Virus record (IMG/VR): IMGVR_UViG_3300022837_001356
Coordinates: 1-35,633 of that record
DNA from: a virus
Length of the DNA: 35,633 nt
Reading direction: 5' to 3' (one strand)
Part shown: piece by piece, positions 1 to 35,633 of the stretch
Layout: every line of letters starts with the position of its first letter
How positions within the stretch are numbered: the stretch's first letter is position 1
Notes under the pieces: generated by a model
Told to the model about the DNA's origin: nothing
The model's database searches: none
The model's input: the letters and a program-made list of their open reading frames with translations, nothing else
Made by a program: the position numbers and the translations under genes

Positions 1-459
1 AGGTTTTCCAATTTGTTTTTGATTTTTAGTTTTTCTTACTTTTTCACTCATTTTCCAACCCTTAGGTGAACCTATTTTTATTCCAGGTTTTTTAATTCTT
101 ATAGTTCCCTTATCTTTCCTAACTTTGGTTCTATTTTGTTTTTTACCTATTTTTTGTTTTCTAATTAACTCTATAACTTCATCAGAATGTTTTTCTAAAC
201 CTCCACCTCCTTTATTTTTGTTAATTAGATCAAAACCCCAACCTTTTAATTGTTCTATCCAGTAACATTCCCAAAACTTCCAATTTTCTTTATTAACTTC
301 ATCTATAATATTAAAACTAATAGAATCTTTATATTCTCTTAACCAATCTGCTTTTCTAGATTTAGGATTTTTTGTTTTACCTATATAGAATGGAATATTA
401 TTTCTTTCTAGAGAGTAAATAAACACTCTATTTTTTATATGGTTCGTATTCAATTTCAT
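1..459 (-). CDS. GIY-YIG endonuclease, C-terminal end outside window
   Basis: The frame is open for 153 codons from an ATG at 459 to the window edge, so the protein is partial at its C-terminus. After ten residues comes VFIYSLERNNIPFYIGKTKN, matching the paired 'IY' and 'YIG' strands and following K/R of the GIY-YIG nuclease core (residues about 11-30). Next come a W/E-containing helix region (WKFWECYWIEQLKGWGFDLIN) and a glycine run, then a basic tail rich in K and R with repeated lysine-rich segments. These fit the GIY core followed by NUMOD-like DNA-binding modules of phage homing endonucleases. The ATG lies inside the last codons of the oxidoreductase gene, overlapping it by 32 bases. That is the arrangement expected of an intron- or insertion-borne homing endonuclease. 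A free-standing mobile endonuclease is the alternative. Confidence 0.75.
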   Translation of the reverse strand, partial: MKLNTNHIKNRVFIYSLERNNIPFYIGKTKNPKSRKADWLREYKDSISFNIIDEVNKENWKFWECYWIEQLKGWGFDLINKNKGGGGLEKHSDEVIELIRKQKIGKKQNRTKVRKDKGTIRIKKPGIKIGSPKGWKMSEKVRKTKNQKQIGKP

Positions 460-970
460 TTGTATCAAAGTTTATATTTGTTACCTTATGTTCCCATAAG
501 AAATTAACGTTCTTCGATAATAAATATGTATACCAGTTCTTTCCTATACAAGAAAGGTAATCAGTACCAACATGCCATACTGGGAATAATCTTAATCCAA
601 AGTGTGGTTTAATAAAATCCGGTTCTTCTTTTGGATCTGAACATTGTACTTCTTCAGGTTTTGGGTGGAAACGTTTAAAATTTGCTATTACTTGATCAAA
701 TAAATTCATGGATTTTTCCTCACCACAATATTTACTTAATTGACCCCCAATTGATGTGTGGTAGGTTAATTTACCATCACTCCAACCACCAGCTCCTAAG
801 AAACCTTCCATTACTTCAGAATATTCTCTTCGGTATGGATCTTTACCCATATCAATGATAGTTATTAATTCTCCAGGATAACCATTATCTACTAATTTGG
901 TAGCAGCGTTTACTCCTGCAACACCTGCACCTACTATTACTATTTTTTCTTGCATTAGTTTTACCATCAT
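428..970 (-). pseudogene. FAD/NAD(P)-dependent oxidoreductase, N-terminal fragment
   Basis: The N-terminus KIVIVGAGVAGVNAATKL is a clear Rossmann dinucleotide-binding motif (GxGxxG near residues 14-19), followed by an acidic residue after strand 2 (TIIDMG). The sequence continues with YREYSEVMEGFLGAGGWSDGK, a glycine-rich segment typical of FAD-dependent dehydrogenase-like proteins. The frame stops after 180 residues, whereas such enzymes usually have about 400-500, so substrate-binding and C-terminal FAD parts are missing. The stop coincides with the beginning of a GIY-YIG endonuclease frame. The rest of the gene may lie beyond the left edge, split by an intron or insertion, or may be lost. 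ATGATG at 965-970 gives two possible starts; no clear ribosome-binding site is visible. It is isolated from its right neighbour by about 140 bases. Confidence 0.6.
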
Positions 971-1109
971 TTATTTACGTTAAGATACGAACAAAAAGTG
1001 ACATCTCCAAATTATTTGGTAGATGCCACAGATATCTATTATTATTTTTAAAATCGAATGGGCTATGAATCCATTCTATAAGTTTTTTTGTTTGTATTAT
1101 GGTATTTTA

Positions 1110-1439
1110 TTATTCATCACCAAAAGGAGTATATCCTTCTTCTGAATCGTCATATTCTTGGGGGTTTCGGAGTTGTTGTCCTGAGGAGTTGTAGTAATAT
1201 TCACCATCAAACCATTCGTAACTATCTGAGGGTGGGTAATATTTTTCTTCCATGTTAGATGTATCAAATTCGTCATACTCCCCATCGTATTCAACTTCCC
1301 CTCTATCTGCTTTATCAAACCATTCTTCTTCTTCTACTTGTCCAAAATCCCCAGCATCCATACGATCTTCTAAATCATCATCGGGTTGGGGGGTTTTTAC
1401 TTCTGCTAAGTATTTTCTAAATGCTGTTAATTCTTTCAT
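1110..1439 (-). CDS. Small acidic protein with processing-type leader
   Basis: This 109-residue protein is very acidic and rich in Y, D, E and G from residue 18 onward (for example EVEEEEWFDKADRGEVEYDG). I do not recognise a family. Its N-terminus, MKELTAFRKYLAEVKTP, resembles the MDNFDLRKYLAEGK leaders of other proteins in this window; the LAE at residues 11-13 fits the (L/I)-x-E head-protease rule. The low-complexity acidic body suggests a disordered internal or scaffold-like protein. It follows the smaller repeat-protein gene by 16 bases, and an AT-rich candidate promoter motif lies about 20 bases upstream of its ATG. Function unknown. Confidence 0.65.
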   Translation of the reverse strand: MKELTAFRKYLAEVKTPQPDDDLEDRMDAGDFGQVEEEEWFDKADRGEVEYDGEYDEFDTSNMEEKYYPPSDSYEWFDGEYYYNSSGQQLRNPQEYDDSEEGYTPFGDE

Positions 1440-1455
1440 TTTAGTTTTATTATAA

Positions 1456-1983
1456 TTATATATAAATATTACCTTTTACACTAGGTACCATTTGTTTGAT
1501 TTGTTCTTTACTATATTTTTCAGAGATGGGGGTATTAAGTAAATAAAGATCACCTCCTACTGTTAAGCCTTGGGGGAGGGAGGTTATTAGAGTATTTCTT
1601 AAATTAAGACTACCTCCTACTGTTAAACCTTGAGGTAGGGTGGTTATTGGGGTATTTCTTAAATCAAGAGAACCTCCTACTGTTAAACCTTGAGGTAGGG
1701 TGGTTATTGGGGTATTACTTAAATAAAGATCATCTCCTACTGTTAAACCTTGAGGTAGGGAGGTTATTGGGGTATTATTTAAATAAAGAGTACGTCCTAC
1801 TGTTAAACCTTGAGGGAGGGTGGTTATTGGTGTACTTGACAAATCAAGATCACCTTTACCTCCATCCTTCATGTATTGTTGAATCTTCTTTTGAGTAGCA
1901 ATTAAATAGTTCTTAGAGCGTTCTTCTTTGGAACGTCTAGGGACTAGGATTTTATTTTCTAATATGTCTATTAATTTTATCAT
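1456..1983 (-). CDS. Leucine-rich-repeat-like protein, short paralogue
   Basis: This 175-residue protein has three parts. A conserved head, MIKLIDILENKILVPRRS, runs through an IATQKKIQQYMKDG helix to about residue 47. Five 20-residue repeats of the form TPITTLPQGLTVGGSLDLRN follow. The cap, SEKYSKEQIKQMVPSVKGN, ends in IYI. The LPxxL..L.L pattern is that of YopM/LPX-type bacterial leucine-rich repeats, which fold as a solenoid and usually bind other proteins. Head and cap are nearly identical to those of the upstream neighbour, so the two are tandem paralogues with different repeat numbers. Its ATG overlaps the neighbour's TGA (ATGA), so translation is probably coupled. The early ILE at residues 7-9 fits the (L/I)-x-E leader pattern, but weakly. 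Function unknown. Confidence 0.8.
   Translation of the reverse strand: MIKLIDILENKILVPRRSKEERSKNYLIATQKKIQQYMKDGGKGDLDLSSTPITTLPQGLTVGRTLYLNNTPITSLPQGLTVGDDLYLSNTPITTLPQGLTVGGSLDLRNTPITTLPQGLTVGGSLNLRNTLITSLPQGLTVGGDLYLLNTPISEKYSKEQIKQMVPSVKGNIYI
1457..1470 (-). promoter_or_regulatory. Promoter-like AATATTTATATATA in repeat gene end
   Basis: The motif covers the last I-Y-I-stop codons of the short repeat protein and lies about 17 bases before the ATG at 1439. This is the spacing seen at other genes, so it may serve the small acidic gene. Confidence 0.3.
1545..1850 (-). repeat. Five 60-bp tandem repeats encoding LRR-like units
   Basis: Five 60-bp in-frame units (20 codons each) each contain TGTTAAACCTTGAGGTAGGG on the plus strand or close variants, encoding LPQGLTVGG. 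Unit length equals that of the repeats in the neighbouring longer gene. Copies differ at scattered positions, so they are diverging. Confidence 0.85.
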
Positions 1984-2870
1984 TTTATATAAATATCACC
2001 TTTAACTCCAGGTACCATTTGTTGAATTTGTTCTTTGCTATATTTTTTAGAAAGTGGGGTATTTCTTAAATCAAGATAACCTCCTACTGTTAAATCTTGA
2101 GGTAGGGAGGTTATTTTAGCCCGAGATAAATGAAGATTACCTCCTACTTTTAAATCTTGAGGTAGGGAGGTTATTGGGGTATCAGTTAAATGAAGATTAC
2201 CTCCTACTTTTAAACCTTGAGGTAGGGAGGTTATTTTAGCCCAAGATAAATGAAGATTACCTCCTACTTTTAAACCTTGAGGTAGGGAGGTTATTGGGGT
2301 ATCAGTTAAATCAAGATTACCTCCTACTTTTAAACCTTGAGGTAGGGAGGTTATTGGGGTATTAGTTAAATCAAGATTACCTTCTACTCTTAAACCTTGA
2401 GGTAGGGAGGTAATTGGTGTATCAGTTAAATGAAGATCACCTCCCACTGTTAAATCTTGAGGTAGGGAGGTTATTTTAGCCCGAGATAAATGAAGATTAC
2501 CTCCTACTTTTAAATCTTGAGGTAGGGAGGTTATTGGGGTATCAGTTAAATGAAGATTACCTCCTACTTTTAAACCTTGAGGTAGGGAGGTTATTTTAGC
2601 CCAAGATAAATGAAGATTACCTCCTACTTTTAACCCTTGAGGTAGGGAGGTTATTGGGGTATTTCTTAAATGAAGATTACCTCCTACTTTTAACCCTTGA
2701 GGTAGGGAGGTTATTGGGGTATCAGTTAAATTAAGATCACCTTTACTCCCATCCTTCATATATTGTTGGATTTTCTTTTGAGTAGCAATTAAATAATTCT
2801 TAGAACGTTCTTCAGGGGAGCGTCTTGTAACAAGTATTTTATTTTCTAATATGTCTATTAGTTTAATCAT
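1980..2870 (-). CDS. Leucine-rich-repeat-like protein, long paralogue
   Basis: This 296-residue protein has the same architecture as its downstream neighbour. After the head MIKLIDILENKILVTRRS it carries eleven exact 20-residue repeats. Two repeat types alternate: TPITSLPQGL with TD/TN/RN before it, and AKITSLPQGL with SW/SR before it. The cap is KKYSKEQIQQMVPGVKGDIYIK. Repeats 3-5 are almost identical to repeats 9-11, showing internal block duplication. LPxxL..L.L spacing indicates an LRR-like solenoid, a common protein-binding scaffold; the partner is unknown. The start overlaps the upstream gene's stop by one base (TAATG), implying translational coupling. I cannot tell whether it is an internal head protein, a fibre component or an effector. 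Confidence 0.82.
   Translation of the reverse strand: MIKLIDILENKILVTRRSPEERSKNYLIATQKKIQQYMKDGSKGDLNLTDTPITSLPQGLKVGGNLHLRNTPITSLPQGLKVGGNLHLSWAKITSLPQGLKVGGNLHLTDTPITSLPQDLKVGGNLHLSRAKITSLPQDLTVGGDLHLTDTPITSLPQGLRVEGNLDLTNTPITSLPQGLKVGGNLDLTDTPITSLPQGLKVGGNLHLSWAKITSLPQGLKVGGNLHLTDTPITSLPQDLKVGGNLHLSRAKITSLPQDLTVGGYLDLRNTPLSKKYSKEQIQQMVPGVKGDIYIK
1986..1996 (-). promoter_or_regulatory. Promoter-like ATATTTATATA within repeat gene end
   Basis: The coding-strand motif ATATTTATATA forms the codons for the final I-Y-I residues of the long repeat protein and lies 2 bases before the ATG of the short one. At this spacing it cannot serve that ATG as a standard promoter, so it may only be coding coincidence. 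Confidence 0.2.
2041..2750 (-). repeat. Eleven 60-bp tandem repeats with block duplication
   Basis: Eleven consecutive 60-bp units sit in perfect register, each with GGTAGGGAGGTTATT on the plus strand. Units at 2101-2280 reappear at 2461-2640 with about one mismatch, a 180-bp block duplicated at an offset of 360 bases. Two unit types (TTTTAGCC versus TGGGGTAT centres) alternate. The pattern is consistent with unequal exchange inside the array. Confidence 0.9.
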
Positions 2871-3619
2871 TATGAAATTCCTATTATATTAGTATATTCT
2901 TTTATATCGTTAGATGAAATTTGTTTATCTAACCCATCATACCCATCAATTCCCCCATTATCTAATACCGCCAAAGCAACAACTACTAAATTCTTCCAAG
3001 TTTTTGGAAATTTATCTTGAAGTTGATTTATCATTTGCTGTGACTTTACTTTAACATAATAAAAAGTTACATTATTTGTATAGTAATAATCATTAAAGTG
3101 ATCGGGGGCTTTATATGTTGTACACCATGAAGAATCTTTTCCACCATCCCCACAGTCTCTAAATGCAAATTGGGATAATCCAAGTTTACGAGATGCTTCG
3201 TGGGTGTGGGGGGACATTATTAATAGGTCTGAATTCTCTAATACAGTATCGTAGTCGGATTCTAATTCTTTGGTGGATATGTTTTCTCCGGCGTTGTTTA
3301 TTTGGTCAACTTCATCTTGAAGGGCTTTAAAGGATTTAATTTGGTAAATATCTTTGGTTTTTGTTTTACCTTTTTCTAAGAGTGTATTGAACTCTTCAAT
3401 GGTGTTTCTTAAATCGTCTATATCTGTAATTTGTTTTTCTACCCATTGTTTCGCCATCCACCCCACATACTTACGTGTTGGGGAAGGGTCTATATCAGTT
3501 AATATTTTTAACTCCTCTTGGGTTAGTTTATCTGAATCAACATATTGTTTGGCCTGTCTTATGTTTTCTAATATTGAATGTTTGTTTTCAATTAATAGTT
3601 TTGAATAATTAAATTTCAT
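2870..3619 (-). CDS. Phage protein with WCT-motif domain
   Basis: This 249-residue protein starts MKFNYSKLLIENKHSILE, where LIE (residues 9-11) again fits the (L/I)-x-E leader pattern. Residues about 20-110 are helical and charged. The more distinctive half runs from about 130 onward: SPHTHEASRKLGLSQFAFRD, then a segment with SSWCTTYKAPDHFNDYYY and a strand NNVTFYYVKV. I recall this 'S-x-E-S/A-x-x-LG ... WCT ... Y ... FYYV' pattern from other phage proteins of unknown function. That resemblance is from memory, not a search. A late segment, NLVVVALAVLDNGGIDGYDG, is hydrophobic but too short for a confident membrane helix. The gene is coupled to the downstream repeat-protein gene through TAATG. 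Function unknown. Confidence 0.7.
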   Translation of the reverse strand: MKFNYSKLLIENKHSILENIRQAKQYVDSDKLTQEELKILTDIDPSPTRKYVGWMAKQWVEKQITDIDDLRNTIEEFNTLLEKGKTKTKDIYQIKSFKALQDEVDQINNAGENISTKELESDYDTVLENSDLLIMSPHTHEASRKLGLSQFAFRDCGDGGKDSSWCTTYKAPDHFNDYYYTNNVTFYYVKVKSQQMINQLQDKFPKTWKNLVVVALAVLDNGGIDGYDGLDKQISSNDIKEYTNIIGIS

Positions 3620-3658
3620 ATTGTTGTTTTTTATATAATATGTTGACTATTGAATAGG

Positions 3659-4372
3659 TTATGAATTCGTTGGGATCCAAAATGAAGCATTTCCATCTAA
3701 TGTTAAACCATATCCATTGACTAGTAGATGTGCTGCGGCTAATTCATCGGAACCACCAGATGTGAGTGTCCACTCACCTGAGTATGCTTCGTAGGGGTAT
3801 ATCTCTTCCATAACCCAAGCAGCTAAATTACCTACTGCGACTTGATATGTTATCCTCATACCCCACTTATCTGATAATTCGCCCGCTCCCCTTACAGGTG
3901 AGGAATGCATTATTACAGTGTAATCTCCATCAATTATAGGGTTACCAGGGAAAAGTTGTTGGTTATTACCACTTGTATTATAAAAACCCCCTATTGATGA
4001 AGTGAGAGAATCCCATGAGGGGTTACCATTGATGTCTCGGTATTCTAGTGCAAAAGTTTCAAAATTTACTACTCCTAATGATGCTAGTTGGTTTTCCCCT
4101 GCTGGTAGAGTAGATGATGAATTTATATCAAATGCAAACCCCTTACTAATATCAGCTATACCATCAATAAACACACCTGAGGCTTCTTCATGAACTGCAA
4201 CCCCATTAATGTTGGTTACTCCAGGGGTGTTGATTTTAATCAGTGTGCTCTTTTGATATTCTCCACTTTCTCCGGCCCCATTATCCCATGTTCCAAAATT
4301 TAAAATCCCTTCATAGGAACTGGAAAAGGGTAGTGAGTGTAATCCTCCTATCTGTAATGATAAATCTGGCAT
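3659..4372 (-). CDS. Beta-rich hypothetical, possibly virion surface protein
   Basis: This 237-residue protein is rich in G, S, N and T with frequent hydrophobic strand-like segments (LIKINTPGVTNINGVAVHEE, DYTVIMHSSPVRGAGE) and few charged helices. It ends in LTLDGNASFWIPTNS. The composition fits a tail-fibre or decoration-like beta protein, but I see no diagnostic motif. Unlike its neighbours it has no MDNFDL-type or other leader; it starts MPDLSLQIGG. It lies 6 bases after the Cys-rich gene and 39 bases before the next gene. Function unknown. Confidence 0.6.
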   Translation of the reverse strand: MPDLSLQIGGLHSLPFSSSYEGILNFGTWDNGAGESGEYQKSTLIKINTPGVTNINGVAVHEEASGVFIDGIADISKGFAFDINSSSTLPAGENQLASLGVVNFETFALEYRDINGNPSWDSLTSSIGGFYNTSGNNQQLFPGNPIIDGDYTVIMHSSPVRGAGELSDKWGMRITYQVAVGNLAAWVMEEIYPYEAYSGEWTLTSGGSDELAAAHLLVNGYGLTLDGNASFWIPTNS

Positions 4373-4378
4373 GTTTTA

Positions 4379-4759
4379 TTATAATTTAATAATGTTCATA
4401 TTTGGGTATAAGTGGGCACTTTTTGAACCTTTAATATACACCGTATTTTCTATGGGGAAATCTAAAGGAACTTTTTTTCCTTCAAATATACCGAAATATC
4501 CTAAATCTGTTTCCCTTAAAATCTTTAAATCTTTTTTATTTTCTACTTCTAAAATACCACGAGAGTACATATAACGAGCTTCAGCCCATAAGTTAAAATA
4601 TTTAGGTGAACCCACACGATGTAGTGTGTCTGTTAATGGTTTATTAGCGTATATGTAGCGCTGTATATCATTAGATAATATACCACGAGGGGCTTTATTT
4701 TCATTAAGTTTTAACGTGGGTTTTTCAGTTCCACAAGTATCACATCCACAGTTACACAT
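4379..4759 (-). CDS. Small protein with N-terminal cysteine cluster
   Basis: The 126-residue product opens with MCNCGCDTCGTEKPTLKLNE, placing four cysteines in nine residues (positions 2, 4, 6 and 9). These could bind a metal ion. The remainder includes LSNDIQRYIYANKPLTDTLH and a basic and aromatic middle (FNLWAEARYMYSRGILEVEN), with no domain I recognise. LNE at residues 18-20 fits the (L/I)-x-E pattern, so the Cys cluster might be a removable leader; that is speculative. The ATG follows the upstream stop by 7 bases, with AT-rich sequence between. Function unknown. Confidence 0.6.
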   Translation of the reverse strand: MCNCGCDTCGTEKPTLKLNENKAPRGILSNDIQRYIYANKPLTDTLHRVGSPKYFNLWAEARYMYSRGILEVENKKDLKILRETDLGYFGIFEGKKVPLDFPIENTVYIKGSKSAHLYPNMNIIKL

Positions 4760-4766
4760 ATTTATT

Positions 4767-5900
4767 TTATATTATATCGTTATAAGATAATTCTCTAACA
4801 TTAGATGTGATTTTAGCATCTTTAGAGGGTATTATTCTAAAATCTAACCCTTGACTTTTTCCTCTATGTTGAGCAACTGCAAATACTGGGTCTATATTTG
4901 CCTTTTCTAAATCTTCTAATGTGTTGTAAATATTAGAGACTTTTACATTAATTACCCCGTTTTCTAAAGAGTATTCTCCTTTTTCAGGTTTACCAACTAT
5001 TATTACTTGGGGGGTTTCTGGTCCAAAAACCCAGTTATTTATGTCATCTTTAGGAAAATCTGGGATTATAGCTTTTGAGATTCTATTTCCTGTAATAGGA
5101 TCATACATCAAATACTTACCAGGGACATCTGGATTTTGTTTTAACTCTAAATCAGTTAATTTACCATTAATGGCATCATTAATAAATTTTGTGATAAATT
5201 CTTTATATATAGATATAACTGACGCCCACCTAAAACCACTATCTTTTTTTAATGAAATGTTTGAATCTACTTTACTATTAGACATAAACTGGACATCTGA
5301 TTTAGCTCCTTTCCCAGCATCTGTTTTGGAAGAATCTCTAATATTTGTTATATTGTAAAAAGGAAGTTTTTTATCGGGGGATATGAGTACTACAGTTGCT
5401 TCACCTCCGTTCTCTTCAATTAAACTATTAATATTCTCTATAAAATCACCTTCACTTCCTTTACCATCACCTCCTGGGGGTTTGTTACTTACAACTATGC
5501 TAACTTTGCCGAATTCTTGGGTGTTAAAAACATACATATTAAATGTTCCGCTAGGGTTGGGGGGTTGATTTTTAGGGATAACTTCTATGTCTAACTTTTC
5601 ACCAAATGCTTCTTGAAATAAATCAATAAAAAATTGGATTTCATTTTTACCCTCAATACCCAATCTAGTTTTATCTGATTTTTCTACAAAGTTATACTTA
5701 CCCCCTAAGGTATCTATTATAAATCGTATTGCTTCTTTAGTACCATTGCGATTTTCTAATTCATTTAACCTAAATTTCTTACCCAATATATCACCCACCA
5801 AGGATTCCAATATCAAAACATCCTTCTCATTATTCATGTCAGGATATCCTTTTGGGAATTTATATGCTATTTTATTTAAATATTTAGTAAGGGTGCCCAT
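4767..5900 (-). CDS. Possible PD-(D/E)XK nuclease-like protein
   Basis: This 377-residue protein has no certain family assignment. In its middle, GKGAKSDVQFMS (about residues 197-208) is followed by DSNISLKKDSG. The 'K-S-D-x-x-x ... S-L-K-K' spacing resembles the D...(S/E)xK active-site core of restriction-like PD-(D/E)XK nucleases that use SLK as the second motif. A strand-rich region with VSIVVSNKPPGGDGKG precedes it. The C-terminal half has VPGKYLMYDPITGNRIS, then a domain with QVIIVGKPEKGEY. It may therefore be a DNA-cutting enzyme, but catalytic residues are only guessed. A candidate promoter motif (5919-5929) lies about 20 bases upstream, and the gene sits at the start of a small cluster reading leftward. 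Confidence 0.65.
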   Translation of the reverse strand: MGTLTKYLNKIAYKFPKGYPDMNNEKDVLILESLVGDILGKKFRLNELENRNGTKEAIRFIIDTLGGKYNFVEKSDKTRLGIEGKNEIQFFIDLFQEAFGEKLDIEVIPKNQPPNPSGTFNMYVFNTQEFGKVSIVVSNKPPGGDGKGSEGDFIENINSLIEENGGEATVVLISPDKKLPFYNITNIRDSSKTDAGKGAKSDVQFMSNSKVDSNISLKKDSGFRWASVISIYKEFITKFINDAINGKLTDLELKQNPDVPGKYLMYDPITGNRISKAIIPDFPKDDINNWVFGPETPQVIIVGKPEKGEYSLENGVINVKVSNIYNTLEDLEKANIDPVFAVAQHRGKSQGLDFRIIPSKDAKITSNVRELSYNDII

Positions 5901-5918
5901 ATTATTATTATTATTCTT

Positions 5919-5929
5919 GTATAAATATA
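5919..5929 (-). promoter_or_regulatory. Promoter-like TATATTTATAC
   Basis: TATATTTATAC on the coding strand is about 18 bases before the ATG at 5900, followed by an AATAATAAT-rich leader. It lies in the 68-base gap before the nuclease-like gene. Confidence 0.35.
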
Positions 5930-5968
5930 CTAAAAATCTTTAACGTATCCCCACATAGTGCCCTATAT

Positions 5969-6475
5969 TTACCAAGCTTTACAAGACCAATATCTTGCCA
6001 TTGTTTTAGGTCCGGGAGAATCACAATTAAATCGTGATCTAAATGCTTTTCTACGTTTTGGGTTAGATTTTCTAATACTCATAGTTGGACGTTTTGCAGA
6101 TGTACCACCATGTCCAAAATTTACTTTTTTTACTTTAATAGAACCATCAGCATTTTTCTTACCTGAGTTGACATATACTTTAAATTTTTTACTATCACCT
6201 CGTGTTGGTTTGTTTAATATAACTGTTTTACCTTGGTATTTTGCTTCTGTAATATTTTCATCAATGATTTCCATTTCCATTAATTCATTAATGTCCATAT
6301 CTTCTTCCATAGGTACACAATTATCAACGGTTTTACCACCTTTCTTTTTTGTGCCTACTAATTTATATCCTTTCCAACATGCTTTTCCATCTATTCCCTT
6401 AAGTTTTTCATCTATTTCACCTTCACTTAATAGTTTACCTTCAGCTAAGTATTTCCTTAAATCGAAATTATCCAT
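5969..6475 (-). CDS. Tagged protein with basic C-terminal RYWSCKAW domain
   Basis: The 168-residue protein starts MDNFDLRKYLAEGKLLSEGE, the clearest form of the leader shared with the genes at 9014-9430 and 16443-17435. It contains two (L/I)-x-E-G sites (LAE-G at 12/13, LSE-G at 18/19). Next comes CWKGYKLVGTKKKGGKTVDN (residues about 33-52), a short basic, glycine-rich patch, then an acidic stretch. The C-terminus is strongly basic: MSIRKSNPKRRKAFRSRFNC, ending in KTMARYWSCKAW. This Arg/Lys- and Cys-rich ending recurs in phage proteins, in my memory, and looks nucleic-acid binding. I infer a capsid-packaged DNA-associated protein. The gene ends 68 bases before the next start; 23 bases separate it from the gene upstream. 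Confidence 0.75.
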   Translation of the reverse strand: MDNFDLRKYLAEGKLLSEGEIDEKLKGIDGKACWKGYKLVGTKKKGGKTVDNCVPMEEDMDINELMEMEIIDENITEAKYQGKTVILNKPTRGDSKKFKVYVNSGKKNADGSIKVKKVNFGHGGTSAKRPTMSIRKSNPKRRKAFRSRFNCDSPGPKTMARYWSCKAW

Positions 6476-6498
6476 TTTTATTTAATTGTGATTTATTC

Positions 6499-6933
6499 TT
6501 AAATTTCTACGTCTGGTATATCATCTATTTCAACATCATCTCCTTCCCCGGTTTCAGCCGTATCCTCTGATTTTGGTCCATATCGTAATATACGAGATAT
6601 TGCTAACGTTGCTCTTTCCTCTTCAGGTAGGTTTAATAGATAATATTTTTTACCCTCTACTTGAGCTATCCAACTTCTCCTAGAATATATTAGATAGAAT
6701 TCTTGGTCGTTTTTTAAGTTGATTCTAAATGTGGTGGGTTTAGGAGAAACCCAATCTATGGAAGAGAGGAATGAATCAAAATCTGACGTTAACAGATCGA
6801 CTATAATCGATTTTAGTTCAGGGAATTTTGTAAGTTCATCGTATTCAACGGCCGCTATATCAGATTTCTGTTGGGATTTATATACAAGGGGCACAATTGA
6901 CTTAATTTTATCCCTTAGTTCTACCTTTGTCAT
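6499..6933 (-). CDS. Hypothetical protein with acidic tail
   Basis: This 144-residue protein has an N-terminal helical region (MTKVELRDKIKSIVPLVYKS) and a central alpha/beta segment (TTFRINLKNDQEFYLIYSRR, then WIAQVEGKKYYLLNLPEEER). It ends in an acidic tail of about 25 residues (EGDDVEIDDIPDVEI). I recognise no family. Its opening only loosely resembles the KSELKEMIKS-type leader. The ATG lies inside the last 26 bases of the upstream 626-residue gene, so the two are likely coupled in translation. The acidic tail resembles scaffold or chaperone-like phage proteins, but the function is unknown. Confidence 0.7.
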   Translation of the reverse strand: MTKVELRDKIKSIVPLVYKSQQKSDIAAVEYDELTKFPELKSIIVDLLTSDFDSFLSSIDWVSPKPTTFRINLKNDQEFYLIYSRRSWIAQVEGKKYYLLNLPEEERATLAISRILRYGPKSEDTAETGEGDDVEIDDIPDVEI

Positions 6934-8788
6934 TTTGCAATAGTTTTTCGTTATTTATCAGATCAATTATATCCTTAATTTTATCTCTTTCGGGGTGAGC
7001 TTCTAATCTATCTTCTTCTTTAGCTTTAGCCCATTCCTCTTCAGACATTCCTTCATTTGTATCTCTACTTACCATCAATCTTTTAGCTAATTTTTTAGCA
7101 ACTGATTCAAAGGTTGGTGAATTATGTTTGGGGATTGGATTTAGAGTATCAACTGCGATATCAATTTTAGGTTCATTAATTTCAAAGTCAAGATAGTGTT
7201 TTGCACCAACTATTGCTGTTTTAGCATTTGTTATTTTTGCTTGCCACCATGATGGAAAATCAACTTCCCCTTCACCTTCAAACCCATCAACCATGTTATA
7301 CAATTCCATAGCATATTTTCCAATACGATATAAATCTGCTTTTAACATATGTGGTTCATTGTCTTCGTGGCCTAAATCTAAGTCTTCGTTTAAATCATCT
7401 TGTTTAACCCAAAATGTATCTAATTTACCTAATATAGCTGAAGGTTCGTTACGACGAATATAAATTCTGTCGTCTTCACGTCTTACTACTTCATGGTCTT
7501 CACCATTATATTTTACAATTTCTGATTTGTTTTCGTTTAAACCATATTTTAAATTTGACTTAAAAATATCACTCATACCAGAACTTTGTTCTACAGCATT
7601 TTTAATTTCTTGTAATACTTGACCCACAGTCATTTTTCTACTAACCATATTTTCTATGGCTCTAGTAATCATTTGTCTGTCTCCGTCAATAGCACCTTCG
7701 TTTAAACCTTTAGATATTTCATCTTCATCCTCATTGTAATCTTCAACCACCATATTTCCAACTATTTTTTTAATTGCTGAAACTAATGTATCAATATAAT
7801 TTGGATCTTTTTTACTTCGGACACTAACTGAGTATGCTCCCTTTTGGGTTAAAATCAAAATAAATTGACCGTTTTTAATTCCAATATCAAAGTAGTTATG
7901 GGTAAATTGCATTGTTTTATTTAATTCCAACCCAACCTGAACTGTTAATTTTGGTAACGTTTGTGATGATTGTGATGTTTTTATCCCCAAGGGGATTGTA
8001 ACCTTATTACCTTCAGTAACTAATTCTTCATTTAAACCATCATAGTTTTGTTTTCTTAGTACTTGCGTAATAGCGTAGACAGCATCCTGTAATGAGTAGT
8101 CGTACATATCTGCTAATTTTCTTACAAACCCATTTACCAATCTATCTAATTCAGGGTTAACATTCTCATTCATATTATATCCAGTTTTAGAGGATAGTTT
8201 TAAACCTTTCTTTTCAGCATATTTTTGTGCTTCTAAAGGTGAGTCGAATATCATGTCAATTTGAGCTGAACCATTTGGTTTTTCTAACACGTATGAGGGT
8301 ATAGCTTTACTACCTGTTTTAGATATCATTACTTCATCTCCAACCTCACCCATATATTCCTCAATTGATTTTGTTTGTTTTTTATACTTAGATAGTAAAT
8401 TAGCTATTTTGTCATCTTTCCCAACCATTGTATTAATTTGACTAGGTTCTAATTTTCTACCATAGTATTTTTCTATTTGATTTTTGAGGTCTTTAAGTTG
8501 AGAGGGTTCGTTTACTTCTATTTTACGTTCCTCAAGATTTTCATTTTGGGTTTTATTTAAATCGGCTTTTTTAGGGTTCATTAGAGAGGATTTAATCATC
8601 TCTTTTAGTTTTTCGTTATTCATTGATTTTGTTTGTTTTTTAGCCTGATTTGTTGCTCTACCATACATCACAGCTTCAGCATCCTTACCATACTGTTTTA
8701 CTAAAGCACGTTTATTACCCTTCATATTCATAATGATATCTTCGCGTTTTGCTAATTCAGTTTTGGTAAGTTTGCGTTCGTTAAGCAT
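6908..8788 (-). CDS. Modular 626-aa internal-type protein with LNE joints
   Basis: The protein is a mosaic. A basic N-terminal part (MLNERKLTKTELAKREDIIM) contains YGKDAEAVMYGRATNQAKKQ, then a second leader-like stretch, MNNEKLKEMIKSSLMNPKK. A middle part holds a SPLEAQKYAEKKGLKLSS-type domain. A C-terminal module reads DLDLGHEDNEPHMLKADLYR ... YAMELYNMVDGFEGEGEVDF ... WWQAKITNAKTAIVGAKHYL, which I recall as a recurrent helical module of phage proteins. Segments are separated by repeated LNE motifs (GLNEELVTEG, GLNEGAIDG, GLNENKSE, DDLNEDLDL), matching the (L/I)-x-E cleavage rule at likely domain borders. I infer a virion-internal protein that may be cut into pieces. The module functions are unknown. 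A virion core or scaffold role is possible. Confidence 0.75.
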   Translation of the reverse strand: MLNERKLTKTELAKREDIIMNMKGNKRALVKQYGKDAEAVMYGRATNQAKKQTKSMNNEKLKEMIKSSLMNPKKADLNKTQNENLEERKIEVNEPSQLKDLKNQIEKYYGRKLEPSQINTMVGKDDKIANLLSKYKKQTKSIEEYMGEVGDEVMISKTGSKAIPSYVLEKPNGSAQIDMIFDSPLEAQKYAEKKGLKLSSKTGYNMNENVNPELDRLVNGFVRKLADMYDYSLQDAVYAITQVLRKQNYDGLNEELVTEGNKVTIPLGIKTSQSSQTLPKLTVQVGLELNKTMQFTHNYFDIGIKNGQFILILTQKGAYSVSVRSKKDPNYIDTLVSAIKKIVGNMVVEDYNEDEDEISKGLNEGAIDGDRQMITRAIENMVSRKMTVGQVLQEIKNAVEQSSGMSDIFKSNLKYGLNENKSEIVKYNGEDHEVVRREDDRIYIRRNEPSAILGKLDTFWVKQDDLNEDLDLGHEDNEPHMLKADLYRIGKYAMELYNMVDGFEGEGEVDFPSWWQAKITNAKTAIVGAKHYLDFEINEPKIDIAVDTLNPIPKHNSPTFESVAKKLAKRLMVSRDTNEGMSEEEWAKAKEEDRLEAHPERDKIKDIIDLINNEKLLQNDKGRTKG

Positions 8789-8797
8789 GTGTATTTT

Positions 8798-8953
8798 TTA
8801 TTTATGTTCTCTTTTGAAATCAGCAGATAAATTTTTAATTTTGTTAGCGGCAGATCTACATCTTCCTTTAGCAGCAGATGATGTTTTGTCAATTTCTGCT
8901 TCAATCAATAGTACTTGTGCTTTGATTCCTTCTAGTAATTCTTTAGTTTCCAT
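8798..8953 (-). CDS. Small basic histone-H1/Hc1-like protein
   Basis: This short frame reads METKELLEGIKAQVLLIEAE, then IDKTSSAAKGRCRSAANKIK, and ends NLSADFKREHK, for 51 residues. A helical N-terminal half is followed by a lysine/arginine-rich second half with alternating A/S and K/R. The pattern 'KxAAxGRxRxxxxxIKxLSxxFKxE' resembles the small histone-H1-like (Hc1) DNA-binding proteins of Bacteroidota, which run 'GNKAAGxRARKxSLELxKxxKxFR'. The role would be DNA compaction or binding. LLE-G at residues 6-9 also fits the (L/I)-x-E-G rule, perhaps by chance. The gene sits between a modular internal-type protein and another tagged protein. It is preceded by an AT-rich leader containing TTTATAAAAAATAAAA. 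Confidence 0.6.
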   Translation of the reverse strand: METKELLEGIKAQVLLIEAEIDKTSSAAKGRCRSAANKIKNLSADFKREHK

Positions 8954-9013
8954 AATTTTTATTTTTTATAAATTTGATTGTTTGTTTACCTTTATTTTAT
9001 TTTTTGATTCCTG

Positions 9014-9430
9014 CTACTTTTTAGAAATACCCATCATCCTTAGATATTCTTTTCTATTTTTATCTTGATCAATAGTATTTCCGGGGTTGATGAAATCATC
9101 TGACTCATCATCACCAAACTCTTTAAGTTTTTTATCTCTTAATTTGTTAACCCCCTCAATGATGCTATCTATAAATTTGTTAATATCTTCTTTATTTTCA
9201 AATTCACTATGCATCATATCATCCTCAATCTGATCAATAAGATATTTAGAATTTTGATCTACAATGTAATCATCGGAGTTTTCTTTAATTTTGTTTTTAG
9301 CTTCGTAAGCAGCTTTAATACCCTCTAGTGTTGGTAATGCTTCGCCTTGTTTTCTTGTGTCGTATCCAGGTGAATTTTCTTTTAGTAGCGTTCTTGCACT
9401 AACGAATTTTTTTAAATCGAAATTATCCAT
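9014..9430 (-). CDS. Tagged helical protein, MDNFDL leader
   Basis: The 138-residue protein starts MDNFDLKKFVSARTLLKENS; its first six residues match the genes at 5969-6475 and 16443-17435, and LKE at residues 16-18 is the probable cleavage site. The body is helical and charged (KQGEALPTLEGIKAAYEAKN; DNKFIDSIIEGVNKLRDKKL). It ends DQDKNRKEYLRMMGISKK, a C-terminal motif like the FKKLAGIIK end of the neighbour at 9457-10173. No enzyme motif is visible. I infer a small packaged internal protein. The gap to the upstream gene is 26 bases, most of it a TTTAT pentamer repeat (35 bases in total, running into the upstream gene's end). Confidence 0.75.
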   Translation of the reverse strand: MDNFDLKKFVSARTLLKENSPGYDTRKQGEALPTLEGIKAAYEAKNKIKENSDDYIVDQNSKYLIDQIEDDMMHSEFENKEDINKFIDSIIEGVNKLRDKKLKEFGDDESDDFINPGNTIDQDKNRKEYLRMMGISKK

Positions 9431-9465
9431 TTTATTTTATTTTATTTTATTTTATTTTATTTTAT
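9431..9465 (-). repeat. TTTAT pentamer repeat before a tagged gene
   Basis: Seven perfect TTTAT units on the plus strand (AAAAT direction on the coding strand) fill most of the gap between two genes, extending into the stop region of the upstream gene (AAATAA). It is the immediate leader of the ATG at 9430. It may have arisen by slippage and may tune translation by keeping the leader unstructured. Confidence 0.8.
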
Positions 9466-10173
9466 GATCCCTGCTAGTTTTTTAAACCTAATAGACTCAG
9501 ATAAATCTTCTTCCTCATTAACACCACTTTCATCTACTCTTGCAATATGTGCTCTAGTAAAATATGTAATTGTATTACCAATTTGATCTGTTAGTTTTTC
9601 ATCTCCAAGTTTAGTTGCTTCTTCTTGAGCTTTCATTAATAAACCTTGAATTACTTCTTCGCTTTCGCTTTCGCCTGGCATAGATGTTTCAATTTCAATA
9701 TCTGTTTCTTTGTCATCGATTTCTTCATCTTTTTCAATGTCAACATCTATATCTTCATCTTCTACATCTGCGTCTTTAGCTTCATTAAAACCATGAAAAT
9801 CATGTTCTGGGTAACTTAAATTATCCTCAATATATTGAGATTTAACCTGCCATTCTTTCTTTGAACGTCCATCACCCCCCCAAGTTTCATCAGTAAATGG
9901 GATGTTTTTACTAAGCAATAATCTTTCTAAAAAGGGCCAATTGGCTCTAGCTGTACCATCCTTTAATGTCCATTTAGCTACAAAACGTAAGTCACCACTT
10001 GGATCAGGATCATTTGCACCAGCACGTATTGGTTGGATGTTGAAGTTCTTACTTTCTAACATATCAATATCTTCTTGGGATAAAAGACCAACATCTTCGC
10101 CTTCTTTAATTGATTTTTTAGCTTCATCTAACATAGCAGACTTGATCATTTCTTTTAATTCTGATTTTTTCAT
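9457..10173 (-). CDS. Tagged acidic protein, KSELKEMIKS leader
   Basis: The 238-residue protein opens MKKSELKEMIKSAMLDEAKK, a second leader type shared with residues near 83 of the 626-aa protein and with the small protein at 33534-33884. LDE-A (15-18) and IKE-G (22-25) both fit the prohead-protease rule. A folded part around residues 40-125 contains AKWTLKDGTARANWPFLERL and a GGDGRSKKEW segment. A very acidic linker follows (KDADVEDEDIDVDIEKDEEI), then a helical tail ending ESIRFKKLAGIIK. The FKKLAGIIK ending resembles the YLRMMGISKK end of the next gene. An AT-rich promoter-like motif lies about 25 bases upstream. I infer a virion-internal protein; its activity is unknown. Confidence 0.75.
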   Translation of the reverse strand: MKKSELKEMIKSAMLDEAKKSIKEGEDVGLLSQEDIDMLESKNFNIQPIRAGANDPDPSGDLRFVAKWTLKDGTARANWPFLERLLLSKNIPFTDETWGGDGRSKKEWQVKSQYIEDNLSYPEHDFHGFNEAKDADVEDEDIDVDIEKDEEIDDKETDIEIETSMPGESESEEVIQGLLMKAQEEATKLGDEKLTDQIGNTITYFTRAHIARVDESGVNEEEDLSESIRFKKLAGIIK

Positions 10174-10196
10174 TGGTTTTAACGTTTTGTGTAAAT

Positions 10197-10210
10197 TTTA
10201 TTATAAATAT
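10197..10210 (-). promoter_or_regulatory. Promoter-like ATATTTATAATAAA
   Basis: ATATTTATAATAAA on the coding strand is about 23 bases before the ATG at 10173. It sits in the 51-base gap following the membrane-protein gene. Confidence 0.38.
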
Positions 10211-10224
10211 GCGTAAGTTGTTGT

Positions 10225-11250
10225 TTATACCAGAAATGCTTTAATAGCTGGATATGTATTCATCATCGCTTCATCACCTTTAGCTATACCTTTTAATGAG
10301 GCAACACCTGCTTTGAACCAACTGGCGTTGGATAAACTACTTATAGCTTCAGTACCATAACCAACAGCCATGCTCATGATTATAACGGCATAAATTGCTT
10401 GGGTTGTGTTTTCTAATTTAGTTGGGTCTTTTATAAAGAATTTTAAAACACGTTTAATTGGTGCTTGAAATGCTTTTTCGTTATCGTGAGTCCATTTTTG
10501 GATTTTTTGGGCGAAATCTTCACCTTTTTCCCATTTGAACTTCTTCATCAACTTAGCTGTAACTTTAGAAATGAAACCAATAAGTGCATTACCTGTTAAA
10601 ACAGCAACAATTATTGATGTTACAACGGCTTCGTCTAATTGTTCTTTATCGCCTTGTTTTGATTTTAACTCTTTACCTAAAGTAGCTGCAATACCATTGG
10701 CTGCCGCTATTAATTCAGCATCGAATGCTTTCTCTTCAGTTCCATTGTCTTCAAATTCATTTAATGATTCTCCAACTAATTTAACATCGCTTTCATGGTA
10801 GGATTTTTTATTCACTACTACGAATGAACCCTTTTTATCTGTTACTTCACCACTACCCCCACCATAGGATTTATCAATTTTTCCTTCAACTTTTAATTTT
10901 GATGGATTAGTTTTGTTATTAGATTCAACTAACTTATGTAATTCCCTAATTAGAGGTCCAGCTATTGAAAATAATTTGGGACTTTTTTTAGAATTATCAC
11001 CTTTAAGGTTTTTAATTAAACCTTGAATTGAGTCTATAACGTCTAAGATTTCGGAATTTGAGACTTTTGACCCATTTTCAGTTATTTTATGTTTTTGGAT
11101 TAAATGCCTTAAATCAATATTAAATTCTGTATCTGGGTCTATTGTGATATCATCATTATCATGATCTTGTTTTTTCCCCTCATCTATTCGAGGTGTATTT
11201 TTTACTAATGGTTTAGAAAAGAATTCTTGTATTTTTTTAATATCTTTCAT
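10225..11250 (-). CDS. Tagged membrane protein with three LxE sites
   Basis: This 341-residue protein starts MKDIKKIQEFFSKPLVKNTP, followed by RIDE-G (E24/G25), an ideal (L/I)-x-E-G site. The first half is hydrophilic with a KVEGKIDKSYGGGSGEVTDK stretch. Around residue 206, QLDE-A gives another site and is followed at once by a hydrophobic helix (VVTSIIVAVLTGNALIGFIS). A second helix (AIYAVIIMSMAVGYG) lies near residues 283-300, and SLNE lies near residue 164. Cleavage at QLDE would free a membrane-active C-terminal half of about 135 residues with two helices. This is inference. It might help DNA pass the inner membrane during injection, or be a host-modifying protein. The gene is coupled to the upstream one by TAATG. 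Confidence 0.7.
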   Translation of the reverse strand: MKDIKKIQEFFSKPLVKNTPRIDEGKKQDHDNDDITIDPDTEFNIDLRHLIQKHKITENGSKVSNSEILDVIDSIQGLIKNLKGDNSKKSPKLFSIAGPLIRELHKLVESNNKTNPSKLKVEGKIDKSYGGGSGEVTDKKGSFVVVNKKSYHESDVKLVGESLNEFEDNGTEEKAFDAELIAAANGIAATLGKELKSKQGDKEQLDEAVVTSIIVAVLTGNALIGFISKVTAKLMKKFKWEKGEDFAQKIQKWTHDNEKAFQAPIKRVLKFFIKDPTKLENTTQAIYAVIIMSMAVGYGTEAISSLSNASWFKAGVASLKGIAKGDEAMMNTYPAIKAFLV

Positions 11251-11759
11251 TATTTATTAAATTTTATGCGTGGGTAGTAAAGTCTTTCCCCTGGATCTTC
11301 ATCAAAGTCACTTTGGGATTGGTCTCTATCTACAGTATAACCTTTATCTTCAATAAATTTGATCATACTTTCGAATCCAATATCATCAATATCTCCCCTT
11401 GTGTGGATGGTTATATGACCTGTATTATAAGGACTATAAAAATTAGAAGATGCTCTTACGCCAAATTTATTTGAGAATTCACTTTCCATATCAGAAATAC
11501 CTGCTTCTTCATTTAAGGACTCATTTATGCCTAACTCAGCATGTAATACTTCCATAAATGGGTTAATGTTATGGGAACCATAATTTTCTTTAAGGACAAA
11601 AGCTACGGACTGGGCAAAGTCTTTATATGACATTGAATCATCAATAGAAATTATAGCATTATTAATAAGTTGAGCTAATTCATTAGCTTGAGTTATATTT
11701 TCTCCACCTTCTATGAGGTATTGTTTTCTAAACCACCCAGTAACATTGAAATCTTCCAT
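11250..11759 (-). CDS. Tagged hypothetical protein
   Basis: The 169-residue protein starts MEDFNVTGWFRKQYLIEGGE. It is a diverged form of the MDNFDLRKYLAEG leader: 'DF' at residues 3-4, 'RKQY' aligned with 'RKY', and LIE-G at 15-18 as the cleavage site. After it comes a helical region (INNAIISIDDSMSYKDFAQS) and an alpha/beta C-terminal part with SPYNTGHITIHTRGDIDDIG and IKFIEDKGYTVDRDQS. No catalytic motif is recognised. SLNEEAG near residue 81 offers a second LNE joint between the two halves. The gene is preceded by an AT-rich promoter-like motif and coupled (TAATG) to the membrane protein gene downstream. Function unknown. Confidence 0.7.
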   Translation of the reverse strand: MEDFNVTGWFRKQYLIEGGENITQANELAQLINNAIISIDDSMSYKDFAQSVAFVLKENYGSHNINPFMEVLHAELGINESLNEEAGISDMESEFSNKFGVRASSNFYSPYNTGHITIHTRGDIDDIGFESMIKFIEDKGYTVDRDQSQSDFDEDPGERLYYPRIKFNK

Positions 11760-11777
11760 TTAATTTTATTTAGTTTT

Positions 11778-11790
11778 ATTTATAAATATA
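11778..11790 (-). promoter_or_regulatory. Promoter-like TATATTTATAAAT
   Basis: The motif lies about 18 bases before the ATG at 11759 (tagged hypothetical), in the 41-base gap after the zinc-ribbon gene. It is part of the shared ATATTTATAA set. Confidence 0.38.
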
Positions 11791-11800
11791 TAAGAATGTG

Positions 11801-12373
11801 TTATTTCTTTAACTTCTCTAAATGTTCTATTTTTTTCTCTAAACTTTCCAATACTCTCTTCTTATCAAGACCGCCATCCCACTTTTCAACATCACCTTGC
11901 TCGGAAATAAATGAATTGTTTGATTTGGTTAATTCTTCTTCAACGTGTAGTTTGAGGTTGGATATGAACCCTTCTATTTCGGAGTTTATGATATTTTTCT
12001 CATATTCTTCGAATAAACCCGTTTTACGTAGTTTAAATTCAAAGTCAAGAACACAATTAAAGCATTTTTTATGAATATTATAATAATCTTTATCATATGT
12101 AGCATTCATTAAATCTTTACAAGTTGGGCAAAATAAAGGCATAACGTGAGTTTGTTTAGCCTTATCTAATTTGGTGATGTTTTGTTTAATACCATCTTTA
12201 ATAGTCCATTTACGACCCTCACCTTCCCAAATATCACCTTCCCCATGTAATTCTTCTGATTTTTTGTAGCCTACACCTTCACCAACTTTATTACCATATT
12301 TACCTTGTACTAGGTTACGGAGACGTTGGACGTCTCTTTTTTGAAAATCTTTCTTTAAAACGTTATCAGACAT
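11801..12373 (-). CDS. Zinc-binding CxxC-CxxC protein
   Basis: The 190-residue protein has two cysteine pairs, FCPTC near residue 81 and KKCFNC near residue 103, with a CxxC-x(about 18)-CxxC spacing typical of a zinc ribbon. The flanks are IKQNITKLDKAKQTHVMPL before and a long acidic helical tail after. The N-terminal region is basic (KDFQKRDVQRLRNLVQGKYG). It begins MSDNVLKKDFQ and has no LxE leader, so it looks like a cytoplasmic or structural accessory rather than a packaged protein. Its ATG lies 8 bases inside the end of the upstream coiled-coil gene. The pair may act together, perhaps as head or neck assembly factors; this is a guess. Confidence 0.65.
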   Translation of the reverse strand: MSDNVLKKDFQKRDVQRLRNLVQGKYGNKVGEGVGYKKSEELHGEGDIWEGEGRKWTIKDGIKQNITKLDKAKQTHVMPLFCPTCKDLMNATYDKDYYNIHKKCFNCVLDFEFKLRKTGLFEEYEKNIINSEIEGFISNLKLHVEEELTKSNNSFISEQGDVEKWDGGLDKKRVLESLEKKIEHLEKLKK

Positions 12374-12782
12374 TTCTATATTTTTTTAATAAATTTCTTA
12401 TTTCTTCTATTTTATCTTTCCCAAAGAAAGTCTCAATTGTATCTACCATATCGGCTAAATCCTCTAATTTTGCTGTTTGAGATAAATTATTTTGACGTTG
12501 TTGGATTTCACCATCTAATGTTTCTTTTTGAGTTTTCAAACTTAAAAATGATTCACTGTATTCTGTTACCTTAATACTTAAAAGTTGTTGTAAATCAGCT
12601 ATAAGGGATTGTATATCCTCGGGCATTAATCTACCACTACTATATAAATCTTTAACTACATTTGTTAACCCTTTAATATCTACGGGTGTATATGGGGTTC
12701 CCTCATTTTTTACTGAATTTTCACTTCTGGCTCTAGGTGAACCACCTTTATACCCCCCATTTATTGAATTTAATTCACTCAT
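12366..12782 (-). CDS. Coiled-coil hypothetical protein
   Basis: The 138-residue protein has a flexible N-terminus (MSELNSINGGYKGGSPRARS) followed by long helical stretches. One of them (LADLQQLLSIKVTEYSESFL, then LKTQKETLDGEIQQRQNNLS) looks like a coiled coil. No catalytic motif is present. The ATG overlaps the end of the 1223-aa polyprotein gene by 4 bases, and its own end overlaps the zinc-ribbon gene by 8 bases, so three genes form a tightly coupled set. A structural or chaperone role is plausible; the function is unknown. Confidence 0.65.
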   Translation of the reverse strand: MSELNSINGGYKGGSPRARSENSVKNEGTPYTPVDIKGLTNVVKDLYSSGRLMPEDIQSLIADLQQLLSIKVTEYSESFLSLKTQKETLDGEIQQRQNNLSQTAKLEDLADMVDTIETFFGKDKIEEIRNLLKKYRNV

Positions 12783-15700
12783 AATCCTAGTTCTTTTAAT
12801 TGTCTGATTGTATCAGATGCTGTTATGTGTAATATACCAATCCCGTTTTGTGAGCGCCATTGATCTATATTTGAGGGTCTGTCATCAATTAAGATTCTAT
12901 TTTTTTGGGCATAGTTTTGTTTATCTTTAGCTTGTGCTAATATTAATTTGGTACCCGGTAAGTTATTCTTAACCCATAAGCGTTTACCTAAACGTGAAGT
13001 TGGAGATGAAGATGGGGATGATAGTAGAATTGGATTGTATTTTTTAATATAATCCCAGTATTCTTTACCATCAGACATCCACGGCATCTTGACCCAATAC
13101 CCCACACCTGAGGAATTTATTAAGTCCCAAAAACCCTTTCTACTGAAATTTTTTTGATATTCTGAGGGGAGTACACCATTTGATAGTTCTATAAAGGAAG
13201 CATCAAAATCTGTTAAAACACCATCCATATCACTATAAATTTCGTAGTCCATATCTTTATCTTGTTCAAATAATGGTAAAGATAATGACTTTCCTCTGCT
13301 TCTCCAAATGTCTAATATGATGTTTTTTTCTTCTTGTGTAATTGTTTCTTGGTTAACAAATATATCTAAATAATCATCTATAACATCTTTAAAGGGAAGT
13401 TTTGATTTTTTAGCTTTAAAATACAAGCCTTGAAGCATTGCATCTACTTCTTTTTCTAATTTGAAATATTGTGATTTAGGTAGCATTTCAGCATCAATTA
13501 AATCTCTTACTAATGTATCATCCTCCATGTACTTACCGGAGTGTTGGTTGTAGCCCTCTTGAGTCAAATGTTCAAGTTCATGTCTAACAACATCTTTAAT
13601 ATCAAATGATATTTTCTGCCAATCTGGGTTTTTGGGTATTTTAAATTTAACTGACAGTAATGGAGTTATTTCATCCCCTTCATCATCAAACCCAGCATTT
13701 GCTCCCCCATCTACTTTATATTCATCATCTGTAATTTCTACATAACCCTCAAAATCGAAGAAAAAATCTTTAGATGGAATATCATGTTCGTCTTCGGGGT
13801 GGTCTACTCTAAACTTAAATGAGCCTTCTTTATCTCCTCTACCATAGATGTCCTTAAATGCTTTAAAGGTAATTGATGATAATTTATTTGTTAATGTATC
13901 GTATCGACCTTCGTTTATAACTTCTTCAGCTATTTCTCTAGCAAATTGATTTAAACCAAAGGGGTCTTTACCTAATTTTTTGTCAAAGCCTTCATCTAAT
14001 GGGGTATTATTATACCCACATTTATGACAAATGTATAAATCATCCCCACCATCTTTTATGTCCCAAGACCAATCACAATTATCACATTCGATTTTATCGC
14101 CTACGATTGCTTCTTCTAACCCTGTTGTTAATCCACGAGCATAAGCATTTAAACCAAATGGATCTTTATTTAAAGTTGAGGTGTGTTCATTTTCTCTAAC
14201 TAGTTTATGGTAAAATTCACTTCCAACCTTTATAATGTGTTCTTGTTCCTCTTTAGTTAATAAAGAACCCTTAGTTATAAGTTTATCAACTTGAGATTTG
14301 TTAGGGTTATAGAATTCATAGTTGTAGAAATTATTTTCGGGTTCCCATATTTCACTTTCGTTTGGGAAATGGGTTGCAAACTTCTCATCTCGAGGTGTTA
14401 ACTTGACAACTTTAATGTTTGGGTTAATACCTTCTATAAACTTTTCCCATACAGTCTGTGCTTCCTGTTCTGTATTACCGTTACGGTCAGATCTTAGGGG
14501 TTTAGGGTATACATAAGCCATCCCCAACTCATACATTAGAGGACCATATCCCTTCTTAGCTGCTACCCCAGTAACTTCGTTTTGGTAAACGTTGATATGA
14601 CCTAAGGATTCTTTGGTTACAGTATCATATAAATCTAAAGCATTATCTTCTCGAGATAATACTACAACCATACCATCAGTCACAGATTGCATTACCTCTT
14701 TTAAATTACCTACATCATCTAAGCCGGTAACACACTTACATGCATAGTTGTATTTTTCGTTTAATGATTTTCCTCTAGCAACTACCCCTAATACTTTTCT
14801 GGCATTATCATCTAAATCGGATGGTTTAATAATTTTAGCCGGTATTGTTTTGGCTTTTGATCTTAGTGCTTTTTGTGCTCTATGGTTACCATCTAAAATC
14901 CACAATATACTTCCATCTTCATCCGCCATAATTAAGATAGGGTATTGGTTAGAGACTTCAACTTGCGCTATTCTTTCTATTTCGGTGGGGTTATCATCCC
15001 AATTTAAAACTATTTTAGATAATTTTTCTGTAGGGTAATTTTTTTGAGGGATGTTTTTAGTTAAATCTAACACATTCTGTAAGGTTAAAGTACCGCCTTC
15101 GAAATCAATCCATTCAGTATCTGCTCCTATTTCATTTAAGTTATCAGTGAATTTTTTACCATCTGGGGTTTGTTCTTTACTTGGGATGATTTTATATTTA
15201 AAAGTTTTTGCAAAATCATACATAACAGTCCCAACACCTTTTCTCCACCAATTGGGTTTTACTGAAGTATCTGATGACGATAATATTTTTGGATTATTTG
15301 TTTCGTCTGATGTAAAGTATGCTGCTCCTATTTTATTATCATCTTTATCAAACGCCGTTATATTTAAACTACCATAAGAAAGCATGAATTTATCAACTTT
15401 TAAAGTAATAGTTTCTCCTGTTTTTAATGTATATTTTTTTGTTTGATCTAATGATTTTTTAAAGATATTTTCATCTAAACTATCAGTCCAATTCCTAAAT
15501 GTCATTGTACCTTTTAAATTAGCTTCTGCTTCAATATCGTTTAAATGATCGTCTTCCATTGTATTTGTACCACCTATATCGCCTAACCTATTTTCTAAGT
15601 TTTGGATATGGTGTATCATTTCATGTGCAAATGAGCGTACTATATCCTTAGGATGGCGCCCTTCAGTGTATAATGTGATGGTGTTGTTGTTCTGGTTATA

Positions 15701-16450
15701 ATACGCGGTTTTACCGAGAAAATCCCGGGCATTGTCACTATCCCCATCTACAAATTTAACTTTAGGTAAAGGTTCAATGTTGTAACCCTTATTTAACATA
15801 TGTTGGGTTAGTTGCATTATTTTACCCTTAATATCTATCTCTTTACCATATGTAGCATTTTCGTTTAAATTTGAAGCTAATTCTTCATAGGTTACATTTA
15901 AACCCAATGGATCTTTATTTTCATCTAATGGTGGTTTTACAATGTCATATACTTCTTCTTTTTCACTATCACTTAGTTCTGATGGTAGGTATTTGATAAA
16001 GTCATTATATGATACTTGGGATGCTTTTCTAGCATTAGTACCACTAACCCCCGTGTTAGGGTTTGTAATAAGCTTAATTTTCATATTTGGGTATTTTTCT
16101 TCTATACCCTTACTACGTCTGCTTAATTCAGCAGCATCATCTTCATCTCCTTCACGAGAACCTATTACAAAATATATTTCATCTTGGGGGTTGTTTTTCC
16201 CCAAACGAATAATGTCACCAATTGGACCTTTAGAGGGCTGAATTTGCACCTTCATTGGAAGGTAAGTTTGAAAAATCTCCCAAATCAATATAGATTGTGC
16301 CTGATTAATATTATCACGCTCTTTCTCCCCAACATATATAATAAATTCTTCAATTTCGGGGAATTTATCTAGTGTTTTTTTTACTACTTCAAAATGACCT
16401 ACTGTAGGTGGTTTAAAACCACCACCATATACCGCTAATAATCTACCCAT
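12779..16450 (-). CDS. 1223-aa multi-enzyme polyprotein (nucleotidyltransferase to HAD)
   Basis: Domains in order: a nucleotidyltransferase fold with GGGFKPPTVGH at residues 9-19 (GxFxPxxxGH type) and GVSGTNARK near 137, like NMN adenylyltransferases. Next comes an HExxH metalloprotease-like motif (H276-E277-M-I-H280), then an acetyltransferase-like WWRKGVGTVMYDFAK near 401. A ParB/sulfiredoxin-like DGNHR follows at 520-524, with another GNAT-like segment near 640. A zinc ribbon has Cys 789, 792, 808 and 811. A second HExxH lies at H957-E-L-E-H961. A C-terminal HAD phosphatase-like domain (DMDGVLTDFD at 1074; LIDDRPSN near 1188) resembles 5'-deoxynucleotidase. KDP(F/L)GLN recurs at 179, 762 and 828, and LxE sites (LDEN, LNEN, SLNE, LEEA, LDEG, INEG) mark joints. 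I infer a packaged, cleaved polyprotein; the enzyme activities are unproven. Confidence 0.75.
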   Translation of the reverse strand: MGRLLAVYGGGFKPPTVGHFEVVKKTLDKFPEIEEFIIYVGEKERDNINQAQSILIWEIFQTYLPMKVQIQPSKGPIGDIIRLGKNNPQDEIYFVIGSREGDEDDAAELSRRSKGIEEKYPNMKIKLITNPNTGVSGTNARKASQVSYNDFIKYLPSELSDSEKEEVYDIVKPPLDENKDPLGLNVTYEELASNLNENATYGKEIDIKGKIMQLTQHMLNKGYNIEPLPKVKFVDGDSDNARDFLGKTAYYNQNNNTITLYTEGRHPKDIVRSFAHEMIHHIQNLENRLGDIGGTNTMEDDHLNDIEAEANLKGTMTFRNWTDSLDENIFKKSLDQTKKYTLKTGETITLKVDKFMLSYGSLNITAFDKDDNKIGAAYFTSDETNNPKILSSSDTSVKPNWWRKGVGTVMYDFAKTFKYKIIPSKEQTPDGKKFTDNLNEIGADTEWIDFEGGTLTLQNVLDLTKNIPQKNYPTEKLSKIVLNWDDNPTEIERIAQVEVSNQYPILIMADEDGSILWILDGNHRAQKALRSKAKTIPAKIIKPSDLDDNARKVLGVVARGKSLNEKYNYACKCVTGLDDVGNLKEVMQSVTDGMVVVLSREDNALDLYDTVTKESLGHINVYQNEVTGVAAKKGYGPLMYELGMAYVYPKPLRSDRNGNTEQEAQTVWEKFIEGINPNIKVVKLTPRDEKFATHFPNESEIWEPENNFYNYEFYNPNKSQVDKLITKGSLLTKEEQEHIIKVGSEFYHKLVRENEHTSTLNKDPFGLNAYARGLTTGLEEAIVGDKIECDNCDWSWDIKDGGDDLYICHKCGYNNTPLDEGFDKKLGKDPFGLNQFAREIAEEVINEGRYDTLTNKLSSITFKAFKDIYGRGDKEGSFKFRVDHPEDEHDIPSKDFFFDFEGYVEITDDEYKVDGGANAGFDDEGDEITPLLSVKFKIPKNPDWQKISFDIKDVVRHELEHLTQEGYNQHSGKYMEDDTLVRDLIDAEMLPKSQYFKLEKEVDAMLQGLYFKAKKSKLPFKDVIDDYLDIFVNQETITQEEKNIILDIWRSRGKSLSLPLFEQDKDMDYEIYSDMDGVLTDFDASFIELSNGVLPSEYQKNFSRKGFWDLINSSGVGYWVKMPWMSDGKEYWDYIKKYNPILLSSPSSSPTSRLGKRLWVKNNLPGTKLILAQAKDKQNYAQKNRILIDDRPSNIDQWRSQNGIGILHITASDTIRQLKELGL

Positions 16451-17435
16451 TGATGAAAGAATTAAATTTTAATTTAATATCGGATTCTGGGGTTGGTTCG
16501 GTAATTTCTTTAAATTTTGAGGATGTTAATTTATCTACAATACCTTCTAAGTCTTCATTATAACCCACATCATTTCGTAGTTGGGTATTTTGTGCAGATT
16601 TAAGATTTTTTTCTAAACGTTCGTAACCCGGGTTTGAGGAGGATTTTTCATATTCTTTTTCAAATGACTTTTGAATAGTTTTTAAAAGATCCATATCTTT
16701 CTTTTCATCGAATGAGGTTTGGGGTAGAGCTTCATTGAATGCTATTTCTATTTCTTCATCTTTAAATGTAAAATCTTTTGAGAAGGAGGATTTAAATTGA
16801 TCAACATTGTCTGATGATAGTTTTTCTAAATATTGTTTTAAGCTTTCTTTACCCCCAGCAACGGCTTTATCAAATTCTTGGATTTGTTTATCATACCCCG
16901 GGATTGTATTTTTAATAAACACAAAATTCTCCCCAAATATTTTTCTGTAATCCTCTATATTACTATAAACTCCTTCCCATGTTTTTATAACTGCATTTAG
17001 GGGGAGTGTTCTTTCTCTTTTAGTATTTTGAAGAATAGAAATTATGGGGTGGGTATAAACCATAGCCATAAATTTATCATATCCTGGCATTTGAGATGAT
17101 GTGTTTTTAACATTAGCTGCTGTTGTGTCCCAAATTATATTTTCACTTTTATTTTGAGCATCTTGGAATATTCCTCTAAATTCCCCCATGGCTGCACCTA
17201 AAGATAAACCTTTTTTTTCTACTAAATCATCGGGGTTCATATATTTAAACTTTAAATCTGAACCCTTAGGGGTAAAAATTCCAGTTTTATCATCTAAATC
17301 TCCTAATAAATTTTTAATTACGTATGACTTACCAACACCCGCACCACCAGCTAATATAATACCTTTAGGTTTACCTTCCACCTCTTTCAATAAACGGCCT
17401 TCTACCATATATTTTACCAAATCAAAGTTATCCAT
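16443..17435 (-). CDS. Tagged P-loop kinase, zeta-toxin-like
   Basis: The 330-residue protein starts MDNFDLVKYMVEGRLLKEVE, the shared leader with LKE at 16-18 as probable cleavage site. It then reads KGIILAGGAGVGKSYVIKN, giving a Walker A motif (GGAGVGKS, residues 30-37). Further on, NIIWDTTAANVKN near residue 99 supplies the acidic residue and 'DTT' expected after Walker A in zeta-toxin and polynucleotide-kinase-like phosphotransferases. A basic segment (NTKRERTLPLNAVIKTW) could be the substrate-binding arginine region. The rest is helical. The likely activity is transfer of phosphate from ATP to a small molecule or nucleic acid; the substrate is unknown. Its stop overlaps the start of the polyprotein gene by 8 bases, and an AT-rich promoter-like motif lies just upstream. 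Confidence 0.78.
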   Translation of the reverse strand: MDNFDLVKYMVEGRLLKEVEGKPKGIILAGGAGVGKSYVIKNLLGDLDDKTGIFTPKGSDLKFKYMNPDDLVEKKGLSLGAAMGEFRGIFQDAQNKSENIIWDTTAANVKNTSSQMPGYDKFMAMVYTHPIISILQNTKRERTLPLNAVIKTWEGVYSNIEDYRKIFGENFVFIKNTIPGYDKQIQEFDKAVAGGKESLKQYLEKLSSDNVDQFKSSFSKDFTFKDEEIEIAFNEALPQTSFDEKKDMDLLKTIQKSFEKEYEKSSSNPGYERLEKNLKSAQNTQLRNDVGYNEDLEGIVDKLTSSKFKEITEPTPESDIKLKFNSFING

Positions 17436-17441
17436 TATATT

Positions 17442-17455
17442 TTATTATAAATATT
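17442..17455 (-). promoter_or_regulatory. Promoter-like AATATTTATAATAA before kinase
   Basis: AATATTTATAATAA on the coding strand starts at the end of the exonuclease gene and lies 6 bases before the ATG of the tagged P-loop kinase. The sequence is identical to that before 33884. It would be the start of the tagged-gene series. Confidence 0.4.
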
Positions 17456-18239
17456 ACAAATTTCTTTTAGCTCGCGTTCTAAATTCTGTAAATATAGGTT
17501 TATGTTTAGGGTTTTCTAAATCAAATAATTTCTTAACAGTTATAAATATATCAAGATTTTCTTCTTGTGTGCGGTTTGATTCATACATCTCCCAATTTTT
17601 ACCCTGGATTTTACCTTCTGCTGATTTTCTTTTATTAGATTTCAACCAAAGTACACCATAACGGTCTGCTTTCTTACCAAAACATTCTTCATAACATTTC
17701 CCATAAATTGCAGTTTGCAAATCATATGTTGTTTGGAGGTGGTTCGAGGTTTTATAATCAATAATCCATAGTTCAGTTTTACCATCGATTTCAATTTCAC
17801 ATATCATATCGCAGGTACCTGCTACTCTTAATTCATCTGAAAATAGGTGGACTTCGGTTTCTATTAATTTAGGGTTATATTCTTCCCAAAAGTCAACAAA
17901 ACGTAAGAACATTTGCCATACTAAAGAATCGTATTGGGGGTACCCCGCAGAATTTAAAAATTCTAATTCTTTACCATTTAAATAATCTTCAATCATTTCA
18001 TGGGTTTGGGTGCCATCTTTAGCTGCTTTTCGAACAATATGCTCTGATGCATATCCTACTTTTTTAAGCCAATCTTCAAAATATTTACCTTTTGGGTAAG
18101 TACCTAAAACATAAGTAATTGATGGGTAATAATTCCCATTTCTTTGGTAATATCTGGAGTCAGGTAGTGTGATTTGTTTAGCATCATCTGATATTTTTAG
18201 AATTCTATTGTAGGATCTCTTTATTATTTTTTCCTTCAT
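17454..18239 (-). CDS. PD-(D/E)XK exonuclease, RecB/Cas4-like
   Basis: The 261-residue protein has the ordered motifs of RecB-type PD-(D/E)XK nucleases. The first is GTQTHEMIEDYL near residue 76 (the H/E helix). Then come LRVAGTCDMICEIEIDG near 143 (conserved D), ELWIIDYKTSN near 157 (D-x-K) and YDLQTAIYG (glutamine helix). The first part has YYQRNGNYYPSITYVLGTYP, a conserved start of this phage family, including the S/T-x-V-L region. The likely role is single-strand or end-processing DNA exonuclease in phage recombination or replication. It sits directly after the primase gene, overlapping it by 4 bases. No iron-sulphur Cys cluster of the Cas4 type is evident. Confidence 0.85.
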   Translation of the reverse strand: MKEKIIKRSYNRILKISDDAKQITLPDSRYYQRNGNYYPSITYVLGTYPKGKYFEDWLKKVGYASEHIVRKAAKDGTQTHEMIEDYLNGKELEFLNSAGYPQYDSLVWQMFLRFVDFWEEYNPKLIETEVHLFSDELRVAGTCDMICEIEIDGKTELWIIDYKTSNHLQTTYDLQTAIYGKCYEECFGKKADRYGVLWLKSNKRKSAEGKIQGKNWEMYESNRTQEENLDIFITVKKLFDLENPKHKPIFTEFRTRAKRNL

Positions 18240-19168
18240 ACTAATTGTAGTTTTTTCTCCATCAAATTATATTGATCGAGGGGGTATGTGTTTTGTATTA
18301 AATTAGTAAAACGGGAGAATCCCATTTCACTTGGGTCTTTCCCTTCTAACTCTACTAAATAAACCTCTTTACCTTCATTCATAAATTGCTCTGCAAAGTA
18401 TAAAGCCTGTTTCCTGGCATCTGAGTCTAAAGCAATATATATTTTCTTAACCGTTGAGGTTACTATTTTCTTCATTAAATTTGTTTGTATATTTTTCCCT
18501 AATAGAGGAATTGCATTTCGTTTAATAGCAATGGCATCAAATGGACCCTCACATAATATTAGAGGTAAATCCCAGTTTATAAACATCTCAAAAGGTATTA
18601 TATCACGTGATGTCTCGGGGTTTCTATATTTGGTATATGCGTCTTTCTCGAATGATCTAGAAGTGAAATAATTCATACCACCTACTGAGTCGTAAGATGG
18701 GATAATAATCATTTTAGCATATCTACCTGTACGACAATACCCCATATTGTACTTTTCAACATCATCTTTAGTGATACCCCTACTTTTAATGTAAGCTAAA
18801 GCTTGTCTACCTTCTATATCGGATAGTGTAATACTTTCAAATGATTTAAATTCTTCGGGTAGCTTTAACTCGTCATAAGTTTTAATGGTTTTATATTCCT
18901 TCTCATTCCCAATTAATTTATATAATTCCTCAAATCTTTCAGGTGTTGTTTTAATTTCTTTAAATAGGGAAGTAATACGGGTACCTTTCTTATTGCAAAC
19001 CCAACAATGCCATGGGTTGTATCCTTTTTTATTTTCGGAAAAATTAATTTCTAGTTTGGGTTTATGGTGTTTGCAGTAGGGGCACGTATGAGCTTGATTA
19101 CCCCTCGCTGTCCGTTTACCAGAACCTAATACAATGTTTACTAGATTTACTAATAGTTCATTTACCAT
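18236..19168 (-). CDS. DnaG-type DNA primase
   Basis: The protein has a zinc-binding CHC2-type finger with Cys 29, 32, 55 and 58 (TCPYCKHHKP then WHCWVCNKKG), counted from the ATG at 19168. A TOPRIM core follows: glutamate in LILCEGPFDAIAIKRN near residue 207, and DSDARK in YIALDSDARKQALYFAEQF near 247. A linker lies between. These are the marks of bacterial-type primases that make RNA primers for lagging-strand synthesis with the phage helicase (not in this window). The frame also extends to a TTG at 19177; the ATG at 19168 (MVNELLVNLV) is preferred. At about 310 residues it is short for DnaG, fitting T4 gp61-like phage primases without a helicase-binding domain. It ends 4 bases into the exonuclease gene. 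Confidence 0.85.
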   Translation of the reverse strand: MVNELLVNLVNIVLGSGKRTARGNQAHTCPYCKHHKPKLEINFSENKKGYNPWHCWVCNKKGTRITSLFKEIKTTPERFEELYKLIGNEKEYKTIKTYDELKLPEEFKSFESITLSDIEGRQALAYIKSRGITKDDVEKYNMGYCRTGRYAKMIIIPSYDSVGGMNYFTSRSFEKDAYTKYRNPETSRDIIPFEMFINWDLPLILCEGPFDAIAIKRNAIPLLGKNIQTNLMKKIVTSTVKKIYIALDSDARKQALYFAEQFMNEGKEVYLVELEGKDPSEMGFSRFTNLIQNTYPLDQYNLMEKKLQLV

Positions 19169-19195
19169 GAGTACCAATATACGAACTATACTATG

Positions 19196-19642
19196 CTATT
19201 CCAAGTCACGAGTGAAGAACTTACCGAGAATGTTGTCATTGAAAAATTCTTCGGGTTTTTCTAAGACTTGGTGGATCATTTGGTACTTTATTTCAAAGTA
19301 TGTAAGTTGTTTCTTTGAATTACAACAATGTAGAATTTCACGTTTGAAATTTTCTATGGGTTCATTTTTAATTAAATCCTTTAATGGTTTATTTGAACTC
19401 CAATATGATTGCCAATCCGATTCTTTTTGAACTATTTTAAATTTGGATGGTCTGCCTTTCCCACCTTCAAGTAATTTTAACTCTTTTTTACCTAACTTCT
19501 GCTTACGTGTAAATTCTAAGAATTTTTTACCTATGTAAGATTTATTTGTAGGTAGGTGAGTAATGATATAGATGAAACCAAACGTTTGATCTGGGAAATC
19601 GGATATTGACTCTATTTCTGTTTTTTGGTATTTCCAATTCAC
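19196..19642 (-). CDS. GIY-YIG endonuclease, GTG start
   Basis: The 148-residue protein has FGFIYIITHLPTNKSYIGKK near residues 21-40, the paired 'IY' and 'YIG' strands of GIY-YIG nucleases. Downstream are EFTRKQKLGKKELKLLE, SDWQSYWSSNKPLKDLIKN and a C-terminal helix with FEIKYQMIHQVLE (the conserved E/Q region). The likely activity is site-specific cutting of DNA, as in phage Seg-type mobile endonucleases. The start is GTG, overlapping the TAG of the upstream structural gene by one base (TAGTG), so translation appears coupled. It lies at the border between the structural genes and the primase/exonuclease block. A mobile-element role is inferred; a functional processing nuclease cannot be excluded. 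Confidence 0.75.
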   Translation of the reverse strand: MNWKYQKTEIESISDFPDQTFGFIYIITHLPTNKSYIGKKFLEFTRKQKLGKKELKLLEGGKGRPSKFKIVQKESDWQSYWSSNKPLKDLIKNEPIENFKREILHCCNSKKQLTYFEIKYQMIHQVLEKPEEFFNDNILGKFFTRDLE

Positions 19643-20589
19643 TATACGTCGAAATTTACAAGAATGGTAGTATCGGTATATTGTGATACAGGGACTGGGA
19701 ATGACAATTTACCTACTGCTATCAATTGGTTTACTTCATTATATAACCCCACTTGAGTTATATATGGGGTAAAGAATGAACCAGTTGTATATGGGTAATA
19801 TTCTGTATTTATCTCTCCGGCGGTTGATGAAGTTAATAAAGTAGGGTTAAGTGATGAGCCAAATTCATTTTCTAAGATAGTACATTTGTACTGTTGTTCG
19901 TATATGGTAAGTGATGATGAAAAGTTAAATTGTTGACTATCAAACCCCCCAATTGAAATTATCTCATCAGATATACCTCCACAACTATGGGTTGTTAAAA
20001 CTACCATTCCATGGGAATAAAATATTTGACCTACAACGTCAGAACCACTTATAATATTACCCTCACCATCATCTGTTAAGAGTAAACCATTTACAAAATC
20101 ACCACCAATAGATGAAGAAAAATGATACTCAAATGTTGTTGGTACTATTTTTTCTCCAAATAATTTTGTTGGGATATTTAATACTGTAATTTTGTCCCCA
20201 CTACCTGTAGGCCAGTATCTTTGCTGTGGTAAACTTGATTGTAAATAATTCTCATATAGAGGTGCTTCAATAGGACCATAATAATAATCATCATCTCTAG
20301 TTACTCCGGGTATAACACTAGATGTGACACCTAAATCTCCTGTACTTGAGGAGATGTAGTTAGTATAATATAGCTGTTTTACGCTATTATATATTGAGTT
20401 TTTTGAAGAGGAATATACATATCCTGTTTGTAAGTTAGAGGATGATGTATAATTGACATTCGCCCCCGTAAATATATTAATACCAACTGTAGATCCTGTA
20501 ATATCTCCTCCAATAAAATTAAATCCTTTATCGGCTAAAAACGAGGTTATAGTAACCTCCCTATTTGTAAATTGCTTGAATGCTGTCAT
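19642..20589 (-). CDS. Tail/fibre-like structural protein A
   Basis: The 315-residue protein is rich in S, T, N, Y and G with many beta-strand-like segments and few charges, typical of tail or fibre subunits. Its C-terminus, TPYITQVGLYNEVNQLIAVG ... KLSFPVPVSQYTDTTILVNF, matches the C-terminus of the upstream 348-aa gene in pattern ('YIT.VG(L/M)YN...LVAV.KLS.P...'). The two probably share a fold. It is separated by only 3 bases from that gene, with no leader peptide, and reads into the GIY-YIG gene by TAGTG. The exact role (distal tail, fibre or decoration) is not known. Confidence 0.7.
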   Translation of the reverse strand: MTAFKQFTNREVTITSFLADKGFNFIGGDITGSTVGINIFTGANVNYTSSSNLQTGYVYSSSKNSIYNSVKQLYYTNYISSSTGDLGVTSSVIPGVTRDDDYYYGPIEAPLYENYLQSSLPQQRYWPTGSGDKITVLNIPTKLFGEKIVPTTFEYHFSSSIGGDFVNGLLLTDDGEGNIISGSDVVGQIFYSHGMVVLTTHSCGGISDEIISIGGFDSQQFNFSSSLTIYEQQYKCTILENEFGSSLNPTLLTSSTAGEINTEYYPYTTGSFFTPYITQVGLYNEVNQLIAVGKLSFPVPVSQYTDTTILVNFDV

Positions 20590-20592
20590 TCA

Positions 20593-21639
20593 TTAGAAGT
20601 CTAACTTAATCCTTACTAATAATTCCTTAGTAAAGTCTTTAAGTAATGGTCTAGATAATTTTGCTACTGCTACTAATTCTTGATTGTTGTTATACATTCC
20701 TACTGTTGTAATGTATACTTGGGGGTCATTGATAAATGAATCAAATAATACAGCCCCAGTTGATCCTGAAATGAATGAGGGGTTTGTTGAGTAATTAAAT
20801 TCATCGTTTCTTGCTCTTGCAAATATAAAATCTGAAGATAGAGTTTCACTTGAATTTAATGTCCATCCAGGGGATGTTGCATCTAATCCTCCTAAATTGA
20901 ATTGGGATAATAGTTTTTCTTGGTTATTTACTGTTGAGTTTGTTGTTCTCACTGTGCCTAAATTAGTACCACCATCAACAATTCTCCCATCTAAGGCTTC
21001 ACCATTTAGTAGGATTAAACCTATATCTGGTAAGAACCAACCATATGATCCTGATGCTAGTGACCAACCACTTGTGTTGACCCCTGTAAAAACATTACCA
21101 GCTGATCCTGATACCAGGTTGTAAACTCTACCGGCTTCTGTAAATATAGCTGCTCCCCCTAACTTACTATCATCTGTAAGAAATAAATTTGAGTCTGCAG
21201 CACCAGAACCTGATATATTTAATGTCATTACTCCTGGAAGTAATTCTTGTTTAAATCCTGACCTTTCTACGGGTAGTGCATAAAAATAGGATGATGATTG
21301 ATTACCAAAAACAAATGAAGTTTCTTCATCTCCTAGGATTAATGATCTATATTGACCATAGTTTGTTCTAGTTGGGGATAAATAATCTACATTGGGGTTA
21401 TATAATAAACTACCACTACCCTTGGAATCACAATACGCCATTGCAAATTGTACAGATCCTGTGGTGTTAATATCAGCATATATATTATAATAGAACTGAC
21501 CTGTTGAACTTGCTATTTGTGTTGATGATGTATAATATGATGTTAGAGTTGGGGAATTGTTTTCCCATACAGTGTTAGTTACACTATCTGTACTAATTAC
21601 TAAATCTCTAGGGTCGAATGTTTGGAATGCTCCTGCCAT
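20593..21639 (-). CDS. Tail/fibre-like structural protein B
   Basis: The 348-residue protein starts MAGAFQTFDPRDLVISTDSV and is rich in S, T, G and N with beta-rich composition. Its ending reads YITTVGMYNNNQELVAVAKL then SRPLLKDFTKELLVRIKLDF. This parallels protein A (19642-20589), so the pair look like diverged paralogues. It follows a 218-aa protein of the same structural module by 16 bases, and the start is preceded by an A-rich leader without a ribosome-binding site. It is inferred to be part of the distal tail, baseplate or fibre. Confidence 0.7.
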   Translation of the reverse strand: MAGAFQTFDPRDLVISTDSVTNTVWENNSPTLTSYYTSSTQIASSTGQFYYNIYADINTTGSVQFAMAYCDSKGSGSLLYNPNVDYLSPTRTNYGQYRSLILGDEETSFVFGNQSSSYFYALPVERSGFKQELLPGVMTLNISGSGAADSNLFLTDDSKLGGAAIFTEAGRVYNLVSGSAGNVFTGVNTSGWSLASGSYGWFLPDIGLILLNGEALDGRIVDGGTNLGTVRTTNSTVNNQEKLLSQFNLGGLDATSPGWTLNSSETLSSDFIFARARNDEFNYSTNPSFISGSTGAVLFDSFINDPQVYITTVGMYNNNQELVAVAKLSRPLLKDFTKELLVRIKLDF

Positions 21640-21655
21640 GGTTTGTTTTTATTTA

Positions 21656-22312
21656 TTATGTTTTCGTTACGGTTATTGGTATTTGTAATCTTGCTCCTGA
21701 TGATCTACCTGTAACTGTTAAGGTACCATATAAAGCTGTTCTTGAAGTTCCAAATAAAGTATTAATACCTGTTGCGGTTATTGTTAAAGATGTTCCAATT
21801 ACTGTTTTTGATACATCTGTACCGTTTGTTGTTGTTGAATTTAATGCTAAAGCTGCTTTTGTACTAATTCCTGTTGCTATTACCGAACTAAACATCCGAA
21901 CATCACTTACAGTAAATACGTACCCCGCAGATTCTACTGTTGAATTGTTTCCGAGATAATTTAATGTTATTGGTTGGATAACGTATGGTTCTGTTTGGGC
22001 AATTGTTGGGTTAAGGTTTCCTATACCAAGTGTAGGCATTTTTGCTGTATCTCTTGGAAGAGTTACTAATTTATACTTCATCATTTGTAGTTCATCTGGG
22101 AAGGCTTCCAATAAAGGCATGTTTTCAATTGCTTCCCCATAATACGCAGAACCCGATGGATTTGTTGGGTTGTAGAGAGTATAATCAATTTCATCATCTG
22201 CTAGTGCAAATTGAGTGATATTGAATGAACCATCTCCCTTTGCTAAAAGTTCTCTCCCTTTAGTGGTTAGAATAGCATCTACTGTTACTATCTGATTATT
22301 TAAGTATCCCAT
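21656..22312 (-). CDS. Tail/fibre-like structural protein C
   Basis: The 218-residue protein begins MGYLNNQIVTVDAILTTKGR, then reads ELLAKGDGSFNITQFALADD and EIDYTLYNPTNPSGSAYYGE. I recall this start from uncultured marine phage structural proteins; that memory is not a search result. The C-terminal half is T/V-rich (TVIGTSLTITATGINTLFGT, then LTVTGRSSGARLQIPITV), like an Ig- or beta-sandwich-type domain with repeated strands, ending VTKT. It is the first gene after the giant 2450-aa protein, across a 68-base gap that holds a promoter-like ATATTTATAAC motif. It probably forms part of the distal tail or fibre complex with the next two genes. Confidence 0.7.
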   Translation of the reverse strand: MGYLNNQIVTVDAILTTKGRELLAKGDGSFNITQFALADDEIDYTLYNPTNPSGSAYYGEAIENMPLLEAFPDELQMMKYKLVTLPRDTAKMPTLGIGNLNPTIAQTEPYVIQPITLNYLGNNSTVESAGYVFTVSDVRMFSSVIATGISTKAALALNSTTTNGTDVSKTVIGTSLTITATGINTLFGTSRTALYGTLTVTGRSSGARLQIPITVTKT

Positions 22313-22323
22313 TATTTTATTTT

Positions 22324-22335
22324 GTTATAAATATA
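22324..22335 (-). promoter_or_regulatory. Promoter-like TATATTTATAAC
   Basis: TATATTTATAAC on the coding strand is about 12 bases before the ATG of the 218-aa structural gene, in the 68-base gap after the giant gene. This is one of the longer gaps in the structural block, supporting a transcription start here. Confidence 0.4.
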
Positions 22336-22380
22336 CATTCTTTTTATTTCTATTCCAAGCTATTTTTATTATAGCATGTT

Positions 22381-25300
22381 TTACGTATTTAAATCATCTT
22401 TAAATGCATTTTTCTGCTTTAATTGGTTGATTAAAGTTAAAGTATTTCTTTTTTGTTGGGGGGAGAAATCACCAGGTATTAAATATCCCCCACCTGAACC
22501 TGTGGTTTCACTAATCCCAAATGTTGAGGGGGGTGATTGGTATATGATAACCCTATCATCAGAGTTTATTCTTCTTCTCAATATAAATTGGGAAATTTGC
22601 CCATTTATAATGCCAGAATTTTGTGGGTTAGGGTAAACATTTACTTGATTTTGGAGCCAATCATTTACAAATCTCCCATATTCATCTGCTGGGGAGGGTA
22701 TTCCTTGGAAATCATAACATATATCCGAGGGTGATATACAGTAAGACTGTGAGTAAAGATTAGACATATCACCACCCCCCTCACTAGTAAAAGAACTTGT
22801 AGTTCCTGTTACTATGAATGTTTGAGTTTCATAGTTGTTTATGGAATTGGAAGAACCAGAGGTTTCGAATATCTGATTGTTATATGAGACTACAATCTCA
22901 TCCCCTTTTTTAATTATAAAAGGTAAACCACCTTCTGCTTCTTTATATCCCCCAAGATTGCTTGATATAAAGTCTTGAATTATATAGTTAGCATTATCAT
23001 TAATCAGTGTTGGGTTTTGGGTAAATGATGCTGAGAGTGCTATGGGTATACCACCAGAGAACTTTTCAGACCCCGATACTTCTATCATCTTCCCCGCCAA
23101 AGATCGACTTACAGCTATATTTTGGGAATTTACTACCCCTAAACCCGGACCCTTTATCTTAACATCAAAATAATTGTCTTGTGGGTCTGATTCTCCATAT
23201 AAACCTAAATTTTGACTTATTGAAATTATTTCACCCCCTAAGTAAAAACAACTACTACCGGTTATTAGGTAGTTTTTATCAGAACCAGCATCAGAAGAGG
23301 CGGATGCTTTTACATTTCCATCCCAACCCCCAGTCCAACTTGCAGTTTGGAAAGACATAGTTGTTGTGAAATTGGGGAAACGGTTGAGATTAAAAGGACC
23401 TGTTTTACCACTTGTTGTTGCACCTACAGTATTCATTTCTAAGGCACCTTGGAATATTTTATTATCTCCAACCTCTAAGTTACCATAATTAATATTATTA
23501 TAAGTAACAGAATCATAAGATATTGCTACCTTTCTATCCCTCTCAAATGTGCTTTTTATTTCATATAGATTATTCCCACTCCCATCTACCTTTATAGTTA
23601 TAGGTGTGATTGGGGCATTTTCCCCTGTTATATCATTTTGTGGAGATATAATTAATGAATCAATTTCAAATGTGTAAGTATTCTCAAGATTTAAATTGTT
23701 ATATGAGGATCTAAAATGAGCAAAGTATATTGGGTAATGGGAAATAACAGATTGATTACCATAACTCGTATCTCCAGGCCAAGATGATTGTGAGTTATTA
23801 CTACCAGATAAGGTATTTAAATATGTGATATTAGATGTTGGTGGGGTATAGTTATTGTAATCCGCACTACTTAATTTACTCCCCAAATATCTTGGAAGTA
23901 TATTTGCTATGGTAGTATAGAAACTATCATTAACTTCTGCTTTTGCTGCTGTTTTGTTTATTACTTCCTGCAAGTTTACAGGTGTCTCAATTCCATTTGT
24001 AAAGTCTAACTGTTCCACATAGGTATTTAATTCACTTCCGGAAATGTTATTAATTAAAGGGTAGTAAGCTGATTGGTAGAAGTTTGTTATTGAGGGAAGA
24101 AGTGGGTCAAAATTATAATATAAAGATGGAGTTAGTGTTGGTAAAAATGTTGAGGAGCCTGTTAAAGGTCTATTATTTATCCCCTCATATAACCAGTAGG
24201 AATTAGTACCATTTATTATGTCAAAGTTAGGACCTACTACACCGGGGTTATACTGTTGGTAGAAATCTGAACCAAAAACATTATATGAATCTGAGGTTTG
24301 GGAGGTGCCTGTGAAATTTAAAGAAACATTCCAATTTGGGTTATTGGCTATTGTGTTAGAATTATCAATAAGCTCACCATCATCATTTATACTTTTTTTA
24401 TTAAAAGCATATCCTGTAGGGTAAAATTCACCAGAATCTCCGGTTGAACCTGTGTAGGTTATTTCATAAAGTTGAAGACTTGCTGTTCCAGGTGATAATA
24501 GGTTGGATGTTGTTCCTATTCTAAATGTATTTTCAAAATCATCTCTTGAAGAGTTATAATTACCCAAGGTAATAACAACATTATTAAATGAATCTCCATG
24601 TTGGACTGACCCTGAGGGGAGTCCAAGATTTCTATTATCTCCTAAAACTCCTGAATTATTTCCTCCCCTCTTCATAAGAAGACCACCTGATTTTTTTATG
24701 TATTCCATCCCACTATTCCCAGCTAGTAGGGGACTTATTACTTTACCCATATTTAATCCTGGGGTGTTACTATCACTGGGGTATGTTAGAGTTATTGTAG
24801 TACCAGATCTAAGTACATTACCAAGTTGAAAGGTAAAATAAGGTGCCAGGTTATAAAATGAATAATCGGCCGCTGGGGTAGTTAGTCTCTTATTTTCATT
24901 GTATGGGAATCTTTGATTTGTAGAAGCTGCAGTAAAAATAGATGAAATATCAGAATAATCTGAAACTGTTCCATAATTATTTGGAAGGTAAATTGCGGCA
25001 ATTTGTTGATAGGGTAGTATAGTTACTGGTGGGTCACCGGGATTACCTGGAATAAATTGTGATGGTGGTAGGAAGAGTGAAATGGCACCATTAGAGGGAG
25101 TACCTGCGAAATTATCTAAAGCATTTTTAGCAGTGTTGTAGTTTTCACTACCAAAAACTGCTAGATTAACTGTTAGATTTGCAGGTGGGGTTCCACCACC
25201 CTCAACAGCTGATCCTGTAGTTACAAAAGCAGATTGTGTTATTAAAGTATAATATGATGAATCTATCCCTGTAAATGTTGAGTAGGGGTTATTTAATAGT

Positions 25301-28300
25301 GACTGTGTGGTTACTACTAATATACTACCACTATACTCCCCATCATAAAATTCAGTTTGTGAAAAATCTAAAAATGGAACCGACCCACTTATAGTTTCAT
25401 TAATACCTGCCCAACTTTGAGTTACACCAAAACCATTTATATTTGATATTGGGGTTGTTGGGGTTAGGTTTGATAGAGAAGCTTCAGTTAATGTAAATTC
25501 TAAGCTACCACCACCTTGACCAACTAATAAACCAAATATAGTAAATTTTTCTCCTATAGTAAAACCACTATAGTTAGAAGGTTGAATATCTGTAACTTCA
25601 AGGGCTTGAATGTTATTTGTAGCCCCAGAATTTACTTGTAATTGTACTGTTAAAATACCTCCATCAGATGTTGAAAAAGATATTGTATTTGTATTATTAG
25701 TTATTCCAGAAAGAGTATTTAATGTAATAAGAGGTATTAAATTTTCAAGATTTAAAGTTCCGGTTGATTGAGAGGGGTATGTTTGGATACCATTATATTG
25801 TTTAACAGAACCACCAGTACCACCTTTTATAGATACTATATCACTCACACCATTATTACCATAAATACTACCTGTGAGTTCTAGATTTATAAGTTGAATT
25901 GCACTATTTAAACCTGTTTCGCTTGTGGGGATATTATCTAATGAGCCCGTTTCAACTGTGAGAGCTACCGTTGTATTTGGTGAAATAGTAACTGATGGGC
26001 GACGGTTACGCTCTAGTAGGTTTTGTTTGATTATAACGCCCGTAGTCACGCTTGTGCGAGCTGGTACATATGATTTAATAGCTTTAAATAATGAATTATC
26101 GAAATATTTAATTAATCTTAAATAATCGTAAACGTTACCTTCTGTATATTTTTTAAAGTAATCAATTGCTACGCTTCTTAATTTTGGGTAGTAATTTAAC
26201 TTAGAATCAAATGCAAATCGGGGGTCTGCTAATGTGTCTGAGATAACACCATACCCAAATGTATTAATAATATCATCATTTACCTCATCTTGAGGAGAAA
26301 ATGCAACTTCTAAATTTACAATATCCTTGGTATAGCTTTGACTTATTAAATAGTTTTGATCTATACTAATTTGAGTTGATAATATATTACCGTAGGTATT
26401 ACCATCTTCAACTTGGATTTTATTTGATATCCTATTTCTAATACCTACGGAAGGTTGATCCATTTGGTAGACCTCAGTATTAGGTTTACTGTATGTTCTT
26501 AATACTGAGCTAGAATAATGGATAAATTCATAGCTTGATGTTATTGTACTGTTTGAAGGGTTTCTAAATGAACCTGTAATAAATAAATCTGATGATCCTG
26601 TTATAGCGGGGTGGGTAGATAGAATATTTTCTACATAACCTCCATATTGAGATGCTGTAAAAACATATTCTAACTCGTTACCCAAAGGTGCTCTAAAATT
26701 TACTATATCAAATGAACTTTCAGATCCTGTAATACTATTACCTTCAATAGATTCGGGATTCATTGTAAAGTCATGAAATACTTCTGTTGGAATATTATTA
26801 GAATAATATCTAAATTCTTGAAGTGATCCTGAAAATATTTTACCATTTTCACTTAAATATTCAGTAGCTATATTTGATCCTGATATGTAACCTCCTACGT
26901 AAACACCATCAAATTCTGTTACTCCGAACCTATTCCAAGCTGCATTTGCAGATTGTGTTACATTTAAAGATCCATAGAGGTATAATCCATAGGTCCCTAC
27001 ACCATACCCAAAATTAGGACCAGTGGGATCATATATGACTTGACCATAATTCCCAGTACCATAACCTTGAGTGCCTGATGTATCTATACTAACAGAGCCT
27101 GTCCAACCTATTATGTTACCATCAACCCCATTGTATTGATTATTTGCTACTTGTAGGGTGTAAATAGTACCTATACTATTATCGGATGATGATGGGTGTT
27201 GATTTCTTTGAAGTAAAACACTCCACCATCCTTTATTAAAAAATGGAAGATATATGTCATCTGATACTATAGTGCCTCCTTCTTCAATAGATGCCGACAT
27301 TACAAATTTCATTTTCCCATATTCATAATAATCACTATTACTTGAACCTGAATATGAACCTGAGGGTTTGTTTTCGTATGATAGTTGAATTCCCCAATCC
27401 ATATCATTGTCATAAGTTCCGTTTGATTTTTTAACTGCTAAAGATTGACTAAAATATGATCCCCCAAAACTTGATGAAGGGAATCCTGTTGTTTTAAATC
27501 TAAAAGCTAAACCATCTGGTACTATTATTTTATCTTCAGCAATATAATTTCTTTCTAAAGGCATCCATGGGACCTTTACTGATGAACTTGCAGCATATGA
27601 GTTTGCTGTAGGGGTATAAGCATAACTAAATCTATTATACCATAAATCATAATCATTACTATTATCTCTATTTTTACCCCCAAACTCATTAATACGAAGG
27701 ATTGTGTTTGGTATACCCCAAATATTAATAAGTTGTCTTAACCCACTAATTGTACCTTTCTTTTTCGTAAGGTAAGCCATGTTATGGTAAAGGCGTTTAA
27801 ATATTTCTTTACTTACCTTATCAATGGCATAGGGGAAACCAGGTTCAGTTATAGATTGAACGTAATCAACCCAAGAATAACCATCACTCCAATAATTAAC
27901 TATACTACCACTATTTACAGCTATATATTGTGTAATTAATTCACTCCCCGTAGGTGGGATATAACTACCATTATCTTCACCTGTTAAACCTATAAAGTTA
28001 TCTTGGTTATCATAATTGTTGCCGAATGTTTCGAATCCTAAACCTTTAACAGCCTCTGCTGCTAAACCTAAAGGTAAACCTCTATCAGGTGAATTCGACG
28101 TATTGTATCTTTCACTTAAAGCTCTTGTATAAAGCCAAACTTCATCAAATGATTGACCAACCATATTTGAAAATTCAATATACTCATTATTATTTGAATT
28201 TTCTTTTATAAAGTTGGGGATTGTATAATATAACCAATTTTGGTTATTTTCATCATATAAAGACGCGGATAATACGTATCCACCATAATATTGAGCATTT

Positions 28301-29733
28301 TCTACATCACTACCCAACCATATTAATACTTCAACACTACTTGTTGGGAGTAAAGCATAGGGATATGATGATCCTGTTTTTGGATATGAAAAAGAGGATG
28401 AGTTATTGTATAAATAACTTTCATACCCATCAAAATTAGTTACAAGGTTGGTTATGTTTGTTTGTAAACTAGCTAAACTAGATGATATTCCCTTTACATT
28501 AGGGTTAGAACCTGTAACACCTACAATAATTGAAATATCAGCTTCATAAGATTGTATTTGAGATACCTTTTCAATAAAATTATTTATCCTAGCCTTTGCA
28601 GATGAAAAGTTAATAAATTCATTAAAAGTGTTATACGAGTAGTTTGGGGTTATTGTAACACCCTTCTTGTTTAATATGTTAAGTAAATTATTTAGGGACT
28701 CTGATGATGGTGTTGTCATTAGATCCTCATAGGATTTTAAGCCGGTTGAATTATTTATTAAATCCTTTAAAGGAATGTTAATATTAGGACCTTGAATAAA
28801 ATTAGCCTGTTCAATTAACTCACTGAAATCTTCTAAGAATTCAACTTTATATGCTTGACTTTCACCTACCTTTGAGGCTATATATAATTCATCCTTTAAT
28901 TGATATTGTTGAGGTAGAGGTTCATATAGTTTTATAAAAATAGTATCATTTGAGATTGGATCCTCAGGAGATACTATTGATGTTAAAGATGAGGTTTGAG
29001 ATGTTGATATTGAACTACTTAATTGTAAGTTAATAGCAATTACATAGTTATTATTATAGAAACTAACATAAAATTCATCAAAAAATTCATTATTATTAAT
29101 AGCATTTACCAAACCAACATACCCCTCAGTTAATTTTGATTGGGGGATTAAATTTGACTTTATGGCTATTTCTGTTCTATCTGATGAAATTTTAGATAAA
29201 TAGAATGGGAGATTTGGTGTTGAACCTAACTCATAATTTACAAAATTATAAGAGGCATATAATGTCCCATTTTCAAATCCCTCACTATAAATATTTGATG
29301 AAGGGTTTAATGTAATCTCACCAGTTGGAACTGTTGTTGATGCTTTTTCGATTACATTTAACCCAGTTGTGATATCTATATAAGATCCAGATAATTGTTC
29401 CCTATTGGAGTTATTTGTTATAGTCCAGTTTTCAAAATATAAGGTAGATGATAATAGTGACTTTTCGGCACTATATATATAAAATTCAACATAATTTTCC
29501 CCGGGGGTGAATGATGATGAAATTATTTCATTAGGTATAATGGTTTGATCTTGTAATTCAAAACCATCACTAGATAGTGTATTAGAATTAACCTGTGATG
29601 TAGATGCACTTATGGGAATGGTGAAGTCAAACTGATCCGAACTTAGACCAACATATGTTGGTGTTTGGTTTGGTGAAGGAAGGTTTATCATATAATCTTC
29701 TTCGGGGTTAATATTAATAGGAGTTTGGGCCAT
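22381..29733 (-). CDS. Giant 2450-aa virion structural protein, LamG-like segment
   Basis: The 2450-residue protein is beta-rich and dominated by S, N, T, G and Y, like baseplate or tail-fibre proteins. Around residues 640-690 it has KKKGTISGLRQLINIWGIPN, then TILRINEFGGKN, which resembles a segment of phage tail proteins that sit on the baseplate (my recognition, not a search). Residues about 745-980 look LamG/concanavalin-like (LAFRFKTTGFPSSSFGG, WWSVLLQRN, GSLQEFRYYSNNIP). A joining part near 1218 (SLFKAIKSYVPARTSVTTGV) is followed by about 1200 residues of beta repeats. I infer a baseplate-attached giant fibre or baseplate wedge-like protein, possibly involved in host binding. It is far longer than T4 gp7 or gp12. 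A fusion of several ancestral genes is possible. Confidence 0.7.
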   Translation of the reverse strand: MAQTPININPEEDYMINLPSPNQTPTYVGLSSDQFDFTIPISASTSQVNSNTLSSDGFELQDQTIIPNEIISSSFTPGENYVEFYIYSAEKSLLSSTLYFENWTITNNSNREQLSGSYIDITTGLNVIEKASTTVPTGEITLNPSSNIYSEGFENGTLYASYNFVNYELGSTPNLPFYLSKISSDRTEIAIKSNLIPQSKLTEGYVGLVNAINNNEFFDEFYVSFYNNNYVIAINLQLSSSISTSQTSSLTSIVSPEDPISNDTIFIKLYEPLPQQYQLKDELYIASKVGESQAYKVEFLEDFSELIEQANFIQGPNINIPLKDLINNSTGLKSYEDLMTTPSSESLNNLLNILNKKGVTITPNYSYNTFNEFINFSSAKARINNFIEKVSQIQSYEADISIIVGVTGSNPNVKGISSSLASLQTNITNLVTNFDGYESYLYNNSSSFSYPKTGSSYPYALLPTSSVEVLIWLGSDVENAQYYGGYVLSASLYDENNQNWLYYTIPNFIKENSNNNEYIEFSNMVGQSFDEVWLYTRALSERYNTSNSPDRGLPLGLAAEAVKGLGFETFGNNYDNQDNFIGLTGEDNGSYIPPTGSELITQYIAVNSGSIVNYWSDGYSWVDYVQSITEPGFPYAIDKVSKEIFKRLYHNMAYLTKKKGTISGLRQLINIWGIPNTILRINEFGGKNRDNSNDYDLWYNRFSYAYTPTANSYAASSSVKVPWMPLERNYIAEDKIIVPDGLAFRFKTTGFPSSSFGGSYFSQSLAVKKSNGTYDNDMDWGIQLSYENKPSGSYSGSSNSDYYEYGKMKFVMSASIEEGGTIVSDDIYLPFFNKGWWSVLLQRNQHPSSSDNSIGTIYTLQVANNQYNGVDGNIIGWTGSVSIDTSGTQGYGTGNYGQVIYDPTGPNFGYGVGTYGLYLYGSLNVTQSANAAWNRFGVTEFDGVYVGGYISGSNIATEYLSENGKIFSGSLQEFRYYSNNIPTEVFHDFTMNPESIEGNSITGSESSFDIVNFRAPLGNELEYVFTASQYGGYVENILSTHPAITGSSDLFITGSFRNPSNSTITSSYEFIHYSSSVLRTYSKPNTEVYQMDQPSVGIRNRISNKIQVEDGNTYGNILSTQISIDQNYLISQSYTKDIVNLEVAFSPQDEVNDDIINTFGYGVISDTLADPRFAFDSKLNYYPKLRSVAIDYFKKYTEGNVYDYLRLIKYFDNSLFKAIKSYVPARTSVTTGVIIKQNLLERNRRPSVTISPNTTVALTVETGSLDNIPTSETGLNSAIQLINLELTGSIYGNNGVSDIVSIKGGTGGSVKQYNGIQTYPSQSTGTLNLENLIPLITLNTLSGITNNTNTISFSTSDGGILTVQLQVNSGATNNIQALEVTDIQPSNYSGFTIGEKFTIFGLLVGQGGGSLEFTLTEASLSNLTPTTPISNINGFGVTQSWAGINETISGSVPFLDFSQTEFYDGEYSGSILVVTTQSLLNNPYSTFTGIDSSYYTLITQSAFVTTGSAVEGGGTPPANLTVNLAVFGSENYNTAKNALDNFAGTPSNGAISLFLPPSQFIPGNPGDPPVTILPYQQIAAIYLPNNYGTVSDYSDISSIFTAASTNQRFPYNENKRLTTPAADYSFYNLAPYFTFQLGNVLRSGTTITLTYPSDSNTPGLNMGKVISPLLAGNSGMEYIKKSGGLLMKRGGNNSGVLGDNRNLGLPSGSVQHGDSFNNVVITLGNYNSSRDDFENTFRIGTTSNLLSPGTASLQLYEITYTGSTGDSGEFYPTGYAFNKKSINDDGELIDNSNTIANNPNWNVSLNFTGTSQTSDSYNVFGSDFYQQYNPGVVGPNFDIINGTNSYWLYEGINNRPLTGSSTFLPTLTPSLYYNFDPLLPSITNFYQSAYYPLINNISGSELNTYVEQLDFTNGIETPVNLQEVINKTAAKAEVNDSFYTTIANILPRYLGSKLSSADYNNYTPPTSNITYLNTLSGSNNSQSSWPGDTSYGNQSVISHYPIYFAHFRSSYNNLNLENTYTFEIDSLIISPQNDITGENAPITPITIKVDGSGNNLYEIKSTFERDRKVAISYDSVTYNNINYGNLEVGDNKIFQGALEMNTVGATTSGKTGPFNLNRFPNFTTTMSFQTASWTGGWDGNVKASASSDAGSDKNYLITGSSCFYLGGEIISISQNLGLYGESDPQDNYFDVKIKGPGLGVVNSQNIAVSRSLAGKMIEVSGSEKFSGGIPIALSASFTQNPTLINDNANYIIQDFISSNLGGYKEAEGGLPFIIKKGDEIVVSYNNQIFETSGSSNSINNYETQTFIVTGTTSSFTSEGGGDMSNLYSQSYCISPSDICYDFQGIPSPADEYGRFVNDWLQNQVNVYPNPQNSGIINGQISQFILRRRINSDDRVIIYQSPPSTFGISETTGSGGGYLIPGDFSPQQKRNTLTLINQLKQKNAFKDDLNT

Positions 29734-29739
29734 TTATGT

Positions 29740-30111
29740 TTATGTGTTAGGAGTTTCTGTAAACTGAGTAATAACATCTGCTATTTCTTGCCTTACTTCT
29801 AAATTTTCAATTCTTAATTCTGCTATTTCTTCTAATAATGCTTGTATTTCTTCTTCATTAGGGGTATAATTAATATAAGCCCCACTTGTTTCAACCAAAT
29901 ATAAATGAGAATTCACATCACCCTCTTTAGGAATTAAATAAAAGAACTTGTTATATAATGTAAAAAAATCTCCTATGGTAGCCAAGTTTATATCAAAGAA
30001 AGAAGGATCAACTGTAGGTACTAACTGTGAGAATGTAGTATCTATGGTTTCATTAAATTTATTCTTATCAAAAACCTGCCTTGAAATTTGTACTTTTTGT
30101 ATATTATTCAT
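29740..30111 (-). CDS. Small baseplate-region protein
   Basis: The 123-residue protein (MNNIQKVQISRQVFDKNKFN) has an alpha/beta middle (LATIGDFFTLYNKFFYLIPK) and a glutamate-rich helical C-terminus likely to form a coiled coil (EEEIQALLEEIAELRIENLE). Such a coil could mediate oligomerisation in the tail. The gene fits tightly between the 379-aa protein (2-base gap) and the giant gene (6-base gap). It may be an adaptor that links the giant protein to the baseplate; this is inferred from position only. Family unknown. Confidence 0.65.
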   Translation of the reverse strand: MNNIQKVQISRQVFDKNKFNETIDTTFSQLVPTVDPSFFDINLATIGDFFTLYNKFFYLIPKEGDVNSHLYLVETSGAYINYTPNEEEIQALLEEIAELRIENLEVRQEIADVITQFTETPNT

Positions 30112-30113
30112 AT

Positions 30114-31253
30114 TTATCCTTTAGCTACTTTGAATATAATATCTTCATTAAATATTGTAGTTGTACCATCTATTATGGTTTTTACTAATACTGTGTAATA
30201 TCTTTCAGGTTCTAAACCATTCATATACAAATCAAAATAACTTGAGGTTGCATCAGCACTAATTCTAGTATAATCATTATCAAAATCAATTACAAATTCG
30301 TTTGTTTCTGTATCTTTTACAGCATATAGTGATTGGGATTCCGGTAGGTAGTAGTTTGTAGAGTATAAAGATGATGTTTGGAATATTACATCAGGGTATT
30401 TAGGCATTGCCGCAAATCTTAATCTAGGAATACTTTGGGAATAGTAAATACCAACATTGTTATATATAGAAATAAAACTTTCTACTTGTGGTAATACTAC
30501 ATTAGTGGATGAACCCGTATTAAATATAAAATCATTAAACCTAAACTCTAATTGAGGGGGGTAGATTGTATTTGTATCTATTGAGAAAAACCTAAATGTT
30601 TTTTGGTTGTTAGGGTTATTCACAAACTCATTATCATCTGTTTGTTTTATTATAAACCCATCATTCTTAAATCCATTAGAAGAGTCTAATGAATAACTAT
30701 ACCAAGTTTCAACTGTATTTTTAACATTTACATTTATATCTTTAGTATCAGAATATGTAAAGGTTTGGGATTGAGTTATATTTAATCCAAGGTTAGAACC
30801 TGTATACCAGTTACCCCCACCCACTAGTGATTCGGGGAATGATGCTGTCACATATGTTGGAAAGCCACTCCCCTCCCATGAATTTGAGCCTGAGTAATCT
30901 ATAAAGTTCCAACTTGCACCGTTTGTAACTTGAGGGGAATCCCCAAATCTTCCCGTACCCATACCCCATTCTCCTGATATTGGGTAAAATAGTAGTTTTG
31001 TATCTAAATTTAACCCTGTTACTACAGAATTAAAATTCCTCAAATAAGCCGTCCATTCCCCATTTGAGGTTTTAGTTGAAATAATATTATTTATTTCACT
31101 AGTTGAAAACTGAACTAAATATCTACTAACTTGACCACTTGCATTTTTAATGTAAGTAGACGCTTCTATAATCTCATCTAACCCCGTATTCATATTAGGA
31201 GAATCTGAGTATAATGTAGTATCTTTAGTTGGAAATAGTTTATAAATTGCCAT
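30114..31253 (-). CDS. 379-aa tail/baseplate beta protein (DNRLRE-like start)
   Basis: The N-terminus, MAIYKLFPTKDTTLYSDSPN then MNTGLDEIIEASTYI, resembles the 'P.kDttly..spn.N.G....' pattern of DNRLRE-type domains found in fibre and surface proteins. A following region reads SRYLVQFSTSEINNIIS. The middle is S/N/G-rich with WNFIDYSGSNSW and strand-like DVNVKNTVETWYS. The C-terminus looks like a fibronectin-type sandwich (GLEPERYYTVLVKTIIDGTT). It lies 11 bases downstream of gp6. I infer a baseplate-periphery or fibre protein; the closest named homologue is not known to me. Confidence 0.7.
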   Translation of the reverse strand: MAIYKLFPTKDTTLYSDSPNMNTGLDEIIEASTYIKNASGQVSRYLVQFSTSEINNIISTKTSNGEWTAYLRNFNSVVTGLNLDTKLLFYPISGEWGMGTGRFGDSPQVTNGASWNFIDYSGSNSWEGSGFPTYVTASFPESLVGGGNWYTGSNLGLNITQSQTFTYSDTKDINVNVKNTVETWYSYSLDSSNGFKNDGFIIKQTDDNEFVNNPNNQKTFRFFSIDTNTIYPPQLEFRFNDFIFNTGSSTNVVLPQVESFISIYNNVGIYYSQSIPRLRFAAMPKYPDVIFQTSSLYSTNYYLPESQSLYAVKDTETNEFVIDFDNDYTRISADATSSYFDLYMNGLEPERYYTVLVKTIIDGTTTIFNEDIIFKVAKG

Positions 31254-31264
31254 GTCTTAAATTA

Positions 31265-33127
31265 TTATAGTGGTACTACTCTACCTTTAATGTCTATAGT
31301 AGGGAATTTAACTTCAAAAATCATAGGATCTAGAGATGGGTAAATTACATCATCAATTGTAGCACCCTGTACATCATAGGCATAACTACTATAACCTAAA
31401 TCTTCTCCTGTTAAGTTATTTATAATTACACTTTTCACAGTTTGTACTCCTTCTACTTTATCTAAAAGAATATATAAATCCTTCATCAAAATGGGTTCAT
31501 TAATCTGCCATTGGTCTATGTCGAATAAATTAGTTAGTGAAGAAATACATTTAGTTATAGTTGCATTATTATTATAGTTTGGTAAAACAATTATACCAAA
31601 TACTATTTCAATGTTAATTACAAAGGCATCTTTAATTTTAACAGAATCATTAATCATCCTATACTCAGCTAAGTAAGTTTGGAGGTTTCTTTTTATTAAT
31701 TTCGAGGCTATTTTTAATTTTTTATCAGAATTATAAGTTAAAACATATAAATCTAACATTGTAGGTAATTCACCAGGTTGATATTTTTCAATTTTTGATG
31801 GAACTGCATATGCTTTAGCAATTACACCTAAATTTGAAGGCATCGATAATGATCTAATTAAATAATCTTCTTTAGTTACAGTACGTAGTTGGTTTTGAAA
31901 ATTACCAAGAGCATTTAACCTTAACTCTTCAATAGTATCTCCATCTTGTCCACCATCAGCGGCTAATGGGTTATTAGAGGAAATAGAAGCAAATATTTGG
32001 TTTGCTAGTGAAGTATTTGCGAGGTTAGGGTTTATAAATTTAAAATTAGTATCATCTAAAACTGTTAAAGTTCCGGATTCTACATTTGATTTAATACCAC
32101 CACCGGTTAAATATCTTACTGTTAAAGTTGTATTGTAAGGTGCTATACCATAGGTATTTGTAAATATAAAGTTAAGTGGTGAGAATGCTGTTGTAAGTTG
32201 ATCTCTTTCAAATGGTAAACCTAAACCTACATTATCAGGGTTAGGAATTATCATCTCATCATTACTAGTTGTGGCCCCCGCTCCAAACTCAAATTCTAAA
32301 GATCCTGAATTTATAAATCGGGTTGTGAATCTCCTTTGTACTTGTTTCAATTGGAGTAAATATGGAGCATCTTCTTCTTGATTATATGTAGGGTCGCTGG
32401 TGTTTGTGTTTCTAATCGTATCAAACACGTTTTCCTGCGCCATATTTGGTACTTCATACCAGGTATTACCATCAGAATCTACCACATCTAATACGCCTAT
32501 AATATTAGTTGTTGAAATTGTTCTAGTATCAAATCTTACAGCTGAATTAAATGTAAATTGTGTTGAATTAATTGTAGATGAAATTGCTTTTCTTGATTTC
32601 TTTAAAAGAAAATATGAAGGGTTAGTACCTACAATCTGATATACTGACACAGTTGTAGGGTTTAAAGACCCAGAGGCTGAAAAATCAATAGCATCTTCAA
32701 TTATAAAGTTTTGGGTTGAACTTAAATTTGATGTTATTGTTGTATTTTCAGGTATGATTAAAGCATAGTTAAAATCAGGAACATACTCTCCCCCTTCTAA
32801 TTTTGCAGGTAATTGTTGATAAAAATCAATTTCTACAGTAGAAGCGGTTGTGACTTTAGGTTTATAACCTAATAAGTAAGCCATTTGGTATAAATTCTCC
32901 TGTTGCTTTGCTTTTTGTATAAATGTTTCTTGGATTTGATTATCCAAATAAAACGATAATACATCTCCAACATAGGATGCCATTTCCATGAACAGCATAC
33001 CTGTAGAAGTATCTGTAAAATCATTATAAGTGTTTGGGAAGTATGTTTTAGAATAATTTACTAATGCATTTCTAAATTCATTAAAATCCCTATCAATATA
33101 TCTTATGTCTCTTTTTAAATCAGCCAT
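31265..33127 (-). CDS. Baseplate wedge protein gp6-like
   Basis: The 620-residue protein carries the start typical of T4 gp6 homologues (MADLKRDIRYIDRDFNEFRN, then LVNYSKTYFPNTYNDFTDTS and GMLFMEMASYVGDVLSFYLD). Its length is close to T4 gp6 (about 660). A conserved mid-to-C-terminal region (EELRLNALGNFQNQLRTVTK, then EDYLIRSLSMPSNLGVIAKA) matches the baseplate J-like core of this family. In T4, gp6 forms the inner ring of the baseplate wedge with gp25 and gp53. The order gp25-gp6 and the one-base overlap (TAATG) with gp25 support this. No gp53 homologue was recognised. Confidence 0.9.
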   Translation of the reverse strand: MADLKRDIRYIDRDFNEFRNALVNYSKTYFPNTYNDFTDTSTGMLFMEMASYVGDVLSFYLDNQIQETFIQKAKQQENLYQMAYLLGYKPKVTTASTVEIDFYQQLPAKLEGGEYVPDFNYALIIPENTTITSNLSSTQNFIIEDAIDFSASGSLNPTTVSVYQIVGTNPSYFLLKKSRKAISSTINSTQFTFNSAVRFDTRTISTTNIIGVLDVVDSDGNTWYEVPNMAQENVFDTIRNTNTSDPTYNQEEDAPYLLQLKQVQRRFTTRFINSGSLEFEFGAGATTSNDEMIIPNPDNVGLGLPFERDQLTTAFSPLNFIFTNTYGIAPYNTTLTVRYLTGGGIKSNVESGTLTVLDDTNFKFINPNLANTSLANQIFASISSNNPLAADGGQDGDTIEELRLNALGNFQNQLRTVTKEDYLIRSLSMPSNLGVIAKAYAVPSKIEKYQPGELPTMLDLYVLTYNSDKKLKIASKLIKRNLQTYLAEYRMINDSVKIKDAFVINIEIVFGIIVLPNYNNNATITKCISSLTNLFDIDQWQINEPILMKDLYILLDKVEGVQTVKSVIINNLTGEDLGYSSYAYDVQGATIDDVIYPSLDPMIFEVKFPTIDIKGRVVPL

Positions 33128-33534
33128 TATTGTAGTAATATGTTTATTTCATCCGTTACCCCAAAATCAGCTATATTATATGTTAATGAAAAATTAATTT
33201 CATTACTATCTGGGTTATTGATAAATTTTATTTCTTTTATGATTATTTGGGGGAAATAGTTATTAATATCAGTTTGAATACGTTCTTGGAGTTCATCTGA
33301 AGTGGCCTCTGATATATTTTCAAAAACTAAATTCCTTAAATCAGCACCAAAATTAGGATTAAATATCCTTTCTCCTCTATTTGTTAATAGGTAATTAATT
33401 AAATTAGATTTTAATTGCTCTCTAGTGGTGTAGGTTGGTATAAAAACAGCAGATCCATTTAAAGGGAAACTAAACCCAACAGCCTTTCGGCCTATGGAGT
33501 CAATTGGATATCTATTTTCTAATATTTTTGCCAT
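33127..33534 (-). CDS. Baseplate wedge protein gp25-like
   Basis: The 135-residue protein is very close in length to T4 gp25 (132). It contains GFSFPLNGSAVFIPTYTTRE, LKSNLINYLLTNRGERIFNP and NFGADLRNLVFENISEATSD, the conserved core of the gp25/TssE family. NRGERIFNPNFGADLR corresponds to the family's 'xxGERxxxPxFG' motif. gp25 binds gp6 and the sheath-side of the baseplate and is essential for sheath assembly. The gene starts at the stop of the small helical protein (TAATG) and overlaps gp6 by one base. The assignment is secure on motif and context. Confidence 0.92.
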   Translation of the reverse strand: MAKILENRYPIDSIGRKAVGFSFPLNGSAVFIPTYTTREQLKSNLINYLLTNRGERIFNPNFGADLRNLVFENISEATSDELQERIQTDINNYFPQIIIKEIKFINNPDSNEINFSLTYNIADFGVTDEINILLQ

Positions 33535-33884
33535 TACCTACCCATTATATTCATTATCTGACTCATATCTACTTCACCAGATGGTAAGTCACCCCCAGGT
33601 ACTCCTCCTTGTGGGTTAAATTTTTGTGGTATATTATTAGTTGTAAAACCATTACTCATACCTCCTAAAATGTTTTGATATGCCTCTCTTTGTTCGATTG
33701 AGTTCATTGCAGGGGTAGAATCAACTTTATTTAAGGTTGTATTAGATTCCATAACAGGTGAAGGTGTACTTAACTTATTTATTTGGGGAGCACGAATAGC
33801 TTCTAATAAAATATCTTTCATTTCTTCGTGAATTGCTTCTTTTACGGCTTCCTTAATTAGTTTTTTTAATTCTGATGATTTCAT
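33534..33884 (-). CDS. Small tagged helical protein upstream of gp25
   Basis: The 116-residue protein starts MKSSELKKLIKEAVKEAIHE then EMKDILLEAIRAP. Residues 1-27 form an amphipathic lysine/glutamate-rich helix of the same leader type as MKKSELKEMIKSAM (9457-10173). LLE-A at 26-29 fits the (L/I)-x-E-A rule. The remainder is proline/glycine/asparagine-rich and looks disordered (FNPQGGVPGGDLPSGEVDMS), ending IMNIMGR. It is placed between a structural gene and gp25, unlike the other tagged proteins, which cluster at 1110-17435. It may be a head-packaged or chaperone-like protein. An ATATTTATAATAA motif lies about 12 bases upstream. Function unknown. Confidence 0.7.
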   Translation of the reverse strand: MKSSELKKLIKEAVKEAIHEEMKDILLEAIRAPQINKLSTPSPVMESNTTLNKVDSTPAMNSIEQREAYQNILGGMSNGFTTNNIPQKFNPQGGVPGGDLPSGEVDMSQIMNIMGR

Positions 33885-33896
33885 TCTATGTTGAAT

Positions 33897-33910
33897 TTAT
33901 TATAAATATT
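33897..33910 (-). promoter_or_regulatory. Promoter-like AATATTTATAATAA
   Basis: On the coding strand AATATTTATAATAA lies about 12 bases before the ATG of the small helical gene. It belongs to a recurrent motif set (ATATTTATAA) in this window. Function as a phage promoter is inferred. Confidence 0.4.
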
Positions 33911-33928
33911 AAAAATTAATGTTTTTTA

Positions 33929-35278
33929 TCAGTATTCTTTACGGTCAGATACCCACCTTACTAAGTTATTACTCCATTTGTAAATTTCCTTATACCCCCG
34001 TTTGAATTCTACTCTTTCATCTCCATCTAAACCACCAATAATATTAAAGGGTCTTGTATCGGGTTTAAACTCCTTCCAATTACTTATAGATTCTGCGTTT
34101 GAGTTTAGTGTAGAAATATCATTTGATAAAAATGTGTAAAATATATTACCTTGTCTTCTTGATTCACCAATAAATCCTGCCTCTCCAAATGGGGGGTATC
34201 TTAGGGGTGGAGGTGATAATAAATCATTACCAATTTCAAAAGTCTCTACCTGCACTATATCTACATTTGGGTTAACACTTAAATACCCATCTATTCTAAA
34301 TTTAACTTCATCAATTAATACTTGTACAGATGTACTATATGAATAGCCACCATCTGGTAAATTAGTTATTATTATAAATTCATTTGGAGTGAATGGTGTT
34401 GAAGTTCTATTCCCAACTACTCTTCTTTGAGGGAATGAAAAGGTGTTTGAGGAGTTAGATTCTAAGGTTAAAATGAAACCTCTATAAAATAGAGGATTAT
34501 TAGAGTTGGGAGATAATTTATCTAAAAGCAATTTCTCAACATCAAAATTAACATTACTATTAGCAAACTCCCCAGAGGATGCTGCTGAGTTTCCGATTTC
34601 ACTTATTAATTGATTCGATGCATCTTTTTCTGTTGAAGATACCCAGGATTTTGGGGATGATTGAGGTGGTGGGGGGGCATTTAAGTTATCATCTATTGTT
34701 GATTTATAATATAGATCGTTATAGATTACATTATCTCCTGTTTTATATATTTTATTAGCAACCCACTCCATATTATCTCTATTTAATAACTCCTCAATAC
34801 ATTTATTTAAAACATTATCTAAAAGAGAAAGTTTGGAAATAATAGATTGGGCTGAAGTTTTAATAGTTCCTATGGCTTTTGGTATTATAGAAAGGGCTCC
34901 CTTTGCCCCCTTTATCAAATCACCTAATAAATCTAATGAATCTGCTAGTAAAGTAAGAATATTAATTGGTATACCTACCCCTGCTACTGCTGTTGGTGCT
35001 GGTATTTTTTTAATAATTTTAACGGCTACATCAACACTCTTTACGATTTTTGAAGTTGTTTCAGTTGTTTTTTGTAATGTCTTTACTGTATTTAATACAT
35101 TACTTAAGGCCGATTGTATTTGGTTTTTTTGTTTAACAATAAGTAAAATTTCATTCTTTGGGGGACATGAATCTTTAAACTTTTCCAGTAAATCATCTAC
35201 AGCAAGATCAAATTTTGATGTATTCTTTATTACTTTAGTAATACTTTTTATAATTATTTTTACTAGTGCTGCCGACAT
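33929..35278 (-). CDS. 449-aa structural protein with helical N-terminal half
   Basis: The 449-residue protein has an N-terminal helical region (VLNTVKTLQKTTETTSKIVK; VKIIKKIPAPTAVAGVGIPI; LADSLDLLGDLIKGAKGALS). This contains hydrophobic stretches that could be a coiled coil, or a channel-like segment similar to tape-measure helices, but no strong membrane helix. From about residue 170 it is beta-rich (WVANKIYKTGDNVIYNDLYY, like a carbohydrate-binding Y/W module; FILTLESNSSNTFSFPQRRV). The C-terminal half ends VEFKRGYKEIYKWSNNLVRW. It is coupled by TAATG to the upstream partial gene. I infer a tail or baseplate-hub-region protein; the family is not identified. Confidence 0.65.
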   Translation of the reverse strand: MSAALVKIIIKSITKVIKNTSKFDLAVDDLLEKFKDSCPPKNEILLIVKQKNQIQSALSNVLNTVKTLQKTTETTSKIVKSVDVAVKIIKKIPAPTAVAGVGIPINILTLLADSLDLLGDLIKGAKGALSIIPKAIGTIKTSAQSIISKLSLLDNVLNKCIEELLNRDNMEWVANKIYKTGDNVIYNDLYYKSTIDDNLNAPPPPQSSPKSWVSSTEKDASNQLISEIGNSAASSGEFANSNVNFDVEKLLLDKLSPNSNNPLFYRGFILTLESNSSNTFSFPQRRVVGNRTSTPFTPNEFIIITNLPDGGYSYSTSVQVLIDEVKFRIDGYLSVNPNVDIVQVETFEIGNDLLSPPPLRYPPFGEAGFIGESRRQGNIFYTFLSNDISTLNSNAESISNWKEFKPDTRPFNIIGGLDGDERVEFKRGYKEIYKWSNNLVRWVSDRKEY

Positions 35279-35633
35279 TATTTGGTTTTACTGACTTTTG
35301 ATTTATATATCTCTATCTTGTTAAGCATGTTTTGGGCTTTAATCTGTGTATCTATGGCAGGTGCTGGGATTGCTGCGTTTGGTACAAATGGTACCCCAGT
35401 ACCTATAGGTGTTGCTAAAGCAGTTGATAATGAAATTAAGGATAGAAGGAGTTTTTGTAAATCTCCTAAAAATTTATCCCCTAATATTACGGATTCCTTT
35501 GCATTTTTATCACCTAAAAATATTTCTTTTGAACTAATGATAGTTTTAGGTGTATCTACATTTAAACTATTTATTGAATTTAAACTAATACTATCAAATG
35601 AACTTAATAGAATTGAATCACTCTTAGCATTAA
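35278..35633 (-). CDS. Structural protein, C-terminal fragment
   Basis: The frame enters at the right edge and is open for 117 codons before its TAA, which overlaps the next ATG by one base (TAATG). It reads SKEIFLGDKNAKESVILGDK then FLGDLQKLLLSLISLSTALA. Paired 'LG(D/S)' turns appear, then a proline/glycine stretch (TPIGTGVPFVPNAAIPAPAI), then a helical tail ending KIEIYKSKVSKTK. The 'I.LG....' repeats look like the C-terminus of a baseplate spike- or hub-associated protein. The full N-terminus is outside the window, so the identity is unknown. Confidence 0.55.
   Translation of the reverse strand, partial: NAKSDSILLSSFDSISLNSINSLNVDTPKTIISSKEIFLGDKNAKESVILGDKFLGDLQKLLLSLISLSTALATPIGTGVPFVPNAAIPAPAIDTQIKAQNMLNKIEIYKSKVSKTK

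Follow-up and report, generated by a model that had tools for sequence, protein, structure and literature searches.

Leader-bearing genes in the window

The window, the whole stretch of 35,633 nucleotides analysed here, is a 35.6-kb fragment that appears to come from a T4-like phage of marine bacteria. As a complete relative we used Flavobacterium phage immuto, an isolate with a laboratory host, Flavobacterium sp. LMO8. A sequence-only reading of the window had described a set of proteins with shared, processing-type starts, and the ORFs and starts that it named match in position, all on the minus strand, as are the other leader and polyprotein features described below. Three starts are of the MDNFDL type: MDNFDLRKYLAEGKLLSE (ORF 5969-6475), MDNFDLKKFVSARTLLKE (ORF 9014-9430) and MDNFDLVKYMVEGRLLKE (ORF 16443-17435). 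Diverged starts are MEDFNVTGWFRKQYLIEGG (ORF 11250-11759) and MKELTAFRKYLAE (ORF 1110-1439), and two further ORFs begin with MKKSELKEMIKSAMLDEA (9457-10173) and MKDIKKIQEFFSKPLVKNTPRIDEG (10225-11250). The ORF at 33534-33884, also counted in the set, is not supported as a member; it adjoins gp25 in the baseplate cluster, and no tie to cargo was found.

The MDNFDL leader of ORF 5969-6475 (6422..6475) has two candidate sites, LAE12 and LSE18, each followed by G, and that of the third MDNFDL ORF (residues 1-18, 17382-17435) has a predicted cut after E18. All leaders had been said to end in (L/I)xE; at residues 10-12, the leader of ORF 16443-17435 has MVE, which does not fit (L/I)xE, and that of ORF 9014-9430 (9377..9430) has VSA there; the latter lacks the first LxE, and its sole site is LLKE (LKE18). 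The diverged leader MEDFNVTGWFRKQYLIE of ORF 11250-11759 (11709..11759), followed by G, is akin to MDNFNITKWNRNRYL starts in records L200 and L201. The KKSEL-type leader of ORF 9457-10173 (10123..10173) ends in LDE17 before A, and a third type, MKDIKKIQEFFSKPL...RIDE before G (ORF 10225-11250; leader 11179..11250), has similar starts in L130 and G011. The leader of ORF 1110-1439 occupies 1401..1439, and two LPQGL-repeat proteins (1456-1983 and 1980-2870) carry MIKLIDILE leaders at 1957..1983 and 2844..2870. Among the 18 codons of the 5969 and 16443 leaders, 8 differ synonymously and 5 non-synonymously, which points to selection on the peptide and not to fresh duplication of the DNA; the other two MDNFDL pairs have 1 synonymous and 8 non-synonymous, and 6 and 7, differences.

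A scan of IMG/VR found at least 163 MDNFDL starts, and among the matches listed at least 142 distinct proteins that carry the leader and are 60 aa or longer, which fall into 46 body families. Some bodies recur behind other LxE-ending leaders: MKELYRFRQFLAE, resembling the leader of ORF 1110-1439, exchanges with MDNFDL on one body, and MIKLIDLLNE (G015 = L142, L155), akin to MIKLIDILE, does so on another. These swaps, with the 46 families among the matches listed, bear out the earlier proposal of a portable tag: a short N-terminal leader ending in (L/I)xE sits on otherwise unrelated proteins, the exception being the window's polyprotein, which is leaderless. A second site, [LI]xE ending at residues 15-20, lay outside the leader search pattern and is present in 103 of 119 distinct IMG/VR leaders among the matches listed, compared with 74 of 1164 windows of equal width taken further inside these proteins.

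The ORF at 16443..17435 encodes a P-loop kinase, zeta-toxin-like by its Pfam Zeta_toxin match (E 1.2e-5; 25.3 bits against a cut-off of 22.3). In relatives its body stands behind MISLVQLLNE or MTSLVKLLNE leaders instead, and in 77 of 84 loci with both genes it lies less than 1 kb upstream of the polyprotein. The candidate cargo protein at 10225..11250 (341 aa) has two modules, the second of which (from residue ~165, at LNE165) is found by itself, preceded by other starts, in L153, L020, L057 and immuto. A candidate polyprotein of 626 aa (6908..8788) has recurrent modules from residues ~204 and ~464, whose starts adjoin MNE208 and LNE468; alignments of at least 35 residues begin 55 times at positions 0-5, 12 times at 204-209 and 53 times at 456-473. 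The 626-aa and 341-aa proteins are probably cargo polyproteins like the 1223-aa ORF described next.

A candidate cargo polyprotein and its domains

The 1223-aa polyprotein, a candidate for virion cargo, is encoded at 12779..16450 and begins directly at D1, with no N-terminal leader. D1 (residues 1-176, 15923..16450) is assigned by Foldseek as a HIGH-superfamily adenylyltransferase of NadD/PPAT-like type (L123 model: NadD 8aih, E 5e-6; PPAT 1b6t, E 5.9e-6); its NCBIfam matches fall far below their cut-offs. A junction module, DPLGLN...LNE (residues 180-197, 15860..15913), with a predicted cut after E197, leads to D2, the first HExxH domain (residues 199-328, 15467..15856), whose motif is kept in 89 of 89 matching segments with at least 80% coverage. 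D3 (residues 329-440, 15131..15466; boundaries by eye) is a segment of no assigned type that ends in LNE and is confined to the window's own virus. D4 (residues 441-565, 14756..15130), which also ends in LNE and is present in L124 too, is ParB-like (PHROG 17560, E 1.4e-7; phrog_1033 ParB-like, E 0.0045). D5 (residues 566-757, 14180..14755) also occurs in L158 and showed no library match; by eye, we take it to be GNAT-like. After the module DPFGLNAYARGLTTGLEE (residues 763-780, 14111..14164) comes D6, a four-cysteine Zn ribbon by its cysteine pattern (residues 782-821, 13988..14107), ending in LDE before G. The module DPFGLNQFAREIAEEVINE (residues 829-847, 13910..13966), with a predicted cut between E847 and G, precedes D7, the second HExxH domain (residues 848-1056, 13283..13909; AF2 pLDDT 84). 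Its motif is kept in 53 of 53 matching segments with at least 80% coverage; Foldseek gave no significant PDB fold for D7, only weak neurolysin-type matches (E 0.1). A predicted cut at E1062 of LPLFE (13265..13267) precedes D8, a 5'(3')-deoxyribonucleotidase (residues 1063-1223, 12782..13264; phrog_2643, E 6.5e-20). A further enzyme-like motif of the chain, DxDGV, is kept in 76 of 77 cases. This beads-on-a-string polyprotein of enzymes had not been recognised in the sequence-only reading.

Relatives of the polyprotein are encoded by 253 IMG/VR stretches, of which we kept 80. Their 127 matching ORFs show 28 segment orders, four of them single-segment, with some chains cut off by contig ends. Distinct D1 starts number 71: 58 have a leader, always with [LIVMF]xE (58/58), 8 have none (the window included), and in 5 the domain is preceded by more than 60 residues. 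D8 is a separate gene in immuto (gp087) and other phages. Of 20 stand-alone copies, 14 have an LxE leader, none with an HExxH partner in the chain, and 5 of the 6 copies without an LxE start begin directly with the domain.

The predicted cut-site motif at domain junctions

[LIVMF]xE is found at all 203 adjacent domain pairs in 74 dereplicated chains, compared with 14.5% of windows inside domains. In the main junction set the counts are 157 of 157 against 784 of 5398 within domains (153 of 153 junctions without the window's copy), and the 46 pairs outside that set give 30/30 and 16/16. The strict form, [LI]xE, is present in 121 of 150 distinct junction windows, with 44 expected from shuffling; LxD is not enriched (10 vs 15 expected), and [LI]xQ is also elevated (27 vs 11). 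In all 39 distinct contexts of the D7 start, [LMIV]xE is followed by G (P1 E and P1' G in each), and P2 is variable; P3 is L, M, I or V in every one, and not the A or S of AxE or SxE, the cleavage motif of phiKZ-like processed ejection proteins. Segment boundaries in the window protein were drawn by eye, near LxE sites; a boundary-free test on homology breakpoints gave a weaker signal (563/1276 vs 5701/25520 random positions). A profile comparison of leaders with linkers gave no significant match. In AF2 models, 7 of 7 junction sites lie within or border low-confidence linkers, predicted to be disordered.

Avoidance of the motif inside candidate cargo

In 265 cargo sequences (domain cores and leader-protein bodies), [LI]xE occurs 280 times where 504.4 are expected (O/E 0.56, z -12), with 83 families below expectation and 35 above. 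LxD and LxQ are not avoided, and AxE and SxE both stand at 1.06 of expectation. The depletion concerns L/I at position -2 of E: spacings of 1, 3, 4, 6 and 8 give 1.00-1.01, and L/I seven residues before E is elevated (1.20, z 5.4). D7 supplies much of the pooled domain signal (20 vs 98.3). With one vote per family, bootstrapped, the type-A (MDNFDL) families stand at 0.53 (0.37-0.71) and polyprotein domains at 0.41 (0.22-0.60), and LxD at 1.30 and 1.36. The KKSEL-type leaders, that of ORF 9457-10173 among them, are weakly supported as a class (O/E 0.83, bootstrap 0.64-1.03). Depletion is absent from the eight cargo bodies of the window itself (28 LxE vs 25.4 expected) and from immuto's 20 candidates (57 vs 61.8). 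Several of these undepleted proteins comprise more than one module. T4 Alt, gp23* and gp24* show no LxE depletion either, and the six packaged T4 proteins pooled have 17 sites against 17.5 expected, so avoidance is no universal mark of gp21 substrates.

This pattern bears on two other explanations. The starts could be a mere translation or recombination cassette copied before new genes, with LxE reflecting E-rich helical N-termini; six short leader genes in tandem (G015 61961-64979) do form a recombination-prone layout. We regard this as extremely unlikely, given the synonymous divergence of the leaders, the spacing-specific avoidance in the bodies, the LxD and LxK junction controls, the presence of the motif at internal junctions, which are no gene starts, and non-head controls without comparable avoidance (replication proteins 1.14, tail proteins 0.90). 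Alternatively, the chain could be a polyvalent protein whose own HExxH (zincin-like) domains cut it, either ahead of injection or afterwards, with no need of a prohead protease at the junctions. Self-cutting was proposed for MPTase domains by Iyer et al. 2017 (PMC5512222), and it would fit the conserved HExxH motifs and a window chain that has no N-terminal leader to reach the prohead. It is nevertheless improbable: the junction motif is identical to the substrate motif of T4 gp21, D8 occurs with LxE-containing starts and no HExxH partner, and avoidance is similar in the 46 leader families and in the polyprotein domains, which points to a trans-acting protease of one specificity.

Prohead protease and genome context

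The sequence-only reading had named a gp21-type protease as a check, and immuto encodes one: PF03420, the T4-type S77 family, matches with E 4.3e-21 (partial protein) and 6.9e-36. In a survey of 26 larger records picked for leaders or polyprotein (immuto counted), S77 is present in 14, and 12, possibly fragments, are without it; another record set gave 11 of 16. The 35.6-kb window has no S77 match, and the controls of the same search were unmatched as well. A putative site, (I/M)LENQAKQ(I/L)VxE with V at P3, precedes the conserved domain in 4 of 4 major capsid proteins (MCPs).

Leader genes lie immediately downstream of the S77 protease in L213 and L203. A regular expression picked out 13 type-A starts on three large contigs. 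Of these, 12 map to the interval from the polyprotein to gp21-23 or next to gp21, and one is outside the head block, at 9.0 kb in G011, close to a homologue of thymidylate synthase. In the block of immuto that comprises the homologues of the window and the head core, 21 of 28 genes of at least 60 aa have [LI]xE ending at residues 7-30, compared with 46 of 184 elsewhere (OR 9, p 5e-7). Equal frequency among replication genes would have counted against the earlier reading, but such starts are found in 31 of 127 genes at 1-75 kb of immuto.

The candidate cargo genes adjoin gp20-gp23, which would also suit products processed in the prohead that fill the core or help in assembly, as T4 gp67 and gp68 do, and are not delivered as working enzymes. 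One KKSEL family is LxE-rich (51 vs 17.5), as expected if it were destined for degradation, and T4 gp22, gp67 and gp68 pooled have 24 sites against 10.2 expected. We nonetheless consider this role unlikely for the set, whose bodies avoid the cut motif and so should stay intact, keep enzyme-like motifs (HExxH, DxDGV), and are far more diverse than assembly factors.

Proposed mechanism and comparison with known systems

It is likely that these phages carry propeptide-tagged and polyprotein cargo that is cut by the prohead protease, packaged and probably injected. The capsid-targeting reading is supported by portable leaders, S77 in relatives and head-side clustering. The shared starts would act as capsid-targeting propeptides like those of T4 internal proteins, bringing unrelated proteins into the prohead core, where an S77 protease homologous to T4 gp21 would trim them after (L/I/V/M)-x-E. 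Polyproteins would be a second form of cargo, with folded domains on disordered linkers ending in the same motif, which the same protease may split into separate enzymes within the head. The freed enzymes could arrive in the host along with the DNA, and their targets, before any phage gene is transcribed, could be nucleotides, NAD or host proteins. In leaderless chains, the window's included, the linkers themselves may do the targeting. Portable leaders, LxE junctions, LxE avoidance, linkers predicted to be disordered and, in relatives, the protease and the pre-MCP motif are features read from sequence; cleavage, packaging, injection and enzyme activities are what we infer.

One close parallel is T4, with its gp20-gp21-gp22-gp23 and its gp21-cut IPI-IPIII and Alt, which have short N-terminal propeptides ending in (L/I)xE and unrelated mature bodies. 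However, T4 has four such proteins, whereas here one leader type stands on 46 body families among the matches listed, several leader types can replace one another, and domains are strung into polyproteins that contain sites of their own. LxE avoidance is also absent from the larger proteins that T4 packages. Asp at the cleavage position stops processing in T4 (PMC9026906), which parallels avoidance of LxE and not LxD. Polyvalent proteins, as described in PMC5512222, likewise combine disparate domains per chain (HExxH, ParB-like, possibly GNAT), are strongly reshuffled among relatives and are predicted to be packaged and injected; the present family has such disparate, reshuffled domains. That paper ascribes release mostly to embedded metallopeptidases, with a C-terminal assemblin-like peptidase in a limited set. 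Injection is a prediction for most members of that published family as well. By contrast, the motif at the junctions here is that of the prohead protease, a separate protein, and some domains also occur singly behind propeptides.

In the phiKZ-like phage SPN3US, a T4-related prohead protease cuts several head proteins after x-x-E, the motif being AxE (14 sites, nine proteins), and the long propeptides of its ejection proteins are cut several times; unlike the proposed polyprotein processing, the cuts described in these excerpts strip propeptides and separate no enzymes (PMC5694885, PMC10052503). The P1 internal proteins DarA, DdrB and Hdf are anti-restriction factors, and the DarA N-terminus is reported to be cut by the prohead protease; the excerpted text describes no shared portable leader or polyprotein for them (PMC12810830). 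What appears new here, judged by sequence, is the combination of the T4 internal-protein scheme with polyvalent proteins.

Implications

We lean, with some reserve, towards a broader reading: a large group of uncultured T4-like phages, probably of Bacteroidetes, would string several anti-host or nucleotide-handling enzymes in one ORF and have them cut in the prohead by the capsid-maturation protease, with domain order freely reshuffled because no domain depends on another for its cut site. Combined with the tagged single proteins, this would give each virion a changeable, pre-loaded set of enzymes, and LxE avoidance would identify cargo from sequence alone. That signature, with L/I/M/V-x-E depleted and LxD and LxQ not, is a candidate finder of packaged families in S77 genomes, though T4's own large packaged proteins limit it. 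The immuto isolate and its laboratory host make the proposal directly testable. If it is true, a place in the virion and in the first minutes of infection, when anti-defence proteins act, could be given to many marine-phage proteins now called "hypothetical", and these phages would have a counterpart of the RNA-virus polyprotein, with the capsid protease as its processor.

Leaders shared by unrelated proteins

The window, a 35.6-kb virus record, has baseplate genes resembling gp25 and gp6, genes for a primase and an exonuclease, and then a block of candidate cargo genes whose products have identical or near-identical copies in two IMG/VR records (L013 and L059). A sequence-only reading had proposed that these are packaged internal proteins with protease-processed leaders. 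The ORFs and starts it named are present in the sequence, every one on the minus strand. Its three shared MDNFDL-type (type A) leaders (5969-6475, 9014-9430, and 16443-17435) are likewise there, but the first LxE is absent from the one at 9014. In the window, the leaders are kept as peptides; the 18 codons of the 5969 and 16443 leaders have 8 synonymous and 5 nonsynonymous differences, and the two remaining pairs have 1 and 8, and 6 and 7, respectively.

The leader had also been read as a portable tag, which IMG/VR bears out. A scan with a pattern that demanded xEG at residues 11 to 13 found type A leaders in at least 118 stretches, with at least 163 starts on at least 146 distinct proteins; single-linkage clustering at an E value of 1e-3 groups those of 60 or more amino acids (at least 142 distinct) into at least 46 body families. 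Among the matches listed, an [LI]xE ending at residues 15 to 20, outside the scan pattern, occurs in 103 of 119 distinct type A starts compared with 74 of 1,164 deeper windows from the same proteins. Leaders are exchanged on some bodies: the window kinase (16443-17435) has VEGKPKGII after MDNFDLVKYMVEGRLLKE, while its relatives begin MISLVQLLNE, then VQGKPKAII, and a DFKNP body is found both after MDNFDLKKYLAEGKLFEE and after MKELYRFRQFLAE.

Some further starts deserve mention. One protein (G015 51515-52615, locus L218) begins with a tandem pair of diverged leader copies, DNFDLYSWNKNRYLEKE...KDFDLREWNKKRYLGE. In other phages, MDNFDL swaps with a leader resembling MIKLIDILENKILV, the near-identical start of an adjoining gene pair in the window (1456-2870, minus strand) that encodes LPQGL(T/K)VGG-repeat proteins, leucine-rich-repeat-like by eye. 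The start of the window protein at 428-970 (minus strand), MMVKLMQEKIVIVGAGVAGVNAATKLVDNGYP, presumably resembles the FAD-binding start of a flavin-dependent halogenase/oxidoreductase, and the protein is short for that family.

The motif at polyprotein junctions

Relatives of the 1,223-amino-acid window polyprotein (12779-16450, minus strand) are encoded in 253 IMG/VR stretches, from which 80 loci were kept. We cut the polyprotein by eye into eight segments (D1 to D8), which are matched by 127 ORFs, some truncated by contig ends, in 28 orders, e.g., D1-D2-D7-D8, D1-D2-D6-D8, D1-D7-D2, D1-D6-D2-D6-D7-D7-D8, and D8 alone. Among 74 dereplicated chains with at least two segments, [LIVMF]xE is found in 157 of 157 junction windows compared with 784 of 5,398 equal-length windows within domains (6.9% per residue at junctions versus 1.08% in domain interiors). 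This count omitted 46 of 203 neighboring pairs; in the 16 where alignment of the next segment starts past residue 12, the motif is somewhere in the gap (16/16), and in the 30 with gaps shorter than 8 residues, it is within the 12 residues directly preceding the next segment (30/30). Boundaries were placed by eye, and the window copy L059, which supplies 7 of the 203 pairs (4 counted, 3 short gaps), is circular evidence because the segment starts were placed near its LxE sites; without it, the motif is at 153 of 153 junctions.

A boundary-free comparison of [LI]xE near local-alignment ends between chains (563/1,276) with random positions (5,701/25,520) gave an excess that is weaker than the segment-based count, yet clear. 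Strict [LI]xE occurs in 121 of 150 distinct junction windows, versus 44 expected from shuffles. Among the controls, [LI]xD (10 versus 15 expected) and [LI]xK (39 versus 35) can be set beside [LI]xQ, which is raised (27 versus 11). Whatever domain precedes it, D7 starts after L, M, I, or V at P3 and E at P1, with G at P1' and a variable P2, in 39 of 39 distinct contexts. Among the junction modules that recur are DPFGLNxYARELAxGLEE and GKAAPYGSGYKKLNE. The former resembles the leader DNFDLxKYLAEG, yet we do not claim a common origin of leader and linker because the leader profile scored linkers no higher than shuffled sequences (median best, -2.2; reversed, -7.2; shuffled 99th percentile, 5.8).

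A leader, e.g., MNQLTKFLVDGILNE followed by G, precedes the domain in 58 of 71 distinct D1 starts, and all 58 leaders contain [LIVMF]xE; of the others, 5 have more than 60 residues ahead of D1, and 8, including the window polyprotein, start directly at D1, without a MNxLxKxLVxGILNE-type leader. The D8 nucleotidase is fused after LPLFE in the window and is a gene of its own, after MKKVMGNLADLLLEE, in the Flavobacterium phage immuto; of the 20 D8 ORFs that stand alone, 14 have LxE within their start, 5 start directly at the domain, and 1 has a start from which the motif is missing. Two other window proteins, of 341 (10225-11250) and 626 (6908-8788) amino acids, show what reads as the same modular logic. 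Their modules beginning beside LNE165, MNE208, and LNE468 are also seen elsewhere, next to different neighbors or placed after leaders.

An AlphaFold2 model of a 784-amino-acid relative (L123; 27 sequences; mean pLDDT, 75.8; pTM, 0.35) is confident for D1, D7, and D8, moderate for D2, and poor for D6, with unstructured linkers. All 7 junction [LIVM]xE sites lie within or at the edge of segments with pLDDT below 50, and the other 5 sites are inside confident domains. Foldseek identifies the modeled D1 as a probable NadD/PPAT-type adenylyltransferase and D8 as a probable 5'(3')-deoxyribonucleotidase; it found no significant match for the D7 fold in the PDB. HExxH is kept in 89 of 89 D2 and 53 of 53 D7 segments.

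A complete relative with a prohead protease

A PF03420 (S77, T4 gp21-type prohead protease) search of the window gave no match, and control genomes gave none either. The best annotated relative by tblastn is immuto, a 160-kb Baltic Sea phage that infects Flavobacterium sp. LMO8; its gene order is akin to that of the window (gp25, gp6, primase, exonuclease, polyprotein, nucleotidase). This complete genome also encodes terminase, gp20, an S77 protease (PF03420), a scaffold-like gene, and gp23 (PF07068), so the gp21-like protease to which the sequence-only reading had pointed is present. That reading had also turned on whether leaders with LxE are as frequent among replication genes, and the frequencies are unequal: among proteins of at least 60 amino acids, [LI]xE ends at residues 7 to 30 in 21 of 28 genes in the head-side block at 102-126.9 kb versus 46 of 184 elsewhere (31/127, 9/27, and 6/30 by region). 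Of the control motifs in this block, LxK is also raised (15/28) and LxD is not (4/28).

Leader genes immediately follow the protease gene downstream in immuto, L203, and L213 (three consecutive). A regular-expression search of three contigs of ∼112 to 122 kb gave 13 type A starts, 12 of them either located between the polyprotein and gp21-23 or adjacent to gp21; the remaining one (G011 9044-9607, locus L228) is in a metabolic region near thymidylate synthase. Of 26 larger records that carry leaders or polyprotein, 14 gave an S77 match, though the IMG/VR records among these may be fragments. In one contig (G031, 122029-123549), the S77 match is in two pieces within one 570-amino-acid frame, a pattern that an intein or another insert in the putative prohead protease gene would give. 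A zeta-toxin-like kinase adjoins the polyprotein in 77 of the 84 loci holding both.

Several other window genes can be compared with immuto. A small GIY-YIG-like protein by eye (19196-19642, minus strand) has a similar protein at the matching position, annotated "NAD synthetase," which looks misannotated by eye. The 2,450-amino-acid baseplate-cluster protein at 22381-29733 (minus strand) is very long for its position, where immuto has 1,265 amino acids. A helical SELKKLIKEAVKEA-type protein lies directly upstream of gp25 in both (window 33534-33884, minus strand; immuto 81525-81944). The window copy had been counted with the cargo; it does have a leader-like start, but its position is in the baseplate cluster.

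Avoidance of LxE within cargo

Should the cargo encounter the protease, its folded parts would be expected to be free of exposed sites. Among the matches listed, 265 dereplicated cargo sequences (leader bodies and domain cores) have L or I two residues before E 280 times versus 504.4 expected (z = -12.0). Ratios at the other spacings are 1.00 to 1.01 (1, 3, 4, 6, and 8), 0.89 (5; z = -1.7), and 1.20 (7; z = +5.4), and control replication and tail proteins give 1.14 and 0.90. Depletion before xE extends over L (0.60), I (0.53), M (0.54), V (0.74), and F (0.80) at P3, and L and I with D or Q at P1 are not depleted. With one vote per family and bootstrapping over families, the ratio is 0.53 (0.37-0.71) for 46 type A families among the matches listed and 0.41 (0.22-0.60) for 7 domain families; D7 by itself (20 versus 98.3 expected) supplies much of the pooled domain signal. 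Among 120 families in the matches listed, 83 are under expectation and 35 over. Counting against avoidance, there is no depletion in the window's eight cargo bodies (28 versus 25.4) or in immuto's 20 cargo candidates (57 versus 61.8).

The KKSEL-type leader, in at least 120 IMG/VR stretches, is weakly supported as the second leader type that had been proposed. S77 was detected in 11 of 16 larger records picked from its stretches, of which the IMG/VR ones may be fragments, but avoidance is weak and not significant (0.83 [0.64-1.03]; 67 KKSEL-only families among the matches listed). One such family, with 27 members among the matches listed, is rich in LxE (51 versus 17.5 expected). Its KKSELK...VIFEEGVLSGIITEV N terminus is in 24 proteins (L235, L238, L244, L271, and others), and it is perhaps a core protein destined for degradation. 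We rejected its identity with the gp25 neighbor at 33534, as 0 of 24 lie within 1.5 kb of a gp25/gp6 match.

T4 offers a calibration. The motif scan found IAE10 in IPII and IPIII, ITE19 in IPI, LTE65 in gp23, and LRE10 in gp24, which we take to be the mapped cleavage positions. Sites number 24 versus 10.2 expected in the degraded core proteins gp22, gp67, and gp68 and 47 versus 36.6 in ten metabolic/replication proteins; the three IPs have 0 past residue 25 (∼2.5 expected). T4 Alt, gp23*, and gp24* show no depletion, and the six packaged proteins pooled have 17 versus 17.5. A review of work on T4 (PMC9026906) gives a 10-residue capsid-targeting sequence (CTS) for IPIII and propeptides of 10 to 19 residues for IPs; its section 2.6 assigns targeting mainly to residues 4 and 7 and processing to residues 8 and 10, where Asp10 inhibits processing. 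That inhibition agrees with cargo here avoiding LxE and not LxD.

Proposed processing and role of the cargo

Capsid-targeting sequences and packaged internal proteins are textbook features of T4. For the phages studied here, the most likely account, in which we have fairly good confidence, is that the S77 protease would cut leaders and polyprotein junctions inside the prohead and that the products would stay packaged and then enter the host. Among these steps, cutting appears best supported; packaging would follow because the protease is prohead-bound in T4, and the cargo would be injected by analogy.

The review PMC9026906 presents the CTS as a possible loading route for various proteins in T4-like phages, and packaged NAD-related enzymes are argued for in PMC9503650. 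A 2017 paper (PMC5512222) described "polyvalent proteins," multidomain proteins that are injected; it ascribes their release chiefly to metallopeptidases embedded in them and, for a restricted group, to a C-terminal assemblin-like peptidase, whereas here we propose a separate prohead protease for inter-domain sites. CTSs, packaged IPs, and polyvalent proteins are thus known; enzyme polyproteins cut by a separate prohead protease at inter-domain sites are apparently new, as we found no account of them in searches of open-access papers, and a literature search found no virion proteome of immuto. The domain set, comprising an adenylyltransferase, a zeta-toxin-like kinase, a deoxynucleotidase, HExxH proteins, and a ParB-like domain, suggests that the cargo may act early in infection on nucleotides, NAD or CoA metabolites, and proteins.

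Follow-up and report, generated by a model that had tools for sequence, protein, structure and literature searches.

Shuffled enzyme blocks and LxE joints in a 1223-residue phage protein, a candidate polyprotein of virion cargo

Why does a phage encode a nucleotidyltransferase, two zincin-like blocks, a ParB-like block and a nucleotidase in a single polypeptide, and would such a chain stay in one piece? The question is raised by P0001, a modular multi-enzyme protein of a marine T4-like phage represented by IMG/VR virus record IMGVR_UViG_3300022837_001356, the 35,633 nucleotides of which were analyzed as a whole and are hereinafter called the window. An initial annotation, made from the sequence alone, took this protein for a self-divided polyprotein of injected enzymes that is cut by the head protease at (L/I)-x-E sites (hereinafter LxE). 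The open reading frame was verified as a single minus-strand frame of 1223 aa (12779-16450), and homologous loci were compared.

Block architecture of P0001

All the motifs picked out in the initial annotation, namely GGGFKPPTVGH, HEMIHH (residue 276), DGNHR (520), CDNC...CHKC (789/808), HELEHL (957) and DMDGV (1074), were located in the protein, as were the three copies of KDP(L/F)GLN at residues 179, 762 and 828. The PDB structure matches listed for P0001 all fell on the first and last domains. The N-terminal block (residues 1-177; 15920-16450, minus strand, as for all features below) is a complete NMNAT/PPAT-type nucleotidyltransferase with conserved residues and intact TxGH and SGTxAR motifs (AF2 pLDDT ~92, PDB structure Z 17.9) that ends in PPLDE/N, the slash here and below following the E of the motif. 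The C-terminal block (residues 1063-1223; 12782-13264) is a complete 5'(3')-deoxyribonucleotidase of the HAD fold, with intact DxDG and DD motifs, that was recognized in the AF2 model, in PDB structures (Z 15.2), by sequence (E 2e-5) and in PHROGs (phrog_2643, 6.5e-20).

The nucleotidyltransferase is followed by a spacer of low model confidence that contains KDPLGLN and ends in NLNE/N (residues 178-197; 15860-15919), and then by zincin-like block 1, NATY...HEMIHH...E, that ends in SLDE/N (residues 198-327; 15470-15859). Further downstream in the chain are a variable block without a family match, ending in NLNE/I (residues 328-440; 15131-15469), the ParB-like block with the DGNHR motif, ending in SLNE/K (residues 441-565; 14756-15130), and a second variable block without a family match that includes the catalogued KDPFGLN linker, with pLDDT <50 at residues 754-784, and ends in GLEE/A (residues 566-780; 14111-14755). 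A zinc ribbon (CxxC...CxxC), for which relatives gave weak zinc-ribbon Pfam matches, ends in PLDE/G (residues 781-820; 13991-14110) and is joined through a conserved linker of low pLDDT, KDPFGLNQFAREIAEEVINE followed by G (residues 821-847; 13910-13990), to zincin-like block 2, GRYD...HELEHL...E, that is apparent in the AF2 model and ends in LFE/Q (residues 848-1062; 13265-13909).

The zincin-type HExxH motif and the downstream Glu are conserved, and the catalytic residues of block 1 are nearly invariant among the relatives. In a Pfam search, P0001 matched none of the curated polyvalent zincin families, and the relative L082 gave a weak match to Peptidase_M91 (0.0063). Of the families suggested in the initial annotation, the NMNAT/PPAT-type fold and the nucleotidase were borne out by structure comparisons and, for the nucleotidase, also by profile and sequence, and the ParB-like assignment is supported by phrog_17560 (1.4e-7), with a weak match to ParB itself (0.0045). 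The 'acetyltransferase-like' label of the two variable blocks is unsupported: searches of Pfam, PHROGs and PDB sequences gave no match for residues 328-440 and 566-754, and their models are of low confidence.

The nucleotidyltransferase, the HExxH blocks, the ParB-like block and the nucleotidase make P0001 a phage polypeptide with more than two biochemically unrelated domains, as is typical of polyvalent proteins (Iyer et al. 2017, PMC5512222), which likewise combine several unrelated enzymatic domains, among them zincin-like and ParB-like ones, and are predicted to be injected. Accordingly, P0001 might be packaged and injected as a single long chain, and the zincin domains of the chain would perform any processing, either in the virion or in the host. 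The two HExxH blocks amid unrelated enzymes fit this class and its proposed self-processing (PMC5512222), and a sub-threshold ART-PolyVal match was detected in the relative L004. We nevertheless consider this scenario unlikely given the nature of the joints and the leaders of split-off genes that are described below.

Exchange of blocks at LxE joints

As anticipated for a chain of separable enzymes, the blocks occur as separate genes in relatives and are shuffled among them. The end blocks are common to the relatives; the middle blocks have been exchanged or lost, or are present in duplicate. In many relatives (about a dozen loci), the nucleotidase is a gene of its own, and in one locus (L078) the nucleotidyltransferase, the zincins and the nucleotidase are split over three genes. 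A ParB-like block that is 94% identical to that of P0001 is located behind a different block in L004, in the place of residues 328-440, whereas a distant relative of the same block is encoded stand-alone in L035, and a block related to that of residues 566-780 is present in L038. The blocks swapped in include, in L007, a plastocyanin (6.8e-14) together with a superoxide dismutase of the Fe/Mn type (PF02777, 4.5e-29). When viral contigs were scanned with the two family-less blocks and with the tail of L011, almost nothing new came up.

The breakpoints of homology are enriched in a specific motif: LxE ranks first among 244 XxY motifs (3.5x), with VxE third and IxE fifth. In the first set of relatives, zincin 1 begins immediately behind [LIVM]xE in 39 of 39 cases, with 19 different upstream contexts, and zincin 2 does so in 43 of 43, with 15 different upstream contexts; for zincin 2, the same was seen in 54 of 54 cases among the loci fetched afterwards. 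The joint preceding the nucleotidase is less conserved (LFE, IFE or VFE), and three relatives (L027, L033 and L039) have no LxE there, which counts against a processed polyprotein.

In P0001 itself, LxE sites lie between blocks at residues 177, 197, 327, 440, 565, 780, 820, 842, 847 and 1062. Their placement, although not their number, is non-random: the protein contains 16 (L/I)xE compared to 15.0 +/- 3.4 in shuffled sequences, which is not above chance, but 7 of 11 sites fall within linkers that comprise 12% of the confidently modeled part (p = 7e-5). The structure predictions thus show that the joint sites avoid confident folds, a point on which the proposed cleavage could have failed. At joints, the E is followed by G, N or A, but inside the nucleotidyltransferase fold by F, I or K; both LNE/G and LNE/N occur at block joints. 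Against cleavage, the LxE residues could be retained as part of the folded start of each block.

These observations bear on the possibility that P0001 functions in the infected cell as an intact multi-enzyme fusion involved in NAD and nucleotide metabolism and is never packaged, with LxE being a favored linker or helix-cap sequence. The nucleotidyltransferase and the nucleotidase would suit nucleotide metabolism during infection, and the P0001 copy has no leader. However, [LI]xD (0.7x) and [LI]xK show no enrichment at breakpoints, and the occupants of a single slot, which include superoxide dismutase, plastocyanin and metallopeptidases present in duplicate, do not make up one pathway. Together with the location of the gene among leader-bearing genes and the virion association of a related, leader-bearing NMNAT in a cyanophage (see below), this renders an intact intracellular fusion quite improbable.

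Prohead protease, capsid propeptides and leaders

The T4 gp21-type (S77) protease, PF03420, was detected above the cut-off in the records of eight relatives, including the cultured Flavobacterium phage immuto; the 35.6 kb window, a fragment, contains no gp21-type protease gene, and its capsid gene is outside the fragment. The capsid propeptides of the relatives contain LLE/G and ILE/N in 8 of 8 cases and resemble in this respect T4 gp23, with its LLE/G and IFE/N. Hence, as with T4-type capsid targeting sequences, the motif of the joints is shared with the major capsid propeptide, the capsid proteins being those of relatives. A self-processing polyvalent protein would not be expected to bear at its joints the gp21-type motif of capsid propeptides rather than an unrelated one.

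Several LxE cuts are also known in T4 core proteins (PMC9026906), so P0001 might be a prohead core or scaffold component, most of which is lost after cutting, as is the case for T4 gp22, gp67 and gp68, with the enzymes as passengers of little importance. This appears highly improbable because immuto and relatives possess a separate LxE-rich scaffold gene between the protease and capsid genes, the joint sites avoid folds and the catalytic residues are conserved.

T4-type targeting also involves a short leader at the N-terminus that ends in (L/I)xE. In most relatives, ~15 aa ending in LxE precede the nucleotidyltransferase, comparable to the T4 IPIII leader MKTYQEFIAE/A, but P0001, which starts with MGRLLAVYGGG, has no such leader. 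A leader hidden behind an upstream start was rejected: there is no in-frame start, and that frame is the overlapping kinase gene. About ten close relatives likewise have no leader, which again counts against the cargo polyprotein, and the single targeting event envisaged in the initial annotation is uncertain because the P0001 copy is leaderless. The split-off nucleotidases mostly have an LxE leader of their own, with three exceptions (L007, L008 and L042) that do not favor a processed cargo; such retention of leaders by single-enzyme genes without a zincin argues against processing by the zincins of the chain.

The gene upstream of P0001 (16443-17435), which overlaps the start of the ORF by 8 bases, encodes the leader MDNFDLVKYMVEGRLLKE followed by a zeta-toxin-like P-loop kinase (Pfam PF06414, 1.2e-5). 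Downstream, a gene block (1110-12373) includes many genes with N-terminal leaders ending in LxE (for example, 5969-6475, 9014-9430, 9457-10173 and 11250-11759). Leader-type LxE is concentrated in this block, both in the window (11/18 vs 2/13, p = 0.013) and in immuto (14/21 vs 9/59, p = 2e-5). The KDPFGLN linker had been viewed as an echo of this leader pattern, that is, as a repeat of the DNFDLKKYLAEG leader inside the chain; a PSSM test against the leader family of the neighboring genes was negative, and this suggestion was discarded.

Taken together, the shuffling of the blocks, the top rank of LxE at breakpoints, the avoidance of folds by the joints and the motif shared with capsid propeptides support the core of the self-divided enzyme polyprotein, stripped of the GNAT identity and the KDPFGLN echo. 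On these sequence-based grounds, P0001 probably is a polyprotein of virion cargo that is processed by the head protease, with enzymes released at the LxE joints. We infer a route in which P0001 would be a late product, a single chain whose enzymes fold independently, and would be taken up into the prohead. There, a T4 gp21-type protease would cut the joints behind the E of (L/I/V/M)-x-E, with G, N or A as the usual next residue. The separate mature enzymes would then reside in the head, enter the host along with the DNA and act on NAD and nucleotide pools and on host proteins.

Relation to known virion cargo and implications

The T4 internal proteins IPI-III and Alt, with their capsid targeting sequences (PMC9026906, PMC5694885), share with P0001 and its relatives the (L/I)-x-E motif, the T4-type protease and, in most relatives, short LxE leaders, but they are encoded one protein per gene and trimmed at the ends, whereas a P0001-type gene encompasses up to about eight blocks with internal sites. 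For polyvalent proteins, the polyprotein analogy has been drawn already (PMC5512222), with embedded zincin or assemblin-like peptidases proposed for processing; at the joints of P0001, by contrast, the motif is that of a T4-type prohead protease distinct from the chain, and its relatives, unlike polyvalent proteins, also encode the same enzymes as leader-bearing single genes. The words gp21, NMN and superoxide are absent from the text of PMC5512222. As a probable cargo polyprotein, P0001 would unite polyvalent proteins with T4 internal proteins.

Phage P1 packages very large antirestriction proteins, DarB and DdrB, into its head (PMC9024508); DarB has an N-terminal packaging signal, and DdrB combines ParB-like and zincin domains and is processed (PMC5512222), but a shuffled chain of complete enzymes at prohead protease sites, as in P0001, is not described for these proteins (PMC9024508). 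In the T4-like cyanophages S-SCSM1 and S-CREM2, NMNAT and cytidylyltransferase were found in virions by mass spectrometry (PMC9602691, PMC10665884), the NMNAT-family protein of S-SCSM1 having the leader MKSFLQFLKE/A (PMC9602691). These proteins belong to the same nucleotidyltransferase superfamily as the P0001 block but are unfused; the similarity is local and weak, indicative of a distant relationship. Pelagibacter phage HTVC008M and Methylophilales phage Melnitz encode a nucleotidyltransferase, a P-loop kinase and a 5'(3')-deoxyribonucleotidase in separate genes of one block, unlike P0001, and LxE-type leaders are present on most of them; Melnitz fuses modules that are encoded separately in the window (4379-4759 and 5969-6475). 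The open-access literature, to which our search was confined, contained neither a virion proteome of immuto nor a report of an effector polyprotein cut by a prohead protease.

More generally, it is conceivable, with the chances somewhat short of even, that one gene of marine T4-like phages serves as a slot for exchangeable cassettes: any folded enzyme with prohead protease sites on both sides would be carried as virion cargo, needing no targeting signal itself, and a maturation-coupled polyprotein would deliver several matched effectors (NAD, nucleotide, redox, peptidase) at a fixed ratio. A direct test is possible because the clade includes cultured phages, such as Flavobacterium phage immuto. 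If the cargo polyprotein is confirmed, T4-like head maturation, besides shaping the capsid, would free several enzymes from a polyprotein chain, and block swapping would explain the evolution of cargo repertoires. LxE joints and leaders would then provide a sequence signature for injected effectors among the many unannotated genes of marine phages, and the P0001-type gene would suggest a natural way to package equal amounts of several proteins.

Domain composition of the chain

The 1223-codon single ORF (minus strand, 16450 to 12779, the coordinates of the initial annotation) lies in a 35.6 kb virus fragment, with replication genes (primase, exonuclease) on one side, past which come baseplate and tail genes, and a long same-strand gene run on the other. 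The nucleotidyltransferase initially noticed at the N-terminus is borne out by the AF2 model (pLDDT of about 92 across residues 1-171), by the top PDB match (Z 17.9, rmsd 2.4, 152 residues) and by nearly invariant TxGH and SGTxAR motifs; as modeled, it is a complete NMNAT/PPAT-type enzyme, the substrate of which would be NMN, pantetheine phosphate or another nucleotide. The last block, originally described as HAD phosphatase-like, is more specifically a complete 5'(3')-deoxyribonucleotidase (phrog_2643, 6.5e-20; PDB sequence, E 2e-5; structure, Z 15.2). Both HExxH blocks, zincin 1 (residues 198-327) and zincin 2 (848-1062), yield good AF2 models, with H-E-H and a downstream Glu conserved in the first; a ParB-like block (441-565) is identified by a PHROG match and by relatives, and a zinc ribbon occupies residues 781-820. 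Two blocks thought to resemble acetyltransferases have no match in Pfam, PHROGs or PDB sequences, and that identity has neither family nor structure support.

Shuffling of blocks at LxE joints

Nucleotidyltransferase, zincin and nucleotidase blocks are common to the relatives, and the intervening blocks are exchanged. The chain at locus L007:3071-6829 contains complete Fe/Mn superoxide dismutase (PF02777, 4.5e-29) and plastocyanin (6.8e-14) blocks, zincin 2 copies are in tandem in L011, and a polymerase-beta-like nucleotidyltransferase opens the chain in four loci (L070, L082, L048, L078). The ParB-like block shows 94% identity to that of L004, where it stands behind another block, the switch point being LNE; some phages fuse the nucleotidase to the chain, others encode it as a gene of its own. 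The blocks, as initially anticipated, are thus separable, because relatives exchange and split them. A short ORF (L051:7930-8658), in which zincin 1 is reduced to its final portion ahead of the nucleotidase, looks like the remnant of a longer chain after deletion. At L031/L047:6535, L027:6232 and L039/L040, the nucleotidyltransferase is cut off at the called ORF start, which may reflect a frameshift, a split gene or an alternative start.

When 244 XxY motifs were ranked at homology breakpoints between proteins of 64 non-redundant relatives, LxE came first (3.5-fold enriched), VxE third and IxE fifth, and the control [LI]xD was depleted; this rank outweighs any p-value because the breakpoints share ancestry. 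Zincin 1 starts directly after [LIVM]xE in 39/39 cases (19 distinct upstream contexts) and zincin 2 in 43/43 (15 contexts). Since these patterns were found by looking, 74 more loci were retrieved with a distant query: zincin 2 follows the rule in 54/54, and zincin 1, with the rule restricted to certain residues after E, in at least 24/44, a lower bound because many misses read LNE/IYAEP or IEE/MYAEP (the slash marks the putative cut). The conserved E could, alternatively, be part of each block's folded start. A modular chain shuffled at LxE joints is almost certain.

The number of LxE-type sites in the ORF (16, vs 15.0 +/- 3.4 in shuffles) proves nothing because shuffled sequence gives as many; it is their position that carries meaning. 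With the poorly modelled middle left out, linkers account for 12% of the length and contain 7 of 11 sites (p = 7e-5). At joints, E is followed by G, N or A; within the nucleotidyltransferase fold, the next residue is mostly F, I or K.

Head protease and leaders

A Peptidase_S77 (gp21) homologue scores above cut-off in eight relatives' records, including cultured Flavobacterium phage immuto (L092). Each of eight capsid proteins from relatives has LLE/G near residue 33 and ILE/N near residue 48, matching LLE/G and IFE/N in the T4 gp23 record; gp21 cleavage after L/I-x-E is established in T4 (PMC9026906). The joints LNE/N, LNE/G, INE/G, LDE/G and LEE/A show the same motif and, judging from sequence, are likely prohead-protease sites.

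In most relatives the chain opens with a variable leader, about 15 residues long and closing with LxE, and the majority of split nucleotidase genes encode a leader too; T4 IPIII has a similar one (MKTYQEFIAE/A). With group borders set by us from gene content, LxE at residues 6-22 occurs in 14/21 proteins of the immuto gene block vs 9/59 elsewhere (p = 2e-5; head genes, which likewise carry such sites, set aside) and in 11/18 vs 2/13 in the window (p = 0.013). The ORF product lacks an N-terminal leader, as do about ten of its close relatives. The repeated KDPFGLN linkers, initially read as leader echoes, failed a profile test as internal leaders and so would not account for the targeting of leaderless proteins. 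Conservation is lower at the joint that precedes the nucleotidase, and some separate nucleotidases are leaderless.

Other genes of note and known systems

A zeta-toxin-like P-loop kinase (16443-17435, minus; leader MDNFDLVKYMVEGRLLKE) overlaps the ORF start by 8 bases; related kinases are found in HTVC008M and Melnitz. Another long protein in which LxE flanks several segments (6908-8788, minus) is partly common to immuto gene 192 (L092:3606-6131) and may, from its sequence, be a further polyprotein of this kind; the gene at 6499-6933 matches the end of gene 192, which means that the window encodes separately a block that immuto has fused. Modules that Melnitz joins in its nucleotidyltransferase protein are matched by separate genes at 4379-4759 and 5969-6475 (minus). 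Two adjacent minus-strand paralogues (1456-1983 and 1980-2870; leader MIKLIDILENKIL) contain many leucine-rich-like repeats (PITSLPQGLKVGGNLHL), and a SegE-like GIY-YIG endonuclease gene (19196-19642, minus; PF19835, 2.4e-28) adjoins the primase gene.

The open-access literature searched yielded neither immuto virion data nor an account of a prohead protease cutting an effector polyprotein. In cyanophages, an NMNAT with the leader MKSFLQFLKE/A was detected in S-SCSM1 virions by mass spectrometry (PMC9602691), and the virion proteins of S-CREM2 include a cytidylyltransferase as well as a kinase (PMC10665884). The ORF product is itself likely packaged. Polyvalent proteins, which their authors compared with RNA-virus polyproteins, are likewise multi-enzyme chains but with embedded peptidases proposed as the cutters (PMC5512222), whereas T4 internal proteins are gp21-trimmed cargo with a single enzyme each. 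The ORF would work like a cross of the two, and on balance its product is probably a head-protease-processed polyprotein of virion cargo.
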